Positions 1 to 42,277 of a DNA stretch of 42,277 nt are shown one piece after another. This DNA is from Plebeiibacterium marinum (GTDB taxonomy: Bacteria; Bacteroidota; Bacteroidia; Bacteroidales; Marinilabiliaceae): the NCBI RefSeq assembly GCF_026013615.1, contig NZ_JAPDPI010000046.1, positions 1-42,277 of the forward strand. The letters run 5' to 3'. The translations under genes were made by a program, and so were the position numbers. A model generated the notes under the pieces. The model had not been told where the DNA came from. It searched no databases and saw only the letters and a program-made list of their open reading frames with translations. Position 1 is the stretch's first letter. Every line of letters starts with the position of its first letter.

Positions 1-309
1 TTTGAAGTTCCGGATTCATTGTACACGAAGCTGAAAAAGATAGTGGATGACTATGGTGTTACTCCGGCAGTTGCATTGATTAAAAGGTTTATCAATTTAT
101 ATGGCAATATCACAAAAGCAAAAGCCCAACGCTTACTTACCACAGTTACCAACTCATTGAAAAATGGTAAGGTTGACAAGTCCGACAAGGAATTTGAACA
201 GGTGAAAAACGTCCAAAAGCATTTACACGATTATCTGGAGAGTGATAAGCTGCTTGTTACCAATGTTCAGTTAAAGGGGCTACAAGGCGTTGCCGGATTG
301 GGAAAGTAA
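1..309 (+). CDS. Phage-type protein, zero-frame product of a frameshifted gene (5' end missing)
   Basis: The frame is open from the first base of the window, so the true start lies upstream; a TTG at 19 is in frame but need not be used. The visible 102 residues are lysine-rich and probably helical, and I do not recognise the family. The frame ends at UAA 307-309, directly after a GGGAAAG heptamer. A -1 shift there continues into the P-loop ATPase frame that ends at 956, so this segment is probably the N-terminal part shared by a short product and a long fusion product. Genes downstream encode holin-like and endolysin proteins, which places it in a phage late region. Function unknown. Confidence 0.6.
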   Translation, partial: FEVPDSLYTKLKKIVDDYGVTPAVALIKRFINLYGNITKAKAQRLLTTVTNSLKNGKVDKSDKEFEQVKNVQKHLHDYLESDKLLVTNVQLKGLQGVAGLGK

Positions 310-342
310 ATGCCACTACTTCTAAGCCCAAAAGTAGTGGCA
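300..342 (+). promoter_or_regulatory. Programmed -1 ribosomal frameshift signal
   Basis: Bases 300-306 read G GGA AAG in the zero frame, a canonical X XXY YYZ slippery heptamer and the same one used in the lambda gpG/gpGT tail gene. UAA follows immediately at 307-309. After a 4-nt spacer there is a perfect 11-bp inverted repeat: TGCCACTACTT at 311-321 and AAGTAGTGGCA at 332-342, with a 10-nt loop. The -1 frame has no stop from 249 to 954 and no ATG before 429. The heptamer, immediate stop and hairpin together argue for a real recoding site rather than a sequence error or a broken gene. Confidence 0.8.
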
Positions 343-956
343 CAAAGCCAAGGGCAACAATACGAAGCACGACCAGAACCACAACAATAGCATCGGACCA
401 GGTTGTGTTGGCAAACGACCTTGCTAAGATGAATTTCAAGACCATCTCCATCAGGGGAAAGTTCGGCAAACTATTAGGCAAGCTGTATATCCCATTCTAT
501 ATAATGATTTACGGCTCACGCTTTCATGGGAAAAGTACCGTTGCCTTGATGTTTGCTGATGAATTGGTAAAACAGCACGGCTATAAAGTCCTGTATGTAG
601 CCAATGAAGAAGGTGCAAAAGGAACAATGCAGGAGAAAGTGGTAAGGCTTGGAATCAACAGCCCAATTGGAATCATCGAGGATTACAATCCGAAGCTATT
701 TAGAGATTACGATGTGGTATTTATCGACAGTACTCAAACGACCGATATTTCTCACGAGGAATTTAAAGAGCTGAAGAAACAGTTTCCGAATACCTCATTT
801 GTAATCATCAATCAGGCAAACAGAGATGGAAGCTCTAAAGGTGGAACAAAGTGGGAGCATATAGTGGATGCCATCATGCACATCGAAAACCAAAGTGCCA
901 CAATGGAAAAGAATCGTTTCCCAGAGGGCAGTAAAGAAACCATTAAAATCTTTTAG
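306..956 (+). CDS. P-loop ATPase domain, reached by -1 frameshift
   Basis: This is the -1 frame continuation of the gene that begins upstream of the window; a full fusion would have at least 318 visible residues. The first 30 or so residues are a Ser/Thr/Lys-rich linker. A RecA-like nucleotide-binding core follows, with Walker A GSRFHGKST and a Walker B-like strand YDVVFIDSTQ, then a strand ending in NQANRDG resembling sensor regions of RadA/RecA-like ATPases. No ATG occurs before 429 (MNFKTISIRG); GTG 405 and ATG 429 are possible internal starts if the domain is also made alone. The next gene starts 3 nt downstream, so they are probably co-transcribed. Its exact phage role (packaging, recombination or assembly) cannot be told from sequence. 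Confidence 0.65.
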   Translation, partial: VNATTSKPKSSGTKPRATIRSTTRTTTIASDQVVLANDLAKMNFKTISIRGKFGKLLGKLYIPFYIMIYGSRFHGKSTVALMFADELVKQHGYKVLYVANEEGAKGTMQEKVVRLGINSPIGIIEDYNPKLFRDYDVVFIDSTQTTDISHEEFKELKKQFPNTSFVIINQANRDGSSKGGTKWEHIVDAIMHIENQSATMEKNRFPEGSKETIKIF

Positions 957-958
957 AC

Positions 959-1291
959 ATGGAGGAAATGACAATTAAATTCTATTGGGTAGTGATTGCC
1001 GGATTAAGCTCATTAACGATTGGGGTACTTTCTTTCATTATCCGCAATGCTATTTCAAAGAATGCGACAAAGGAAACGGTGGAAGCTAAAACCGATTTAC
1101 TGGAGAAAGACATTAAGCACCTGACAAAAGAATTGGAAGGAGCTGAAAACAAGTTTGCCATACTGCATAAGCGTGTTTCTGATTTAAGGGATAGCTCCAA
1201 GGAGATTTATGTGAGCAAGGAATTGTTTCACCAAACAATTAAGCAGCTTAATGAGAAGCTTGATACCATTTTAAAATTTGTAGAGCGATGA
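959..1291 (+). CDS. Small membrane-anchored coiled-coil phage protein
   Basis: This 110-residue protein has one N-terminal membrane segment (about residues 7-28, FYWVVIAGLSSLTIGVLSFI) followed by a long charged heptad-like region. That pattern fits an accessory lysis protein or a membrane-anchored phage structural protein. It starts 2 nt after the ATPase stop and its stop overlaps the start of the holin-like gene by 4 nt, so it belongs to the same late operon. No family was recognised; a spanin or holin-accessory role is an inference from position only. Confidence 0.6.
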   Translation: MEEMTIKFYWVVIAGLSSLTIGVLSFIIRNAISKNATKETVEAKTDLLEKDIKHLTKELEGAENKFAILHKRVSDLRDSSKEIYVSKELFHQTIKQLNEKLDTILKFVER

Positions 1292-1710
1292 GAAAAATAT
1301 TTGGAAAACTGACTAATGCCGGGGTCGCTGAAACGCTCAAGGTAGGCACTAAACTCATTGATGAAATATTCACCACTCAGGAAGAAAAGCTCCAGGGAAA
1401 GATGGAGCTTTTTAAAATGGCAGTTGCCGACCGTGATTCTGCAAGAACCATGTACGCTCATGATAGTTGGCTGCAAAAGATATTTGCAATCTTCTTCCTG
1501 ATTGCATGGTGTGGTCTGACCTTCGTTATGCTCAACTATTTTATGTTTCATACCATTGAATTGCAGGATTGGCAGATAGCTTTTATAAGCAGTATCAATG
1601 GTGGCATCTCCACAAAACTAAGCACTATTATTGACTTTCTTTTCGGAGGTGCAATTTCCGGTGTAAACAATGTAAAACTTAAAACTAAGCGCAAGGATGA
1701 GAACTTTTGA
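1288..1710 (+). CDS. Holin-like membrane protein
   Basis: A 140-residue protein with an amphipathic N-terminal half ending in a DRDSAR segment, then hydrophobic stretches at about residues 63-85 and 95-125 and a basic C-terminus. The D.xSAR motif before membrane helices resembles the 3TM holin family found in phages and gene-transfer agents. It overlaps the preceding gene by 4 nt and the endolysin gene by 14 nt, the usual tight order of a lysis cassette. Holins form membrane lesions that let the endolysin reach peptidoglycan. The assignment rests on topology, the motif and context. Confidence 0.65.
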   Translation: MRKIFGKLTNAGVAETLKVGTKLIDEIFTTQEEKLQGKMELFKMAVADRDSARTMYAHDSWLQKIFAIFFLIAWCGLTFVMLNYFMFHTIELQDWQIAFISSINGGISTKLSTIIDFLFGGAISGVNNVKLKTKRKDENF

Positions 1711-2257
1711 TGAACTTTTTAATGGAGTAATAAAGCACGAAGGCTACTATGCCAATATAACTGGGGATAATGGAGGTGAAACTTATATGGGTGTAGCCCG
1801 AAACTTACATCCTAATTGGGATGGTTGGCAGCTTATTGATGATTATAAAGAAGCGTTTGGAGAAATAAAGCGGAATACAAAGATTGAAATTCCTGGATTA
1901 ACTGAGTTGGTTAAAGAGTTCTACAAAAGTACATTCTACGACAAGTATAAAATAGGCTACATCGTTTCTGGCTCTTTACAGGAAATCATTTTTGACTGGT
2001 GCGTGAATAGTGGCTACTGGGGTAGCTGTGGTGTTCAAAAAGTATTGAACCGCTTCTTTGATAATGACCTTAAATTGGATGGGATTATAGGGAAGAATAC
2101 AGTCAAGGCAATCAATTCTTGCCCTCCTGAATCTTTATTTAATGCTATTAAATCTGCTCGTATCCATTATTATAATACAATTGCGCAAAAAGGGCAGAAT
2201 CACATGTTTTTGAAGGGGTGGTTAAGAAGAATTGATGCAATTACATTTGTAATGTAA
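1697..2257 (+). CDS. GH108-type N-acetylmuramidase endolysin
   Basis: A 186-residue lysozyme-like protein. The N-terminus has the family pattern of a catalytic Glu (VIKHEGYY, Glu14) followed by NGGETYMGVARNLHPNW, typical of glycoside hydrolase family 108 (TtsA/ZliS-like). The C-terminal part (DGIIGKNTVKAIN) resembles the associated peptidoglycan-binding domain. It would cleave peptidoglycan glycan strands at the end of the phage cycle. No signal peptide is seen, so export would depend on the holin. It is the last gene of the late operon and is followed by a terminator. Confidence 0.88.
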   Translation: MRTFDELFNGVIKHEGYYANITGDNGGETYMGVARNLHPNWDGWQLIDDYKEAFGEIKRNTKIEIPGLTELVKEFYKSTFYDKYKIGYIVSGSLQEIIFDWCVNSGYWGSCGVQKVLNRFFDNDLKLDGIIGKNTVKAINSCPPESLFNAIKSARIHYYNTIAQKGQNHMFLKGWLRRIDAITFVM

Positions 2258-2274
2258 AGTTAATTTGTCATATT

Positions 2275-2310
2275 AAAAGCTCTTGTTATAACAAACAGGA
2301 GCTTTTTTTT
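2275..2310 (+). terminator. Rho-independent terminator after the lysis cassette
   Basis: A 13-bp stem (AAAAGCTCTTGTT at 2275-2287 with AACAGGAGCTTTT at 2294-2306, one G-U pair) is followed by an eight-T run at 2303-2310. It closes the phage late operon 17 nt after the endolysin stop and separates it from the cargo genes. The next 229 bases before the protease gene hold no gene I can see. Confidence 0.85.
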
Positions 2311-2539
2311 GCCAATAAGTTAAGTAAACTAGAAAGATTACAAATAAGTTGAATTTGTAAGGTTAGAGAATATATAAATATGATAATACCAAGTTGATGA
2401 AGTATCTCTAGTTAATATCAGCATATATTTTTTTAAATTTCGAGACAAATAAGTTCAGTGATTACAATTTAGGACTTCCTGTACCTTGTGATTATGGGAG
2501 CTTTAAAAGTATATTTTATTCAAGGAAATGATTAAATAA

Positions 2540-5500
2540 ATGGAAGAAAGAAGAAATGTAATCTTCACTATTGGAATTGATAAATATGAAACAGCTGTGT
2601 GGAGGGATTTAAAGAACGCTGTTTTAGATTCTAAGTCACTTGTTAAAATGTTGACAACAAAATATAACTTTGAAGAATTCCCTCATTCATTATATGATTT
2701 TGAAGCGACAAAGGAGAATATCTATCAAAGTTTCAATACCTTAAAAAATTCAGTATGTTCAGACGATAATATTATAATCTTTTTTGCAGGACATGGAAAT
2801 ATGAACCCAATTACCAAGAGAGGGTATTGGATACCCCATGAGGGCACGGCAGATATTCATACTTGGATTGAGAATTCTGTCATTAAAGATTTTATAGCGG
2901 ATATAGAAGCGAAACATATTTGGTTAGTTGCTGATTCTTGTTTTTCAGGAACCTTTCTTATTAATACAAGGGAAATTTTTCAGGAAAAATCTTATACCGT
3001 GCTTGACCGAAATATTTCAAGGTGGATGCTTGCATCTGGCAGTGAGGAAAAGGTATCTGATGGTTCAGCAGGAAAGCATAGCCCTTTTTGTAATTATTTA
3101 TTGCGTGTTCTTGAGCAGAATACAAATGTTTATTTGTCTGTTCTTGAAGTGATTAATTACGTTCAGGTTTTAACTCAAAATAATTCTAACCAAACACCTA
3201 TTGGAGCATTTATTGATAATATAGGGCATTTAGGTGGAGAGATGATTCTTCAGTTAGATAAAGAATATGTAACACAAAATATTGATATTTCACAAGGAAA
3301 ACCTAATACACCTTCTTTAAGGTTAGAATTAAGCAAATATGAAAACAAAAAAAGGAAAGTTTCAGCAGGTAAAGAGATATTGTTTATTGAATCTTTTGTT
3401 GATAATGCTGATTTTCTAATTGTTGAAAACTTTAGATTTGATGATGAAGGGAATAAAAAACTGAAGTTTAAAGATGATAAAGTAATTCTGGGAGCTGAAG
3501 GAAAGGATAGCTTTACTTTAGTACAACGTTTTGCCTCATGGGCTGGAATAGAAAGATATTTAGAAGAGAATAACGAACAGTATTGCGCAAAGAAAATTGT
3601 TATTATTAATGCGCATAAGGATATTGAAACTGTTGAAAATAGTCAATATGCTTTAGCTCAAGCTGATTTTATTCACGAACTAATTAATTTCAATAAAGAC
3701 TTAATGTCATGCCTTCATTGTGGAGGACGTATATCTACAAACGATAGTTGTCTTGTAGAAATTGATGAAATAGGCCTAAAGAATAATGTAGGAAATGTTC
3801 ATCGTGAATGCTTAAGACCTGCAGATAGAATTTTAGGTAAATCAGGATATGAAGATTTAATAGATTCATATTTAGTAAATTTTGACTATAAATTGTGGCA
3901 TAGTCTTCTTGAAAAAGGGCATGGTCAATTAGGAAGTTCAGTCACACAAATTAATGGAAACAAAAGAGCTATAATAAGTTGGAATCCTGAAAATAATAAA
4001 AATGACGGTAGTTATTGTATTAGAGTGATATATGAAAATGGAAGTATTGATTTTGTTACATTAGGAAAGGAGATACATAGATTTCCAAAGAATAAAATTG
4101 ATGAAGAACTCTCATTTTTTAATCGAGAATTAGAAAAAGCTAAAATTAGTGGAGATCCTCAATGTAAGATTGTTGAGACCAAGATATCAGGGAACTTTAA
4201 GCTTCTTTCTAAATTAAAAGAAACCGACCAAACTTTAACAGAGGTTAAGGCATATGAAAAAGCTTTTTATAGTAATCAGTTTGAGCAAAATACATTAAGT
4301 ATTGAAAATGATTATACGCCAATAGGGTTAATAAAAGACTTTGATTCAGAGGAACTGGTAATGATTGGAGATGTCGTGCCATTTATCTCTAAGCCAGAAA
4401 ATTTTGATTCGTTTATTGCTAATTGGAAGGAAGTAATCCCAGAAATAAATAAATGCACAATTAAAATAATAAAATCGGATTTTGAACTTGATACTTATTT
4501 GCAAAGCTTTTTCAAAAAAGGTCTACAACCAATTATTGATCCGCTGTTTGACTCAGAAACCAAAAAAATTGATTCAGGATTAATTTTTAAGAGGTTTCAA
4601 GATATAATAGAACAAGCAAAATTAAAGAAACAAAAATCTTGGAAACAAGGAGATAAAGTAGAAGTTGTTTTCCCTGGTGTACAATCGAATAAACAAGCAA
4701 AGGGTATTCTTTTAACTGATGAATTTATTGATGAAGTAGGTGAATTATGCGTTATTTTTAATCCTATTGAAGATGGAAAGATACTAGATGGCATGCAATT
4801 CAAGCTACCTGTAAAATTACTTATTAATTGGGACATGGCAATAACTGAAAATCAAAGGAGAAGCATATTTTCCATTCTTATTAAGAAAGGAGATTTAGGA
4901 GTTACTCATCTAGGAACAGGTTTTTTTATTGGACCTGAAGGATTATTTTTTACGTGTGGACATACTTTCAGAAAAATTGATGATGAGATAAAGTCAAATG
5001 GCTTTAAAAATATATTCATTGGCTTTCCTGAAGGAAATTCGCCATTGTATAGAATTAACCAATTGTATTATAGGTCTTTAGAAATGTACAAACAAAAAGG
5101 GCCTGAATATTTAGACGTAGCAGTAGGAGTAAGTGATTTTAAAAACACAGACTATCTTGTGTTTAATAGATTAAAGCCTACATGTGGAACAGAATTAAAG
5201 TCAGTTGGGATTTTCAATAAAAAGCCATCTAAAATTCACGATGTTAAAGGAGGTATAGCAAACCTTGAAATGCTTGAGTTATCAGAAACGCCGTTATTTG
5301 TTTCTTCTCAAGAACCATTAATTTCAGATGTGAAAAGAGATTTTGAAATACCGCTTTCTGAGGTAAGTAGAAGTAAGTTTTATAACAACTGTGTTGATAT
5401 GGATGGTATTTTGAATAAAGGAGAAAGTGGCTGCCCAATAATAGATAGTAAAGGTATGGTGAGAGGTACGTTTATAGCAAGTTCAAAGCATAATCAAAAA

Positions 5501-5593
5501 TCAGTAATGGTGCTTGCAAAATACTGTACGAAAACTGTCAATTATAAAACAAGCTTTGATTTCAATATGTATCAAGACCTTGAGATTAGGTGA
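2540..5593 (+). CDS. Caspase-like / trypsin-like double protease
   Basis: A 1017-residue soluble protein with two protease domains. Residues 1-230 form a caspase-like (peptidase C14) domain with the His in FFAGHGN (His85) and the Cys in VADSCFSG (Cys134). Near residue 391 there is a CLHCGG...VHRECL pattern that looks like a zinc-binding treble clef. Around 700-770 a GDKVEV...VGELCVIF segment suggests an SH3-like fold. From about 785 to the end is a trypsin-like serine protease domain with His (TCGHTF, His808), Asp (LDVAVG, Asp859) and Ser (GESGCP, Ser963). Bacterial caspase-like and trypsin-like domains often serve as effectors of anti-phage or programmed-death systems. It lies between a phage lysis cassette and the integrase, beside a HEPN gene, so it is likely prophage cargo. 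The fused architecture is unusual and its trigger is unknown. Confidence 0.8.
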   Translation: MEERRNVIFTIGIDKYETAVWRDLKNAVLDSKSLVKMLTTKYNFEEFPHSLYDFEATKENIYQSFNTLKNSVCSDDNIIIFFAGHGNMNPITKRGYWIPHEGTADIHTWIENSVIKDFIADIEAKHIWLVADSCFSGTFLINTREIFQEKSYTVLDRNISRWMLASGSEEKVSDGSAGKHSPFCNYLLRVLEQNTNVYLSVLEVINYVQVLTQNNSNQTPIGAFIDNIGHLGGEMILQLDKEYVTQNIDISQGKPNTPSLRLELSKYENKKRKVSAGKEILFIESFVDNADFLIVENFRFDDEGNKKLKFKDDKVILGAEGKDSFTLVQRFASWAGIERYLEENNEQYCAKKIVIINAHKDIETVENSQYALAQADFIHELINFNKDLMSCLHCGGRISTNDSCLVEIDEIGLKNNVGNVHRECLRPADRILGKSGYEDLIDSYLVNFDYKLWHSLLEKGHGQLGSSVTQINGNKRAIISWNPENNKNDGSYCIRVIYENGSIDFVTLGKEIHRFPKNKIDEELSFFNRELEKAKISGDPQCKIVETKISGNFKLLSKLKETDQTLTEVKAYEKAFYSNQFEQNTLSIENDYTPIGLIKDFDSEELVMIGDVVPFISKPENFDSFIANWKEVIPEINKCTIKIIKSDFELDTYLQSFFKKGLQPIIDPLFDSETKKIDSGLIFKRFQDIIEQAKLKKQKSWKQGDKVEVVFPGVQSNKQAKGILLTDEFIDEVGELCVIFNPIEDGKILDGMQFKLPVKLLINWDMAITENQRRSIFSILIKKGDLGVTHLGTGFFIGPEGLFFTCGHTFRKIDDEIKSNGFKNIFIGFPEGNSPLYRINQLYYRSLEMYKQKGPEYLDVAVGVSDFKNTDYLVFNRLKPTCGTELKSVGIFNKKPSKIHDVKGGIANLEMLELSETPLFVSSQEPLISDVKRDFEIPLSEVSRSKFYNNCVDMDGILNKGESGCPIIDSKGMVRGTFIASSKHNQKSVMVLAKYCTKTVNYKTSFDFNMYQDLEIR

Positions 5594-5679
5594 GTTTTAG
5601 ATTTTAATATCAAAATAAATTAGGTTAGCCGATTCTAATTATATGTCGGTATCCCATAATACTATCAATAGGAATTCCG

Positions 5680-7017
5680 ATGACAGAAAAACAGATTGAT
5701 AATAAAGCATTTGCTTTTGTAGAGCGTCTTGTCGTTAAAGAAAATGACGACAATAAGAACAATCGAAGAAGAAATAAAGGTTCTATTGAGGAAGTGCAAG
5801 TTGTAGATTGGTCAGACAAGTTAGTGGATGATAAACCATTTATTCAAAAAAAATATTTACCTAATATTTCTGACTATGATATAACAATAGCAATTGATGG
5901 TGTATGCTACGGTTTTAGTGATGGTGAATATATTGACTATTATAAATTTATTCATGAAGTAGTTAACTATGATTCTTTAAACGCAAAAGTATCAGTGGAA
6001 TACCTTAAGGAAAAGGTATTGCTTTGGATAATCGAAGTGTTTAAGAGTAAAAGGGCAGTACAGAGTCTTACGTTATATTTAAGTGGATTACTAAGTAAAG
6101 ATTTAAAAGCTAAAAAGTATTATTACCCAGTTCTTAACTTAACTATTGAAGAACCTTTTTCAATTGGAGATATTCAATTTACCTATATGACTAAGGATTA
6201 TTTTGATGAATATTGGAATAAGGTAAAGGGTAACGATAATATGACTAAAGACGAGTTTGACTCCTTGTTAAGAAAATACCAAGGAAGAGTTTTTGTTGTT
6301 GTAGAAACATTGGCAGAAAATAAGAAAGGCCAAGAAATTTCCTATAAGAAAGCCTGTTTAGCAATTGACATGATAAAGCTACTGTCTCCAACTGTATATT
6401 ATCCTGACCTGACTTGTTATATTGATTTAGAAAAAAGAATTCCTTATACATCAGAATATTTGACTCAGAATAAAAATGAAAAATTTGGATTCGGAATAAA
6501 CATGTCCGCAAATAACAATCCTTTTCATATGCCAAAGTCACTGTGCCATCAACTGAAGAGCAGTTTTGGTCTACTTGGGAGCCTTTTTGATAATGAAAAA
6601 AATGACTTGGATGAATTGTTAATTAACTCAATAAAGTTAGTTGCTAAAGCGATAAAGGAGACTGATTTGCACTTAAGGATTTCTTTTCTAATAATGGTAT
6701 TAGAAAGCATATTTCTTTTGGATGAAGAGGATTATAAGATGGAAAAAAAATGCAAGAGGAGAATTAGTGAGCTAATGTTTCCAACGGAAGGAAAAAAATA
6801 TCGGGAGCTATTGGACTTACTAACCAATATGTATCTGATTAGGCATAAAATGACGCATAAATCAATTAGGCTATATATTGAACTACAAAAATTAAGAGAG
6901 TTTCAGACGAATTTGATTGATTCAATTATAAGAATACTGCACAACAAGCATAAACTTACAAATAAGGTAGTGTTAATTGAATATTTGGATAGAAAAGTAA
7001 AGCCCCAAAGTGCATAA
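5680..7017 (+). CDS. HEPN-domain protein, candidate RNase partner
   Basis: A 445-residue soluble protein. The N-terminal two thirds are mixed alpha/beta with no recognised fold. The C-terminal third is helical and carries the R-x4-H motif of HEPN ribonucleases (LIRHKMTH, Arg388 and His393), within an ApeA-like HEPN arrangement. HEPN domains typically cleave RNA when activated and are common in abortive infection systems. The gene starts 86 nt after the protease gene on the same strand, with an AGGAA sequence 6 nt before ATG 5680, and is followed by a terminator; the two genes may form one transcript. A role as an effector or regulator of the protease is inferred from the pairing. Confidence 0.65.
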   Translation: MTEKQIDNKAFAFVERLVVKENDDNKNNRRRNKGSIEEVQVVDWSDKLVDDKPFIQKKYLPNISDYDITIAIDGVCYGFSDGEYIDYYKFIHEVVNYDSLNAKVSVEYLKEKVLLWIIEVFKSKRAVQSLTLYLSGLLSKDLKAKKYYYPVLNLTIEEPFSIGDIQFTYMTKDYFDEYWNKVKGNDNMTKDEFDSLLRKYQGRVFVVVETLAENKKGQEISYKKACLAIDMIKLLSPTVYYPDLTCYIDLEKRIPYTSEYLTQNKNEKFGFGINMSANNNPFHMPKSLCHQLKSSFGLLGSLFDNEKNDLDELLINSIKLVAKAIKETDLHLRISFLIMVLESIFLLDEEDYKMEKKCKRRISELMFPTEGKKYRELLDLLTNMYLIRHKMTHKSIRLYIELQKLREFQTNLIDSIIRILHNKHKLTNKVVLIEYLDRKVKPQSA

Positions 7018-7053
7018 AATACTATGGAATGCATATTGAAGCTATGGCATTAT

Positions 7054-7100
7054 ACACAAAACTTCCGATAGATTTTTCATTCGGAAGTTTTTGTGTTTTT
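7054..7100. terminator. Terminator between the HEPN gene and the integrase gene
   Basis: ACTTCCGA at 7061-7068 pairs with TCGGAAGT at 7081-7088, extended by A/T pairs, with T-rich sequence after it and A-rich sequence before it. It sits between two convergent genes and could stop transcription in both directions. Confidence 0.75.
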
Positions 7101-7128
7101 AACATATAAGTGTATTTAAATGATGTCT

Positions 7129-8358
7129 TTAAGCCAAGCTCATCTCAGAGCATTTTAACTTTTGGGATAATAACAGCATATCTGAACTTATCTTTTCATT
7201 TGTAATACGAGCATAAATCTGTGTTGTTTTAATATTGGTATGACCAAGCATCTTGCTAACGGATTCGATAGGAACTCCCTTTGATAATGTAACTGTAGTT
7301 GCAAAAGTATGACGTGCCAGATGAAACGTAAGGTTTTTAGTTATTCCGCAGACATCAGCAATTTCTTTCAGATACGCATTCGTTTTTTGATTCGTCGGAA
7401 TTGGTAAAAGAACGCCGTTTGGGAGACCTTTGTACTTATCAAGTATCAATTGGGCTATATCCAGTAAAGGCACAACCGTTTTAATTGAGGTTTTCTGTCG
7501 TTTAGTGTTTATCCATAAATTACCATCAAAACCTTTGGTAATATGCTCTTGTCTGAGATTTTTGATGTCGATATACGCAAGTCCGGTGTAGCATGAGAAT
7601 ATAAAGATATCACGTATGCGCTCCAATCGTTCACTACTAAAGCATTTTTGCATGATGCGTTTTAGTTCATCATCGTTCAGATAGCCTCTGTCAACCTTTT
7701 TAATAGTGATTCTATAATTGGCAAAAGGATCGATCTGTATCCACCCGTTTTTTTGTGCGGTAAGCACTATACTCTTAAATTTCTGTATAAATTTAGCTGT
7801 TGTGTTTGCATTGCAACCACATTGTACATTCAGGAAGGTTTCAAATCCAACAATAAAGGAGTGGTTGATTTCTCTTAAATCTATATCGCTTCGTTTATAT
7901 TCAGTTTTCAGGTAATTTGAAAGGTGTCGCTTACAAACTTCCGCTTTTTGGTAAGTGGCTTTAGATTTAGTTATGCCAATTTGTTTTTGTAAGAGAATAT
8001 TACATTCCTCGAATAGTTCCATTAAAAGATATTGTTCCACTCCAATTCCCAAGAAAGTGTTTTTTACTTTTTCAGCAGTTACCTGAATATCTTTTTTTGT
8101 GAGGTCGTTGTATGCGTTATAAAGCGAGTTCTTAATTTCGTCTAATACGGTATTAATGGCTCTTGCTTCAGCAGTTCTTCCTTTTGCTCTATTTAATTCA
8201 ACATTCCAGTCATCTGGTTTAATATATTGTTTGGTGTTGAACTGGCTGACCTTCTTATTAATTGTAATTCTTGCAACAATTGGTGCGGTTCCGTCTTTCT
8301 TTTCTGCATTCTTTTTTACGAAGAAAAGAACATTAAAAGTACTTCTCATAAGCTTCAT
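7129..8358 (-). CDS. Tyrosine recombinase (integrase), IntDOT-like
   Basis: A 409-residue phage/ICE integrase of the type common in Bacteroidota. Residues 1-100 are an arm-binding-like domain, 110-215 a SAM-like core-binding domain, and 220-400 the catalytic domain with box II LARHTFATT (H-x-x-R missing its usual order only in spacing), LGHTNIKTTQIYARI containing the nucleophilic Tyr, and a basic Lys-containing strand. Box I reads CYTGLAYIDIKNL, with Ala where Arg I normally stands; loss of Arg I is known in IntDOT-type enzymes. It likely catalyses integration and excision of the element on its downstream (left) side. Repeated 11-bp sites lie just upstream of its start. It is convergent with the cargo genes. 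Confidence 0.9.
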   Translation of the reverse strand: MKLMRSTFNVLFFVKKNAEKKDGTAPIVARITINKKVSQFNTKQYIKPDDWNVELNRAKGRTAEARAINTVLDEIKNSLYNAYNDLTKKDIQVTAEKVKNTFLGIGVEQYLLMELFEECNILLQKQIGITKSKATYQKAEVCKRHLSNYLKTEYKRSDIDLREINHSFIVGFETFLNVQCGCNANTTAKFIQKFKSIVLTAQKNGWIQIDPFANYRITIKKVDRGYLNDDELKRIMQKCFSSERLERIRDIFIFSCYTGLAYIDIKNLRQEHITKGFDGNLWINTKRQKTSIKTVVPLLDIAQLILDKYKGLPNGVLLPIPTNQKTNAYLKEIADVCGITKNLTFHLARHTFATTVTLSKGVPIESVSKMLGHTNIKTTQIYARITNEKISSDMLLLSQKLKCSEMSLA

Positions 8359-8446
8359 TTTTTGAATTGTAAAACTATGTTATTAATCTCAAAATGAAAT
8401 GATTGCAGGTTGGACAATATTGGACAGGCTTCTGCCAATTTCAGAC

Positions 8447-8500
8447 AAATCGTGACCTTTTTTTGCCGTTTTAGAATCGGTCACGATTTGGTCACGATTT
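8447..8500. repeat. Repeated 11-bp sites upstream of the integrase (candidate arm sites)
   Basis: GGTCACGATTT occurs twice in perfect tandem at 8479-8489 and 8490-8500, and once inverted as AAATCGTGACC at 8447-8457. Slightly closer to the integrase start, TTGGACA occurs twice, at 8410-8416 and 8420-8426. Repeated short sites beside an integrase gene are typical of recombinase or excisionase arm-type binding sites, or of an autoregulatory operator. Confidence 0.55.
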
Positions 8501-8548
8501 TATGTCGTTTTAAGGCATATTAAAGAAGACGTACAAAACAAAAAGGCA

Positions 8549-8596
8549 TAAAAAAAGTCCTACAATCTATTGATATTGTAGGACTTGTCTTTTTTC
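8549..8596. terminator. Strong bidirectional terminator hairpin
   Basis: A perfect 12-bp stem (AAGTCCTACAAT at 8555-8566 with ATTGTAGGACTT at 8575-8586), with an 8-nt loop. It has seven A's on the left (a T run on the minus strand) and a T-rich tract on the right. On the minus strand it lies downstream of the tRNA-Ser-like 3' fragment and would serve as that tRNA's terminator. Confidence 0.8.
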
Positions 8597-8620
8597 TGTC
8601 AATTATTGACATTTTAATCA

Positions 8621-8635
8621 GCGGAGAGAGAGGGA
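8621..8635 (-). other. tRNA-Ser 3'-end fragment, candidate attachment core
   Basis: Read on the minus strand these 15 bases are TCCCTCTCTCTCCGC, which match the T-arm and acceptor 3' strand plus discriminator G of a bacterial tRNA-Ser. The rest of a tRNA is absent on both sides. Such fragments mark the end of an element that integrated into a tRNA 3' end. Minus-strand polarity (fragment, then terminator to the left) suggests that the flank to the right is element DNA, or that two elements sit in tandem. Confidence 0.45.
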
Positions 8636-9065
8636 ACTGAAAATTTGTGTTAAGTACCCTATCCTCAATATTTTACGAATTCATTTTTTAAAGTCCTCTG
8701 TAAGTCCACCAAAATTGGCTAAAAAATGCCCGTTTTAAATGCGTTTTAATGAACTCATTTCCCTCCAAAAGTAGCAAAAAGGAACCGAACCTAAAAATGG
8801 GTTTTATTACGTTAAAATTTTTTATTTAGAAGGTAAGCATAGCGTACATCTTTTAAGACTCAAGAGCATGATTTTATCAGATGCTTAACCTATTTTATGA
8901 TAATATTGAGTGAAGTTCAAAAAAAGTAAGAAATTAGATTGGTAATATTATGTTTAAATATGAATTTCTATCTTATTACACCCTATATTTTAATTGTTTT
9001 GAAATGTGAAAAAACTTAACTTATAGTTTTTATCAATAGAAGTATAGAAATTTTAGAAAGATGAA
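8636..9065. other. Non-coding stretch between the att-like fragment and the histidine kinase
   Basis: No gene, RNA or clear repeat is visible. The sequence is AT-rich with frequent stops in all frames. It probably holds the kinase promoter and the edge of an integrated element. Confidence 0.5.
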
Positions 9066-9914
9066 ATGAAAACTACATCCGATGAAGATTACATAAAAAT
9101 TCTAGAACAGGAGATTTCTGAGCTGAAGAGAATAATAAAAACACAACAAAAAGATATTGAAAAAATCGTAGAGCAGAGAACCCTGGAATTAATTGATCTT
9201 ATCAGCACAAAAGATAAATTTTACAGGATTATAGCACATGAATTACGTAATCCTTTTAATAGTATTTTAGGGATATTGGAATTGTTACTTAATAATTTTC
9301 ATAGTTATGCACCAAAAGAAATTGAGAATTTTCTAACTATTCTATATGGGACTACGAATATTTCGTTTGAATTACTTGTAAATCTTTCAGAATGGCTAAG
9401 TATAAATAGTAAGAAGTTGTCTTTTAACCCAGAAGAAGTAAATGTATCAAAAATATTATCTGAGGCCATATTAGCAACAGACTTGACTGCTAAGAATAAA
9501 AAAATCAATATTAATAATTGCATACGTGAGAATATTTATGGCTATGTCGATGTCAATATGATAAGTACTATTTTTAGGAATCTACTCAATAATGCCATTA
9601 AATTTTCTAATATAAAAAGTAGTATTGATGTTTCTGCACAATTAAGCAAAGACTTTGTTGAGATATCTGTTAAAGATAATGGAATAGGAATAGATGAAGA
9701 AACACTTAAGAATATTTTTAAGATTGAGGGGGTTGAATCTACACAAGGTACAGCAAGTGAGTATGGTACAGGGTTTGGATTATTGCTATGTAAAGAATTA
9801 GTTGAGATAGAAGGGGGGCAAATATGGGTTGAAAGCGTTATTGGTAATGGGAGTGAATTCAAGTTTACTGTACCTAATTCAAAAAAAGAAGCAAATAATG
9901 AAACTTCTTATTAA
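9066..9914 (+). CDS. Soluble sensor-less histidine kinase
   Basis: A 282-residue kinase without membrane segments. Residues 8-50 are a coiled coil, followed by a HisKA dimerisation domain with phospho-acceptor His58 (IIAHELRNP). The ATPase domain has N box NLLNNAIKF, G1 DNGIGID and G2 GTGFGLLLCKEL. It should autophosphorylate and pass phosphate to a response regulator, but none is encoded nearby and no sensor domain is fused, so its signal would have to come from a partner protein. ATG 9066 is chosen because ATG 9061 runs straight into a stop. A close architectural relative lies at 37208-37987. Confidence 0.88.
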   Translation: MKTTSDEDYIKILEQEISELKRIIKTQQKDIEKIVEQRTLELIDLISTKDKFYRIIAHELRNPFNSILGILELLLNNFHSYAPKEIENFLTILYGTTNISFELLVNLSEWLSINSKKLSFNPEEVNVSKILSEAILATDLTAKNKKININNCIRENIYGYVDVNMISTIFRNLLNNAIKFSNIKSSIDVSAQLSKDFVEISVKDNGIGIDEETLKNIFKIEGVESTQGTASEYGTGFGLLLCKELVEIEGGQIWVESVIGNGSEFKFTVPNSKKEANNETSY

Positions 9915-9972
9915 AGCTATAGATTGTTAAAGGCAATAATTTTGTTGATATAGGTCACTAATTATAAAAGAT

Positions 9973-10269
9973 ATGATACCAAATAAATTTAAAAACTATT
10001 TTTTAGGATCAAATAAATTATTTTTCCCGGAATACGAATTCGTAATTAAGTTAAGCTTTCCCAGAGTATTTGTTCGCTTTTTGCGTGTAGAAGGGTATTA
10101 TACTGATTTTGAAAAATTCTTTCAAAATGTTGCTGAGGTACAATATATTGAAGGCAGCAAACTATCGAAAATAGAAGAACGACAAATATTAAATGAAGTT
10201 TGGGATTTTCTTACAATGGAAAAAGGACCTAATAAAGCTGATTTTTTTGGAAAAAATGATAAATTATAA
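9973..10269 (+). CDS. Hypothetical protein, 98 aa
   Basis: A small basic/aromatic protein with no membrane segment or motif I recognise; the second half is predicted helical. It lies 58 nt after the kinase and 6 nt before the CPBP-like gene on the same strand, so it may be co-transcribed with one or both. Base composition matches its neighbours, and the spacing supports a real gene. Confidence 0.5.
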   Translation: MIPNKFKNYFLGSNKLFFPEYEFVIKLSFPRVFVRFLRVEGYYTDFEKFFQNVAEVQYIEGSKLSKIEERQILNEVWDFLTMEKGPNKADFFGKNDKL

Positions 10270-10275
10270 TTTGAG

Positions 10276-10899
10276 TTGAAAAATGGGATAAAAAAGAATT
10301 TTGAACTCATTGCTGTATTATTTACATCAATTTTAAAATTTCTGTTGATAGACTGGCTCAATGCTAGAATTATATATATCATAGGTGTTTCGATTTTCTG
10401 GATTGGATACATGTTATTTCGTAAAAGAACTCATAATGAGAATGAAATTTTTAAACTACATAATTTTAAACATTCTTTTATAATTTTATTACCCATTATT
10501 CTACTTAATGGTTTGGCTTGTGCATTTTATGCATACAATAATAATGCCTTCTATATATCTTGGCACGTTCTATTGGTTTTTCTTCTCTATCCACTTTGGG
10601 GAGTTATTCAACAATTTATTATGCTTGAGGCTATTTTGATAAATCTAATTGTATTTTTTAATGGGAAAGCCAGTAATACTATTTTAGTTTTTATCGTGTC
10701 AACATTGTTTGGTATCATTCATTATCCAAATGCTTTTTTGATGATATACACCTTTTGTCTGGAATTGGTTTTGGCTTCAGTATATCTTAAATGGCGTAAC
10801 CTATGGGCAATTGGTATCACGCATGGCTGGATAGCAACCTGTTTACTTTATTATGCATTGGAGCGTAATCCTTGGTTAGAGCTAATGTTAGGATTTTAA
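10276..10899 (+). CDS. CPBP-family (CAAX protease-like) membrane protein
   Basis: A 207-residue protein with about six membrane helices. It keeps late landmarks of CPBP intramembrane proteases: LFGIIHYPN (F-x3-H-like) and GITHGWIA (H in a final helix). The expected EExxxR motif is GVIQQFIM here, with Gln for both Glu residues, so it may be catalytically inactive or divergent. The only start in frame between the preceding stop and the first helix is TTG 10276. Its end overlaps the convergent gene at 10896 by 4 nt. Family members act in protein processing or bacteriocin self-immunity; the role here is unknown. Confidence 0.65.
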   Translation: MKNGIKKNFELIAVLFTSILKFLLIDWLNARIIYIIGVSIFWIGYMLFRKRTHNENEIFKLHNFKHSFIILLPIILLNGLACAFYAYNNNAFYISWHVLLVFLLYPLWGVIQQFIMLEAILINLIVFFNGKASNTILVFIVSTLFGIIHYPNAFLMIYTFCLELVLASVYLKWRNLWAIGITHGWIATCLLYYALERNPWLELMLGF

Positions 10900-11618
10900 A
10901 TATGAAAAAATCGCTTTAGCTCTATTCCTTTTTTAAGTTTATAGTGTACATAAAACAATATACCGGAAACGGGTATTAATGATGCTCCTGCTATTAAACT
11001 CCATTTAAGTATAATTATTTGATGAGAATATAGAGATACAAAAATCTCAATGCAAAGTAGTAGTGAAGCTATGGCTATGAAAACGACCGCTAAAATGTTG
11101 AATCCTATTTGATTGGATATTCGAATTAATACTAAAATTACAAGTGATAAAACATAAATGGATGTAACAATAGGAATTCCCAGTTTTATCCCCCAATTAC
11201 TATCTCCATTAAAATAATCTATCGTTAAAAACATCAATATTAAGGATGTCAAGCTGCATATAATCAGGATCAAAGGTTTTTTTCGAAAAAGGATAACAAT
11301 ACTAATGTTGGCAAAAGCTACTAATGAGGCAATTAAGTTATACTTAGCCCAATTGATATTTTGGCTTATAATAAAGTTTATACCAAGTGTGACAATAATA
11401 CCGGATGTCAGAATAATACCGGATATTTTCCAAATTAGTTTTAGCTTTTGAGTACGGCTTAAGTTTTCAATTTCATTTATAGTTTTATCTCTAAAATCGG
11501 GATGTTTCTCAATGGGAATATTAACAGGGATAGGCTCTTCGCCTACTCTTAGTCCGCATAAAGGGCAAAATGCCATATCATTATCCAATTCTACTTCACA
11601 ATTTTTACAATATTCCAT
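10896..11618 (-). CDS. Zinc-ribbon membrane protein, DUF6320-like
   Basis: A 240-residue protein with an N-terminal zinc ribbon (CKNCEVEL...CPLCGL, four Cys at about residues 4-22), a short linker, and six hydrophobic segments between residues 65 and 230. This layout matches DUF6320-type proteins, which are commonly encoded beside condensation-like acyltransferases, as here: the partner gene ends 9 nt upstream on the same strand. The pair probably acts at the membrane in an acyl-transfer step, but the substrate is unknown. Confidence 0.65.
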   Translation of the reverse strand: MEYCKNCEVELDNDMAFCPLCGLRVGEEPIPVNIPIEKHPDFRDKTINEIENLSRTQKLKLIWKISGIILTSGIIVTLGINFIISQNINWAKYNLIASLVAFANISIVILFRKKPLILIICSLTSLILMFLTIDYFNGDSNWGIKLGIPIVTSIYVLSLVILVLIRISNQIGFNILAVVFIAIASLLLCIEIFVSLYSHQIIILKWSLIAGASLIPVSGILFYVHYKLKKGIELKRFFHI

Positions 11619-11627
11619 AAACTAATT

Positions 11628-12908
11628 TTAATGTTTAGTTATTTTAATATTTATGCCTTGCTTAGAGAGAAAGTGAAGATACCTTCGTTCAAATTCTTTG
11701 GATTTTGTAATGTTACCAAAACTTAAAGTAAGCGTATCCTCATAACCGATTACACCGCAGTTAATCTTGAGCTTCTTATTTGGAGGAGGAGGGGATATTG
11801 TGAAATAATCAACTTTATGGCGAATTGGATCGGGTAATTCTATTTTTCCCAGATTAGTTAAAACACCGCTATACAAGTTGGTTCCTTGAGAATGGTATTT
11901 ATAAAACAGGATTAAACTTTTTAGCCAAATAGGAATTCCCCTAACCAATAAATTTCGTTCACCACTTACGTTACGAGAAATGATTTTGCTGATTAGTTTT
12001 TCATCAGTATCTAACTTCATTTTATGATATACAACTTTAAGTATCTCATCAAATGTATATTTGCCTAAGCGAAAGTCTATTTCGGGCATAACAAAAAGTG
12101 AAAAATTACGCAATGATTTAGTGGCATAAATATTTCTAATATTTACCGGTACCTGAATTCTTGCGATCATACTTGATGAGTAAATTCCATTTTTCTTGTA
12201 TTCAAGATAGATGTCTTGAAGTGTTAACAAATAAACGGCAACCAGATAATCTGTAATGCTAACACCTTTTTTCTTTGCTTTTTGTTTTATTTGCTGAATA
12301 GATAAAATGGCAAATAAAAGATCAAATCGGGGTTTTTTCTTTAAAATAAAGGGTAAATGAAAGGCTTTGGGTTGTTTTATTACATGAGGTATATTCTCTT
12401 TAAAATATCGGTTGTAAGCATCTTCAACTTCCTCATCATCAGCTTTCATTGTATAAAAGCTATCTATTTGATTCTTGTGAATAACACCTTTATCCTGAAA
12501 ATAATAAATTAGGATGGCTTTTATAAAGGTTAATAAACCGTATCCGTCAGTAAGTATGTGTGAAAATTCTGCACTTATCCTATTTTTATGAACAAGAATT
12601 CTCACTAGTAAATTATTTTTGGCCTTCCGTTTAAAAGCTTTACATGCAACAGCATTGTCATGTTGGATACTTATTGGATCATTTATTTGTTCGAGGTAAT
12701 ACCAGAAAAAACCACCATGCAAACTCACTTTAAAATATGGAAATCTTTTTTCAGCACGCTTCACTGCTCTAAATAGACTACTGATAGTAACTCTCTCTGT
12801 TAAATTGGCAGTAAGTCGTATTACAGTAGTGTTTTCCTTGCTTCTAATAGCCGGGAATATTTTAGCCGCATTGTCTAAAGGAGCCCAAAAAGTGCCTTTG
12901 TTGTCCAT
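11628..12908 (-). CDS. Condensation/alcohol acetyltransferase-like protein
   Basis: A 426-residue protein of the CoA-dependent acyltransferase (condensation-domain) superfamily. The catalytic motif appears as SHILTDGYG near residue 116-124, a variant of HHxxxDG in which the first His is Ser. A second landmark near residue 250-275 (RIQVPVNIRNIYATKSLRNFS) matches the PVNLR/N-F segment of the family. It has no carrier protein or NRPS neighbours, so it is a stand-alone enzyme, probably esterifying or acylating a small molecule or lipid. It precedes the zinc-ribbon membrane protein by 9 nt in one operon and is divergent from the RelA/SpoT gene. Confidence 0.72.
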   Translation of the reverse strand: MDNKGTFWAPLDNAAKIFPAIRSKENTTVIRLTANLTERVTISSLFRAVKRAEKRFPYFKVSLHGGFFWYYLEQINDPISIQHDNAVACKAFKRKAKNNLLVRILVHKNRISAEFSHILTDGYGLLTFIKAILIYYFQDKGVIHKNQIDSFYTMKADDEEVEDAYNRYFKENIPHVIKQPKAFHLPFILKKKPRFDLLFAILSIQQIKQKAKKKGVSITDYLVAVYLLTLQDIYLEYKKNGIYSSSMIARIQVPVNIRNIYATKSLRNFSLFVMPEIDFRLGKYTFDEILKVVYHKMKLDTDEKLISKIISRNVSGERNLLVRGIPIWLKSLILFYKYHSQGTNLYSGVLTNLGKIELPDPIRHKVDYFTISPPPPNKKLKINCGVIGYEDTLTLSFGNITKSKEFERRYLHFLSKQGINIKITKH

Positions 12909-13077
12909 TATTGGAGATAGAATTTTCAGAACTTTAAATTTTAATTAAGATTAGCACAATATCAATTAATTATAGTAATTTAAGCAAAATGTGCGACAAT
13001 GAATTATAAAGTGGTAGATTTTGCCAAGTATCATTATAGTTTGCGTAAAAGTTGAGTGAATCTTATTAAATAGTATC

Positions 13078-14058
13078 ATGGATCTGATTGAAGAAAAAGT
13101 AAAGGAGTTTAAAAAATGGTACCATCAACAACTTACTTACCATCAAAAAGGAATAGAATGCTTTTCTAATATTATTGAAAATATAGAAAAGGTAGACCAA
13201 GTATTATTTAGAATCAAATCCTGTGATGAGTGTATTAAAAAGTTCAAAATAAAATATTTACCTTATTTGGATTCAGATTCTTCATTTAAGATTCAGGATT
13301 ATATTACAGATCTAATAGGAGTGAGGGCTGTTTGTTATTATTCTGACGATCTTGTTTCTGTAAAAAGAAAATTAAAAAAACATTTTAGAGTTGTGGAAAC
13401 GACCGATAAAACAAGTTTACTTGAAAAAACCGAAAATCAATTCGGATATAAAGGTCTGCACCTACAGTTAAAGTTGAAAAAAAAGAGAGGTGCAGATAAA
13501 AACATTGAAGACTATAGTTCGTTAGTGTTTGAATTGCAGATAAGGACGGTAATTCAGGACGCCTGGAGTATATTAGATCATAAGATTAAATACAAAAAAA
13601 GTATACCGCATAATTTAAAACGAAGAATTAACCGTTTATCTGCTTTGTTTGAAATAGCAGATGAAGAATTTCTAAGTATTAAAAAGGAAATATTGCAAGA
13701 GGAGAAAATTATATATGACCGTTTAAGAAAAAAAAGATCTTTAGATACCAATTTGGCACTTGATGTTTTTAGATTTTTATATATAGCCAAAAAGCATTTT
13801 CCCGATTATAAGTTTATTGAATATAAGGTGGATAATTTTGTGCAGGAGATACTAATTCATAAATCTGATTTTACAGAGAGTGGTTTAGAGCTTGCAATTG
13901 CAAAATATCTTCATTTTTCAAACAAAATTGAAAAAGCCGGAAATCAAACTTTAAATCCGTATACAAAAATAAGGTACTGCTTGTATCGATATGATCGTAA
14001 ACTGTTCGAAAATATTTTGTCCAGCTACCAAAAAGAAGTCATTAATGATTATTTATAG
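13078..14058 (+). CDS. RelA/SpoT-domain nucleotide pyrophosphokinase
   Basis: A 326-residue protein with a single synthetase-type RelA/SpoT domain (about residues 40-190): DYITDLIGVRAVCYY, FGYKGLHLQL and FELQIRTVIQDAWSILDHKIKYK, the conserved ATP/GDP-binding and catalytic segments. There is no HD hydrolase domain and no TGS/ACT regulatory part. The C-terminal 130 residues are helical. It may be a small alarmone synthetase making (p)ppGpp-like nucleotides, or a toxSAS-type toxin that pyrophosphorylates tRNA or adenine nucleotides. No antitoxin-like gene is evident next to it. It stands alone, with 169 nt of non-coding DNA upstream and 337 nt downstream. Confidence 0.82.
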   Translation: MDLIEEKVKEFKKWYHQQLTYHQKGIECFSNIIENIEKVDQVLFRIKSCDECIKKFKIKYLPYLDSDSSFKIQDYITDLIGVRAVCYYSDDLVSVKRKLKKHFRVVETTDKTSLLEKTENQFGYKGLHLQLKLKKKRGADKNIEDYSSLVFELQIRTVIQDAWSILDHKIKYKKSIPHNLKRRINRLSALFEIADEEFLSIKKEILQEEKIIYDRLRKKRSLDTNLALDVFRFLYIAKKHFPDYKFIEYKVDNFVQEILIHKSDFTESGLELAIAKYLHFSNKIEKAGNQTLNPYTKIRYCLYRYDRKLFENILSSYQKEVINDYL

Positions 14059-14114
14059 TTAATAGTAATAAGTGTTGAATAATAAAAATGGTACTATTGC
14101 TACTATAAGATGTG

Positions 14115-14226
14115 TTTTGTATTGTTTTGAAATATAACAGCATGTAGCTTTATACTAAATTTGATACATAGGTATATACTATAAATGCTACAGAATTGGT
14201 TTGTTCTGGTATTTAATTATGCTTTC
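14115..14226. repeat. Left copy of a long direct repeat with iteron-like units
   Basis: This stretch matches 17083-17220: both begin TTGTATTGTTTTGAAATATA or a one-base variant, then carry 24-bp units of the form TACTAAATTTGATACAT, and end near TTAATTATG. The left copy has two units, the right copy has three. The two copies flank the AbiEi-HipBST island. The rest of the 14059-14395 gap contains no gene. Confidence 0.75.
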
Positions 14227-14380
14227 TGGATAATAAAGTATTTGATTTTGCTTATAGGTTAATTGCTTTTGACAACGAAAAGAATATAAATAACTTTATA
14301 AATATGAATTTTTGCGTAGTTTAACTACTCATTAAGTAATATTTTTAAAGTTATTTAGTTCTTTTATTAAATCAATTCTT

Positions 14381-14388
14381 TATTTTTG
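14381..14388 (+). promoter_or_regulatory. Bacteroidota-type -7 box upstream of abiEi
   Basis: TATTTTTG fits the TAnnTTTG consensus of Bacteroidota housekeeping promoters. Transcription would begin about 14395, just before ATG 14405, which favours that ATG over the TTG at 14396. The -33 region is AT-rich without a clear TTG. Confidence 0.4.
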
Positions 14389-14404
14389 TTGAAAATTGAG
14401 TAGT

Positions 14405-15172
14405 ATGACTACGCATAATGACACAAAATTAAAGAAGCTTTTTAATCTATTGCAGCCCAATAATGTGATAACAGCAGCAGTATTGGACAACAATGGTGTA
14501 TCCAGACATCTTCGAAGGTACTATCAGGAAAGTGGATGGATAGAACCGTTAGGAAGAGGTGCCTATAAAAAGCCGGGAGATTTGTTAGAATGGCAGGCAG
14601 GTGTGAATGCTCTGCAAAACCAACTAAATATCAAAGTTCATGTAGGAGGTTTAACCGCATTAATCTTACATGGATTCAGCCACTATTTCAGATTAAGTAA
14701 GGAAACGTTATATCTCTTTTCTCCCCTGCAAACCAGAATGCCTAACTGGTTTACAAATTACAACTGGAATGTAGAACTATTTCAGAAACCTACTTCATTT
14801 CTTCCAGAAAATACGGGCGTCAAGGAATTGGAGATAAAAGATACAAAAGTTAATGTATCAACACCCGAACGTGCCATATTGGAATGCTTGTTTTTAGCAC
14901 CGCAACATGCAGATCTTGTCGAATGTTATCAGGTTTTGGAAGGACTGGTTAACCTAAAGCCGAGACTCGTGAGCGAGCTTTTGTCAACTTGCAACTCGGT
15001 AAAAGTAAAACGCCTCTTCCTTTATATGTCAGAAAAGGCAAATCACCAATGGCTTCAATTCCTTAAAACAGATAAAATAGATTTAGGTAGTGGAGACCGT
15101 ATGATAACAGAAAGTGGAGCATACAGTTCTAAATACAAAATTACAATACCCAAAGAATTAGCGGAGTTCTGA
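14405..15172 (+). CDS. abiEi: AbiEi-family antitoxin / transcriptional regulator
   Basis: A 255-residue protein with an N-terminal winged helix (about residues 10-55, ending GWIEPLGRGAYKKPG) and the AbiEi C-terminal domain (VHVGGLTALILHGFSHYF; later VSTPERAILECLFLAP). This is the antitoxin of type IV AbiE systems: it represses the operon and counteracts the AbiEii nucleotidyltransferase. Here the partner gene is reduced to a short broken remnant directly downstream, so this antitoxin is an orphan. It may persist as a regulator or as protection against AbiEii on other elements. The start is set at ATG 14405; TTG 14396 is an in-frame alternative. Confidence 0.85.
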   Translation: MTTHNDTKLKKLFNLLQPNNVITAAVLDNNGVSRHLRRYYQESGWIEPLGRGAYKKPGDLLEWQAGVNALQNQLNIKVHVGGLTALILHGFSHYFRLSKETLYLFSPLQTRMPNWFTNYNWNVELFQKPTSFLPENTGVKELEIKDTKVNVSTPERAILECLFLAPQHADLVECYQVLEGLVNLKPRLVSELLSTCNSVKVKRLFLYMSEKANHQWLQFLKTDKIDLGSGDRMITESGAYSSKYKITIPKELAEF

Positions 15173-15357
15173 TTGCACCAGCATATAGAGCACAAGTGGA
15201 TTTATTGTTACAGGTTCTGCCTTATGTAGCGAAAGAAGAAATATTTGCACTAAAAGGAGGTGCGGCTATTGCCTTTTTATAAGGGAAATGCCTCCATTGT
15301 CAGTTGACATCGACTTGACCTATCCGGCACTTGATTCCTGAACCGAAGCCCTCAGTG
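15172..15357 (+). pseudogene. abiEii: Decayed AbiEii toxin, N-terminal remnant
   Basis: Directly after the AbiEi stop the frame reads IAPAYRAQVDLLLQVLPYV, then EEIFALKGGAAIAFL, then hits TAA. Shifting one base restores IREMPPLSVDIDLTYPALDS before a further stop. KGG.A and SVDIDLTY are the signature motifs of AbiEii nucleotidyltransferase toxins. The gene has lost its ATG, carries a frameshift in a T run near 15280, and ends after about 60 of the usual roughly 290 codons, where the HipB operators begin. Confidence 0.8.
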
Positions 15358-15372
15358 TTTAAATACATAAAT

Positions 15373-15468
15373 ATACCCTATTGGGTATGAAATAGACTTC
15401 CTCTTTAAAAATATATCATATCGGGTATAATATTAGAATAATCACTATATTTATACCCTAAAAGGTAT
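15373..15468 (+). promoter_or_regulatory. Three palindromic HipB operators before hipB
   Basis: Three copies of a 16-bp palindrome ATACCC-N4-GGGTAT lie upstream of hipB: 15373-15388 (perfect), 15413-15428 (left half ATATCA, imperfect) and 15453-15468 (right half AGGTAT). The last ends 5 nt before ATG 15474. They are probably bound by the HipB protein for autorepression, as in other hip operons. Two further perfect copies occur beyond the operon at 17256 and 17297. Confidence 0.75.
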
Positions 15469-15473
15469 AAAAT

Positions 15474-15686
15474 ATGCTTGGACTAATACAATTTGTGAAA
15501 CAGCGAAGAAAGCAGCTTGGTTTAACACAACAGGATCTAGCTGAAAGAGCTGGAGTAGGACTTCGCTTCATAAGAGACCTGGAGCAAGGAAAACCTAGTT
15601 TGCGTATGGATAAGGTTAATGAGGTGTTGGCATTGTTCGGACATGAATTGACTCCTTTTGAAACGAAATTAATAGATAATGAATAG
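15474..15686 (+). CDS. hipB: HipB-like antitoxin, XRE-family regulator
   Basis: A 70-residue helix-turn-helix protein: LGLTQQDLAERAGVGLRFIRDLEQGK is the DNA-binding motif, and MDKVNEVLALFGHEL follows as is usual in HipB proteins that precede HipA-type kinases. It should bind the palindromes upstream and hold the kinase inactive. Its last codons overlap the hipS-like gene by 8 nt, so the three genes are translationally coupled. Confidence 0.88.
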   Translation: MLGLIQFVKQRRKQLGLTQQDLAERAGVGLRFIRDLEQGKPSLRMDKVNEVLALFGHELTPFETKLIDNE

Positions 15687-16014
15687 AAAAGGGAAAGTGT
15701 TTTATAAGCAATATTTTGCAGGAATTATCGAAGAGACTGAGAAGGGCTATCGTTTTGTATATGATGAAGAATACTTGAATAAAGAAGAAAAATGGCCAAT
15801 TAGCAAGACTTTGCCTATTTCTAAACATCCTTACTCTTCTAATACAATGTTTCCTTTTTTTGACGGTCTGATACCAGAAGGGTGGTTGTTAGATGTAGCT
15901 GTAGACAATTGGAAGTTAAAGGCTAATGACCGAATGGGGTTACTTTTAGCTTGTTGCAAAGATTGTATTGGAGCAGTTTCTATTTTACCATTAAACGCAA
16001 ATAATCATGAATAA
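15679..16014 (+). CDS. hipS: HipS-like protein (stand-alone HipA N-terminal domain)
   Basis: A 111-residue protein equal to the N-subdomain 1 of HipA kinases (GKVFYKQYFAGIIEE..., FPFFDGLIPEGWLLD..., NDRMGLLLACCKDCIGAVSI). In HipA this domain is fused to the kinase; here it is a separate gene between HipB and the kinase, as in HipBST systems, where HipS is the antitoxin. It overlaps hipB by 8 nt and the kinase gene by 8 nt. Assignment as the antitoxin follows the known HipBST case and was not tested here. Confidence 0.8.
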   Translation: MNRKGKVFYKQYFAGIIEETEKGYRFVYDEEYLNKEEKWPISKTLPISKHPYSSNTMFPFFDGLIPEGWLLDVAVDNWKLKANDRMGLLLACCKDCIGAVSILPLNANNHE

Positions 16015-16954
16015 CAAATGTTTATATTGCTATCAACCATTAGGTGAAGGAGATATAGATTTTCATTCAAAATGTTCAAAAAAGATATTCGGAACTACGG
16101 AAGCTCCTGTATTGGATTATTCTTTGGATCAGATGCATGAATTGGCAAAAAAAGTAGTTCAGAGCCATGTTACTGTTCCAGGAGTTCAAGCTAAGTTATC
16201 TTTTCATTTTGAGCCTCAAAGAGGGCAAGAGAACAGATTGACTTTGGTTGGCGTTTGGGGTAATTATATATTAAAACCACCTACTCAACAATTTAATCAT
16301 TTGCCTGAGAACGAGGATTTGACAATGCATTTGGCCAAGTTGTTTAAGATAAATGTTGTACCACATTCATTAATCAGACTGAAATCAGGGGAACTTGCTT
16401 ATATTACCAAACGAATAGATCGGATTGGGGAGCAGAAATTAGCGATGGAAGATTTGTGCCAATTAAGTGAACGCCTGACAGAGGATAAGTATAAGGGTTC
16501 CATGGAGCAAGTTGGTAAAGTAATTATGCAATATTCATCCAACCCATTATTCGATGCTCAAGTATTTTTTGAAGTAGCTTTATTTTCATTCCTAACAGGA
16601 AATGCAGATATGCACTTGAAGAACTTTTCGATGATTGATCTGGATAATGGATTAACACAACTGGCTCCGGCTTACGACCTATTATCAACAAGGTTAGTCA
16701 TTCCAGAAAAAGACGATCCAGAGGAGTTAGCCCTAACTATGAATGGTAGAAAACGGAAGTTTAGAATTAATGATTTCCAACAACTAGCAAAGAGTCTAAA
16801 ACTAAATCAAAAACAGGTTGATAATATATTTAAGCGATTTCAGAAAGCGATTCCAACGGTTCTGGATTTTATAAATAATTCCTTCTTGCCTGAAGATAAG
16901 AAAATAGAATATAAAGAGTTAATTCAAGAGAGAGCTAGTAGGCTTTTTGCTTAG
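16007..16954 (+). CDS. hipT: HipT-like Ser/Thr kinase toxin with N-terminal zinc ribbon
   Basis: A 315-residue HipA-type kinase lacking the N1 domain. It begins with a Cys/His cluster (CLYCYQPL...FHSKCSKKIFG, residues 4-27) that looks like a zinc ribbon. Next comes the glycine-containing loop VPGVQAKLSF, the nucleotide-binding Lys (YILKPP), the catalytic loop LTGNADMHLKNFS and the metal site APAYDLLST. In HipBST systems HipT phosphorylates an aminoacyl-tRNA synthetase and stops growth; the substrate here is unknown. It is the last gene of the coupled hipB-S-T operon. Confidence 0.85.
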   Translation: MNNKCLYCYQPLGEGDIDFHSKCSKKIFGTTEAPVLDYSLDQMHELAKKVVQSHVTVPGVQAKLSFHFEPQRGQENRLTLVGVWGNYILKPPTQQFNHLPENEDLTMHLAKLFKINVVPHSLIRLKSGELAYITKRIDRIGEQKLAMEDLCQLSERLTEDKYKGSMEQVGKVIMQYSSNPLFDAQVFFEVALFSFLTGNADMHLKNFSMIDLDNGLTQLAPAYDLLSTRLVIPEKDDPEELALTMNGRKRKFRINDFQQLAKSLKLNQKQVDNIFKRFQKAIPTVLDFINNSFLPEDKKIEYKELIQERASRLFA

Positions 16955-17082
16955 GTTTATTTCTAGAGGATGAAAAACGGTTACTTTCCATGAAAAACAA
17001 TTATTAATAAGAGGTTTTTATGAAAAGTGGTTACAAAGTCGATGAAATAACTTTAAAGGAAGCTGTTTTTACACAATGAACT

Positions 17083-17220
17083 GTTTCGTATTGTTTTGAA
17101 ATATAGCAATATGCAACAATATACTAAAAATGATACATCGCTATATACTAAATTTGATACATAGGTATATACTAAAAATGCTACAGGAATTTTATTTTGT
17201 GGTAATTAATTATGGTTTCT
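17083..17220. repeat. Right copy of the long direct repeat with three 24-bp units
   Basis: It starts with TTTCGTATTGTTTTGAAATA and then contains three consecutive 24-bp units of the type TACTAAAAATGATACAT (starts near 17122, 17146 and 17170; the third is degenerate), ending near TTAATTATGGTTTCT. It is homologous to 14115-14226 but has one more unit. Between hipT and this repeat (16955-17082) there are three imperfect ATGAAAAACGGTTAC-like repeats and no gene. Confidence 0.75.
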
Positions 17221-17255
17221 TCTTAAATGTGAAGTATATATGAATAGTATTAAAT

Positions 17256-17312
17256 ATACCCTGTCGGGTATAGATAGGCCAATATAATTGAAAAATATAC
17301 CCGTTCGGGTAT
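17256..17312. promoter_or_regulatory. Two further HipB-type operators downstream of hipT
   Basis: Two perfect ATACCC-N4-GGGTAT palindromes at 17256-17271 and 17297-17312 match those upstream of hipB about 1.8 kb away. They lie between the hipT end and the 3' end of a convergent gene, where no hip promoter is expected. They could allow DNA looping or mark a lost promoter. Confidence 0.7.
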
Positions 17313-17322
17313 CATAAAGGAA

Positions 17323-17562
17323 TTATAGCCCATCAAACTCTTCCTGACTAATGCAAAAGTGCTCCAGGATAAGCTCCAGTTCTTTATGAGTAAAATAGTG
17401 GGCACGTTTATTTCGTGTCAATTTATCAAGCTTAGTGCTTAATTCCTGTGATAGTTTAATTTCCTTACGCAGTAATTGCATGGCGGAAGTTGTATTTGAA
17501 CTTTGAGGATATAGTTTTTTAGCTAATTCTTGTTTTAGTATTGTTCGTGGTAATATCATCAT
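17323..17562 (-). CDS. DUF4248-like small protein, paralogue 1
   Basis: A 79-residue basic, helical protein (RTILKQELAKKLYPQSS, LTRNKRAHYFTHKELELI) of the DUF4248 type, a small family common in Bacteroidota beside primase/DUF3987 genes. A near-identical paralogue lies at 18086-18322 on the same strand, so the pair arose by duplication. A DNA-binding or regulatory role is plausible from its charge and neighbours but unproven. The start is either of two adjacent ATG codons. Confidence 0.72.
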   Translation of the reverse strand: MMILPRTILKQELAKKLYPQSSNTTSAMQLLRKEIKLSQELSTKLDKLTRNKRAHYFTHKELELILEHFCISQEEFDGL

Positions 17563-17736
17563 ATTGCGCTTAATATTATTCTACTTCATTTTGATGGTTG
17601 TAAAATTATATTATAAATCACAAAACTAGCGACTTACAGCTATGCCAATTTGCGACACAACTTAGCCAAGTAACGACAATTTAAACTTTATTTAGTTTCA
17701 TGCACGACAGACCATACAATTCCCAATAAAGTGCTC

Positions 17737-17991
17737 AAAAAGCACTCTTAAAAAACGAAGCATTTTCCTAATTCAACAATGGTGTTGTTTTCATATTGGT
17801 GGAGATTTACACCAAGCATTATTGATAATGAGCAAAGCAAACAAAAAGTACTCTCATAAATTTTGAAAGCATTCAAAAAGCACGCTTAATATACTCTACA
17901 AAATGGGCAAAGCATATAAAAGCAAGTGAAATATACTCTGAGCATAGTCTCTATATACACTGAAAGTACTCTGAAGCATGAAAAAGCACTC
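17737..17991. repeat. Array of AAAGYACTCT-like motifs between the DUF4248 paralogues
   Basis: At least seven copies of a short motif lie in this non-coding stretch: AAAAAGCACTCT 17737, AAAAAGTACTCT 17843, AAAAAGCACGCT 17875, AATATACTCT 17888, GAAATATACTCT 17928, GAAAGTACTCT 17962 and AAAAAGCACTC 17981, all on the plus strand. The 523-bp gap (17563-18085) has no gene. It may be a protein-binding region, for example a promoter or origin of the element. Confidence 0.55.
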
Positions 17992-18085
17992 AAAAGCTAT
18001 CTGTTTATTGGTATCGATAGTACTTTTAAGCTTGTTTTCGCAAGTTTTTCAGTACATTTTTACCGTTGTTTCCCCAAAGAAGTTC

Positions 18086-18322
18086 TTATAACAACTCAAA
18101 TTCTTCCTGACTGATACAAAAATGTTCCAGGATAACCTCCAACTCTTTGTGTGTATAATAATGCGCTCGTTTATTTCTTGTCAACAATTCAAGTCTATTA
18201 TTTAATTCCGGTGATAGTTTTATTTCTTTCCGGAGCAACTGCATCGCTGCATTAATATTTGAGCTTTGTGGATATAATTTAATGGCCAAATCTTGTTTCA
18301 ATATCGTTCTTCTAAATATCAT
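18086..18322 (-). CDS. DUF4248-like small protein, paralogue 2
   Basis: A 78-residue protein aligning over its whole length with the one at 17323-17562, sharing KLYPQSSN, MQLLRKEIKLS, LTRNKRAHY and ILEHFCISQEEF. Both are on the minus strand, pointing away from the HTH/DUF3987/DUF6371 genes. Its promoter would lie in the AT-rich repeat region 18323-18600, shared divergently with the HTH gene. Confidence 0.72.
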   Translation of the reverse strand: MIFRRTILKQDLAIKLYPQSSNINAAMQLLRKEIKLSPELNNRLELLTRNKRAHYYTHKELEVILEHFCISQEEFELL

Positions 18323-18400
18323 TTTAGTGAGTCATTTTTGCATTTTTCTGATTCAATTATAGAGAAATAGAATGCAATTTCAAAAGGAATGTAGAACATG

Positions 18401-18596
18401 GTAATAAATAGTAATAAAAGTAAAAATAGTTGATATTCAAATAGTAATAAATAGCAGTAAAAAGAAAAATACCAGGAATTATAACTGTGATGTAATTTGG
18501 TCTGTATTCAATAATATTTACTTGCGCTAAATTAAAACTGCAAAAACGATAAAATACGTTACGATACGTTCTTTTACTACCATTTACTCGCATTTA
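18401..18596. repeat. AT-rich short repeats upstream of the HTH/DUF3987 genes
   Basis: GTAATAAATA-type decamers occur at 18401, 18411 and 18444, with a related GCAGTAAAAAG at 18455. Inverted relatives (TTTTACTACC, ATTTACTCGC, ATTTACTATC) lie near 18572-18600, and ATACGTTACGATACGTT near 18550 is a short direct repeat. The 367-nt gap has no gene. Repeats before replication genes suggest an origin or operator region. Confidence 0.45.
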
Positions 18597-18689
18597 CTAT
18601 CAGATCCTATCTTTAACTATAAAGTGAGTGTACCGTATTGCTTAGGTTTGACGAAATAAAATTTAGTAACAAGTTTAAATCGTATAAAA

Positions 18690-18971
18690 ATGAGCAAGAC
18701 AGTTGTAATTGTAGATGAGCATCTCTTTAATAAGTTAATGGGCAAAATTGATCATATTAACGATAAGATAGATAGTATCAATGTGGCCAAGAATGATGGT
18801 TTTAAAGACCGTTGGTATGTTACCGAAGAAGTATGTAAACTATTAAATGTTAGTAGGCGAACTTTGCAAACCATGCGCGATAATAAAATCATTGCCTTTA
18901 AGAAAACCGGACGCAAGATTTATTACAAGGCTTCTGATATTGAAGCCTACCTGGAAAGTATTAATGGATAA
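18690..18971 (+). CDS. Excisionase/MerR-like helix-turn-helix protein
   Basis: A 93-residue protein with a short helical N-terminus and a C-terminal HTH_17-type winged helix: WYVTEEVCKLLNVSRRTLQTMRDNKIIAFKKTGRKIYYKASDIEAYLES. Such proteins act as excisionases or regulators of Bacteroidota mobile elements and usually precede DUF3987 genes, as here. The stop overlaps the next gene start by 8 nt (ATG 18964), so the two are translationally coupled. Confidence 0.85.
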   Translation: MSKTVVIVDEHLFNKLMGKIDHINDKIDSINVAKNDGFKDRWYVTEEVCKLLNVSRRTLQTMRDNKIIAFKKTGRKIYYKASDIEAYLESING

Positions 18972-20337
18972 TCCTTTGCAAATGGAATCAATTGAAAAAG
19001 ATAAAACAGAACTGGGGAGGTCGCATCTTACGTTTGGTAAGATGTCTCTTCAAGAAGCCAACTTAAGATTGAAAACAGCTGAGGAATCTGAATTTCCATT
19101 AAGTATATTTCCGAAGTTTATCCAGGATACCATAATTGAGCTATACGACAATGGAAATTATAACATCGATTATACTGCTGTAAGCATTTTTACCGCCTTA
19201 GCTGGGATAATTGGTAATTCGTATCATTTGCGTAAACATATTGAATGGATAGAAAACCCATCTATGTGGGTGGTTTTGGTAGGTAAGTCAGGGCAGAATA
19301 AAAGTGCGCCCTTAAAAACAGCCTTTAAAGCCATAAAAAATCTGCAAAAGCAATACGACCAGGAATACGAAGCAGCCATAGCTAATTATGATCCTGATTT
19401 AGGTGAAAAGAAACCGACTAAGAAAAAGTTGTATTCTACCGACCCGACTTTTGAGGCTCTCATCAATATCCATAAGCAAAATCCCAATGGTATGATATTG
19501 ATGCCCGATGAGTTTAAGAGTTTTATATTGAATTTGATTGGTTATAGCGGAACCTCAAAGCAAAGTCAGTTTTTATCCATATGGGATGGTGCACCTATTT
19601 CACTGGATCGTAAAGAAGTTGAAAGCTCTTCATTGAGTATGCCTTGTGTTTCAATTATTGGCAGTATTCAGGACGATGTGATTGCATCCTTTAAGGCCAA
19701 GGATATTAAAGACGGTTTCTTTGAGCGGATTCTTTTTGCAATTCCATTAAAAATGGAAAAGAAATATATCCAAAGAAAAAATCCGGATGATTATATGGTG
19801 GAGAAATTTCATTCGAGGATGAAAGCATTGATGGATAAAATTAATGAGAGTATTAATACCATAGAGTTACCGTTATCAGAGAAGGCAGAGGACTTGTTTA
19901 TTGATGAAGTAAACAAACACGTAAAGCCATCCAATAAGGATGCTGCCATATCTGGAATTCTGTCAAAACTCGATAGATATATACTACGGTTTGCCCTGGT
20001 CCTTGAAGTCTCCAATAGTTTTTTTGAAGGGCAGGTGATCGAGCAGGTAAGCGAAAGTTCAATGAAGAAAGCCATTATGCTTAAGGATTATTTCTTTTCT
20101 AATGCATTAAAGCTAAATCACATGGTTTTAAATGTATATGAGGACAATTCAAAGGAAGGTAAGGTATTTCAGGTTTTAAAGAAGATTGGCAAACGGGAAT
20201 TTACCAACAAAGAGTTTATTGAGATGGCCAATAAACTCAATATAGCCAAGGAATCATATGCCTACCAATTGCTGAGCAATACAAAACTGGCGCATAAGAA
20301 ACAGAAAGGTGTTTACGAAACAGATGTGCTCAATTAA
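18964..20337 (+). CDS. DUF3987-family P-loop replication protein
   Basis: A 457-residue protein. The nucleotide-binding motif is GKSGQNKSA (about residues 106-114), followed by a Walker B-like ILMPDEFKSF and a conserved DGAPISLDRK segment typical of DUF3987 helicase/primase-associated proteins. The C-terminus ends in a winged-helix-like region (EFTNKEFIEMANKLNIAKESYAYQLL). It likely works with the DUF6371-type primase downstream in replication of the integrated element. ATG 18964 is chosen because it overlaps the HTH gene end and begins the family-like sequence; ATG 18982 is an alternative. Confidence 0.82.
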   Translation: MDNPLQMESIEKDKTELGRSHLTFGKMSLQEANLRLKTAEESEFPLSIFPKFIQDTIIELYDNGNYNIDYTAVSIFTALAGIIGNSYHLRKHIEWIENPSMWVVLVGKSGQNKSAPLKTAFKAIKNLQKQYDQEYEAAIANYDPDLGEKKPTKKKLYSTDPTFEALINIHKQNPNGMILMPDEFKSFILNLIGYSGTSKQSQFLSIWDGAPISLDRKEVESSSLSMPCVSIIGSIQDDVIASFKAKDIKDGFFERILFAIPLKMEKKYIQRKNPDDYMVEKFHSRMKALMDKINESINTIELPLSEKAEDLFIDEVNKHVKPSNKDAAISGILSKLDRYILRFALVLEVSNSFFEGQVIEQVSESSMKKAIMLKDYFFSNALKLNHMVLNVYEDNSKEGKVFQVLKKIGKREFTNKEFIEMANKLNIAKESYAYQLLSNTKLAHKKQKGVYETDVLN

Positions 20338-20396
20338 TCTTACTGCTGCCATAAAGGCTCAGAGAAAAATATGGAATATTGTAGAGTTTGCGTAGT

Positions 20397-20570
20397 TGTG
20401 GAGTTTGGTTGATTCACAATTATTTACGTGTGTAGTTTGAGTGTAGTAACTGTGGAGTATGGGGCACCACAGATAGTTCAATCATTATCGCAAATTTGAT
20501 GGAATTGTGGAGTGAGTGGAGTTGTATGGAGTCGTAAATACTTGAAAAACAACAATCCTCCACAACTCCA
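20397..20570. repeat. GTGGAGT repeat cluster, candidate origin
   Basis: TGTGGAGT occurs at 20397, 20451 and 20506, GTGGAGT at 20516 and TATGGAGT at 20525, all on the plus strand. An inverted copy CTCCACAACTCCATAA follows at about 20558, so that TGGAGTTGT (20517-20525) can pair with ACAACTCCA (20562-20570). The 264-nt gap lies between two replication genes and has no gene. A replication origin or primase-loading site is plausible. Confidence 0.5.
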
Positions 20571-20601
20571 TAAACTTCACTAAAACAAAAAACTTTCCTT
20601 T

Positions 20602-21579
20602 ATGCCAGATATTCGCTATTCATTGGAAAAATACAAAGGTCGATCAACCAGGTATCATTGTCCGAAATGTCATCAAAGGACTTTTACCAGGTATGTAGAC
20701 CACCAAACCAACAAGTATTTGTCAAATTATACCGGGAGATGTAACCGGGTAGAAAAATGTGCATACCATTTTACACCTAAAATGTACTTTGAGAAAAACG
20801 GATACGAACCGGATGATTATTATACATTGACGCCTAAATCAAAAACAATTGTAAAACCACCTTCATGTATTGACCCAAAGTTAATGCTAACCTCTCTTAC
20901 CAATTATCACCAAAATAACTTTGCTATAGGATTGAGTAAACTCTTTCCGGAGCATATGGTTTGGGAGGTATTACAGAGGTATTACGTTGGTACTGCCAAA
21001 GGAAATAAAACAATTTTCTGGCAAGTCAATCGAGTAGGGCAAGTACGAACAGGTAAAGTAATGCAATATGATGTTCATACATTAAAACGTAATGGCTACA
21101 TCAATTGGGTGCATCATATTATCAAACAAAAGGACTTTAACTTGAAGCAAGTTTTCTTTGGCGCACATCTACTTATCAATAAATCAAGGCCAGTTGCTAT
21201 TGCAGAAGGTGAAAAGAATGCCATTTTCGGTGCGTTGTATTATCCGCAATATAATTGGATAGCTGTAGGCTCCGTTGAAATGCTCAATCTACAAAAGCTA
21301 AATGCCCTCAAGGATTACCACGTTACTTTATTTCCTGATAAAGGGAAAGCATTTGAGAAGTGGAGCAAGATAGCCGAAAGAGTTTGCTTTGATGTTCGTG
21401 TAAATACCGTTCTGGAGTATACAGATTTAAATGAAGGTGATGATATTGCTGATTTGGTTATCTCCATAAAAAAGGAACAATATAATGCAAGTCCGGAAGC
21501 GCTTCTAGATAGGTTTAAAAAAAGGAATGATTATTTAAATCTATTATTGGAGATATTTGATTTGGGTGTTACAATTTAG
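20602..21579 (+). CDS. DUF6371-like zinc-finger/toprim primase
   Basis: A 325-residue protein. The N-terminus has a zinc-binding cluster (YHCPKCHQRTF ... GRCNRVEKCAYHF, residues 19-56) similar to phage and plasmid primases. The C-terminal half has toprim-like elements: AIAEGEKNAIFGAL, with Glu in the expected place, and TLFPDKGKAFEKW for the second acidic site. It probably makes primers for the element, together with the DUF3987 protein upstream. 264 nt of repeat-rich DNA separates the two genes. The 244 nt downstream have no gene. Confidence 0.78.
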   Translation: MPDIRYSLEKYKGRSTRYHCPKCHQRTFTRYVDHQTNKYLSNYTGRCNRVEKCAYHFTPKMYFEKNGYEPDDYYTLTPKSKTIVKPPSCIDPKLMLTSLTNYHQNNFAIGLSKLFPEHMVWEVLQRYYVGTAKGNKTIFWQVNRVGQVRTGKVMQYDVHTLKRNGYINWVHHIIKQKDFNLKQVFFGAHLLINKSRPVAIAEGEKNAIFGALYYPQYNWIAVGSVEMLNLQKLNALKDYHVTLFPDKGKAFEKWSKIAERVCFDVRVNTVLEYTDLNEGDDIADLVISIKKEQYNASPEALLDRFKKRNDYLNLLLEIFDLGVTI

Positions 21580-21823
21580 TTGTCATATTCAAAATTGATT
21601 ACATGAATCTGTTTTAAATTATTAGAGAGGAATTATAATACAGAAGATGATATTATAAATAAGAGCAATTTTAATTCTCAAAAATGGTCGCCATATTGCT
21701 ACTCCAAATTACCAAAACATTCGATTTCCACTCCTAACATTTAAATAGTAATTACCAGTGATAAATGTAATTAAACAATGTTTATATCCAATAATTGCAG
21801 TTACCTTTACTAAAATTTAGATA

Positions 21824-23293
21824 ATGTTAGTATCCGTAATTAGAAAAAATATCACATTCAACCCAGATCCAAGTCGAGTAATAGCTCGATTTCTGTTTAC
21901 AGAAGAACAAAGGGCTATCAATACTATACGTTTTGTAGTAGACATGAATGAAGATGAGGCCTCCTTTGCATTAAAGCAAACCCTTAGAGACTATTCGATG
22001 CGTCATCGGAACATTTCTAAAATATTTGAGAAGCATTTTAATCGAATTAGGCACCTGTTGCCTCTTATGAATGTATTACCAGATACGATCGGGTATTCCA
22101 AAAAAATTCTCATTGGATCCTATTTTACCATGGAATATTCAATAGAATCAGCTGCTTTCTTTAATCCATCAATGGTAGAGCATCCTGACCAGAGCGAAAT
22201 TAGTCCCGGAGCAAAAAGAGTTATATTTAGTTTCAGGGCTACAGGGGAGGGACATATTTCATCAATAGTTTTCAGAACAGGAATTATTGATAAAAACAAC
22301 AAGTTGACGCTTGAGCCAATTGGCAATTTGCTGGAAGAAGCGGAACATATCCGTCGTCACACATATAATAAAAGCTTGTTTGCCCATAAGTTGGATGAAA
22401 TGGAAGTACATGGAATCATTCCGCCTGCGTTAATTTTGGATAAACTAAAAGAAGAATTTACTTATGGCGAACTTCGAAAATGTATAGAAGATGCCCGTAA
22501 AGCTGTTCATTTAGCGTCTGATAAAGAATTTCTTTTCAATCAAATCATTTGGCTGGCATCATCGCATTACGAACTTCAGTTCTCGTTGGATACGAATATA
22601 TCGGAACGAGTGATTTTTCCGGTTTCAGCAAATGAAAGGAACGGTATTGAAGATGCTCGTTTTGTTAAGTTTGTTGATGACGACAACACAATTAAATACT
22701 ACGCCACCTACACTGCGTATGATGGAGCCACTATTTTGCCAAAATTGCTGGAGACCGAAGATTTTTATCACTTCAAGGTAATGCCCTTACATGGCGAGAT
22801 TGCTAAAAATAAAGGGATGGCACTATTCCCACGAAAAGTAAATGGTAAATATGCCATGCTTTGCCGAATCGACGGATTTAATAATTACATTGCTTTCTCA
22901 GATAATATAACTGTATGGCGTGAGGCCCAGCTATTACAACAGCCAAAATATCCATGGGAGCTAATCCAAATAGGTAACTGTGGGTCACCTATTGAAACTA
23001 AAGATGGGTGGCTGGTTATCACACACGGAGTAGGTCCTATGCGCGAATATGCTTTAGGAGCAGCCTTGTTTGATCTTGAGAATCCTGAAAGGGAAATAGG
23101 ACGATCAAAAACCCCTCTTCTAATTCCAAATTCTGAAGAAAGGGAAGGCTACGTCCCTAATGTTGTCTATTCTTGCGGATCAATTGTACATAACGATGAT
23201 TTGATTATTCCATACGCTATGTCAGATTACGCATCTACTTATGCCTATGTTAATCTAAATGAACTTCTCAATGAATTAAAGGGTTCAAAATAA
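21824..23293 (+). CDS. GH130 family mannoside phosphorylase/hydrolase (large form)
   Basis: A 489-residue protein with a helical N-terminal extension of about 120 residues and a GH130 five-blade beta-propeller core: GIEDARFVKFVDDDN, YYATYTAYDG, FPRKVNGKYAMLCR and GNCGSPIETKDGWLVITHG are family landmarks. GH130 enzymes phosphorolyse or hydrolyse beta-mannosides, often beta-1,2- or beta-1,4-linked mannose. There is no signal peptide, so it acts in the cytoplasm. A second, shorter GH130 lies at 33722-34651 next to glycosyltransferases, so this locus seems to make and break down an internal mannose-containing glycan. Confidence 0.87.
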   Translation: MLVSVIRKNITFNPDPSRVIARFLFTEEQRAINTIRFVVDMNEDEASFALKQTLRDYSMRHRNISKIFEKHFNRIRHLLPLMNVLPDTIGYSKKILIGSYFTMEYSIESAAFFNPSMVEHPDQSEISPGAKRVIFSFRATGEGHISSIVFRTGIIDKNNKLTLEPIGNLLEEAEHIRRHTYNKSLFAHKLDEMEVHGIIPPALILDKLKEEFTYGELRKCIEDARKAVHLASDKEFLFNQIIWLASSHYELQFSLDTNISERVIFPVSANERNGIEDARFVKFVDDDNTIKYYATYTAYDGATILPKLLETEDFYHFKVMPLHGEIAKNKGMALFPRKVNGKYAMLCRIDGFNNYIAFSDNITVWREAQLLQQPKYPWELIQIGNCGSPIETKDGWLVITHGVGPMREYALGAALFDLENPEREIGRSKTPLLIPNSEEREGYVPNVVYSCGSIVHNDDLIIPYAMSDYASTYAYVNLNELLNELKGSK

Positions 23294-23379
23294 TCAATTT
23301 CAAAGATCCATTTTTTTGTTTCACTGAACCTTTCTAAGATTCAATCTTTTTCCTTATTCCCATATACGCCCTCTAAAAA

Positions 23380-23445
23380 GTGTGAATGATGTAAATTATT
23401 TGCAGAGTTATGTAATGCTTTCTTTTTTAAGTCAACATAACTTTA
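23380..23445 (+). promoter_or_regulatory. Shared-regulon promoter A (DUF5670-Hsp20)
   Basis: GTGTGAATGATGTAA at 23380-23394, 14 nt, TATGTAATGC at 23409-23418, 19 nt, then TAACTTTA (-7 box) at 23438-23445. The ATG of the first gene is 33 nt further. The same spacing is found at three other promoters in this window. The two upstream elements share ATGTAA 21 bp apart, as for tandem half-sites of an AraC-type activator. Confidence 0.75.
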
Positions 23446-23478
23446 TCAAAGAGTTTTATATACAAAAGATAAGGAATC

Positions 23479-23640
23479 ATGAAAAATTCACTTTATGTTA
23501 TTGCAGCATTATTGCTGGTAATTTGGGGAATCATTTTTTGGGGATTTAATTCCTCAGGAGCTGTTCATTTAATACTTGCAGTAGCGGGTTTAATCATACT
23601 TATCAGGCTTATTTTTGGTAAGCAATTATCGAGTAAATAA
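23479..23640 (+). CDS. DUF5670 (lmo0937-like) small membrane protein
   Basis: A 53-residue protein with two membrane helices separated by a short FNSSGAVH loop: MKNSLYVIAALLLVIWG at the start and a second helix ending in RLIFGKQ. This pattern is characteristic of the lmo0937/DUF5670 family of stress-induced membrane peptides. ATG 23479 is preceded by AAGGAA. It is the first gene after promoter A and lies 26 nt before hsp20, so the two are probably co-transcribed. Confidence 0.8.
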   Translation: MKNSLYVIAALLLVIWGIIFWGFNSSGAVHLILAVAGLIILIRLIFGKQLSSK

Positions 23641-23666
23641 TTTATTTAATCTTAAAAACAGCGAAA

Positions 23667-24095
23667 ATGTATCCAAAACTAAAAAATCCAACATTATTTC
23701 CTGCTTGGACGGATAACTTTTTCTCCAGTCCAATGTGGCCAAATGAAGAATCTTACGTGGGGGTATCAATACCTGCAGTGAATGTTAAAGAGACTATTGA
23801 TGAATTTGATATTGAAATGGCAGTACCAGGCATGGAGAAAACAGACTTCAAACTTGATATTGACCACAATGTACTTACCATCTCATCTGAAAAAATATTA
23901 AAAAAAGAAGATGACAATGAAAAGTTCACACGTAGGGAATTTAGTTACACATCCTTTAACCGTTCATTTACATTGCCAACCAGTGTAGATGAAGAGGCTA
24001 TTAAAGCTACGTACAAAGAAGGCATTTTAATTATTAATATTCCCAAAAAGGAGGAAGCAAAGGAAAAAGGTCCAAAACATATCGAAATTGGATAA
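23667..24095 (+). CDS. Hsp20-family small heat-shock protein
   Basis: A 142-residue alpha-crystallin-type chaperone. The N-terminal 40 residues are hydrophobic/aromatic. The alpha-crystallin domain runs from about 35 to 130 (VNVKETIDEFDIEMAVPGMEKTDFKLDI ... FSYTSFNRSFTLP ... ATYKEGILIINIPKKE), followed by a short tail. It binds unfolded proteins without ATP. It follows the DUF5670 gene by 26 nt and is under promoter A. Confidence 0.93.
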   Translation: MYPKLKNPTLFPAWTDNFFSSPMWPNEESYVGVSIPAVNVKETIDEFDIEMAVPGMEKTDFKLDIDHNVLTISSEKILKKEDDNEKFTRREFSYTSFNRSFTLPTSVDEEAIKATYKEGILIINIPKKEEAKEKGPKHIEIG

Positions 24096-24099
24096 ATGG

Positions 24100-24128
24100 C
24101 AAAGGGTGTCTTTAAACAGGCACCTTTG
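24100..24128 (+). terminator. Hairpin after hsp20, possible weak terminator
   Basis: CAAAGGGTGTCT can pair with AGGCACCTTTG across a 6-nt loop, with one bulge and one G-U pair. Only a short T-rich tract follows. A 29-codon frame at 24096-24185 overlaps it and is probably not a gene. Confidence 0.4.
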
Positions 24129-24209
24129 TTAGAGTTCGACACTCTTATTTTGGATGAAATGGTTGGGATTGCTGAAAATTTATAAACAGAAATAAAAAGG
24201 AAAAATATT

Positions 24210-25076
24210 ATGAATTATTATTTATTAATGATTCCGGTTGTAATTATTTTCTTTGCAGGAATCAGAATTGTAAGGCCTACTCACCGTGGGCTTATTGAGA
24301 GGCTTGGAAAATATCATAGTTTTGCCAATCAAGGATTTCACTGGATTATACCACTTATCGACAGACTCTATCTGGTAAATGTAACCGAACAAATGATAGA
24401 TGCAGAGCCACAGGAAATCATCACAAATGATAATTTGAATGCCAGTGTTGATGCACAGGTTTACTTCAGGGTGAAAGCTGAAGAGGAAAATGTTAAGGAA
24501 TCAATCTACAATGTAAACGACTACACCTGGCAGATTGTGAACCTTGCTCGTACAACACTGCGTAATATCATCGGCACACTGACACTTAAATCGGCCAACA
24601 GTGAACGTGGAAAAATTAACGATGCTCTATATAAAACTCTGCATGACGAAACCAAGAGTTGGGGTATTAACATTGTACGCACCGAGTTGAAAGAAATTGA
24701 CCCGCCAAAAGATGTGCAGGAAACGATGAATAAAGTAGTAAAAGCTGAAAACGAAAAAATAGCAGCCATCGATTCGGCTACAGCAGCTGAAACAGTAGCT
24801 GATGGCGTGAAACGAGCTAAAATTAAAGAAGCTGAAGGTTATAAGCGCGCTAAAATCCTGCATGCAGAAGGAGAAGCAGAAGCTATAAAGCTGGTAAACG
24901 AAGCTGCCGACAAATACTTTATTGGGAACGCTCAAATGTTAAGAAAATTGGAGGCATTGGAAGCATCCTTAGGAAACAATGCTAAAATAGTTATTCCAAC
25001 AGGTTCTGAATTAGTGAATATTATCGGAGATATGGCAGGATTACTTCCGCTTGAAAGAAAACACAAAAACGATTAG
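24210..25076 (+). CDS. SPFH/band-7 (stomatin/slipin-like) membrane protein
   Basis: A 288-residue protein with one N-terminal membrane segment (YYLLMIPVVIIFFAGI), then the SPFH domain (RPTHRGLIERLGKYHSFANQGFHWIIPLIDRLYLVNVTEQ ...) and a C-terminal coiled coil rich in Ala/Glu/Lys with EAEGYKRAKILHAEGEAEA. Proteins of this type form oligomeric rings or microdomains and often protect against stress or scaffold membrane proteases. No NfeD partner gene is adjacent. It follows Hsp20 on the same strand after 114 nt. Confidence 0.9.
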   Translation: MNYYLLMIPVVIIFFAGIRIVRPTHRGLIERLGKYHSFANQGFHWIIPLIDRLYLVNVTEQMIDAEPQEIITNDNLNASVDAQVYFRVKAEEENVKESIYNVNDYTWQIVNLARTTLRNIIGTLTLKSANSERGKINDALYKTLHDETKSWGINIVRTELKEIDPPKDVQETMNKVVKAENEKIAAIDSATAAETVADGVKRAKIKEAEGYKRAKILHAEGEAEAIKLVNEAADKYFIGNAQMLRKLEALEASLGNNAKIVIPTGSELVNIIGDMAGLLPLERKHKND

Positions 25077-25249
25077 GATGTAACATAGGTGAAATCTTGA
25101 ATAACTTAAAAAATTCGTTTGCAATATAGAAATGGTAATTATTCAAAATCAGGAAAAATGAAACAACCGTGATAAAAGTTTTCTCACATGCGAGGATGAT
25201 TATTTTTTTGGGAGTTCCATCTGATATTTAAACGACTAAATATAAACGA

Positions 25250-25723
25250 ATGAAAAAGGTATTAATTGCTTTGGATTATGGACCTACTGCGCAAAAGGTA
25301 GCGGAAGTGGGATTCTCAATGGCAAAAGCCATGAATGCTAAGGTTATATTATTGCATGTAATAATAGATCCGGTTTACTATTCTACTCCAGATTATTCTC
25401 CGATTATGGGCTTTACCGGTTTTATGGACGTGAGTCCTTTGGAATTAAATAGCATTGAAACACTTCAATTGGCATCGGAACATTATCTTGAAAAAATGAA
25501 ACAACACCTTGGTGACAAGAACATCCAAACAGTCGTAAAGGAAGGTGAGCAAGCCGAAACGATCATAAAGGCTGCAACAGACTATCATGCTGATATTATT
25601 GCTATTGGTTCCCACAGTCATAAGTGGTTAGCAGAAATGCTCGTTGGAAGCGTAACTGAGAAAGTTTTAAAGCAATCTTCTATACCGCTTTTCATTATTC
25701 CAACGAGAAAACAAGAAGGATGA
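25250..25723 (+). CDS. UspA-family universal stress protein
   Basis: A 157-residue single-domain Usp: KKVLIALDYGPTAQKVAEVGFSMAKAMNAKVILLHVI at the N-terminus, and AIGSHSHKWLAEMLVGSVTEKVLKQSSIPLFIIP near the end, matching the ATP-binding G-2x-G-9x-G-S/T pattern loosely (GSHSHKWLAEMLVGSVTEKV). It probably binds ATP and supports survival under stress or oxygen limitation. No copy of the shared promoter was found before it. Confidence 0.9.
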   Translation: MKKVLIALDYGPTAQKVAEVGFSMAKAMNAKVILLHVIIDPVYYSTPDYSPIMGFTGFMDVSPLELNSIETLQLASEHYLEKMKQHLGDKNIQTVVKEGEQAETIIKAATDYHADIIAIGSHSHKWLAEMLVGSVTEKVLKQSSIPLFIIPTRKQEG

Positions 25724-26000
25724 ACTTGATACTTCATCTGTAAGGATGATTCTATATGGAATGAATGATTTACCAAAGCAATGTCATTTTGCTACTGTTT
25801 TTATTCCAGATAGATAAGTGCTTAGTACCCCAATTATCCTCATCGTAAAGTTGACGCAATACTAAATGTGAAAGATGCAGAAGTAATGCAATAGATCAAA
25901 GTGGTTTAGAGACTGTAGTAATGGTAACAGAAATGTTTAGAAGAGTTTTGGGATTGCAAATGATGTTATTGTGTGAATATAATACTTGAACAACTTATCA
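25724..26000. other. Non-coding stretch after uspA
   Basis: No intact gene is visible; all frames are broken. It may be the eroded upstream part of the phosphoketolase remnant that follows, but I could not match it to that protein by eye. Confidence 0.4.
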
Positions 26001-26218
26001 ATACGTTCCATTACCACCTACTTTGACATGCCCGTTCTCAGCAAGCTTGACAGATTTCATCTGGTTCAGGATGTAATCAATAGGATACCGGATTTGGGCA
26101 ATAAGAGAGCACACCTCAAGGCTTATGCAGGATGAACCTGTCAAACACAAGCAATACAATGAAAAATATGGTCTGGATATGCCTGAGATATTTAACTGAA
26201 AATGGAATGATCCAATAT
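26001..26218 (+). pseudogene. xfp: Phosphoketolase C-terminal remnant
   Basis: From 26004 the frame reads [18 protein letters not shown] then [18 protein letters not shown], matching the conserved end of xylulose-5-phosphate/fructose-6-phosphate phosphoketolases. A shift near 26120 moves the match to another frame: [25 protein letters not shown], then TGA where Trp is expected (family ends roughly as N-W-K-W), then KWN. Only about 70 of some 800 codons remain, with a frameshift and a nonsense codon. Confidence 0.75.
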
Positions 26219-26254
26219 GAAAATGCAAAGCGCTCCAACTTAAAAACACCTGAC

Positions 26255-26692
26255 ATGAAAATATTTAAACGTCTTACAAACAAGCAAACAGATGCATTGT
26301 TAAAATACCCTGCATATATTTCAATTCTGGCGGCAAGTCTTGATGATACCCTTGATAAAGCCGAAAAAAAAGCTGCCATTGAATTTGCACATATAAAAAC
26401 ATTTACCTCCGATCCGCTTCTCACGAAATTTTATTTGGAGGCGGACAAAGTCTTTCGAAAAAATCTGGAACAACTCGAAAACGAACTGCCGAAAGATAAA
26501 ATTAGCAGGGAGGCAGCTATCAAAAAGGAATTGGCAAATCTTGATAAAATACTAAAAAGGCTGGGGAAAAAGTACGTTATTGATGTGCATCAAAGTATGA
26601 AATCATTTAAAGATCATATTTCAAGAGCACATCACAATGTCCTGATTGATTTTATCTTTCCCATACCCATACCTGGATTGACGGATGGGTAG
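26255..26692 (+). CDS. Hypothetical stress-locus protein, helical
   Basis: A 145-residue protein, mostly charged helices (FKRLTNKQTDALLKYPAYISILAASLDDTLDKAEKKAAIEFAHIKTF), with a short hydrophobic tail containing IFPIPIPGL. I do not recognise the family. The frame stays open upstream to 26132, but 26132-26218 falls within the phosphoketolase remnant, so ATG 26255 is the likely start. It sits 45 nt before the proton ATPase gene and may be co-transcribed with it. Confidence 0.6.
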   Translation: MKIFKRLTNKQTDALLKYPAYISILAASLDDTLDKAEKKAAIEFAHIKTFTSDPLLTKFYLEADKVFRKNLEQLENELPKDKISREAAIKKELANLDKILKRLGKKYVIDVHQSMKSFKDHISRAHHNVLIDFIFPIPIPGLTDG

Positions 26693-26737
26693 AGGTAATT
26701 CCATAATATAAAACAGCACATTAATCGATTGTGAAGT

Positions 26738-29209
26738 ATGAAACCAAATACAAAGAGTAATAGAGATGCCGATGCAAATTCCAATGTAGCAGACGATATT
26801 ACGTCTCTTTCTGTATCCGAATTGATGAAAAAACTGGGTTCTTCACAGGAAGGCCTTACACAGGCCGAAGCAACAAAAAGGCTGTCTCAATACGGACCCA
26901 ACGAGATAGAAGAAAAGAAAACCAATTTATTACTAAAGTTCCTCACCTATTTTTGGGGCCCTATACCTTGGATGATTGAGGCAGCAGTAATCTTATCAGC
27001 AGTTGCCAGGCATTGGCCTGATTTTTTCATTATCCTTATTTTGCTAATCGCTAATTCAGTAATAGGATATTGGGAAGAACATGAAGCAGGCAATGCTATT
27101 GAAGCCCTTAAAGCCAAACTGGCTGTAAAAGCAAGGGTGAAAAGGGATGGAAAATGGGTCAATCCATCAGCATGTGAACTGGTGCCTGGTGATATTATCC
27201 GGTTACGGTTGGGAGATATTGTTCCTGCAGATGCTCGTTTGTTGGAAGGAGATTCCATTGAGGTCGATCAATCTGCATTAACGGGCGAATCACTTCCCAC
27301 AACACGTAATCCTGGTGAAGCTTTATATTCCGGATCAGTTATTCGCCGTGGTGAGATTGGGGCTCTGGTTTATGCTACCGGTACAAACACCTATTTTGGC
27401 AAAACAGCACAATTGGTGCAGGAAGCGCATACTGTCAGCCATTTTCAGAAAGCGGTATTAAAAATAGGCAACTACCTTATTTATCTCGCAGTTACTTTGG
27501 TGGCAATAATTATTGCAGTAGCCATTTATCGTGGCGACCCGATTTTATCCACCTTGCAGTTTGCTTTGGTACTCACCATTGCAGCAATACCGGTTGCTAT
27601 GCCGACCGTTTTATCGGTAACGATGGCAGTTGGAGCTCGCTTACTGGCGAAAAAAGAGGCCATTGTAAGTCGATTGGTGGCCATTGAAGAACTGGCCGGA
27701 GTTGACTTGCTTTGTGCAGACAAAACCGGTACCCTTACCCAAAATAAATTAACGCTGGGTGATCCTTTCTTTATGGATAATATTACCGGTGGCCAGGTGA
27801 TCTTGAATGGGGCATTGGCATCGCGAGCCGATAATAATGATTCCATTGATCTGGCAGTACTTGGAGGTCTTAAAAATAATGATGAATTGAATAACTATGA
27901 AGTGGTTCATTTCCAACCTTTCGATCCGGTACACAAGCTCACAGAAGCTACTGTTAAAGATAAAGATGGCAAGAAATTTAAAGTAACCAAAGGAGCACCG
28001 CAAGTAATTCTTGAATTGGTTCATAATACCGATCAAATCAAGTCTGTTGTGGATGAGGCCGTCAATGAATTTGCAGCTCGTGGATTTCGCTCATTGGGTG
28101 TTGCCCATACCAATGGAGAAGGCAAATGGCAGTTCGATGGAGTGTTGCCTCTGTTCGATCCTCCAAGAGAAGATGCAGCGGAAACAATCGCTATTGCACT
28201 CAAAATGGGAGTTAAAATTAAAATGGTTACAGGCGATGCATTGGCCATTGCTCAAGAAACTGCCCAAAAATTGGGTATGGGCTCGTTAATTTATGATGCC
28301 AGAGGATTGGGTGATTCAAAACGAGTCGAGACTGAAGAAGTGGCCACGTCTATCGAAAAGGCCGACGGTTTCGCGCAGGTATTTCCCGAACACAAGTTTC
28401 ACATTGTAGATGTGTTGCAAAAAATGGGTCACATTGTTGGTATGACAGGCGATGGCGTAAATGATGCGCCTGCATTAAAAAAAGCCGATTGCGGTATTGC
28501 AGTCTCCGAAGCAACCGATGCCGCCCGGGCTGCTGCATCTATTGTACTGATGGCTCCGGGCCTGTCGGTAATTATTGATGCCATTAAAGAAAGCCGCAAT
28601 ATATTCCAGCGAATGAACAGTTACGCCATCTACCGTATAACCGAAACACTTCGCATTTTGCTATTTATGACTTTATCAATACTGGTATTCAATTTTTATC
28701 CGGTAACAGCCGTCATGATTGTGATGCTGGCCCTTCTAAACGATGGCGCCATCCTGTCAATCGCCTATGACAAGGTTAAATACAAAGATCAACCCGAAGC
28801 ATGGAATATGAGAATGGTGTTGGGTATTTCAACAGTGCTGGGTGTAATTGGTGTGATCTCCGCATTTGGTTTATTTTATCTGGGTGAACGTGTTTTTCAT
28901 CTCGGCCGCGAACACATCCAAACCTTAATGTATTTGAAACTCTCAGTTGCAGGTCACCTTACCATCTTTTTAACCCGAACACGTGGCCCATTCTGGTCTA
29001 TACGACCTGCCCGAATTTTGTGGATTGCCGTAGTCGGCACCCAAATCATATCAACTCTGATAGCCGTTTATGGATTGTTTATGACTCCACTTGGCTGGGG
29101 CTGGGCACTGTTTGTTTGGGGGTATGCACTGGTTTGGTTTCTGTTCAATGATCGTTTGAAATTATTGGCATATCGGGTTATTGATCCCGGAAAAACAAAT
29201 ACACAATAG
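26738..29209 (+). CDS. P3A-type plasma-membrane H+-ATPase
   Basis: An 823-residue P-type ATPase. It has a Cation_ATPase_N segment (GLTQAEATKRLSQYGPNEI), the actuator motif TGES at residues 182-185, phosphorylation motif DKTGTLT (Asp328), nucleotide-binding KGAPQ, hinge TGDGVNDAPALKKADCGIAV and about ten membrane helices. The short length, lack of extra N-terminal metal-binding domains and PVAMPTVLS in helix 4 point to the proton-pumping P3A group, related to fungal/plant Pma1 and found in some bacteria and archaea. It would export H+ at the expense of ATP under acid or energy stress. Codon use is slightly more GC-rich than the surrounding genes. Confidence 0.88.
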   Translation: MKPNTKSNRDADANSNVADDITSLSVSELMKKLGSSQEGLTQAEATKRLSQYGPNEIEEKKTNLLLKFLTYFWGPIPWMIEAAVILSAVARHWPDFFIILILLIANSVIGYWEEHEAGNAIEALKAKLAVKARVKRDGKWVNPSACELVPGDIIRLRLGDIVPADARLLEGDSIEVDQSALTGESLPTTRNPGEALYSGSVIRRGEIGALVYATGTNTYFGKTAQLVQEAHTVSHFQKAVLKIGNYLIYLAVTLVAIIIAVAIYRGDPILSTLQFALVLTIAAIPVAMPTVLSVTMAVGARLLAKKEAIVSRLVAIEELAGVDLLCADKTGTLTQNKLTLGDPFFMDNITGGQVILNGALASRADNNDSIDLAVLGGLKNNDELNNYEVVHFQPFDPVHKLTEATVKDKDGKKFKVTKGAPQVILELVHNTDQIKSVVDEAVNEFAARGFRSLGVAHTNGEGKWQFDGVLPLFDPPREDAAETIAIALKMGVKIKMVTGDALAIAQETAQKLGMGSLIYDARGLGDSKRVETEEVATSIEKADGFAQVFPEHKFHIVDVLQKMGHIVGMTGDGVNDAPALKKADCGIAVSEATDAARAAASIVLMAPGLSVIIDAIKESRNIFQRMNSYAIYRITETLRILLFMTLSILVFNFYPVTAVMIVMLALLNDGAILSIAYDKVKYKDQPEAWNMRMVLGISTVLGVIGVISAFGLFYLGERVFHLGREHIQTLMYLKLSVAGHLTIFLTRTRGPFWSIRPARILWIAVVGTQIISTLIAVYGLFMTPLGWGWALFVWGYALVWFLFNDRLKLLAYRVIDPGKTNTQ

Positions 29210-29241
29210 CTGTGTAGTTAATCCTAATTTGTGCCTTAAAG

Positions 29242-29307
29242 GTGTGAATGTTGTAATATATATTTGAAGTTGTGTAACGCCTTTTGTTGAGCATGGAGGT
29301 AACTTGG
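29242..29307 (+). promoter_or_regulatory. Shared-regulon promoter B (coiled-coil stress protein)
   Basis: GTGTGAATGTTGTAA at 29242-29256, 14 nt, TGTGTAACGC at 29271-29280, 19 nt, then TAACTTGG at 29300-29307. ATG 29342 follows after 34 nt. Spacings are identical to promoter A. Confidence 0.75.
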
Positions 29308-29341
29308 GTAAATATTGAATACTAATTTAAAAAATAATACA

Positions 29342-29815
29342 ATGAAAAACAAAGTATTAAAACACCTGACAGTTATTGGTTTTGTTAAAGGCGAAGATTT
29401 AACCAAATGCGAATCTTTAGAGAAAAAAATGGATGAAGCAAAGGAGAAGCTAAACTATGCCAGAAAAGAAGTTGATGAAGCCAAACAAAAACTAATTCTT
29501 GCAAAAAAAGAACTTAGTGAATCAAAGAAAAAACTTGATATTGCTCTTGATGAATCCCTTGAGAAAATTGAGAAAGAGAAAGATATAGTACCCGGTGGAA
29601 TTTTGTTTTCAAGGGGTTTCAGTACCAATGCTATTAAAAATAAATACGAAGATGCAATAGCAGAATTGGAATTAAAAAAGAACGAAATAAGCAAAAGAAT
29701 CGAAACGTATAAAAATGATGGTTCTGAGAAATGGGATTCTTTTAAACAGAAACTCAACCATGATATGGAAGAACTGGGAAAGGCTTTAAAAAGTTTTACT
29801 GTATATAATCAGTAA
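29342..29815 (+). CDS. Coiled-coil stress protein, sll1863-like
   Basis: A 157-residue protein that is almost entirely coiled coil: two stretches of K/E-rich heptads (residues 18-75 and 90-125) flank a short non-helical VPGGILFSRGFSTN segment. The ending EKWDSFKQKLNHDMEELGKALKSFT resembles stress-response proteins of the sll1863 group. ATG 29342 is preferred over TTG 29315 because it lies at the normal distance from promoter B. It is followed after 38 nt by the antiporter gene. Confidence 0.65.
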   Translation: MKNKVLKHLTVIGFVKGEDLTKCESLEKKMDEAKEKLNYARKEVDEAKQKLILAKKELSESKKKLDIALDESLEKIEKEKDIVPGGILFSRGFSTNAIKNKYEDAIAELELKKNEISKRIETYKNDGSEKWDSFKQKLNHDMEELGKALKSFTVYNQ

Positions 29816-29853
29816 ATTATGTCTTAAATAGTATTTAAAAATCAAAACGTGAT

Positions 29854-30948
29854 ATGATTTTTGCAATTCTCATTGATCCTGTACTTTCCAAATTTGTCAT
29901 ACTGTCAATGATTATTTTGGTTGTAGGTTTTTTGCTCAGGGTAATTAAACAGCCCTCTATCGTAACCTACTTAATTGTAGGTGTTTTGGTTGGGCCATAC
30001 GGTTTTAGGCTTATTACTGATGAGCTTTTAATCACCAATCTTGGGTCACTGGGGTTGGTTTTGTTATTATTTTTTGTTGGAATGGAAATCCATCTGCCAA
30101 ATCTAATTACAAACTGGAGAGTGTCCGTTTTGGGGACCTTAATTCAGATAGGTGTAAGTATAATAATTGTGTGGTTTCTGAGTGCAACTTTTAATTGGAA
30201 AATCAATCAGGTTGTTATGCTGGGTTTTGTTATTAGCTTAAGTAGTACAGCTGTAATAGTAAAACTCTTACAAGAACGAAACGAATTAATGACAAAAGTG
30301 GGTCAAAATGTGCTTGGTGTACTTATCGCCCAAGATATTTTAATTGTACCTATGCTTATCATTATGAGTTATATGGGAGGAGATAAGCCGCATATAACTG
30401 AAATGCTAAAACAGTTAATTGGCGGTGTATTGATTATAGGCATAATCATCTATATTCTTAAAAAGAAGGAAATTAAACTCCCCTTCATGAAATATATTGA
30501 AAAAGACCATGAAGTGCAGGTGTTTGTTGCTTTTACGTTATGTTTTGGGTTCTCGATATTAACAGCGTTTTTTGGCTTGTCATCAGCATTAGGGGCATTT
30601 ATTGCAGGCATTATATTATCATCAACCAAATCGATACAATGGGTACATGACAGCTTGCATGCTTTTAAAATAATGTTTGTTGCTTTATTCTTTGTTTCTA
30701 TAGGGATGTTAATTGATTTGCAGTTTTTAAAAGAGAATGCATTTACCATTGGTTTACTTGTGCTCATTGTTTTTATTGTTAATAATTCCATTAATGTTTT
30801 GACCATGCGTATTTTTTGTAAAGATTGGAAAACAAGTTTTTATACCGCCGCATTGCTATCACAGATTGGAGAATTCAGTTTTATTTTAGGATCATCAGGT
30901 TATTATTCAGGTATTATTAAAATTGGCTATGTCACAGTAAAAGGTTGA
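29854..30948 (+). pseudogene. CPA2-family (KefB-like) antiporter, interrupted by an IS
   Basis: The frame encodes 357 native residues of a cation:proton antiporter: about ten membrane helices, GVLVGPYGFRLI, FFVGMEIHLPNL, the SLSSTAVIVKLL helix and a SQIGEFSFILGSSGYYSG segment. The last eight codons (GYVTVKG and stop) come from the inserted IS end. The remainder continues beyond the IS at 31980 in the -1 frame ([21 protein letters not shown]) and stops near 32079, joined to a fumarase remnant. Without helices 11-12 the protein is probably inactive. Intact homologues exchange Na+ or K+ for H+. Confidence 0.85.
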
Positions 30949-31972
30949 ACTTTATAAAGAGAAGCTTTCTTTCCTCTTAATAAAAGGATTTCAGGTCTAA
31001 TGTCAGAGGCAAACTCGTCAAGTTCTCTAAACCAGGATAAATAATTCTCTAAGTATTTTGTGGCTACCCCATGAAAGCGATATAACCATTCTTTAAGGCG
31101 ACTGTGGTAGGCATTCACATTTTGTATGTGGACTATATCTTTTATTATCCTTATGCCCTTTGACAAGTTTAGGCAACCATGTCTATAGCCTTTTTCCTTA
31201 ATAAACTTCTTATAGGTAGATTTCCCATCGCTACAGAAAAGAATGTCAGAACTCACTTTATCTTTTAAATAATCCTTTAAGTTATTCCCTGTGAAGTTCT
31301 CGAAAATATGATCTATAGTGTTTGCTTGTCGATCTCGACAAACTAAAACACAGACTTGCTCCTTGCTTAAGCCTCTTTGTGATGCTTTCCCTCCCCGTTT
31401 ACGCGGTTTTCTATTTAGTTTTTTGTTTCCCTTCTCTGATTTTAGGAAATAGGTCTCATCCGCTTCAATAATACCGCTTAGCTTTTCTGGAGCAACAGAT
31501 TTTGCATTGGCTAAAAAGCGATGCCTCCACCTAAAAGATGTATTACGATGTACATTGCATTTCATTGCCGCTTTTCTAACGCTGATTCCAGAAACTAAAC
31601 AGGAGGAATATTCTAACCATTGCTCTTTTTTACGCAATCTGGAAAGGGGGGTGTTAGTAAGACTATTATAAGTTCTTTTGCACTCCTTGCATCGATACCT
31701 TTGTAACCCACTTCGCTTTCCCCATCGTTGTTTTTTCTGGCTTTTACAATGAGGACAACTAAGTTCTTGAAACGGAGTTTCTATATTTGCTGCCACTTTA
31801 TTGGAAAGTTCAATTGATTGCAAACTTTCTTTTAAACGTCTAAACTGGTCTGAATTCAATCTATCGACCTGTAATAGTAGTTTGTGGAATGTTCTTGCTT
31901 TCATAGCTATTGGTTTTTTACCAAGTTATGACCAAATCAGATAGTTGTCAACCTTTAAGAATGACATAGCCT
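30925..31972 (-). mobile_element. IS1595-family insertion sequence with intact ends
   Basis: A 1048-bp element bounded by inverted repeats beginning GGCTATGTCA at both ends and sharing AAAGGTTGA further in (30925 onward; reverse strand from 31972). It is flanked by a perfect 8-bp target duplication, TTAAAATT, at 30917-30924 and 31973-31980, the length expected for IS1595-family elements. Clean ends and an intact transposase indicate a recent insertion. Confidence 0.92.
30927..31904 (-). CDS. IS1595-family (ISXO2-like) transposase
   Basis: A 325-residue transposase. It has an N-terminal zinc ribbon (CPHCKSQKKQRWG...YRCKECKRTYN), a helix-turn-helix (VRKAAMKCNVHRNTSFRWRHRFL), and the ISXO2 DDE-type core with IIEADETYF (first Asp), LFCSDGKSTYK (second Asp) and QNVNAYHSRLKEWLYRFHGVATKYLENYLSWF (N/E region). 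It is intact and fills the element; its 3' end reaches into the left inverted repeat. Confidence 0.93.
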   Translation of the reverse strand: MKARTFHKLLLQVDRLNSDQFRRLKESLQSIELSNKVAANIETPFQELSCPHCKSQKKQRWGKRSGLQRYRCKECKRTYNSLTNTPLSRLRKKEQWLEYSSCLVSGISVRKAAMKCNVHRNTSFRWRHRFLANAKSVAPEKLSGIIEADETYFLKSEKGNKKLNRKPRKRGGKASQRGLSKEQVCVLVCRDRQANTIDHIFENFTGNNLKDYLKDKVSSDILFCSDGKSTYKKFIKEKGYRHGCLNLSKGIRIIKDIVHIQNVNAYHSRLKEWLYRFHGVATKYLENYLSWFRELDEFASDIRPEILLLRGKKASLYKVQPFTVT

Positions 31973-31979
31973 TAAAATT

Positions 31980-32082
31980 TACGACTACCAATTAGTAATT
32001 AGTGCTATTGCGCTTACCTTGTTTCTAAGCCCATTTTGGATCAATCTGTCGAGGAAAATTATCGGGGGTGGAGGGTAATCAA
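31980..32082 (+). pseudogene. Antiporter 3' remnant right of the IS
   Basis: In the frame starting at 31980 the sequence reads [21 protein letters not shown] and then [11 protein letters not shown] before a stop. This continues the CPA2 antiporter seen left of the IS, but is offset by one base after removal of the IS and one target copy. The gene was therefore also frameshifted or truncated. Confidence 0.65.
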
Positions 32083-32316
32083 GTTGTAGTTTATAGCAAT
32101 AACAAACCAGGGGCATCGATAATGCCGGGTAAAGTCAATCCCAAACAAGTAGAGGCTGTCACAATGGTTTGCTTTCAAATATTGGGCAACGACACAACTA
32201 TTTATACGGCCGGTTCAGGCGGCCATTTCGAATTCAATGTTTTTAAACCGGACATGATAAGTGAAATTTTAGGGTCTACTACTCTTATGGTAATTGTTGG
32301 CCATGTATTTAAATAG
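32068..32316 (+). pseudogene. Fumarase (fumC-like) fragment
   Basis: The frame from 32068 encodes [17 protein letters not shown] and a following [22 protein letters not shown] segment, the signature of the fumarase/aspartase superfamily, closest to class II fumarase. Only about 70 of some 460 residues remain and both ends are foreign or degenerate. It abuts the antiporter remnant, so a deletion joined the two. Confidence 0.8.
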
Positions 32317-32401
32317 AAGCGTTAAATCATTGACTAATATTAAAATTAAAGCTAATTTGTGGATAATTAGTTTTTTTTATTTAGCGAAATTTATTTTAAA
32401 A

Positions 32402-32593
32402 ATGAACAAAGGAACAGTGAAATTTTTCAATGAAACGAAGGGATTCGGATTCATCAAAGATGCAGATTCAAACAAAGAATATTTTGTGCATTCATCAGGT
32501 ATAAAGGATAGTATATCGGAGAACGATGAAGTAACTTTTGATTTGCAAGAAGGAAAAAAGGGATTAAATGCAGTTAATGTTAAACTAGCATAG
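32402..32593 (+). CDS. Cold-shock protein (CspA family)
   Basis: A 63-residue single OB-fold domain with both RNA-binding motifs: KGFGFIK (RNP1) and YFVHSSGI (RNP2-like VFVHFS). It binds single-stranded RNA/DNA and melts structure during cold or stress. The frame is open upstream, but ATG 32402 gives the normal family start (MNKGTVKFFNETKGFGFI). A terminator follows within 26 nt. Confidence 0.93.
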   Translation: MNKGTVKFFNETKGFGFIKDADSNKEYFVHSSGIKDSISENDEVTFDLQEGKKGLNAVNVKLA

Positions 32594-32618
32594 TTTATAT
32601 AACCATTTAAAAATCTTG

Positions 32619-32644
32619 AGTCCCGCAATTTGCGGGACTTTTTT
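32619..32644. terminator. Terminator between csp and the convergent glycosyltransferase gene
   Basis: AGTCCCGCA at 32619-32627 pairs with TGCGGGACT at 32631-32639 across a 3-nt loop, followed by six T's. The glycosyltransferase gene on the other strand ends at 32643, so it may serve both. Confidence 0.85.
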
Positions 32645-33656
32645 ATATAATTCTGAGAATTTTTTCATATACCGTCAAATAACCTTCTATCATTTTATGA
32701 CGACTAAACAAAGAAGATGCCCTAGCGTAGCAATAATGCCGATTAATCGACTCTACATTTGTTACAGCATCAACAGCTTCAGCTATGTTAGAAACAAGGA
32801 AACCTGTTTTATTTTGAAGAATTAATTCAGACATGGAGCCAAGGTTAAAAGCAATAACAGGAGTGCCGCAAGCCATGGCTTCAACCACACTCAATCCGAA
32901 TGGCTCCGCAAAATGAATAGGATGTAATAAGGCAAAAGCTTTACTTAGAATTCGTTGACGGTCTTTTGGGCCAGAATTTCCCACATATATTATATCATCA
33001 TTGTTTATATATGGTTTCACATTTTGATCAAAATATTCCCGATCCTGTATTAAACCGGATATGATTAGTTTTCTTTTTGCTTTTTTAGCTATTTCTATCG
33101 CCTCATAAGTTCCTTTATCGGGGTGAATTCTGCCAAAAAAAAGTAAATAGTCATCAGGTTCACTATTGAAAGTAAACTCTTCAATATTAATTCCGTTATA
33201 CACAGTCGCAATATAATCAAGTTCTGGATGTCGGTCAGAATCACTTATGGAAACATAATGAGTAGTATGGTTGTATTTTTTATATACCGGAATGATTTTG
33301 GGAGACGAAAAGCCATGGATGGTTGTGACCATTGGTGTTTTAATTAAATTTGAATAGGTAAGGGGTAAAAAATCAAAATTGTTATGAATGATGTCGAAAC
33401 TATCAGCTTGTTCCATCAAATTACTGATGTGAAGGCATTCTGCAACTTTGGGATCAACAGATGAATCTTCGGCATAGGGTGTCTCGATTACCGATGACAA
33501 TTTTCCTTTCGTAATGGAATTACCGGTTGCAAATAATGTTACCTCAATTCCTTTTTCAATCAGTCCCTCTGCAATATTTGAAGCGACTTGCTCCCAGGGT
33601 CCATATTTAAGAGGTGGTGTACGCCATGCTATGGAGGATAGAATTGCTATTTTCAT
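32643..33656 (-). CDS. GT4-family glycosyltransferase
   Basis: A 337-residue GT-B glycosyltransferase. The N-terminal domain starts AILSSIAWRTPPLKYGPWE and has DIIHNNFDF. The C-terminal domain has FGRIHPDKGTYEAIEIAK and the nucleotide-sugar site HFAEPFGLSVVEAMACGTPVIAFN (E-x7-E type). It is cytoplasmic, a retaining enzyme using an NDP-sugar. It is encoded with a GH130 and a GT4/glycosidase fusion on the same strand, suggesting synthesis or turnover of one glycan, perhaps a mannan. Confidence 0.88.
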   Translation of the reverse strand: MKIAILSSIAWRTPPLKYGPWEQVASNIAEGLIEKGIEVTLFATGNSITKGKLSSVIETPYAEDSSVDPKVAECLHISNLMEQADSFDIIHNNFDFLPLTYSNLIKTPMVTTIHGFSSPKIIPVYKKYNHTTHYVSISDSDRHPELDYIATVYNGINIEEFTFNSEPDDYLLFFGRIHPDKGTYEAIEIAKKAKRKLIISGLIQDREYFDQNVKPYINNDDIIYVGNSGPKDRQRILSKAFALLHPIHFAEPFGLSVVEAMACGTPVIAFNLGSMSELILQNKTGFLVSNIAEAVDAVTNVESINRHYCYARASSLFSRHKMIEGYLTVYEKILRII

Positions 33657-33721
33657 TGTTTCAGTTTTAAAGTTGTTAGCTACAGTAATCAGTTACTGCG
33701 GCTACTGCCACAATCATTGAT

Positions 33722-34651
33722 TCAACCCATGGCTGGTCTACTATTGTTCAAGCAATGGTCGACTAATACATCAATATTTGCAGTTCCCACACACATGACT
33801 GTATCAGCTCCACCCCAATAAATTTTCAGGTTGCCGTCATCTTCTAAAACTGCACCACAACAAAAAACTACATTGTGTACATAGCCTGATATTTCATAAT
33901 CTTCTTCAGGTTGGAGAATCCATTCGTCTCCAACAGCAATAATTACAGATGGATCCAACAGGTTGTGCAAAGCTGCACCCAGGCGGTATACACAGCCGTC
34001 CATTGTAGGAAAAACGCCATGATATATATGTAACCAACCATGAGGTGTTTTTATGGGTGGTGCTCCCGGACCAATTTTCATCTCATCCCAATGGTATTGC
34101 ATGGGTTTCATGATAAGTTTCGACTCGCCCCAATATTTTAAATCAGGCGAATACGATATCCAGATTGACCATGGCGATATCTCCGAATGAGGACGATCCA
34201 GTCGGGCGTATAATCCGTTAATTTTTTCAGGGAAGATGACTACGTTTCGATAGTCGGCTTCAGTAATTAATGAAAATCGCTCAACGGTTTTAAAATCTTT
34301 AGTTTTTGCCAGCCCAATTCGAACCCCATGTTTTGAATAGGCACTATATGTAATCAAATATTCACCATCGATTGATACAATGCGGGGATCTTCTATTCCA
34401 TAGGTTTCATATTCTTTAAAAATTCCCTTGGTAGCCGGCACCATAAATGGCTTATCATCTACTTTAAAGTTGTAACCATCTTCACTGTCGGCTATTCCCA
34501 ATATACTACGCCCATTTAGCTTATGTGACCTGAATATCATGATATATTTACCGTGGTGCTTAACTACTGCAGCATTGTGTACTGTTGCTACCGGATAAGG
34601 CACATCCATCTTTGTAAGAATAGGATTATATTGATATCTGGTTATTAGCAT
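33722..34651 (-). CDS. GH130 family mannoside phosphorylase/hydrolase (short form)
   Basis: A 309-residue protein covering only the GH130 beta-propeller: NPILTKMDVPYPVATVHNAAVV, YGIEDPRIVSIDGEYLITYSAYS, GPGAPPIKTPHGWLHIYHGV and the late YEISGYVHNVVFCCGAV are conserved family blocks. No signal peptide is seen. It overlaps no neighbour but starts 6 nt after the GT4 fusion gene, so the two are in one operon. It probably acts on beta-mannosides made by the neighbouring transferases. Confidence 0.88.
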   Translation of the reverse strand: MLITRYQYNPILTKMDVPYPVATVHNAAVVKHHGKYIMIFRSHKLNGRSILGIADSEDGYNFKVDDKPFMVPATKGIFKEYETYGIEDPRIVSIDGEYLITYSAYSKHGVRIGLAKTKDFKTVERFSLITEADYRNVVIFPEKINGLYARLDRPHSEISPWSIWISYSPDLKYWGESKLIMKPMQYHWDEMKIGPGAPPIKTPHGWLHIYHGVFPTMDGCVYRLGAALHNLLDPSVIIAVGDEWILQPEEDYEISGYVHNVVFCCGAVLEDDGNLKIYWGGADTVMCVGTANIDVLVDHCLNNSRPAMG

Positions 34652-34657
34652 TGGTTA

Positions 34658-36976
34658 TTATGAATTAGATTGCCAGGCTCTTTTGGGGCTTTGTGGCAAT
34701 TGACCATCATCTCTTACATCAGGATTTTCCTCATTGCTTTTAATATCGATGGTGTGAAACTCTTCGTAAGCCTGTAAAACAGTTAGATGGGAAATTAAAT
34801 ACGCCAACGAACTTTCAGCACCCTGATTACGGTTTACACCATAACTTTCAAAGCCATCGCAACAACCGTTGGTCTCAAAATCGTACAAACTCATTCTTAA
34901 ATCGTTCTCACCTAAGAACCATAAAAATGAGATGTACAGTTTGCTCAGGTATTCCTTGTCTTTTGTAACAATAAATGCCTGATGGTACATTAAAACCATG
35001 GCCATAGCATCGATGGGTTGTTGCGCAAACACTGAGCGTTCGCCATCTTTTTTATACCATTTTTCATTGCCAATTACTGACAGGTAATTTTCATTAAGTG
35101 TGTGTGCGGTTAGAAATTGCATTGAGTTTATTGCAACCTCCAATACTTTATCTTCGTTCAGAATTTCGGCAGAGTGTAACAGTGCCAGTGGCAATATACC
35201 ATTATCATAAGCCAATAATGATTCAAACCAATGCCAATCTGTAGTTTCGTTTTCGTCATAGTGCTTAATTAGCTTGTGGGCCATATTTCGTAACCTTTCC
35301 GTCATGGAATCATCTGATGGATTCGATCTAAGATAATAGCAAACACCAATCATGGTATTTGCAATGCTACGTATGGATTTTAAGTTTTTAAAGTTAGGTG
35401 CAGCATTAAAAAACACTTCTCTTCCGGTTTGATAATAGGCATCATTGGGTGCGTTTCCGAGTAAGTACCCCAATGCCCATATTGTTCGGCCAAATGAATC
35501 TTCAGAACCTATTTCGTCGAGATAATGTCTGCTAAAGCTTAAAAAGTTTCTGAACGTGCCATCCTTATTTTGCATATAGTGGATATAGCTTAAATAAACA
35601 GGAGACAATTCAATTGCCCTGGAGTCTTTTATTTGTTTGTGCGCCATTAATACCATCAGTAAAGCACGGGCATTGTCGTCGAGGCAGTAACCTTCTTTAA
35701 GATTTGGGATGCCAAATTTTGCATGCTGAATAATACCCGTGTCATCAGTTAATCTATTGATGTGTGCCATTGAAAAAGGTGGCAGAATAAGCAGATCCAT
35801 TATGGTATCCTTATTTACTATTTTCTCGACTTTCTGGGTTAATGCCTGATGAGCTACTCTCAAATACTTCTGGCCGATTTTTGGCCATGTTATTTTTTGT
35901 CCGTATGCCCTGGCGTTACTTTTAAGCAAATTTAATTTTTCAGGATGGTCAAACAGTTCTGTTATAATGGAGGAAAGTTCCTCTGGATCATTAAAGTTAA
36001 AAAGTCGGCCTCTGTCATCGGCTAATAGTTCCTCGGCATGCCAATATGGTGTGGATACTACTGCTGATCCAACTCCAACTGCATAGGATAATGTACCACT
36101 GGTAATTTGTGCTTCGTTTAAATAAGGTGTAATATAAATGTCGGTAGCCGACAGATATTTGAACAGGTCTTTAATATCCAAAAATTCATTTAGAAAAACG
36201 ACATTATTCTCAAGTTTTAGGTTTTTAACAAGACGCATTAAAAAAATACGGTATTCTTCGCCCGAGTGCCTGACAACATTGGGATGAGTTTTACCTAAAA
36301 TCAAATAAATAACATTCGGATGCCTTTCGATCACTTTTGGCAACGCTTTTATTACTGTTTCAATGCCTTTGTTACGTCCAATAAAGCCGAAAGTCATTAG
36401 TACTTTTTTGGTGTCAATTTTTAATTCTTTTCGTGATATCTGACTGTCAAATTGTAAGTTAGGGACACCGTGGTCAATGAATTCAATCTTATCAGCAGGT
36501 ACCTGATAAATTTCGACCAAAAATTCAATGGCCTTATGACTCATCACAACGATTTTACTGGCCATTTTACAGATTTCCTGTAAAACTGCTTTCTCATTAT
36601 AGGAAGGTGTTTTGAGAATAGTATGTAATGTAACTATAAGAGGGACTTCAAGCCGATAAAGTAAAGGTAATATATAAACACCACTCTGGCCGCCAAAAAT
36701 GCCAAATTCGTGTTCGAGTATGCAAAGGTCAGCCCCGCTTAAGTTGATTAATTTTACAGCTTGCAAATAATCTTCCTGTCTGTTTTGTCTAATAATACCT
36801 TTTACTTCATCGGGGTATTCATATTCATTTGGAAAATCACTTAATGCGATAACAAACCCTTCGTTTGAATCGTTTCCATTGTCAGGATTATTAACCATTG
36901 AGTTGAACAAATCATTTGTAAATGTTCCAATACCACATTCTCTGGGAGGGTATGTTCCTATAAATGTTAATTTCAT
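34658..36976 (-). CDS. GT4 glycosyltransferase fused to an (alpha/alpha)6-barrel domain
   Basis: A 772-residue fusion. Residues 1-380 are a GT4 transferase (FIGTYPPRECGIGTFTNDL, LEHEFGIFGGQSG, FGFIGRNKGIETVIKALP, SGTLSYAVGVGSAVVSTPY). Residues about 395-745 form a helical repeat domain resembling glycoside hydrolase-like (alpha/alpha)6 barrels: DDNARALLMVLMAHKQ, SFGRTIWALGYLL, WHWFESLLAYDNGILPLALLHSA and FAQQPIDAMAMVLMY. It could extend and trim the same glycan. It is the first gene of the operon with the short GH130 and the GT4. Confidence 0.8.
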   Translation of the reverse strand: MKLTFIGTYPPRECGIGTFTNDLFNSMVNNPDNGNDSNEGFVIALSDFPNEYEYPDEVKGIIRQNRQEDYLQAVKLINLSGADLCILEHEFGIFGGQSGVYILPLLYRLEVPLIVTLHTILKTPSYNEKAVLQEICKMASKIVVMSHKAIEFLVEIYQVPADKIEFIDHGVPNLQFDSQISRKELKIDTKKVLMTFGFIGRNKGIETVIKALPKVIERHPNVIYLILGKTHPNVVRHSGEEYRIFLMRLVKNLKLENNVVFLNEFLDIKDLFKYLSATDIYITPYLNEAQITSGTLSYAVGVGSAVVSTPYWHAEELLADDRGRLFNFNDPEELSSIITELFDHPEKLNLLKSNARAYGQKITWPKIGQKYLRVAHQALTQKVEKIVNKDTIMDLLILPPFSMAHINRLTDDTGIIQHAKFGIPNLKEGYCLDDNARALLMVLMAHKQIKDSRAIELSPVYLSYIHYMQNKDGTFRNFLSFSRHYLDEIGSEDSFGRTIWALGYLLGNAPNDAYYQTGREVFFNAAPNFKNLKSIRSIANTMIGVCYYLRSNPSDDSMTERLRNMAHKLIKHYDENETTDWHWFESLLAYDNGILPLALLHSAEILNEDKVLEVAINSMQFLTAHTLNENYLSVIGNEKWYKKDGERSVFAQQPIDAMAMVLMYHQAFIVTKDKEYLSKLYISFLWFLGENDLRMSLYDFETNGCCDGFESYGVNRNQGAESSLAYLISHLTVLQAYEEFHTIDIKSNEENPDVRDDGQLPQSPKRAWQSNS

Positions 36977-37059
36977 TTTTATCCTCTTTTCTTTTTAAAT
37001 TGATACATGCAATACTTAACTATAGAGAATTAACCCATAGAGTGAGAGAAATACCTGAG

Positions 37060-37179
37060 TTAGACTTCGCTTTTTTTGTTTTTTTTTCTGCGCTTGGCTT
37101 CTCTGGCTAACCGCTTCTCTTTTAGTGTTTTTTCGGGTGCTTTCTTGTTGTTTTTTTTACTATCTTTTTCTTTTGACAT
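37060..37179 (-). CDS. Small lysine-rich protein, 39 aa
   Basis: From ATG 37179 the frame encodes 39 residues, of which about half are Lys or Arg (MSKEKDSKKNNKKAPEKT, then KEKRLAREAKRRKKNKKSEV). The frame is open further to 37245, but that part overlaps the kinase gene. It may bind nucleic acid or be a small ribosome-associated protein; no family was recognised. Low complexity makes it less certain. Confidence 0.5.
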   Translation of the reverse strand: MSKEKDSKKNNKKAPEKTLKEKRLAREAKRRKKNKKSEV

Positions 37180-37207
37180 GATGTTTGTTTTTAGTTTAAA
37201 TTTATTT

Positions 37208-37987
37208 TTATGGTTTTCCCAGAGGTAAAGTAAATTTAAACTCACTTCCTTTTCCTGGTTTACTTATTATCCATATTTTACCATTGTGAATGTCTATAAA
37301 CTCCTTACAAAGTGATAGACCAAACGCAGTTCCTGTTTCACTATTTGTGCCTGGCAATGAGTTGTTTTTGCCAGATTCAAAAAGGATATTACTTACTTCA
37401 TGTTCCATTCCAACGCCATAATCTTTAATCGTAACTTCAAGAAACCTATTGTTCTTACTCAATGTACTTATGTCGATCTTTCCGTTGGCATGTGAGTACT
37501 TAATGGCATTGCTAATTAAGTTTCTCAATATGCTTTTAACCATGTTCTTATCAGCAAACAATTTTATTTCAGAAAAAACAGGTAGAGTAATTTTGATATC
37601 TTTCAGCGATGCAAATAATTCAAGATTATTAGTCTCTTCAATCAGGATTTCTTTTAAGTCAATAATTTCAGGTTGAAATGAGTTATTATAGTTTTCAGCC
37701 AAAGCCCATATAAGAATACCATCAAGTAGTTTCATTGTTTGTTCAGCAGATTTTAGAGCGATTTCAATATATTCTTCAACCTTATTTCTATTCCATTCAA
37801 ATGCACCTTCTTTTAACAATCCTAAAAAACTTATCATGGAACTCATTGGTGATTTAATATCATGCCCAATTATTGCTATAAGCTTCTTATTGTCGGCAAT
37901 GATTTTTTTTTCTTTAATCTCAATTTGCTTTGAAAACTGATGGTTTGATATAACTTCTGAATGATTAATAAGCTTTAGCTCTTTCAT
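37208..37987 (-). CDS. Soluble sensor-less histidine kinase
   Basis: A 259-residue kinase without membrane or sensory domain. It has a short helical lead, HisKA with His42 (IIGHDIKSPM), then the ATPase domain with NLISNAIKYS, KDYGVGM (G1) and GTAFGLSLCKEF (G2). Architecture and motifs are close to the kinase at 9066-9914. No response regulator gene is visible. It lies between the small basic protein and the cupin gene on the same strand. Confidence 0.87.
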   Translation of the reverse strand: MKELKLINHSEVISNHQFSKQIEIKEKKIIADNKKLIAIIGHDIKSPMSSMISFLGLLKEGAFEWNRNKVEEYIEIALKSAEQTMKLLDGILIWALAENYNNSFQPEIIDLKEILIEETNNLELFASLKDIKITLPVFSEIKLFADKNMVKSILRNLISNAIKYSHANGKIDISTLSKNNRFLEVTIKDYGVGMEHEVSNILFESGKNNSLPGTNSETGTAFGLSLCKEFIDIHNGKIWIISKPGKGSEFKFTLPLGKP

Positions 37988-38017
37988 GATTCTTCATTTC
38001 ATTAATATAAAATCCTT

Positions 38018-38368
38018 TCAAATTTGAACTGCTTCATAACCGCTCTTAATGGTAGTTGAAATCATTTTAAACCTCTGGTTTGCTATAATATTATTTGATG
38101 TATGAGCAGGGATTATGATGCCTTCACCGGTTTTCAGTATGTTTTTATTTTCGTCAATTACTACTTCTGCTGTACCTTCAATAATTTGAATGAACGTATC
38201 GAAGGGCGATATTTTTTCTGCAAGAGCTTCTCCGGTATCAATAGCTACAACACTTACATTTCCGGTGGTTTTTCTTATGATGGTTTTTGTTACCACCGAA
38301 TTCGGAACATATTCTATTATTTCAATTAAAATATGCGATTTTGATTTTTCCATTTCAGTGGTTTCCAT
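38018..38368 (-). CDS. Cupin-domain protein
   Basis: A 116-residue protein with a cupin core: FDTFIQIIEGTAEVVID and TGEGIIIPAHTSNNIIANQRFKMIST match the two cupin motifs, but the metal-binding His residues of the first motif are replaced, so it may bind ligand rather than metal. Promoter C lies 17 nt upstream, so the gene belongs to the shared regulon. The histidine kinase gene follows after 30 nt and may be co-transcribed. Confidence 0.8.
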   Translation of the reverse strand: METTEMEKSKSHILIEIIEYVPNSVVTKTIIRKTTGNVSVVAIDTGEALAEKISPFDTFIQIIEGTAEVVIDENKNILKTGEGIIIPAHTSNNIIANQRFKMISTTIKSGYEAVQI

Positions 38369-38384
38369 ACGCTTTGTTTTGAAT

Positions 38385-38450
38385 TAAAGGTACTTTAAGC
38401 AATAGAACCATGTGTTATACTATTGATGGTTTAATTTACATCATTCACAC
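38385..38450 (-). promoter_or_regulatory. Shared-regulon promoter C (cupin and kinase)
   Basis: On the minus strand: GTGTGAATGATGTAA (38450-38436), 14 nt, AGTATAACAC (38421-38412), 19 nt, TACCTTTA (38392-38385), then 16 nt to ATG 38368. The spacing equals that of promoters A and B. The first element lies just beyond the radical SAM stop codon. Confidence 0.72.
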
Positions 38451-38453
38451 CTT

Positions 38454-39941
38454 TTACCGGGATTGTCTGAGTCCATATATTGTTCTGAAATGATATCCAT
38501 AAATAGTAAACGTTATTGCATCCGAGAATAATCCCGGCTTGTTAAATAGTGTCCAGATTAGTAATTTCCAATACTCAATTCTTCCTTTATTTACAATCCC
38601 AATAACATACATCGATTTTAAGAAAGCATTTATAAGAGAGAAATTGATTTTATTTCGCCTTTTGTCAAGCCTATTGTAATTCATCAACAATCGTCGGAGT
38701 CTTTTATAATAAGGTTTAGCTGCGTATATATTATGAATTATTTTTTTATATCCGTCCAATAATTCATCCAGATCCATTTTGGGTATAAAATTCATTGATG
38801 AATCGGTATTGTTACCCGTTGCTTCAGTGGTCAATCTGTTTTCGGTTTCCAACCTCTTGTATAAAACTGTGTTTTTTGGGGCATTTAATAGTCCAACCAT
38901 GGCCGAAACAATTCCACTCTTTTGAATAAAATCGATTTGCCGCTGAAAAACACTGGGGGTATCACTGTCAAAGCCTACAATAAAGCCTCCTGATACCTGT
39001 AGTCCTGAATTTTGTATTGCTCTTATGGACTCCAGTAAATCGCGATTTTTGTTTTGCACTTTATTACACGTACGAAGCGCTATTTCATCGGGTGTTTCAA
39101 TCCCAATAAAAGTTGAGGTAAAACCTGTTTCAATCATTAAGGACATTAATTCTTTATCATCAGCCAGATCAATTGAGCTCTGAATATTAAAGACAAAAGG
39201 ATACTGATGCTTGTGCAGCCATGTTTTTAATGTTGGTAAAAAATGTGTCTTAATTTCCTTTTTATTACCTATAAAATTATCGTCAACAATCGAAACAGGG
39301 CCTCGCCAGTTTAGTTGATATAATGCCTCCAGTTCCTTTATTGTTTGACTGGTGTTTTTCATTCTTACCTTGTGACCCAGAAGAGACGTAATTTCACAAA
39401 AGTCACATGAAAAAGGACACCCTCGCGATACCTGTATGTTCATAAAGACATATTTCTTCAACTCCAACAAATGATAATCAGGTACAGGCGAAAGGGATAG
39501 ATCGGCATATTGATCGGTTGTATATATTCTTTGGGGCTGCCCTATAGACAAATCTGCAAGAAACAAGGGTAATGTTATTTCAGCCTCATTTAAAACAAAA
39601 TGATCAATGAGAGGGTAGTTTTTGTATTCCTGGGTAAAAAGTGGACCGCCGGCAACAATTTTTTTCTTATGTTTTACACATTCTGAAATAGTTTTTTTGA
39701 CAGATTCTTTTTGAATATACATAGCACTGATGAATACATAATCGGCCCAGACAACATCCTTTAAATCTAGTTCAGAAACATTAAGGTCGATCAGTTTTTT
39801 CTGCCAATTGGTGGGTAGCATTGCCGATACGGTAATCAATCCAAGAGGAGGAACAGCAGCTTTTTTTGAAATAAACTTTAACGCATGCTTGAAACTCCAA
39901 AAGGAATCGGGATATAGTGGATATACAAATAATATTTTCAT
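38454..39941 (-). CDS. B12-binding-domain radical SAM protein
   Basis: A 495-residue protein. Residues 1-150 are a cobalamin-binding-like domain (KILFVYPLYPDSFWSF ... AVPPLGLITVSAMLP ... WADYVFISAMYIQ). The radical SAM core has the 4Fe-4S motif CPFSCDFCEI and downstream VDDNFIGNKKEI, FTSTFIGIETPDE and VSGGFIVGFDSDT, followed by a helical C-terminal region. Such enzymes carry out methylations or rearrangements of lipids, pigments or small molecules. The frame is open to TTG 40046, but ATG 39941 gives the typical family start; the longer form is possible because promoter D ends about 40094. Confidence 0.85.
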   Translation of the reverse strand: MKILFVYPLYPDSFWSFKHALKFISKKAAVPPLGLITVSAMLPTNWQKKLIDLNVSELDLKDVVWADYVFISAMYIQKESVKKTISECVKHKKKIVAGGPLFTQEYKNYPLIDHFVLNEAEITLPLFLADLSIGQPQRIYTTDQYADLSLSPVPDYHLLELKKYVFMNIQVSRGCPFSCDFCEITSLLGHKVRMKNTSQTIKELEALYQLNWRGPVSIVDDNFIGNKKEIKTHFLPTLKTWLHKHQYPFVFNIQSSIDLADDKELMSLMIETGFTSTFIGIETPDEIALRTCNKVQNKNRDLLESIRAIQNSGLQVSGGFIVGFDSDTPSVFQRQIDFIQKSGIVSAMVGLLNAPKNTVLYKRLETENRLTTEATGNNTDSSMNFIPKMDLDELLDGYKKIIHNIYAAKPYYKRLRRLLMNYNRLDKRRNKINFSLINAFLKSMYVIGIVNKGRIEYWKLLIWTLFNKPGLFSDAITFTIYGYHFRTIYGLRQSR

Positions 39942-40093
39942 GCCTATTTTTCTAGCGTTGATTTGTTTAATTGCATTGGAAAAATAAGTTTTGAGTAAAC
40001 TATTGAGGAAGAACTGGCTATAAATGAAGTTTAAGATTTTAGCCAAGTTGTAAAATTCTCTAATGCATTAAAATTGCTTCAACTATTTAAAGT

Positions 40094-40159
40094 TAAAGTT
40101 CGTGAAACAATAGAATTAAGGCGTTATAGAATTCTAATAAAAAATTACATCATTCACAC
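40094..40159 (-). promoter_or_regulatory. Shared-regulon promoter D (radical SAM gene)
   Basis: On the minus strand: GTGTGAATGATGTAA (40159-40145), 14 nt, TCTATAACGC (40130-40121), 19 nt, GAACTTTA (40101-40094; one base off TANCTTTA). The first element overlaps the stop codon of the AraC-type regulator. The radical SAM gene is downstream. Confidence 0.7.
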
Positions 40160-40714
40160 ATTTTCGAGTGTGTCACGCCTTTTATTTTTAAGATCCTTAA
40201 AATGGGAAGGGGTAAGTCCTGTAATTTTTTTAAATTGATTTGACAAGTGTGCCGCACTGCTGTAGTGCATTTTATAAGCTATTTCGGAAAGAGTTAGTTC
40301 ATCATAAACAATGAGTTCCTTAACTTTTTCAATTTTATGTGTCAAAAAGAACTTTTCAATAGTTATCCCTTTAACTTCTGAGAATAGATTAGCCAGATAT
40401 GTATAGTTATGATTAAGTTTTTCACTAAGGTAGTCAGATAAGTTTACTTTTATTTGATCATCAGTATAATGTACCAGTTCAATAATAGCAACTTTTATTT
40501 TTTCAACCAGAATACTTTTTTTATCATCCATCAATTCCAGTCCTGATTTTCTCAAAATGTGATCTAGTTTCTTTAGCTGATCATCAGATAGATTCTCAGT
40601 AACATTTGCTTCGCCTATATTGACATAAATATAGTTTAAACCAAGCTTTTCCAGTTCACTTTTAACCACCATTTGGCAGCGTATGCATACCATATTTTTA
40701 ATATATATTTTCAA
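40154..40714 (-). CDS. AraC-family regulator with CxxC N-terminus
   Basis: A 186-residue protein. The N-terminal 65 residues resemble a heavy-metal-associated fold with CIRC (Cys10, Cys13), then a linker. The C-terminal 100 residues are an AraC-type double helix-turn-helix (LANLFSEVKGITIEKFFLTHKIEKVKELI, LTLSEIAYKMHYSSAAHLSNQFKKITGLTPSHFK). It may sense metal or redox state through the Cys pair. Promoter D sits at its 3' end and three like promoters lie in the same locus, so it is the best candidate for the shared activator, by inference only. Confidence 0.82.
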   Translation of the reverse strand: MKIYIKNMVCIRCQMVVKSELEKLGLNYIYVNIGEANVTENLSDDQLKKLDHILRKSGLELMDDKKSILVEKIKVAIIELVHYTDDQIKVNLSDYLSEKLNHNYTYLANLFSEVKGITIEKFFLTHKIEKVKELIVYDELTLSEIAYKMHYSSAAHLSNQFKKITGLTPSHFKDLKNKRRDTLENV

Positions 40715-40856
40715 TATTCACATATTAAAACTGAATTATCTAAATTTAGTGATTATTAGCAAGTATATAAAGTAGCAAGTATCAAAGTTTTATAATTTCG
40801 ATTTCAAAGTTATTAAATGAGGCTCTTAGGTATAATGTTATAAATGCTTTTCTTAT

Positions 40857-41103
40857 CTTAATTTAGGTAGTGGTTTTTAAAAAATGATCCAAACATGAGC
40901 ATCTTTACCAGATTATGAACTTTCAATATATGCAGAAGTGCTATATTCATTACATTTTTTTTTTGAAAGAGTACGAATTCTTCCTTCCAGTTTTCTTTAT
41001 CAAAGTCTGTAACTAAAAACCAGGAGGTGTTATTTTCTAAGAGAGGATAGATACCGATAAAATGATTGCCTTCAACTGATATAATCGAATTAACAAATAT
41101 CAT
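40857..41103 (-). pseudogene. Decayed TOTE-type primase fragment
   Basis: On the minus strand from 41103 the frame reads GNHFIGIYPLLENNTSWFLV then TDFDKENWKEEFVLFQKK, a conserved block of the archaeo-eukaryotic primase domain of TOTE conflict systems (GIYPLL...WFL..DFD). After an A run near 40955 the match moves to another frame: CNEYSTSAYIESS, stop, SGKDAHVWIIF, stop, KPLPK, which fits the following ERSRSG..HVWIFF..P block. Frameshift plus two stops show that it is dead. Confidence 0.7.
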
Positions 41104-41119
41104 GCTGTAAAGTAGTGGT

Positions 41120-41178
41120 TAATATATTAGCTATATGATAAAAATATGGCTATATTTGTCTAATATATTAGCTATATG
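41120..41178. promoter_or_regulatory. Repeated operator overlapping the second hipB start
   Basis: The 18-bp sequence TAATATATTAGCTATATG occurs perfectly at 41120-41137 and 41161-41178, 41 bp apart (about four helical turns). The second copy contains the ATG of the hipB-like gene. A partial inverted relative, ATATGGCTATAT, lies between them. This is a likely autorepression site. Confidence 0.7.
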
Positions 41179-41451
41179 TATTCAATTAATCCAACACCTC
41201 ATGAAATTGGTAAGGAACTGGCCAAACGCCACAAAGCCTTGCGTAAACAATTAAAGTTATCTCAATCAGTTATGGCAGAGAGATCTGGTGTCTCTTTAGG
41301 GAGCTTAAAACGTTTTGAAACTACTGGACAAATATCTTTGGAATCATTACTTAAGTTAGCTCACCTTCTTGATAGGCTGGAAGATTTTAAATTAGTTTTC
41401 CAACCCAAAGAAGACTTAGGCAATATTGAGGATCTTTTTTCGACTAAATAG
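41176..41451 (+). CDS. hipB: HipB-like antitoxin, XRE-family regulator
   Basis: A 91-residue protein with a helix-turn-helix (KLSQSVMAERSGVSLGSLKRFETTGQISLESLLKLAHLL) and a short C-terminal tail, of the type paired with HipA kinases in Bacteroidota. The kinase gene begins 17 nt downstream. The start codon lies inside an operator repeat, so binding would also block translation initiation or early elongation. It is only distantly similar to the HipB at 15474. Confidence 0.85.
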   Translation: MYSINPTPHEIGKELAKRHKALRKQLKLSQSVMAERSGVSLGSLKRFETTGQISLESLLKLAHLLDRLEDFKLVFQPKEDLGNIEDLFSTK

Positions 41452-41468
41452 TAGGTAAAGAAATTGTT

Positions 41469-42277
41469 ATGGAAAATATCAAAAATATTTTAGTGTCTTT
41501 GGAGCTTGAGGGCCAAAGTTATGAGGTAGGGGAAACGGTAAGGGATAATCGAACAATCTACTTTCGCTATAATGCTGATTTTTTGAAATGTGGTCTCAAT
41601 ATTTCACCAATTAAGCTGCCTTATAATAATGAAATCAATTCCACCGGTTCAGAACCCTTTGATGGGCTGTATGGTGTTTTTAACGATTCGTTACCTGATG
41701 GTTGGGGAAGGTTGTTGTTAGATCGTTCCCTTGCATCGAAAGATGTAAATATGCAAAATATAACTCCATTGGATCGCTTGGCTTACGTTGGTGATAAGGG
41801 GATGGGTGCTTTATGTTACAGACCAAAGTTTGATGAAGATGTTGCAATATCATCTGAAATTGAACTGGATATGATAGCCCGGGAAATGGATCATATTTTA
41901 AAAGGAAGTGATTCTGATATAATTGAAGAGCTATATACTTTAGGTGGTTCTTCCGGTGGGGCACGTCCTAAAATATTTGTTGGGTATAATAATGTCACCA
42001 AAGAATTAATGCATGGTCATCAAAAACTGGCAGAAGGTTTTGAAGATTGGCTGATTAAATTTCCATCATCGTCAGACCCTAAAGAGATTGCCAATATTGA
42101 ATACGCTTACCATAAGATGGCTTTAAAAGCCGGATTGGTAATGAGCGATTGTAAACTATTCACAGGACGCTCGGGACAAACATACTTTGGTACAAAACGC
42201 TTTGACAGAATAAAAGAGAAAAGAATTCACATGCATACTGCAAGTGGATTGATGCATGATAATTTTAGAATGAGCAC
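41469..42277 (+). CDS. hipA: HipA-family kinase toxin (3' end beyond the window)
   Basis: At least 269 residues from ATG 41469 to the window end. The N1 domain is fused here (YGVFNDSLPDGWGRLLLDRSL ... TPLDRLAYVGDKGMGALCY), unlike the split HipS/HipT pair at 15679-16954. The kinase part shows the loop LGGSSGGARPKIFV, the Lys/ligand strand DWLIKFPSSSD and IEYAYHKMALKAGL. The catalytic GNxDxHxKN loop is not reached within the window. It forms a conventional two-gene HipBA toxin-antitoxin pair with the gene 17 nt upstream. Confidence 0.88.
   Translation, partial: MENIKNILVSLELEGQSYEVGETVRDNRTIYFRYNADFLKCGLNISPIKLPYNNEINSTGSEPFDGLYGVFNDSLPDGWGRLLLDRSLASKDVNMQNITPLDRLAYVGDKGMGALCYRPKFDEDVAISSEIELDMIAREMDHILKGSDSDIIEELYTLGGSSGGARPKIFVGYNNVTKELMHGHQKLAEGFEDWLIKFPSSSDPKEIANIEYAYHKMALKAGLVMSDCKLFTGRSGQTYFGTKRFDRIKEKRIHMHTASGLMHDNFRMS

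Follow-up and report, generated by a model that had tools for sequence, protein, structure and literature searches.

A two-part site of fixed spacing before stress-type genes of Bacteroidota and a candidate AraC-type regulator encoded beside it

E. coli AraC, acting at araI1–araI2, drives araBAD by class II activation, and general stress regulons are governed by SigB in Bacillus and Listeria and by RpoS in E. coli. To our knowledge, Bacteroidota have none of the sigma factors behind the general stress responses of other bacteria, and we know of no settled account of the joint control, in this phylum, of genes such as those for CsbD, Hsp20, Dps and ice-binding proteins. We analysed a 42,277-nucleotide stretch of Plebeiibacterium marinum DNA (the window; contig NZ_JAPDPI010000046.1). 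Like araI1–araI2, the sites described below are made up of direct half-sites in tandem at a distance of 21 bp, of which the downstream one falls in the −35/−33 region with the promoter close by, and like E. coli AraC the protein encoded beside them has an AraC-type DNA-binding domain. They differ in that the N-terminal domain of this protein appears copper-chaperone-like rather than an arabinose-binding cupin, that the promoter is of the Bacteroidota −7 type, and that some genomes hold many candidate targets, of stress type, in place of one sugar operon. The gene types after the sites overlap those of SigB and RpoS regulons (CsbD, DUF5670/lmo0937, ferritin/Dps-type and DUF892/YciE), a likeness drawn from gene content, although control here would lie with a putative AraC-type activator and not with a sigma factor.

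The window holds four copies of one arrangement, on both strands and with identical spacing, as the initial annotation had claimed: GTGTGAATGWTGTAA (block 1), 14 nt, TNTRTAAYRC (block 2), 19 nt and an 8-nt −7-like box. Exact block 1 occurs at 23380 (+), 29242 (+), 38436 (−) and 40145 (−) and in none of 100 shuffles, and every one of the four sites lies upstream of a gene. The −7 boxes had been described as TANCTTTR-like; a box is present at the same offset in all four copies, but two of the four depart from that sequence.

23380–23445, forward strand: promoter A (block 1 23380–23394, block 2 23409–23418, −7 box 23438–23445 TAACTTTA; 44.1 bits)
29242–29307, forward strand: promoter B (block 1 29242–29256, block 2 29271–29280, −7 box 29300–29307 TAACTTGG; 39.9 bits)
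38385–38450, reverse strand: promoter C (block 1 38450–38436, block 2 38421–38412, −7 box 38392–38385 TACCTTTA; 38.8 bits)
40094–40159, reverse strand: promoter D (block 1 40159–40145, block 2 40130–40121, −7 box 40101–40094 GAACTTTA; 41.2 bits)

A site matrix trained without the window, on 123 sites of which some came from genomes that also gave AraC loci, scored the four sites at 38.8–44.1 bits and the next best place in the window at 8.0 bits, with no −7 box there; among the 156 sites of the set, one or more are false, as is that at 18673 of the window (3.3 bits). In promoter D, the TGA of GTGTGA is the stop codon of the AraC-type gene. The genes concerned are the following.

23479–23640, forward strand: 53-aa membrane protein of DUF5670/lmo0937 type, first gene after promoter A (NCBIfam lmo0937 family 16.4 bits, under the cut-off of 30; no Pfam match)
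23667–24095, forward strand: Hsp20 small heat-shock protein (Pfam PF00011, E 8e-25)
24210–25076, forward strand: Band 7/SPFH protein
25250–25723, forward strand: universal stress protein
26738–29209, forward strand: P-type H+-ATPase of plasma-membrane type (NCBIfam TIGR01647, 1068.7 bits)
29342–29815, forward strand: sll1863-like stress protein, after promoter B (NCBIfam NF052504 under cut-off, E 4e-7)
29854–30948, forward strand: CPA2 cation:proton antiporter, its 3′ end overlapping an IS1595-type transposase gene
37208–37987, reverse strand: histidine kinase, downstream of the cupin gene
38018–38368, reverse strand: cupin protein, after promoter C (Pfam PF07883 just under cut-off, E 1.9e-5)
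38454–40046, reverse strand: B12-binding radical SAM protein (DUF4070), after promoter D
40154–40714, reverse strand: AraC-type regulator with a copper-chaperone-like N-terminal domain, candidate regulator of the four promoters

The sll1863-like gene has its ATG at 29342, and an alternative TTG start at 29315 is possible. The window also carries an integrase and an IS-type transposase. Relatives of the first genes likewise follow sites, both for the 53-aa protein (BLAST relatives in loci L145 and L152) and for the sll1863-like protein (L099 and L165). Among the loci of the best 80 of at least 580 AraC relatives, a site lies directly upstream of 23 of 34 cupin homologs, of 2 of 7 sll1863-like homologs and of the sole radical SAM homolog counted (L264).

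Scanning this genome and its relatives with the motif had been set beforehand as a test. With up to two mismatches allowed, the two-block pattern has four matches in the assembly (187 contigs, 98.22% complete), all inside the window; another 34 near-matches to block 1 lie outside it, and block 2 accompanied none of the 26 inspected. Because the two-block pattern has no match elsewhere in the assembly, the regulon in this genome is one island of about 17 kb. The stress label that the initial annotation gave to the regulon is one of gene content. Among same-class genomes, the same search matched 95 of 395, the richest holding 24 sites, whereas a reversed control pattern matched about 27 of 395, with at most two matches per genome; the full promoter pattern was found in 26 of 395 phylum genomes, with no control match. 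The hits in relatives are not scattered, lying at a fixed distance before the −7 box, and an open reading frame starts 40–99 nt past block 2 at 107 of 147 sites and at 114 of 153 in a second set. It is very probable that the two-part site with its constant spacing is a genuine stress-gene switch, widespread in Bacteroidota and apparently undescribed; our literature search on the motif, regulator type, regulon and promoter consensus found no description, and as most subscription papers lay outside its reach it is no proof of novelty.

Confinement to a single island that also bears the integrase and IS-type transposase would suit a recently duplicated intergenic repeat of one mobile element without regulatory role. 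The four window copies, however, differ in their spacers and have only the motif positions in common. In other genomes both blocks and the −7 box are conserved, with near-random sequence between block 2 and that box, and we regard such a repeat as extremely improbable.

The −7 box surfaced at one fixed offset without having been part of the search pattern. ANNTTT stands at offset 59 in 131 of 161 sites, at offset 58 in 16 and at any other offset in seven or fewer; of the 83 sites where offset 59 carries ANNTTTG, 44 have a box that begins with C and 21 one that begins with T. The four window boxes are weak (2.3–5.2 bits, against often 8–14 in many relatives), partly because the final G is absent. 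PMC7366714 and PMC2483708 give the Bacteroidota housekeeping promoter as TAnnTTTG at −7 and TTTG at −33, and PMC7366714 gives TAnnTTTG as the −7 consensus of Bacteroides sigma ABfr. TTTG was found at offsets 30–38 in 2 of 161 sites, a rarity that necessarily arises because block 2 occupies those positions.

In place of a −33 element, the site presents a 21-bp direct repeat. Promoter A does contain the ATGTAA half-sites first noticed there at a distance of 21 bp, and when 25 direct-repeat shifts were tested only 21 and 9 bp were positive, with 21 bp scoring best (0.50) over 311 sites. Both shifts fit the tandem half-sites of an AraC-type protein with two HTH motifs, and class II AraC-type activation has this geometry, a pair of direct half-sites at 21 bp of which the downstream one occupies the −33/−35 region. 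An activator replacing the −33 contact, as had been suggested, would fit this geometry, block 2 sitting where the −33 element would be. It is conceivable, if highly unlikely, that block 2 instead serves an alternative (ECF) sigma factor as its −33 element and that block 1 alone is the activator site: the conserved TGTAAC is located where TTTG would be, and the first base of the −7 box deviates in the proportions given above, but block 2 repeats block 1 at 21 bp, as expected if one protein binds twice, and ANNTTTG is still near the sigma ABfr consensus of PMC7366714. Inverted, Crp/Fnr-like symmetry was considered and set aside; its best score, 0.46 against 0.50 for the direct 21-bp repeat, covers 10 columns, lies at the limit of the range examined and matches the beginning of block 1 to the spacer, which we judged too variable to be the second block of an inverted site. 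Block 1 has some inverted similarity to the spacer, for which an AraC-operator model does not account.

The neighbouring AraC-type gene, which the initial annotation had linked to the sites, is the strongest candidate to encode their regulator; gene and site repeatedly adjoin in stereotyped positions, a correlation by adjacency. A site lies within 300 bp of 68 of 106 AraC homologs (107 were found and 106 kept, among them that of the window and those of four plasmid loci; a few loci contribute two or three), compared with 0–1 of 106 in five first-order Markov-shuffled sets. Among the 75 hits near these homologs, 28 are at the stop codon and 20 at 80–130 bp upstream. The loci of the best 80 of at least 580 confirmed relatives, many of them MAGs, contain 194 sites in 74 loci, with one in first-order Markov-shuffled DNA; in these 80, the TGA of a site is the AraC stop codon in 23, as in the window, a site lies upstream of the AraC gene on the same strand in 19, six loci have no site, and in 19 more the site and the AraC gene are not neighbours. 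In the window itself, no site lies upstream of the AraC gene. In a tree of 104 of the homologs, whose bootstrap had not settled, sites accompany 58 of the 74 rows in the clade with the window protein and 10 of the 30 other rows (Fisher p 2.5e-5), leaving 16 of the 74 clade members with no site within 300 bp. The proximity, clade and 80-locus counts are not fully independent, because training sites share genomes with AraC loci and at least one contig was counted twice (L297 is the same contig as G144 C121, with coordinates in agreement).

Among genomes at least 90% complete, we counted three or more sites in 14 of the 73 whose AraC homolog reaches at least E 1e-60 and in 5 of the remaining 266 (Fisher p 7e-7, counts compiled by hand), up to eight candidates having been scored per genome. 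The five are G168, G220, G273, G093 (AraC 3.9e-45) and G355 (AraC 1.0e-58). Counting against the AraC-type protein as regulator, single-sequence and profile searches found no close AraC homolog in G220 (24 sites, 99% complete), G273 (7 sites, 98%) or G168 (7 sites, 94%), and these three absences from draft assemblies are more than we would expect from incompleteness alone. The less complete, motif-bearing G206 and G326 also gave no close homolog, and G183, G209 and G320 (less complete) and the complete G093 have distant ones only. In the G220 site cluster, 57 of 61 open reading frames scanned plus a profile search yielded no close AraC.

Genomes such as G220, G273 and G168, rich in sites yet without a close AraC, would be explained if another regulator bound the sites, a response regulator for instance, that is often encoded near the AraC-type protein or works with it. 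Eight of the 57 scanned frames of the G220 cluster match a response-regulator domain, and response regulators make up 7 of 147 genes after sites. They show no specific link, however, numbering 3 among the 150 genes that directly follow sites, compared with 10 among 148 control frames, in the loci of the best 80 of at least 580 AraC relatives, and it is the AraC gene that has the stereotyped site positions and the AraC proteins that a 21-bp direct repeat suits. We consider a different regulator unlikely and retain the AraC-type protein as the candidate.

The C-terminal part of this protein is an AraC DNA-binding domain with two HTH motifs (PF12833, E 9.5e-15; best Foldseek hits AraC-type domains). 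Its N-terminus looks like a copper chaperone in the predicted structure. The AlphaFold model (mean pLDDT 90.4) gives residues 1–62 the order beta-alpha-beta-beta-alpha-beta of a ferredoxin-like fold; a single-sequence fold of the domain (pLDDT 59) was set aside. Foldseek matched Atx1/HAH1-type chaperones (probability 0.97–1.00, E 0.11–0.15), and a small binder chain of an integrin complex (9dia_C, E 0.023) outscores them, the N-terminal alignment being deduced from match length in both cases. Against Pfam HMA (PF00403) the N-terminus scores 13.4 bits, under the curated cut-off of 24.8. The annotated CxxC is present in the window protein together with the AraC-type domain, but in relatives its first Cys is often replaced: of 81 aligned proteins, 28 have CxxC and 53 SxxC, with Ser for the first Cys. 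Cys13 is invariant in those 81 and was read in 102 of 104 tree proteins. AraC paralogs on plasmids of Runella slithyformis (50.8% identity) and Mucilaginibacter robiniae (46.0%) share the architecture, align over the full length with the window protein and, like it, keep CxxC. Unlike it, they stand in copper-resistance operons amid multicopper oxidase and RND efflux genes, in M. robiniae also near copper P-type ATPase genes, with no matching site within 300 bp.

Gene types after sites in relatives include cupin, CsbD, DUF5670, OmpA, ice-binding and AraC, and likewise ferritin/Dps-type and DUF892/YciE; DUF5670 matched 2 of 147 genes, which ones not being specified. Usp and YtxH genes occur near sites, yet also among control frames of the same loci. 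This comparison sampled 150 of 153 genes after sites, and 150 control frames from 1012, of which two very long ones were dropped and 148 scanned; AraC and the neighbouring cupin are over-represented in the counts because the loci were picked around the AraC gene.

That the motif exists, keeps a fixed spacing, is conserved and adjoins genes of one AraC clade was observed computationally, and given this we think it highly likely that the four sites are operators at which the neighbouring AraC-type protein activates stress and envelope genes from a weakened −7 box. For binding, dimer form, activation and signal sensing, we infer the following. A dimer, or two monomers, would bind two direct half-sites 21 bp apart, a strong one, GTGTGAATNATGTAAC, and a weaker one, AAnTTRTGTAAC. 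The downstream half-site would substitute for the −33 element, and the protein would recruit RNA polymerase by a class II contact at the weakened −7 box (CAnCTTTG rather than TAnnTTTG), switching on a group of genes for envelope and stress functions; in many species it would act on its own gene, or on the one immediately following, as well. The N-terminal domain may sense a signal, perhaps thiol- or metal-related, via Cys13.

More tentatively, and with the balance of our judgement somewhat against it, an AraC-type activator with a repurposed copper-chaperone domain might act as master switch for general stress and envelope protection across much of Bacteroidota, in the place of SigB or RpoS and travelling with stress islands between genera. 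A conserved putative operator, a fixed promoter geometry and one linked regulator clade make stress control in Bacteroidota directly testable in sequenced isolates of Flavobacterium, Chitinophaga, Mucilaginibacter, Niastella and Draconibacterium, and would also supply an activator-dependent promoter architecture for work in this phylum.

The initial annotation described four promoters with identical architecture and spacing, and this description holds. Block 1 (GTGTGAATGWTGTAA) has exactly four exact copies in the window and none in 100 shuffles, and a single register is common to all four sites: block 1, 14 nt, TNTRTAAYRC (block 2), 19 nt and a −7-like box. A weight matrix trained on a set without the window scored the sites at 38.8-44.1 bits, with the next-best place in the window at 8.0, and their −7 boxes score low (2.3-5.2 bits). 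With up to two mismatches, the two-block pattern occurs at only these four places in the P. marinum assembly (5.6 Mb in 187 contigs, 98.22% complete), and block 2 was absent at the 26 examined of 34 block 1 near-matches elsewhere in the genome. The proposed stress regulon is supported as an interpretation, with the correction that in the P. marinum genome it is one island.

Sites and genes of the window
405-956: ATPase-like gene, near the caspase-domain gene
1697-2257: GH108 lysozyme-like gene, near the caspase-domain gene
2540-5593, +: protein with an N-terminal caspase (peptidase C14) domain, 1017 aa
7129-8358, −: tyrosine recombinase gene
14396-15172, +: AbiEi-type antitoxin gene
15679-16954, +: HipA-type gene
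21824-23293, +: GH130 phosphorylase-type gene, at the island's left edge
23380-23445, +: promoter A
29242-29307, +: promoter B
30927-31904, −: IS1595-type transposase gene
32068-32316, +: short ORF adjoining a cold-shock protein gene
33722-34651, −: GH130 phosphorylase-type gene, inside the island
38385-38450, −: promoter C
40094-40159, −: promoter D
40154-40714, −: AraC-type gene, candidate regulator

Promoter A precedes a DUF5670-type gene, behind which come Hsp20, Band 7, Usp and H+-ATPase genes; promoter B precedes an sll1863-like gene with a CPA2 antiporter gene, promoter C a cupin gene with a histidine kinase gene, and promoter D a B12-binding radical SAM gene (the names DUF5670, sll1863 and cupin derive from matches that are indirect or below threshold). 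At its 3′ end the CPA2 antiporter gene overlaps the transposase gene and may be shortened there. By eye, the short ORF resembles the C-terminal part of class II fumarase/aspartase and is probably a gene remnant. Beside the island, the genes for a tyrosine recombinase, an AbiEi-type antitoxin and a HipA-type protein hint at an integrative or mobile region.

Beyond P. marinum, this system is widespread. Allowing up to two mismatches, the two-block pattern was found in 95 of the 395 class genomes scanned, the richest holding 24, 23 and 21 sites; a reversed control pattern matched about 27 genomes, at most twice each, so single two-block matches can be chance. When the −7 box was included and one mismatch allowed, 26 of 395 phylum genomes matched and the control gave none. 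We also scanned one genome per species for relatives of the window AraC protein and confirmed at least 580; the best 80 of these loci span Draconibacterium, Ancylomarina, Chitinophaga, Niastella, Flavobacterium, Mucilaginibacter, Algoriphagus, Aquimarina and many MAGs. In 74 of these 80 loci we found 194 sites, compared with one in shuffled DNA; the other six had none.

Alignment of 156 sites found without reference to a promoter placed a −7 box at a single fixed position (consensus CAnCTTTGta), and the control pattern matched once in the same 0.74 Mb. Among 161 sites of the best 80 loci, the ANNTTT offset was 59 in 131 and 58 in 16, with any other offset in at most 7. The published promoter consensus, as it appears in passages of PMC7366714 and PMC2483708, pairs TAnnTTTG with TTTG; TTTG stood at offsets 30-38 in just 2 of the 161 sites, and block 2 occupies that stretch. 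An ORF starts 40-99 nt past block 2 in 107 of 147 cases, and in 114 of 153 in a second set. Of 25 direct shifts of block 1 against the matrix columns, only 21 bp (0.50) and 9 bp (0.10) were positive, and the start of block 1 (site columns 0-9) has an inverted similarity of 0.46 over 10 columns to the spacer (columns 16-25). The suggestion that an activator replaces the −33 contact fits this geometry, from which we infer tandem binding with class II activation lacking a −33 element.

The neighbouring AraC-type gene, put forward as the regulator, is the strongest candidate. Its protein has matches in 207 of the 395 class genomes (E 1e-10), and a site above 12 bits lies within 300 bp of 68 of 106 homologs (five shuffled sets gave 0-1 of 106). 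The 75 hits near these homologs are confined to a handful of positions: the AraC stop codon accounts for 28 and a same-strand stretch 80-130 bp upstream for 20, with 15 shortly past the stop, 10 upstream divergent and 2 farther upstream. In the window, promoter D lies directly downstream of the AraC-type gene, and the TGA of GTGTGA, within GTGTGAAT, ends the AraC frame (40154-40159, −), such that the next gene's operator overlaps the regulator's stop codon. The same arrangement occurs in 28 of the 106 homologs, window included, and in 23 of the best 80 loci (L264, L265, L268 and 20 others); in the others of these 80 that have a site, it is upstream on the AraC strand (19), within 100 bp past the stop (8), divergent (5) or only elsewhere (19). 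Several of the closest relatives keep the order AraC-site-cupin, and locus L264 has the window's own order, AraC-site-radical SAM-site-cupin. A matrix scan found no site upstream of the window AraC-type gene's own start.

In a tree of 104 proteins the window AraC falls in a 74-member clade (support 100/99), of which 58 have a site, versus 10 of the remaining 30; the other 20 of these 30 have none within 300 bp. Among genomes at least 90% complete, three or more sites were present in 14 of the 73 whose AraC reached E 1e-60 or better versus 5 of 266 others (p 7e-7, counts copied by hand). Against the AraC protein as regulator, besides those 20 homologs and the six loci lacking a site, no close homolog was found in G220, which has the highest site count of the 395 class genomes (24), in G273 or G168 (7 sites each), or in the less complete G206 (70%) and G326 (52%); homologs in G093, G183, G209 and G320 are distant or partial only. 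For genomes without a close AraC, either the assemblies lack the gene or some other protein is able to use the sites.

The first ORFs past 147 sites include genes for ice-binding proteins (14), AraC itself (14), CsbD (12), response regulators (7), YceI (4), OmpA (3), and DUF892, ferritin-like and DUF5670 proteins (2 each). Past sites of the best 80 loci, 150 genes include AraC 17, ice-binding 12, OmpA 12, cupin 10, CsbD 8, DUF5670 6 and glycine-zipper 6, with AraC and cupin inflated because loci were picked around the AraC gene. Ice-binding, OmpA, cupin, CsbD and DUF5670 lie outside the 25 commonest families in 148 control ORFs from the same loci and therefore have at most two matches each there; the controls do include response regulators (10), AraC (8), YtxH (4) and Usp (3). 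GH130 homologs recur in these loci, with a site directly upstream in 2 of 12. By predicted family, the genes past the sites are of stress and envelope-protection content, and a cold or freezing response would also fit the many ice-binding genes.

In an AlphaFold model of the window AraC protein (pLDDT 90.4), residues 1-62 form a beta-alpha-beta-beta-alpha-beta domain, and an AraC DNA-binding domain follows. Foldseek ranked AraC-type domains at the top and Atx1/HAH1 copper chaperones lower (prob 0.97-1.00, E 0.11-0.15), with a small integrin-complex binder chain above the chaperones; the Pfam HMA match falls short of cut-off. Across 81 aligned AraC proteins Cys13 is invariant, and the first position of the CxxC motif holds Ser in 53 proteins and Cys in 28, with the window protein among the latter. 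Plasmid paralogs of Runella slithyformis (L171) and Mucilaginibacter robiniae (L173) lie within copper-resistance operons. These two and the Aureibacter tunicatorum plasmid paralog (L172) keep the chaperone-like N-terminus and lie near copper or other metal-transport genes. The likely history is that of a metal-sensing regulator, a relative of which was turned to another signal.
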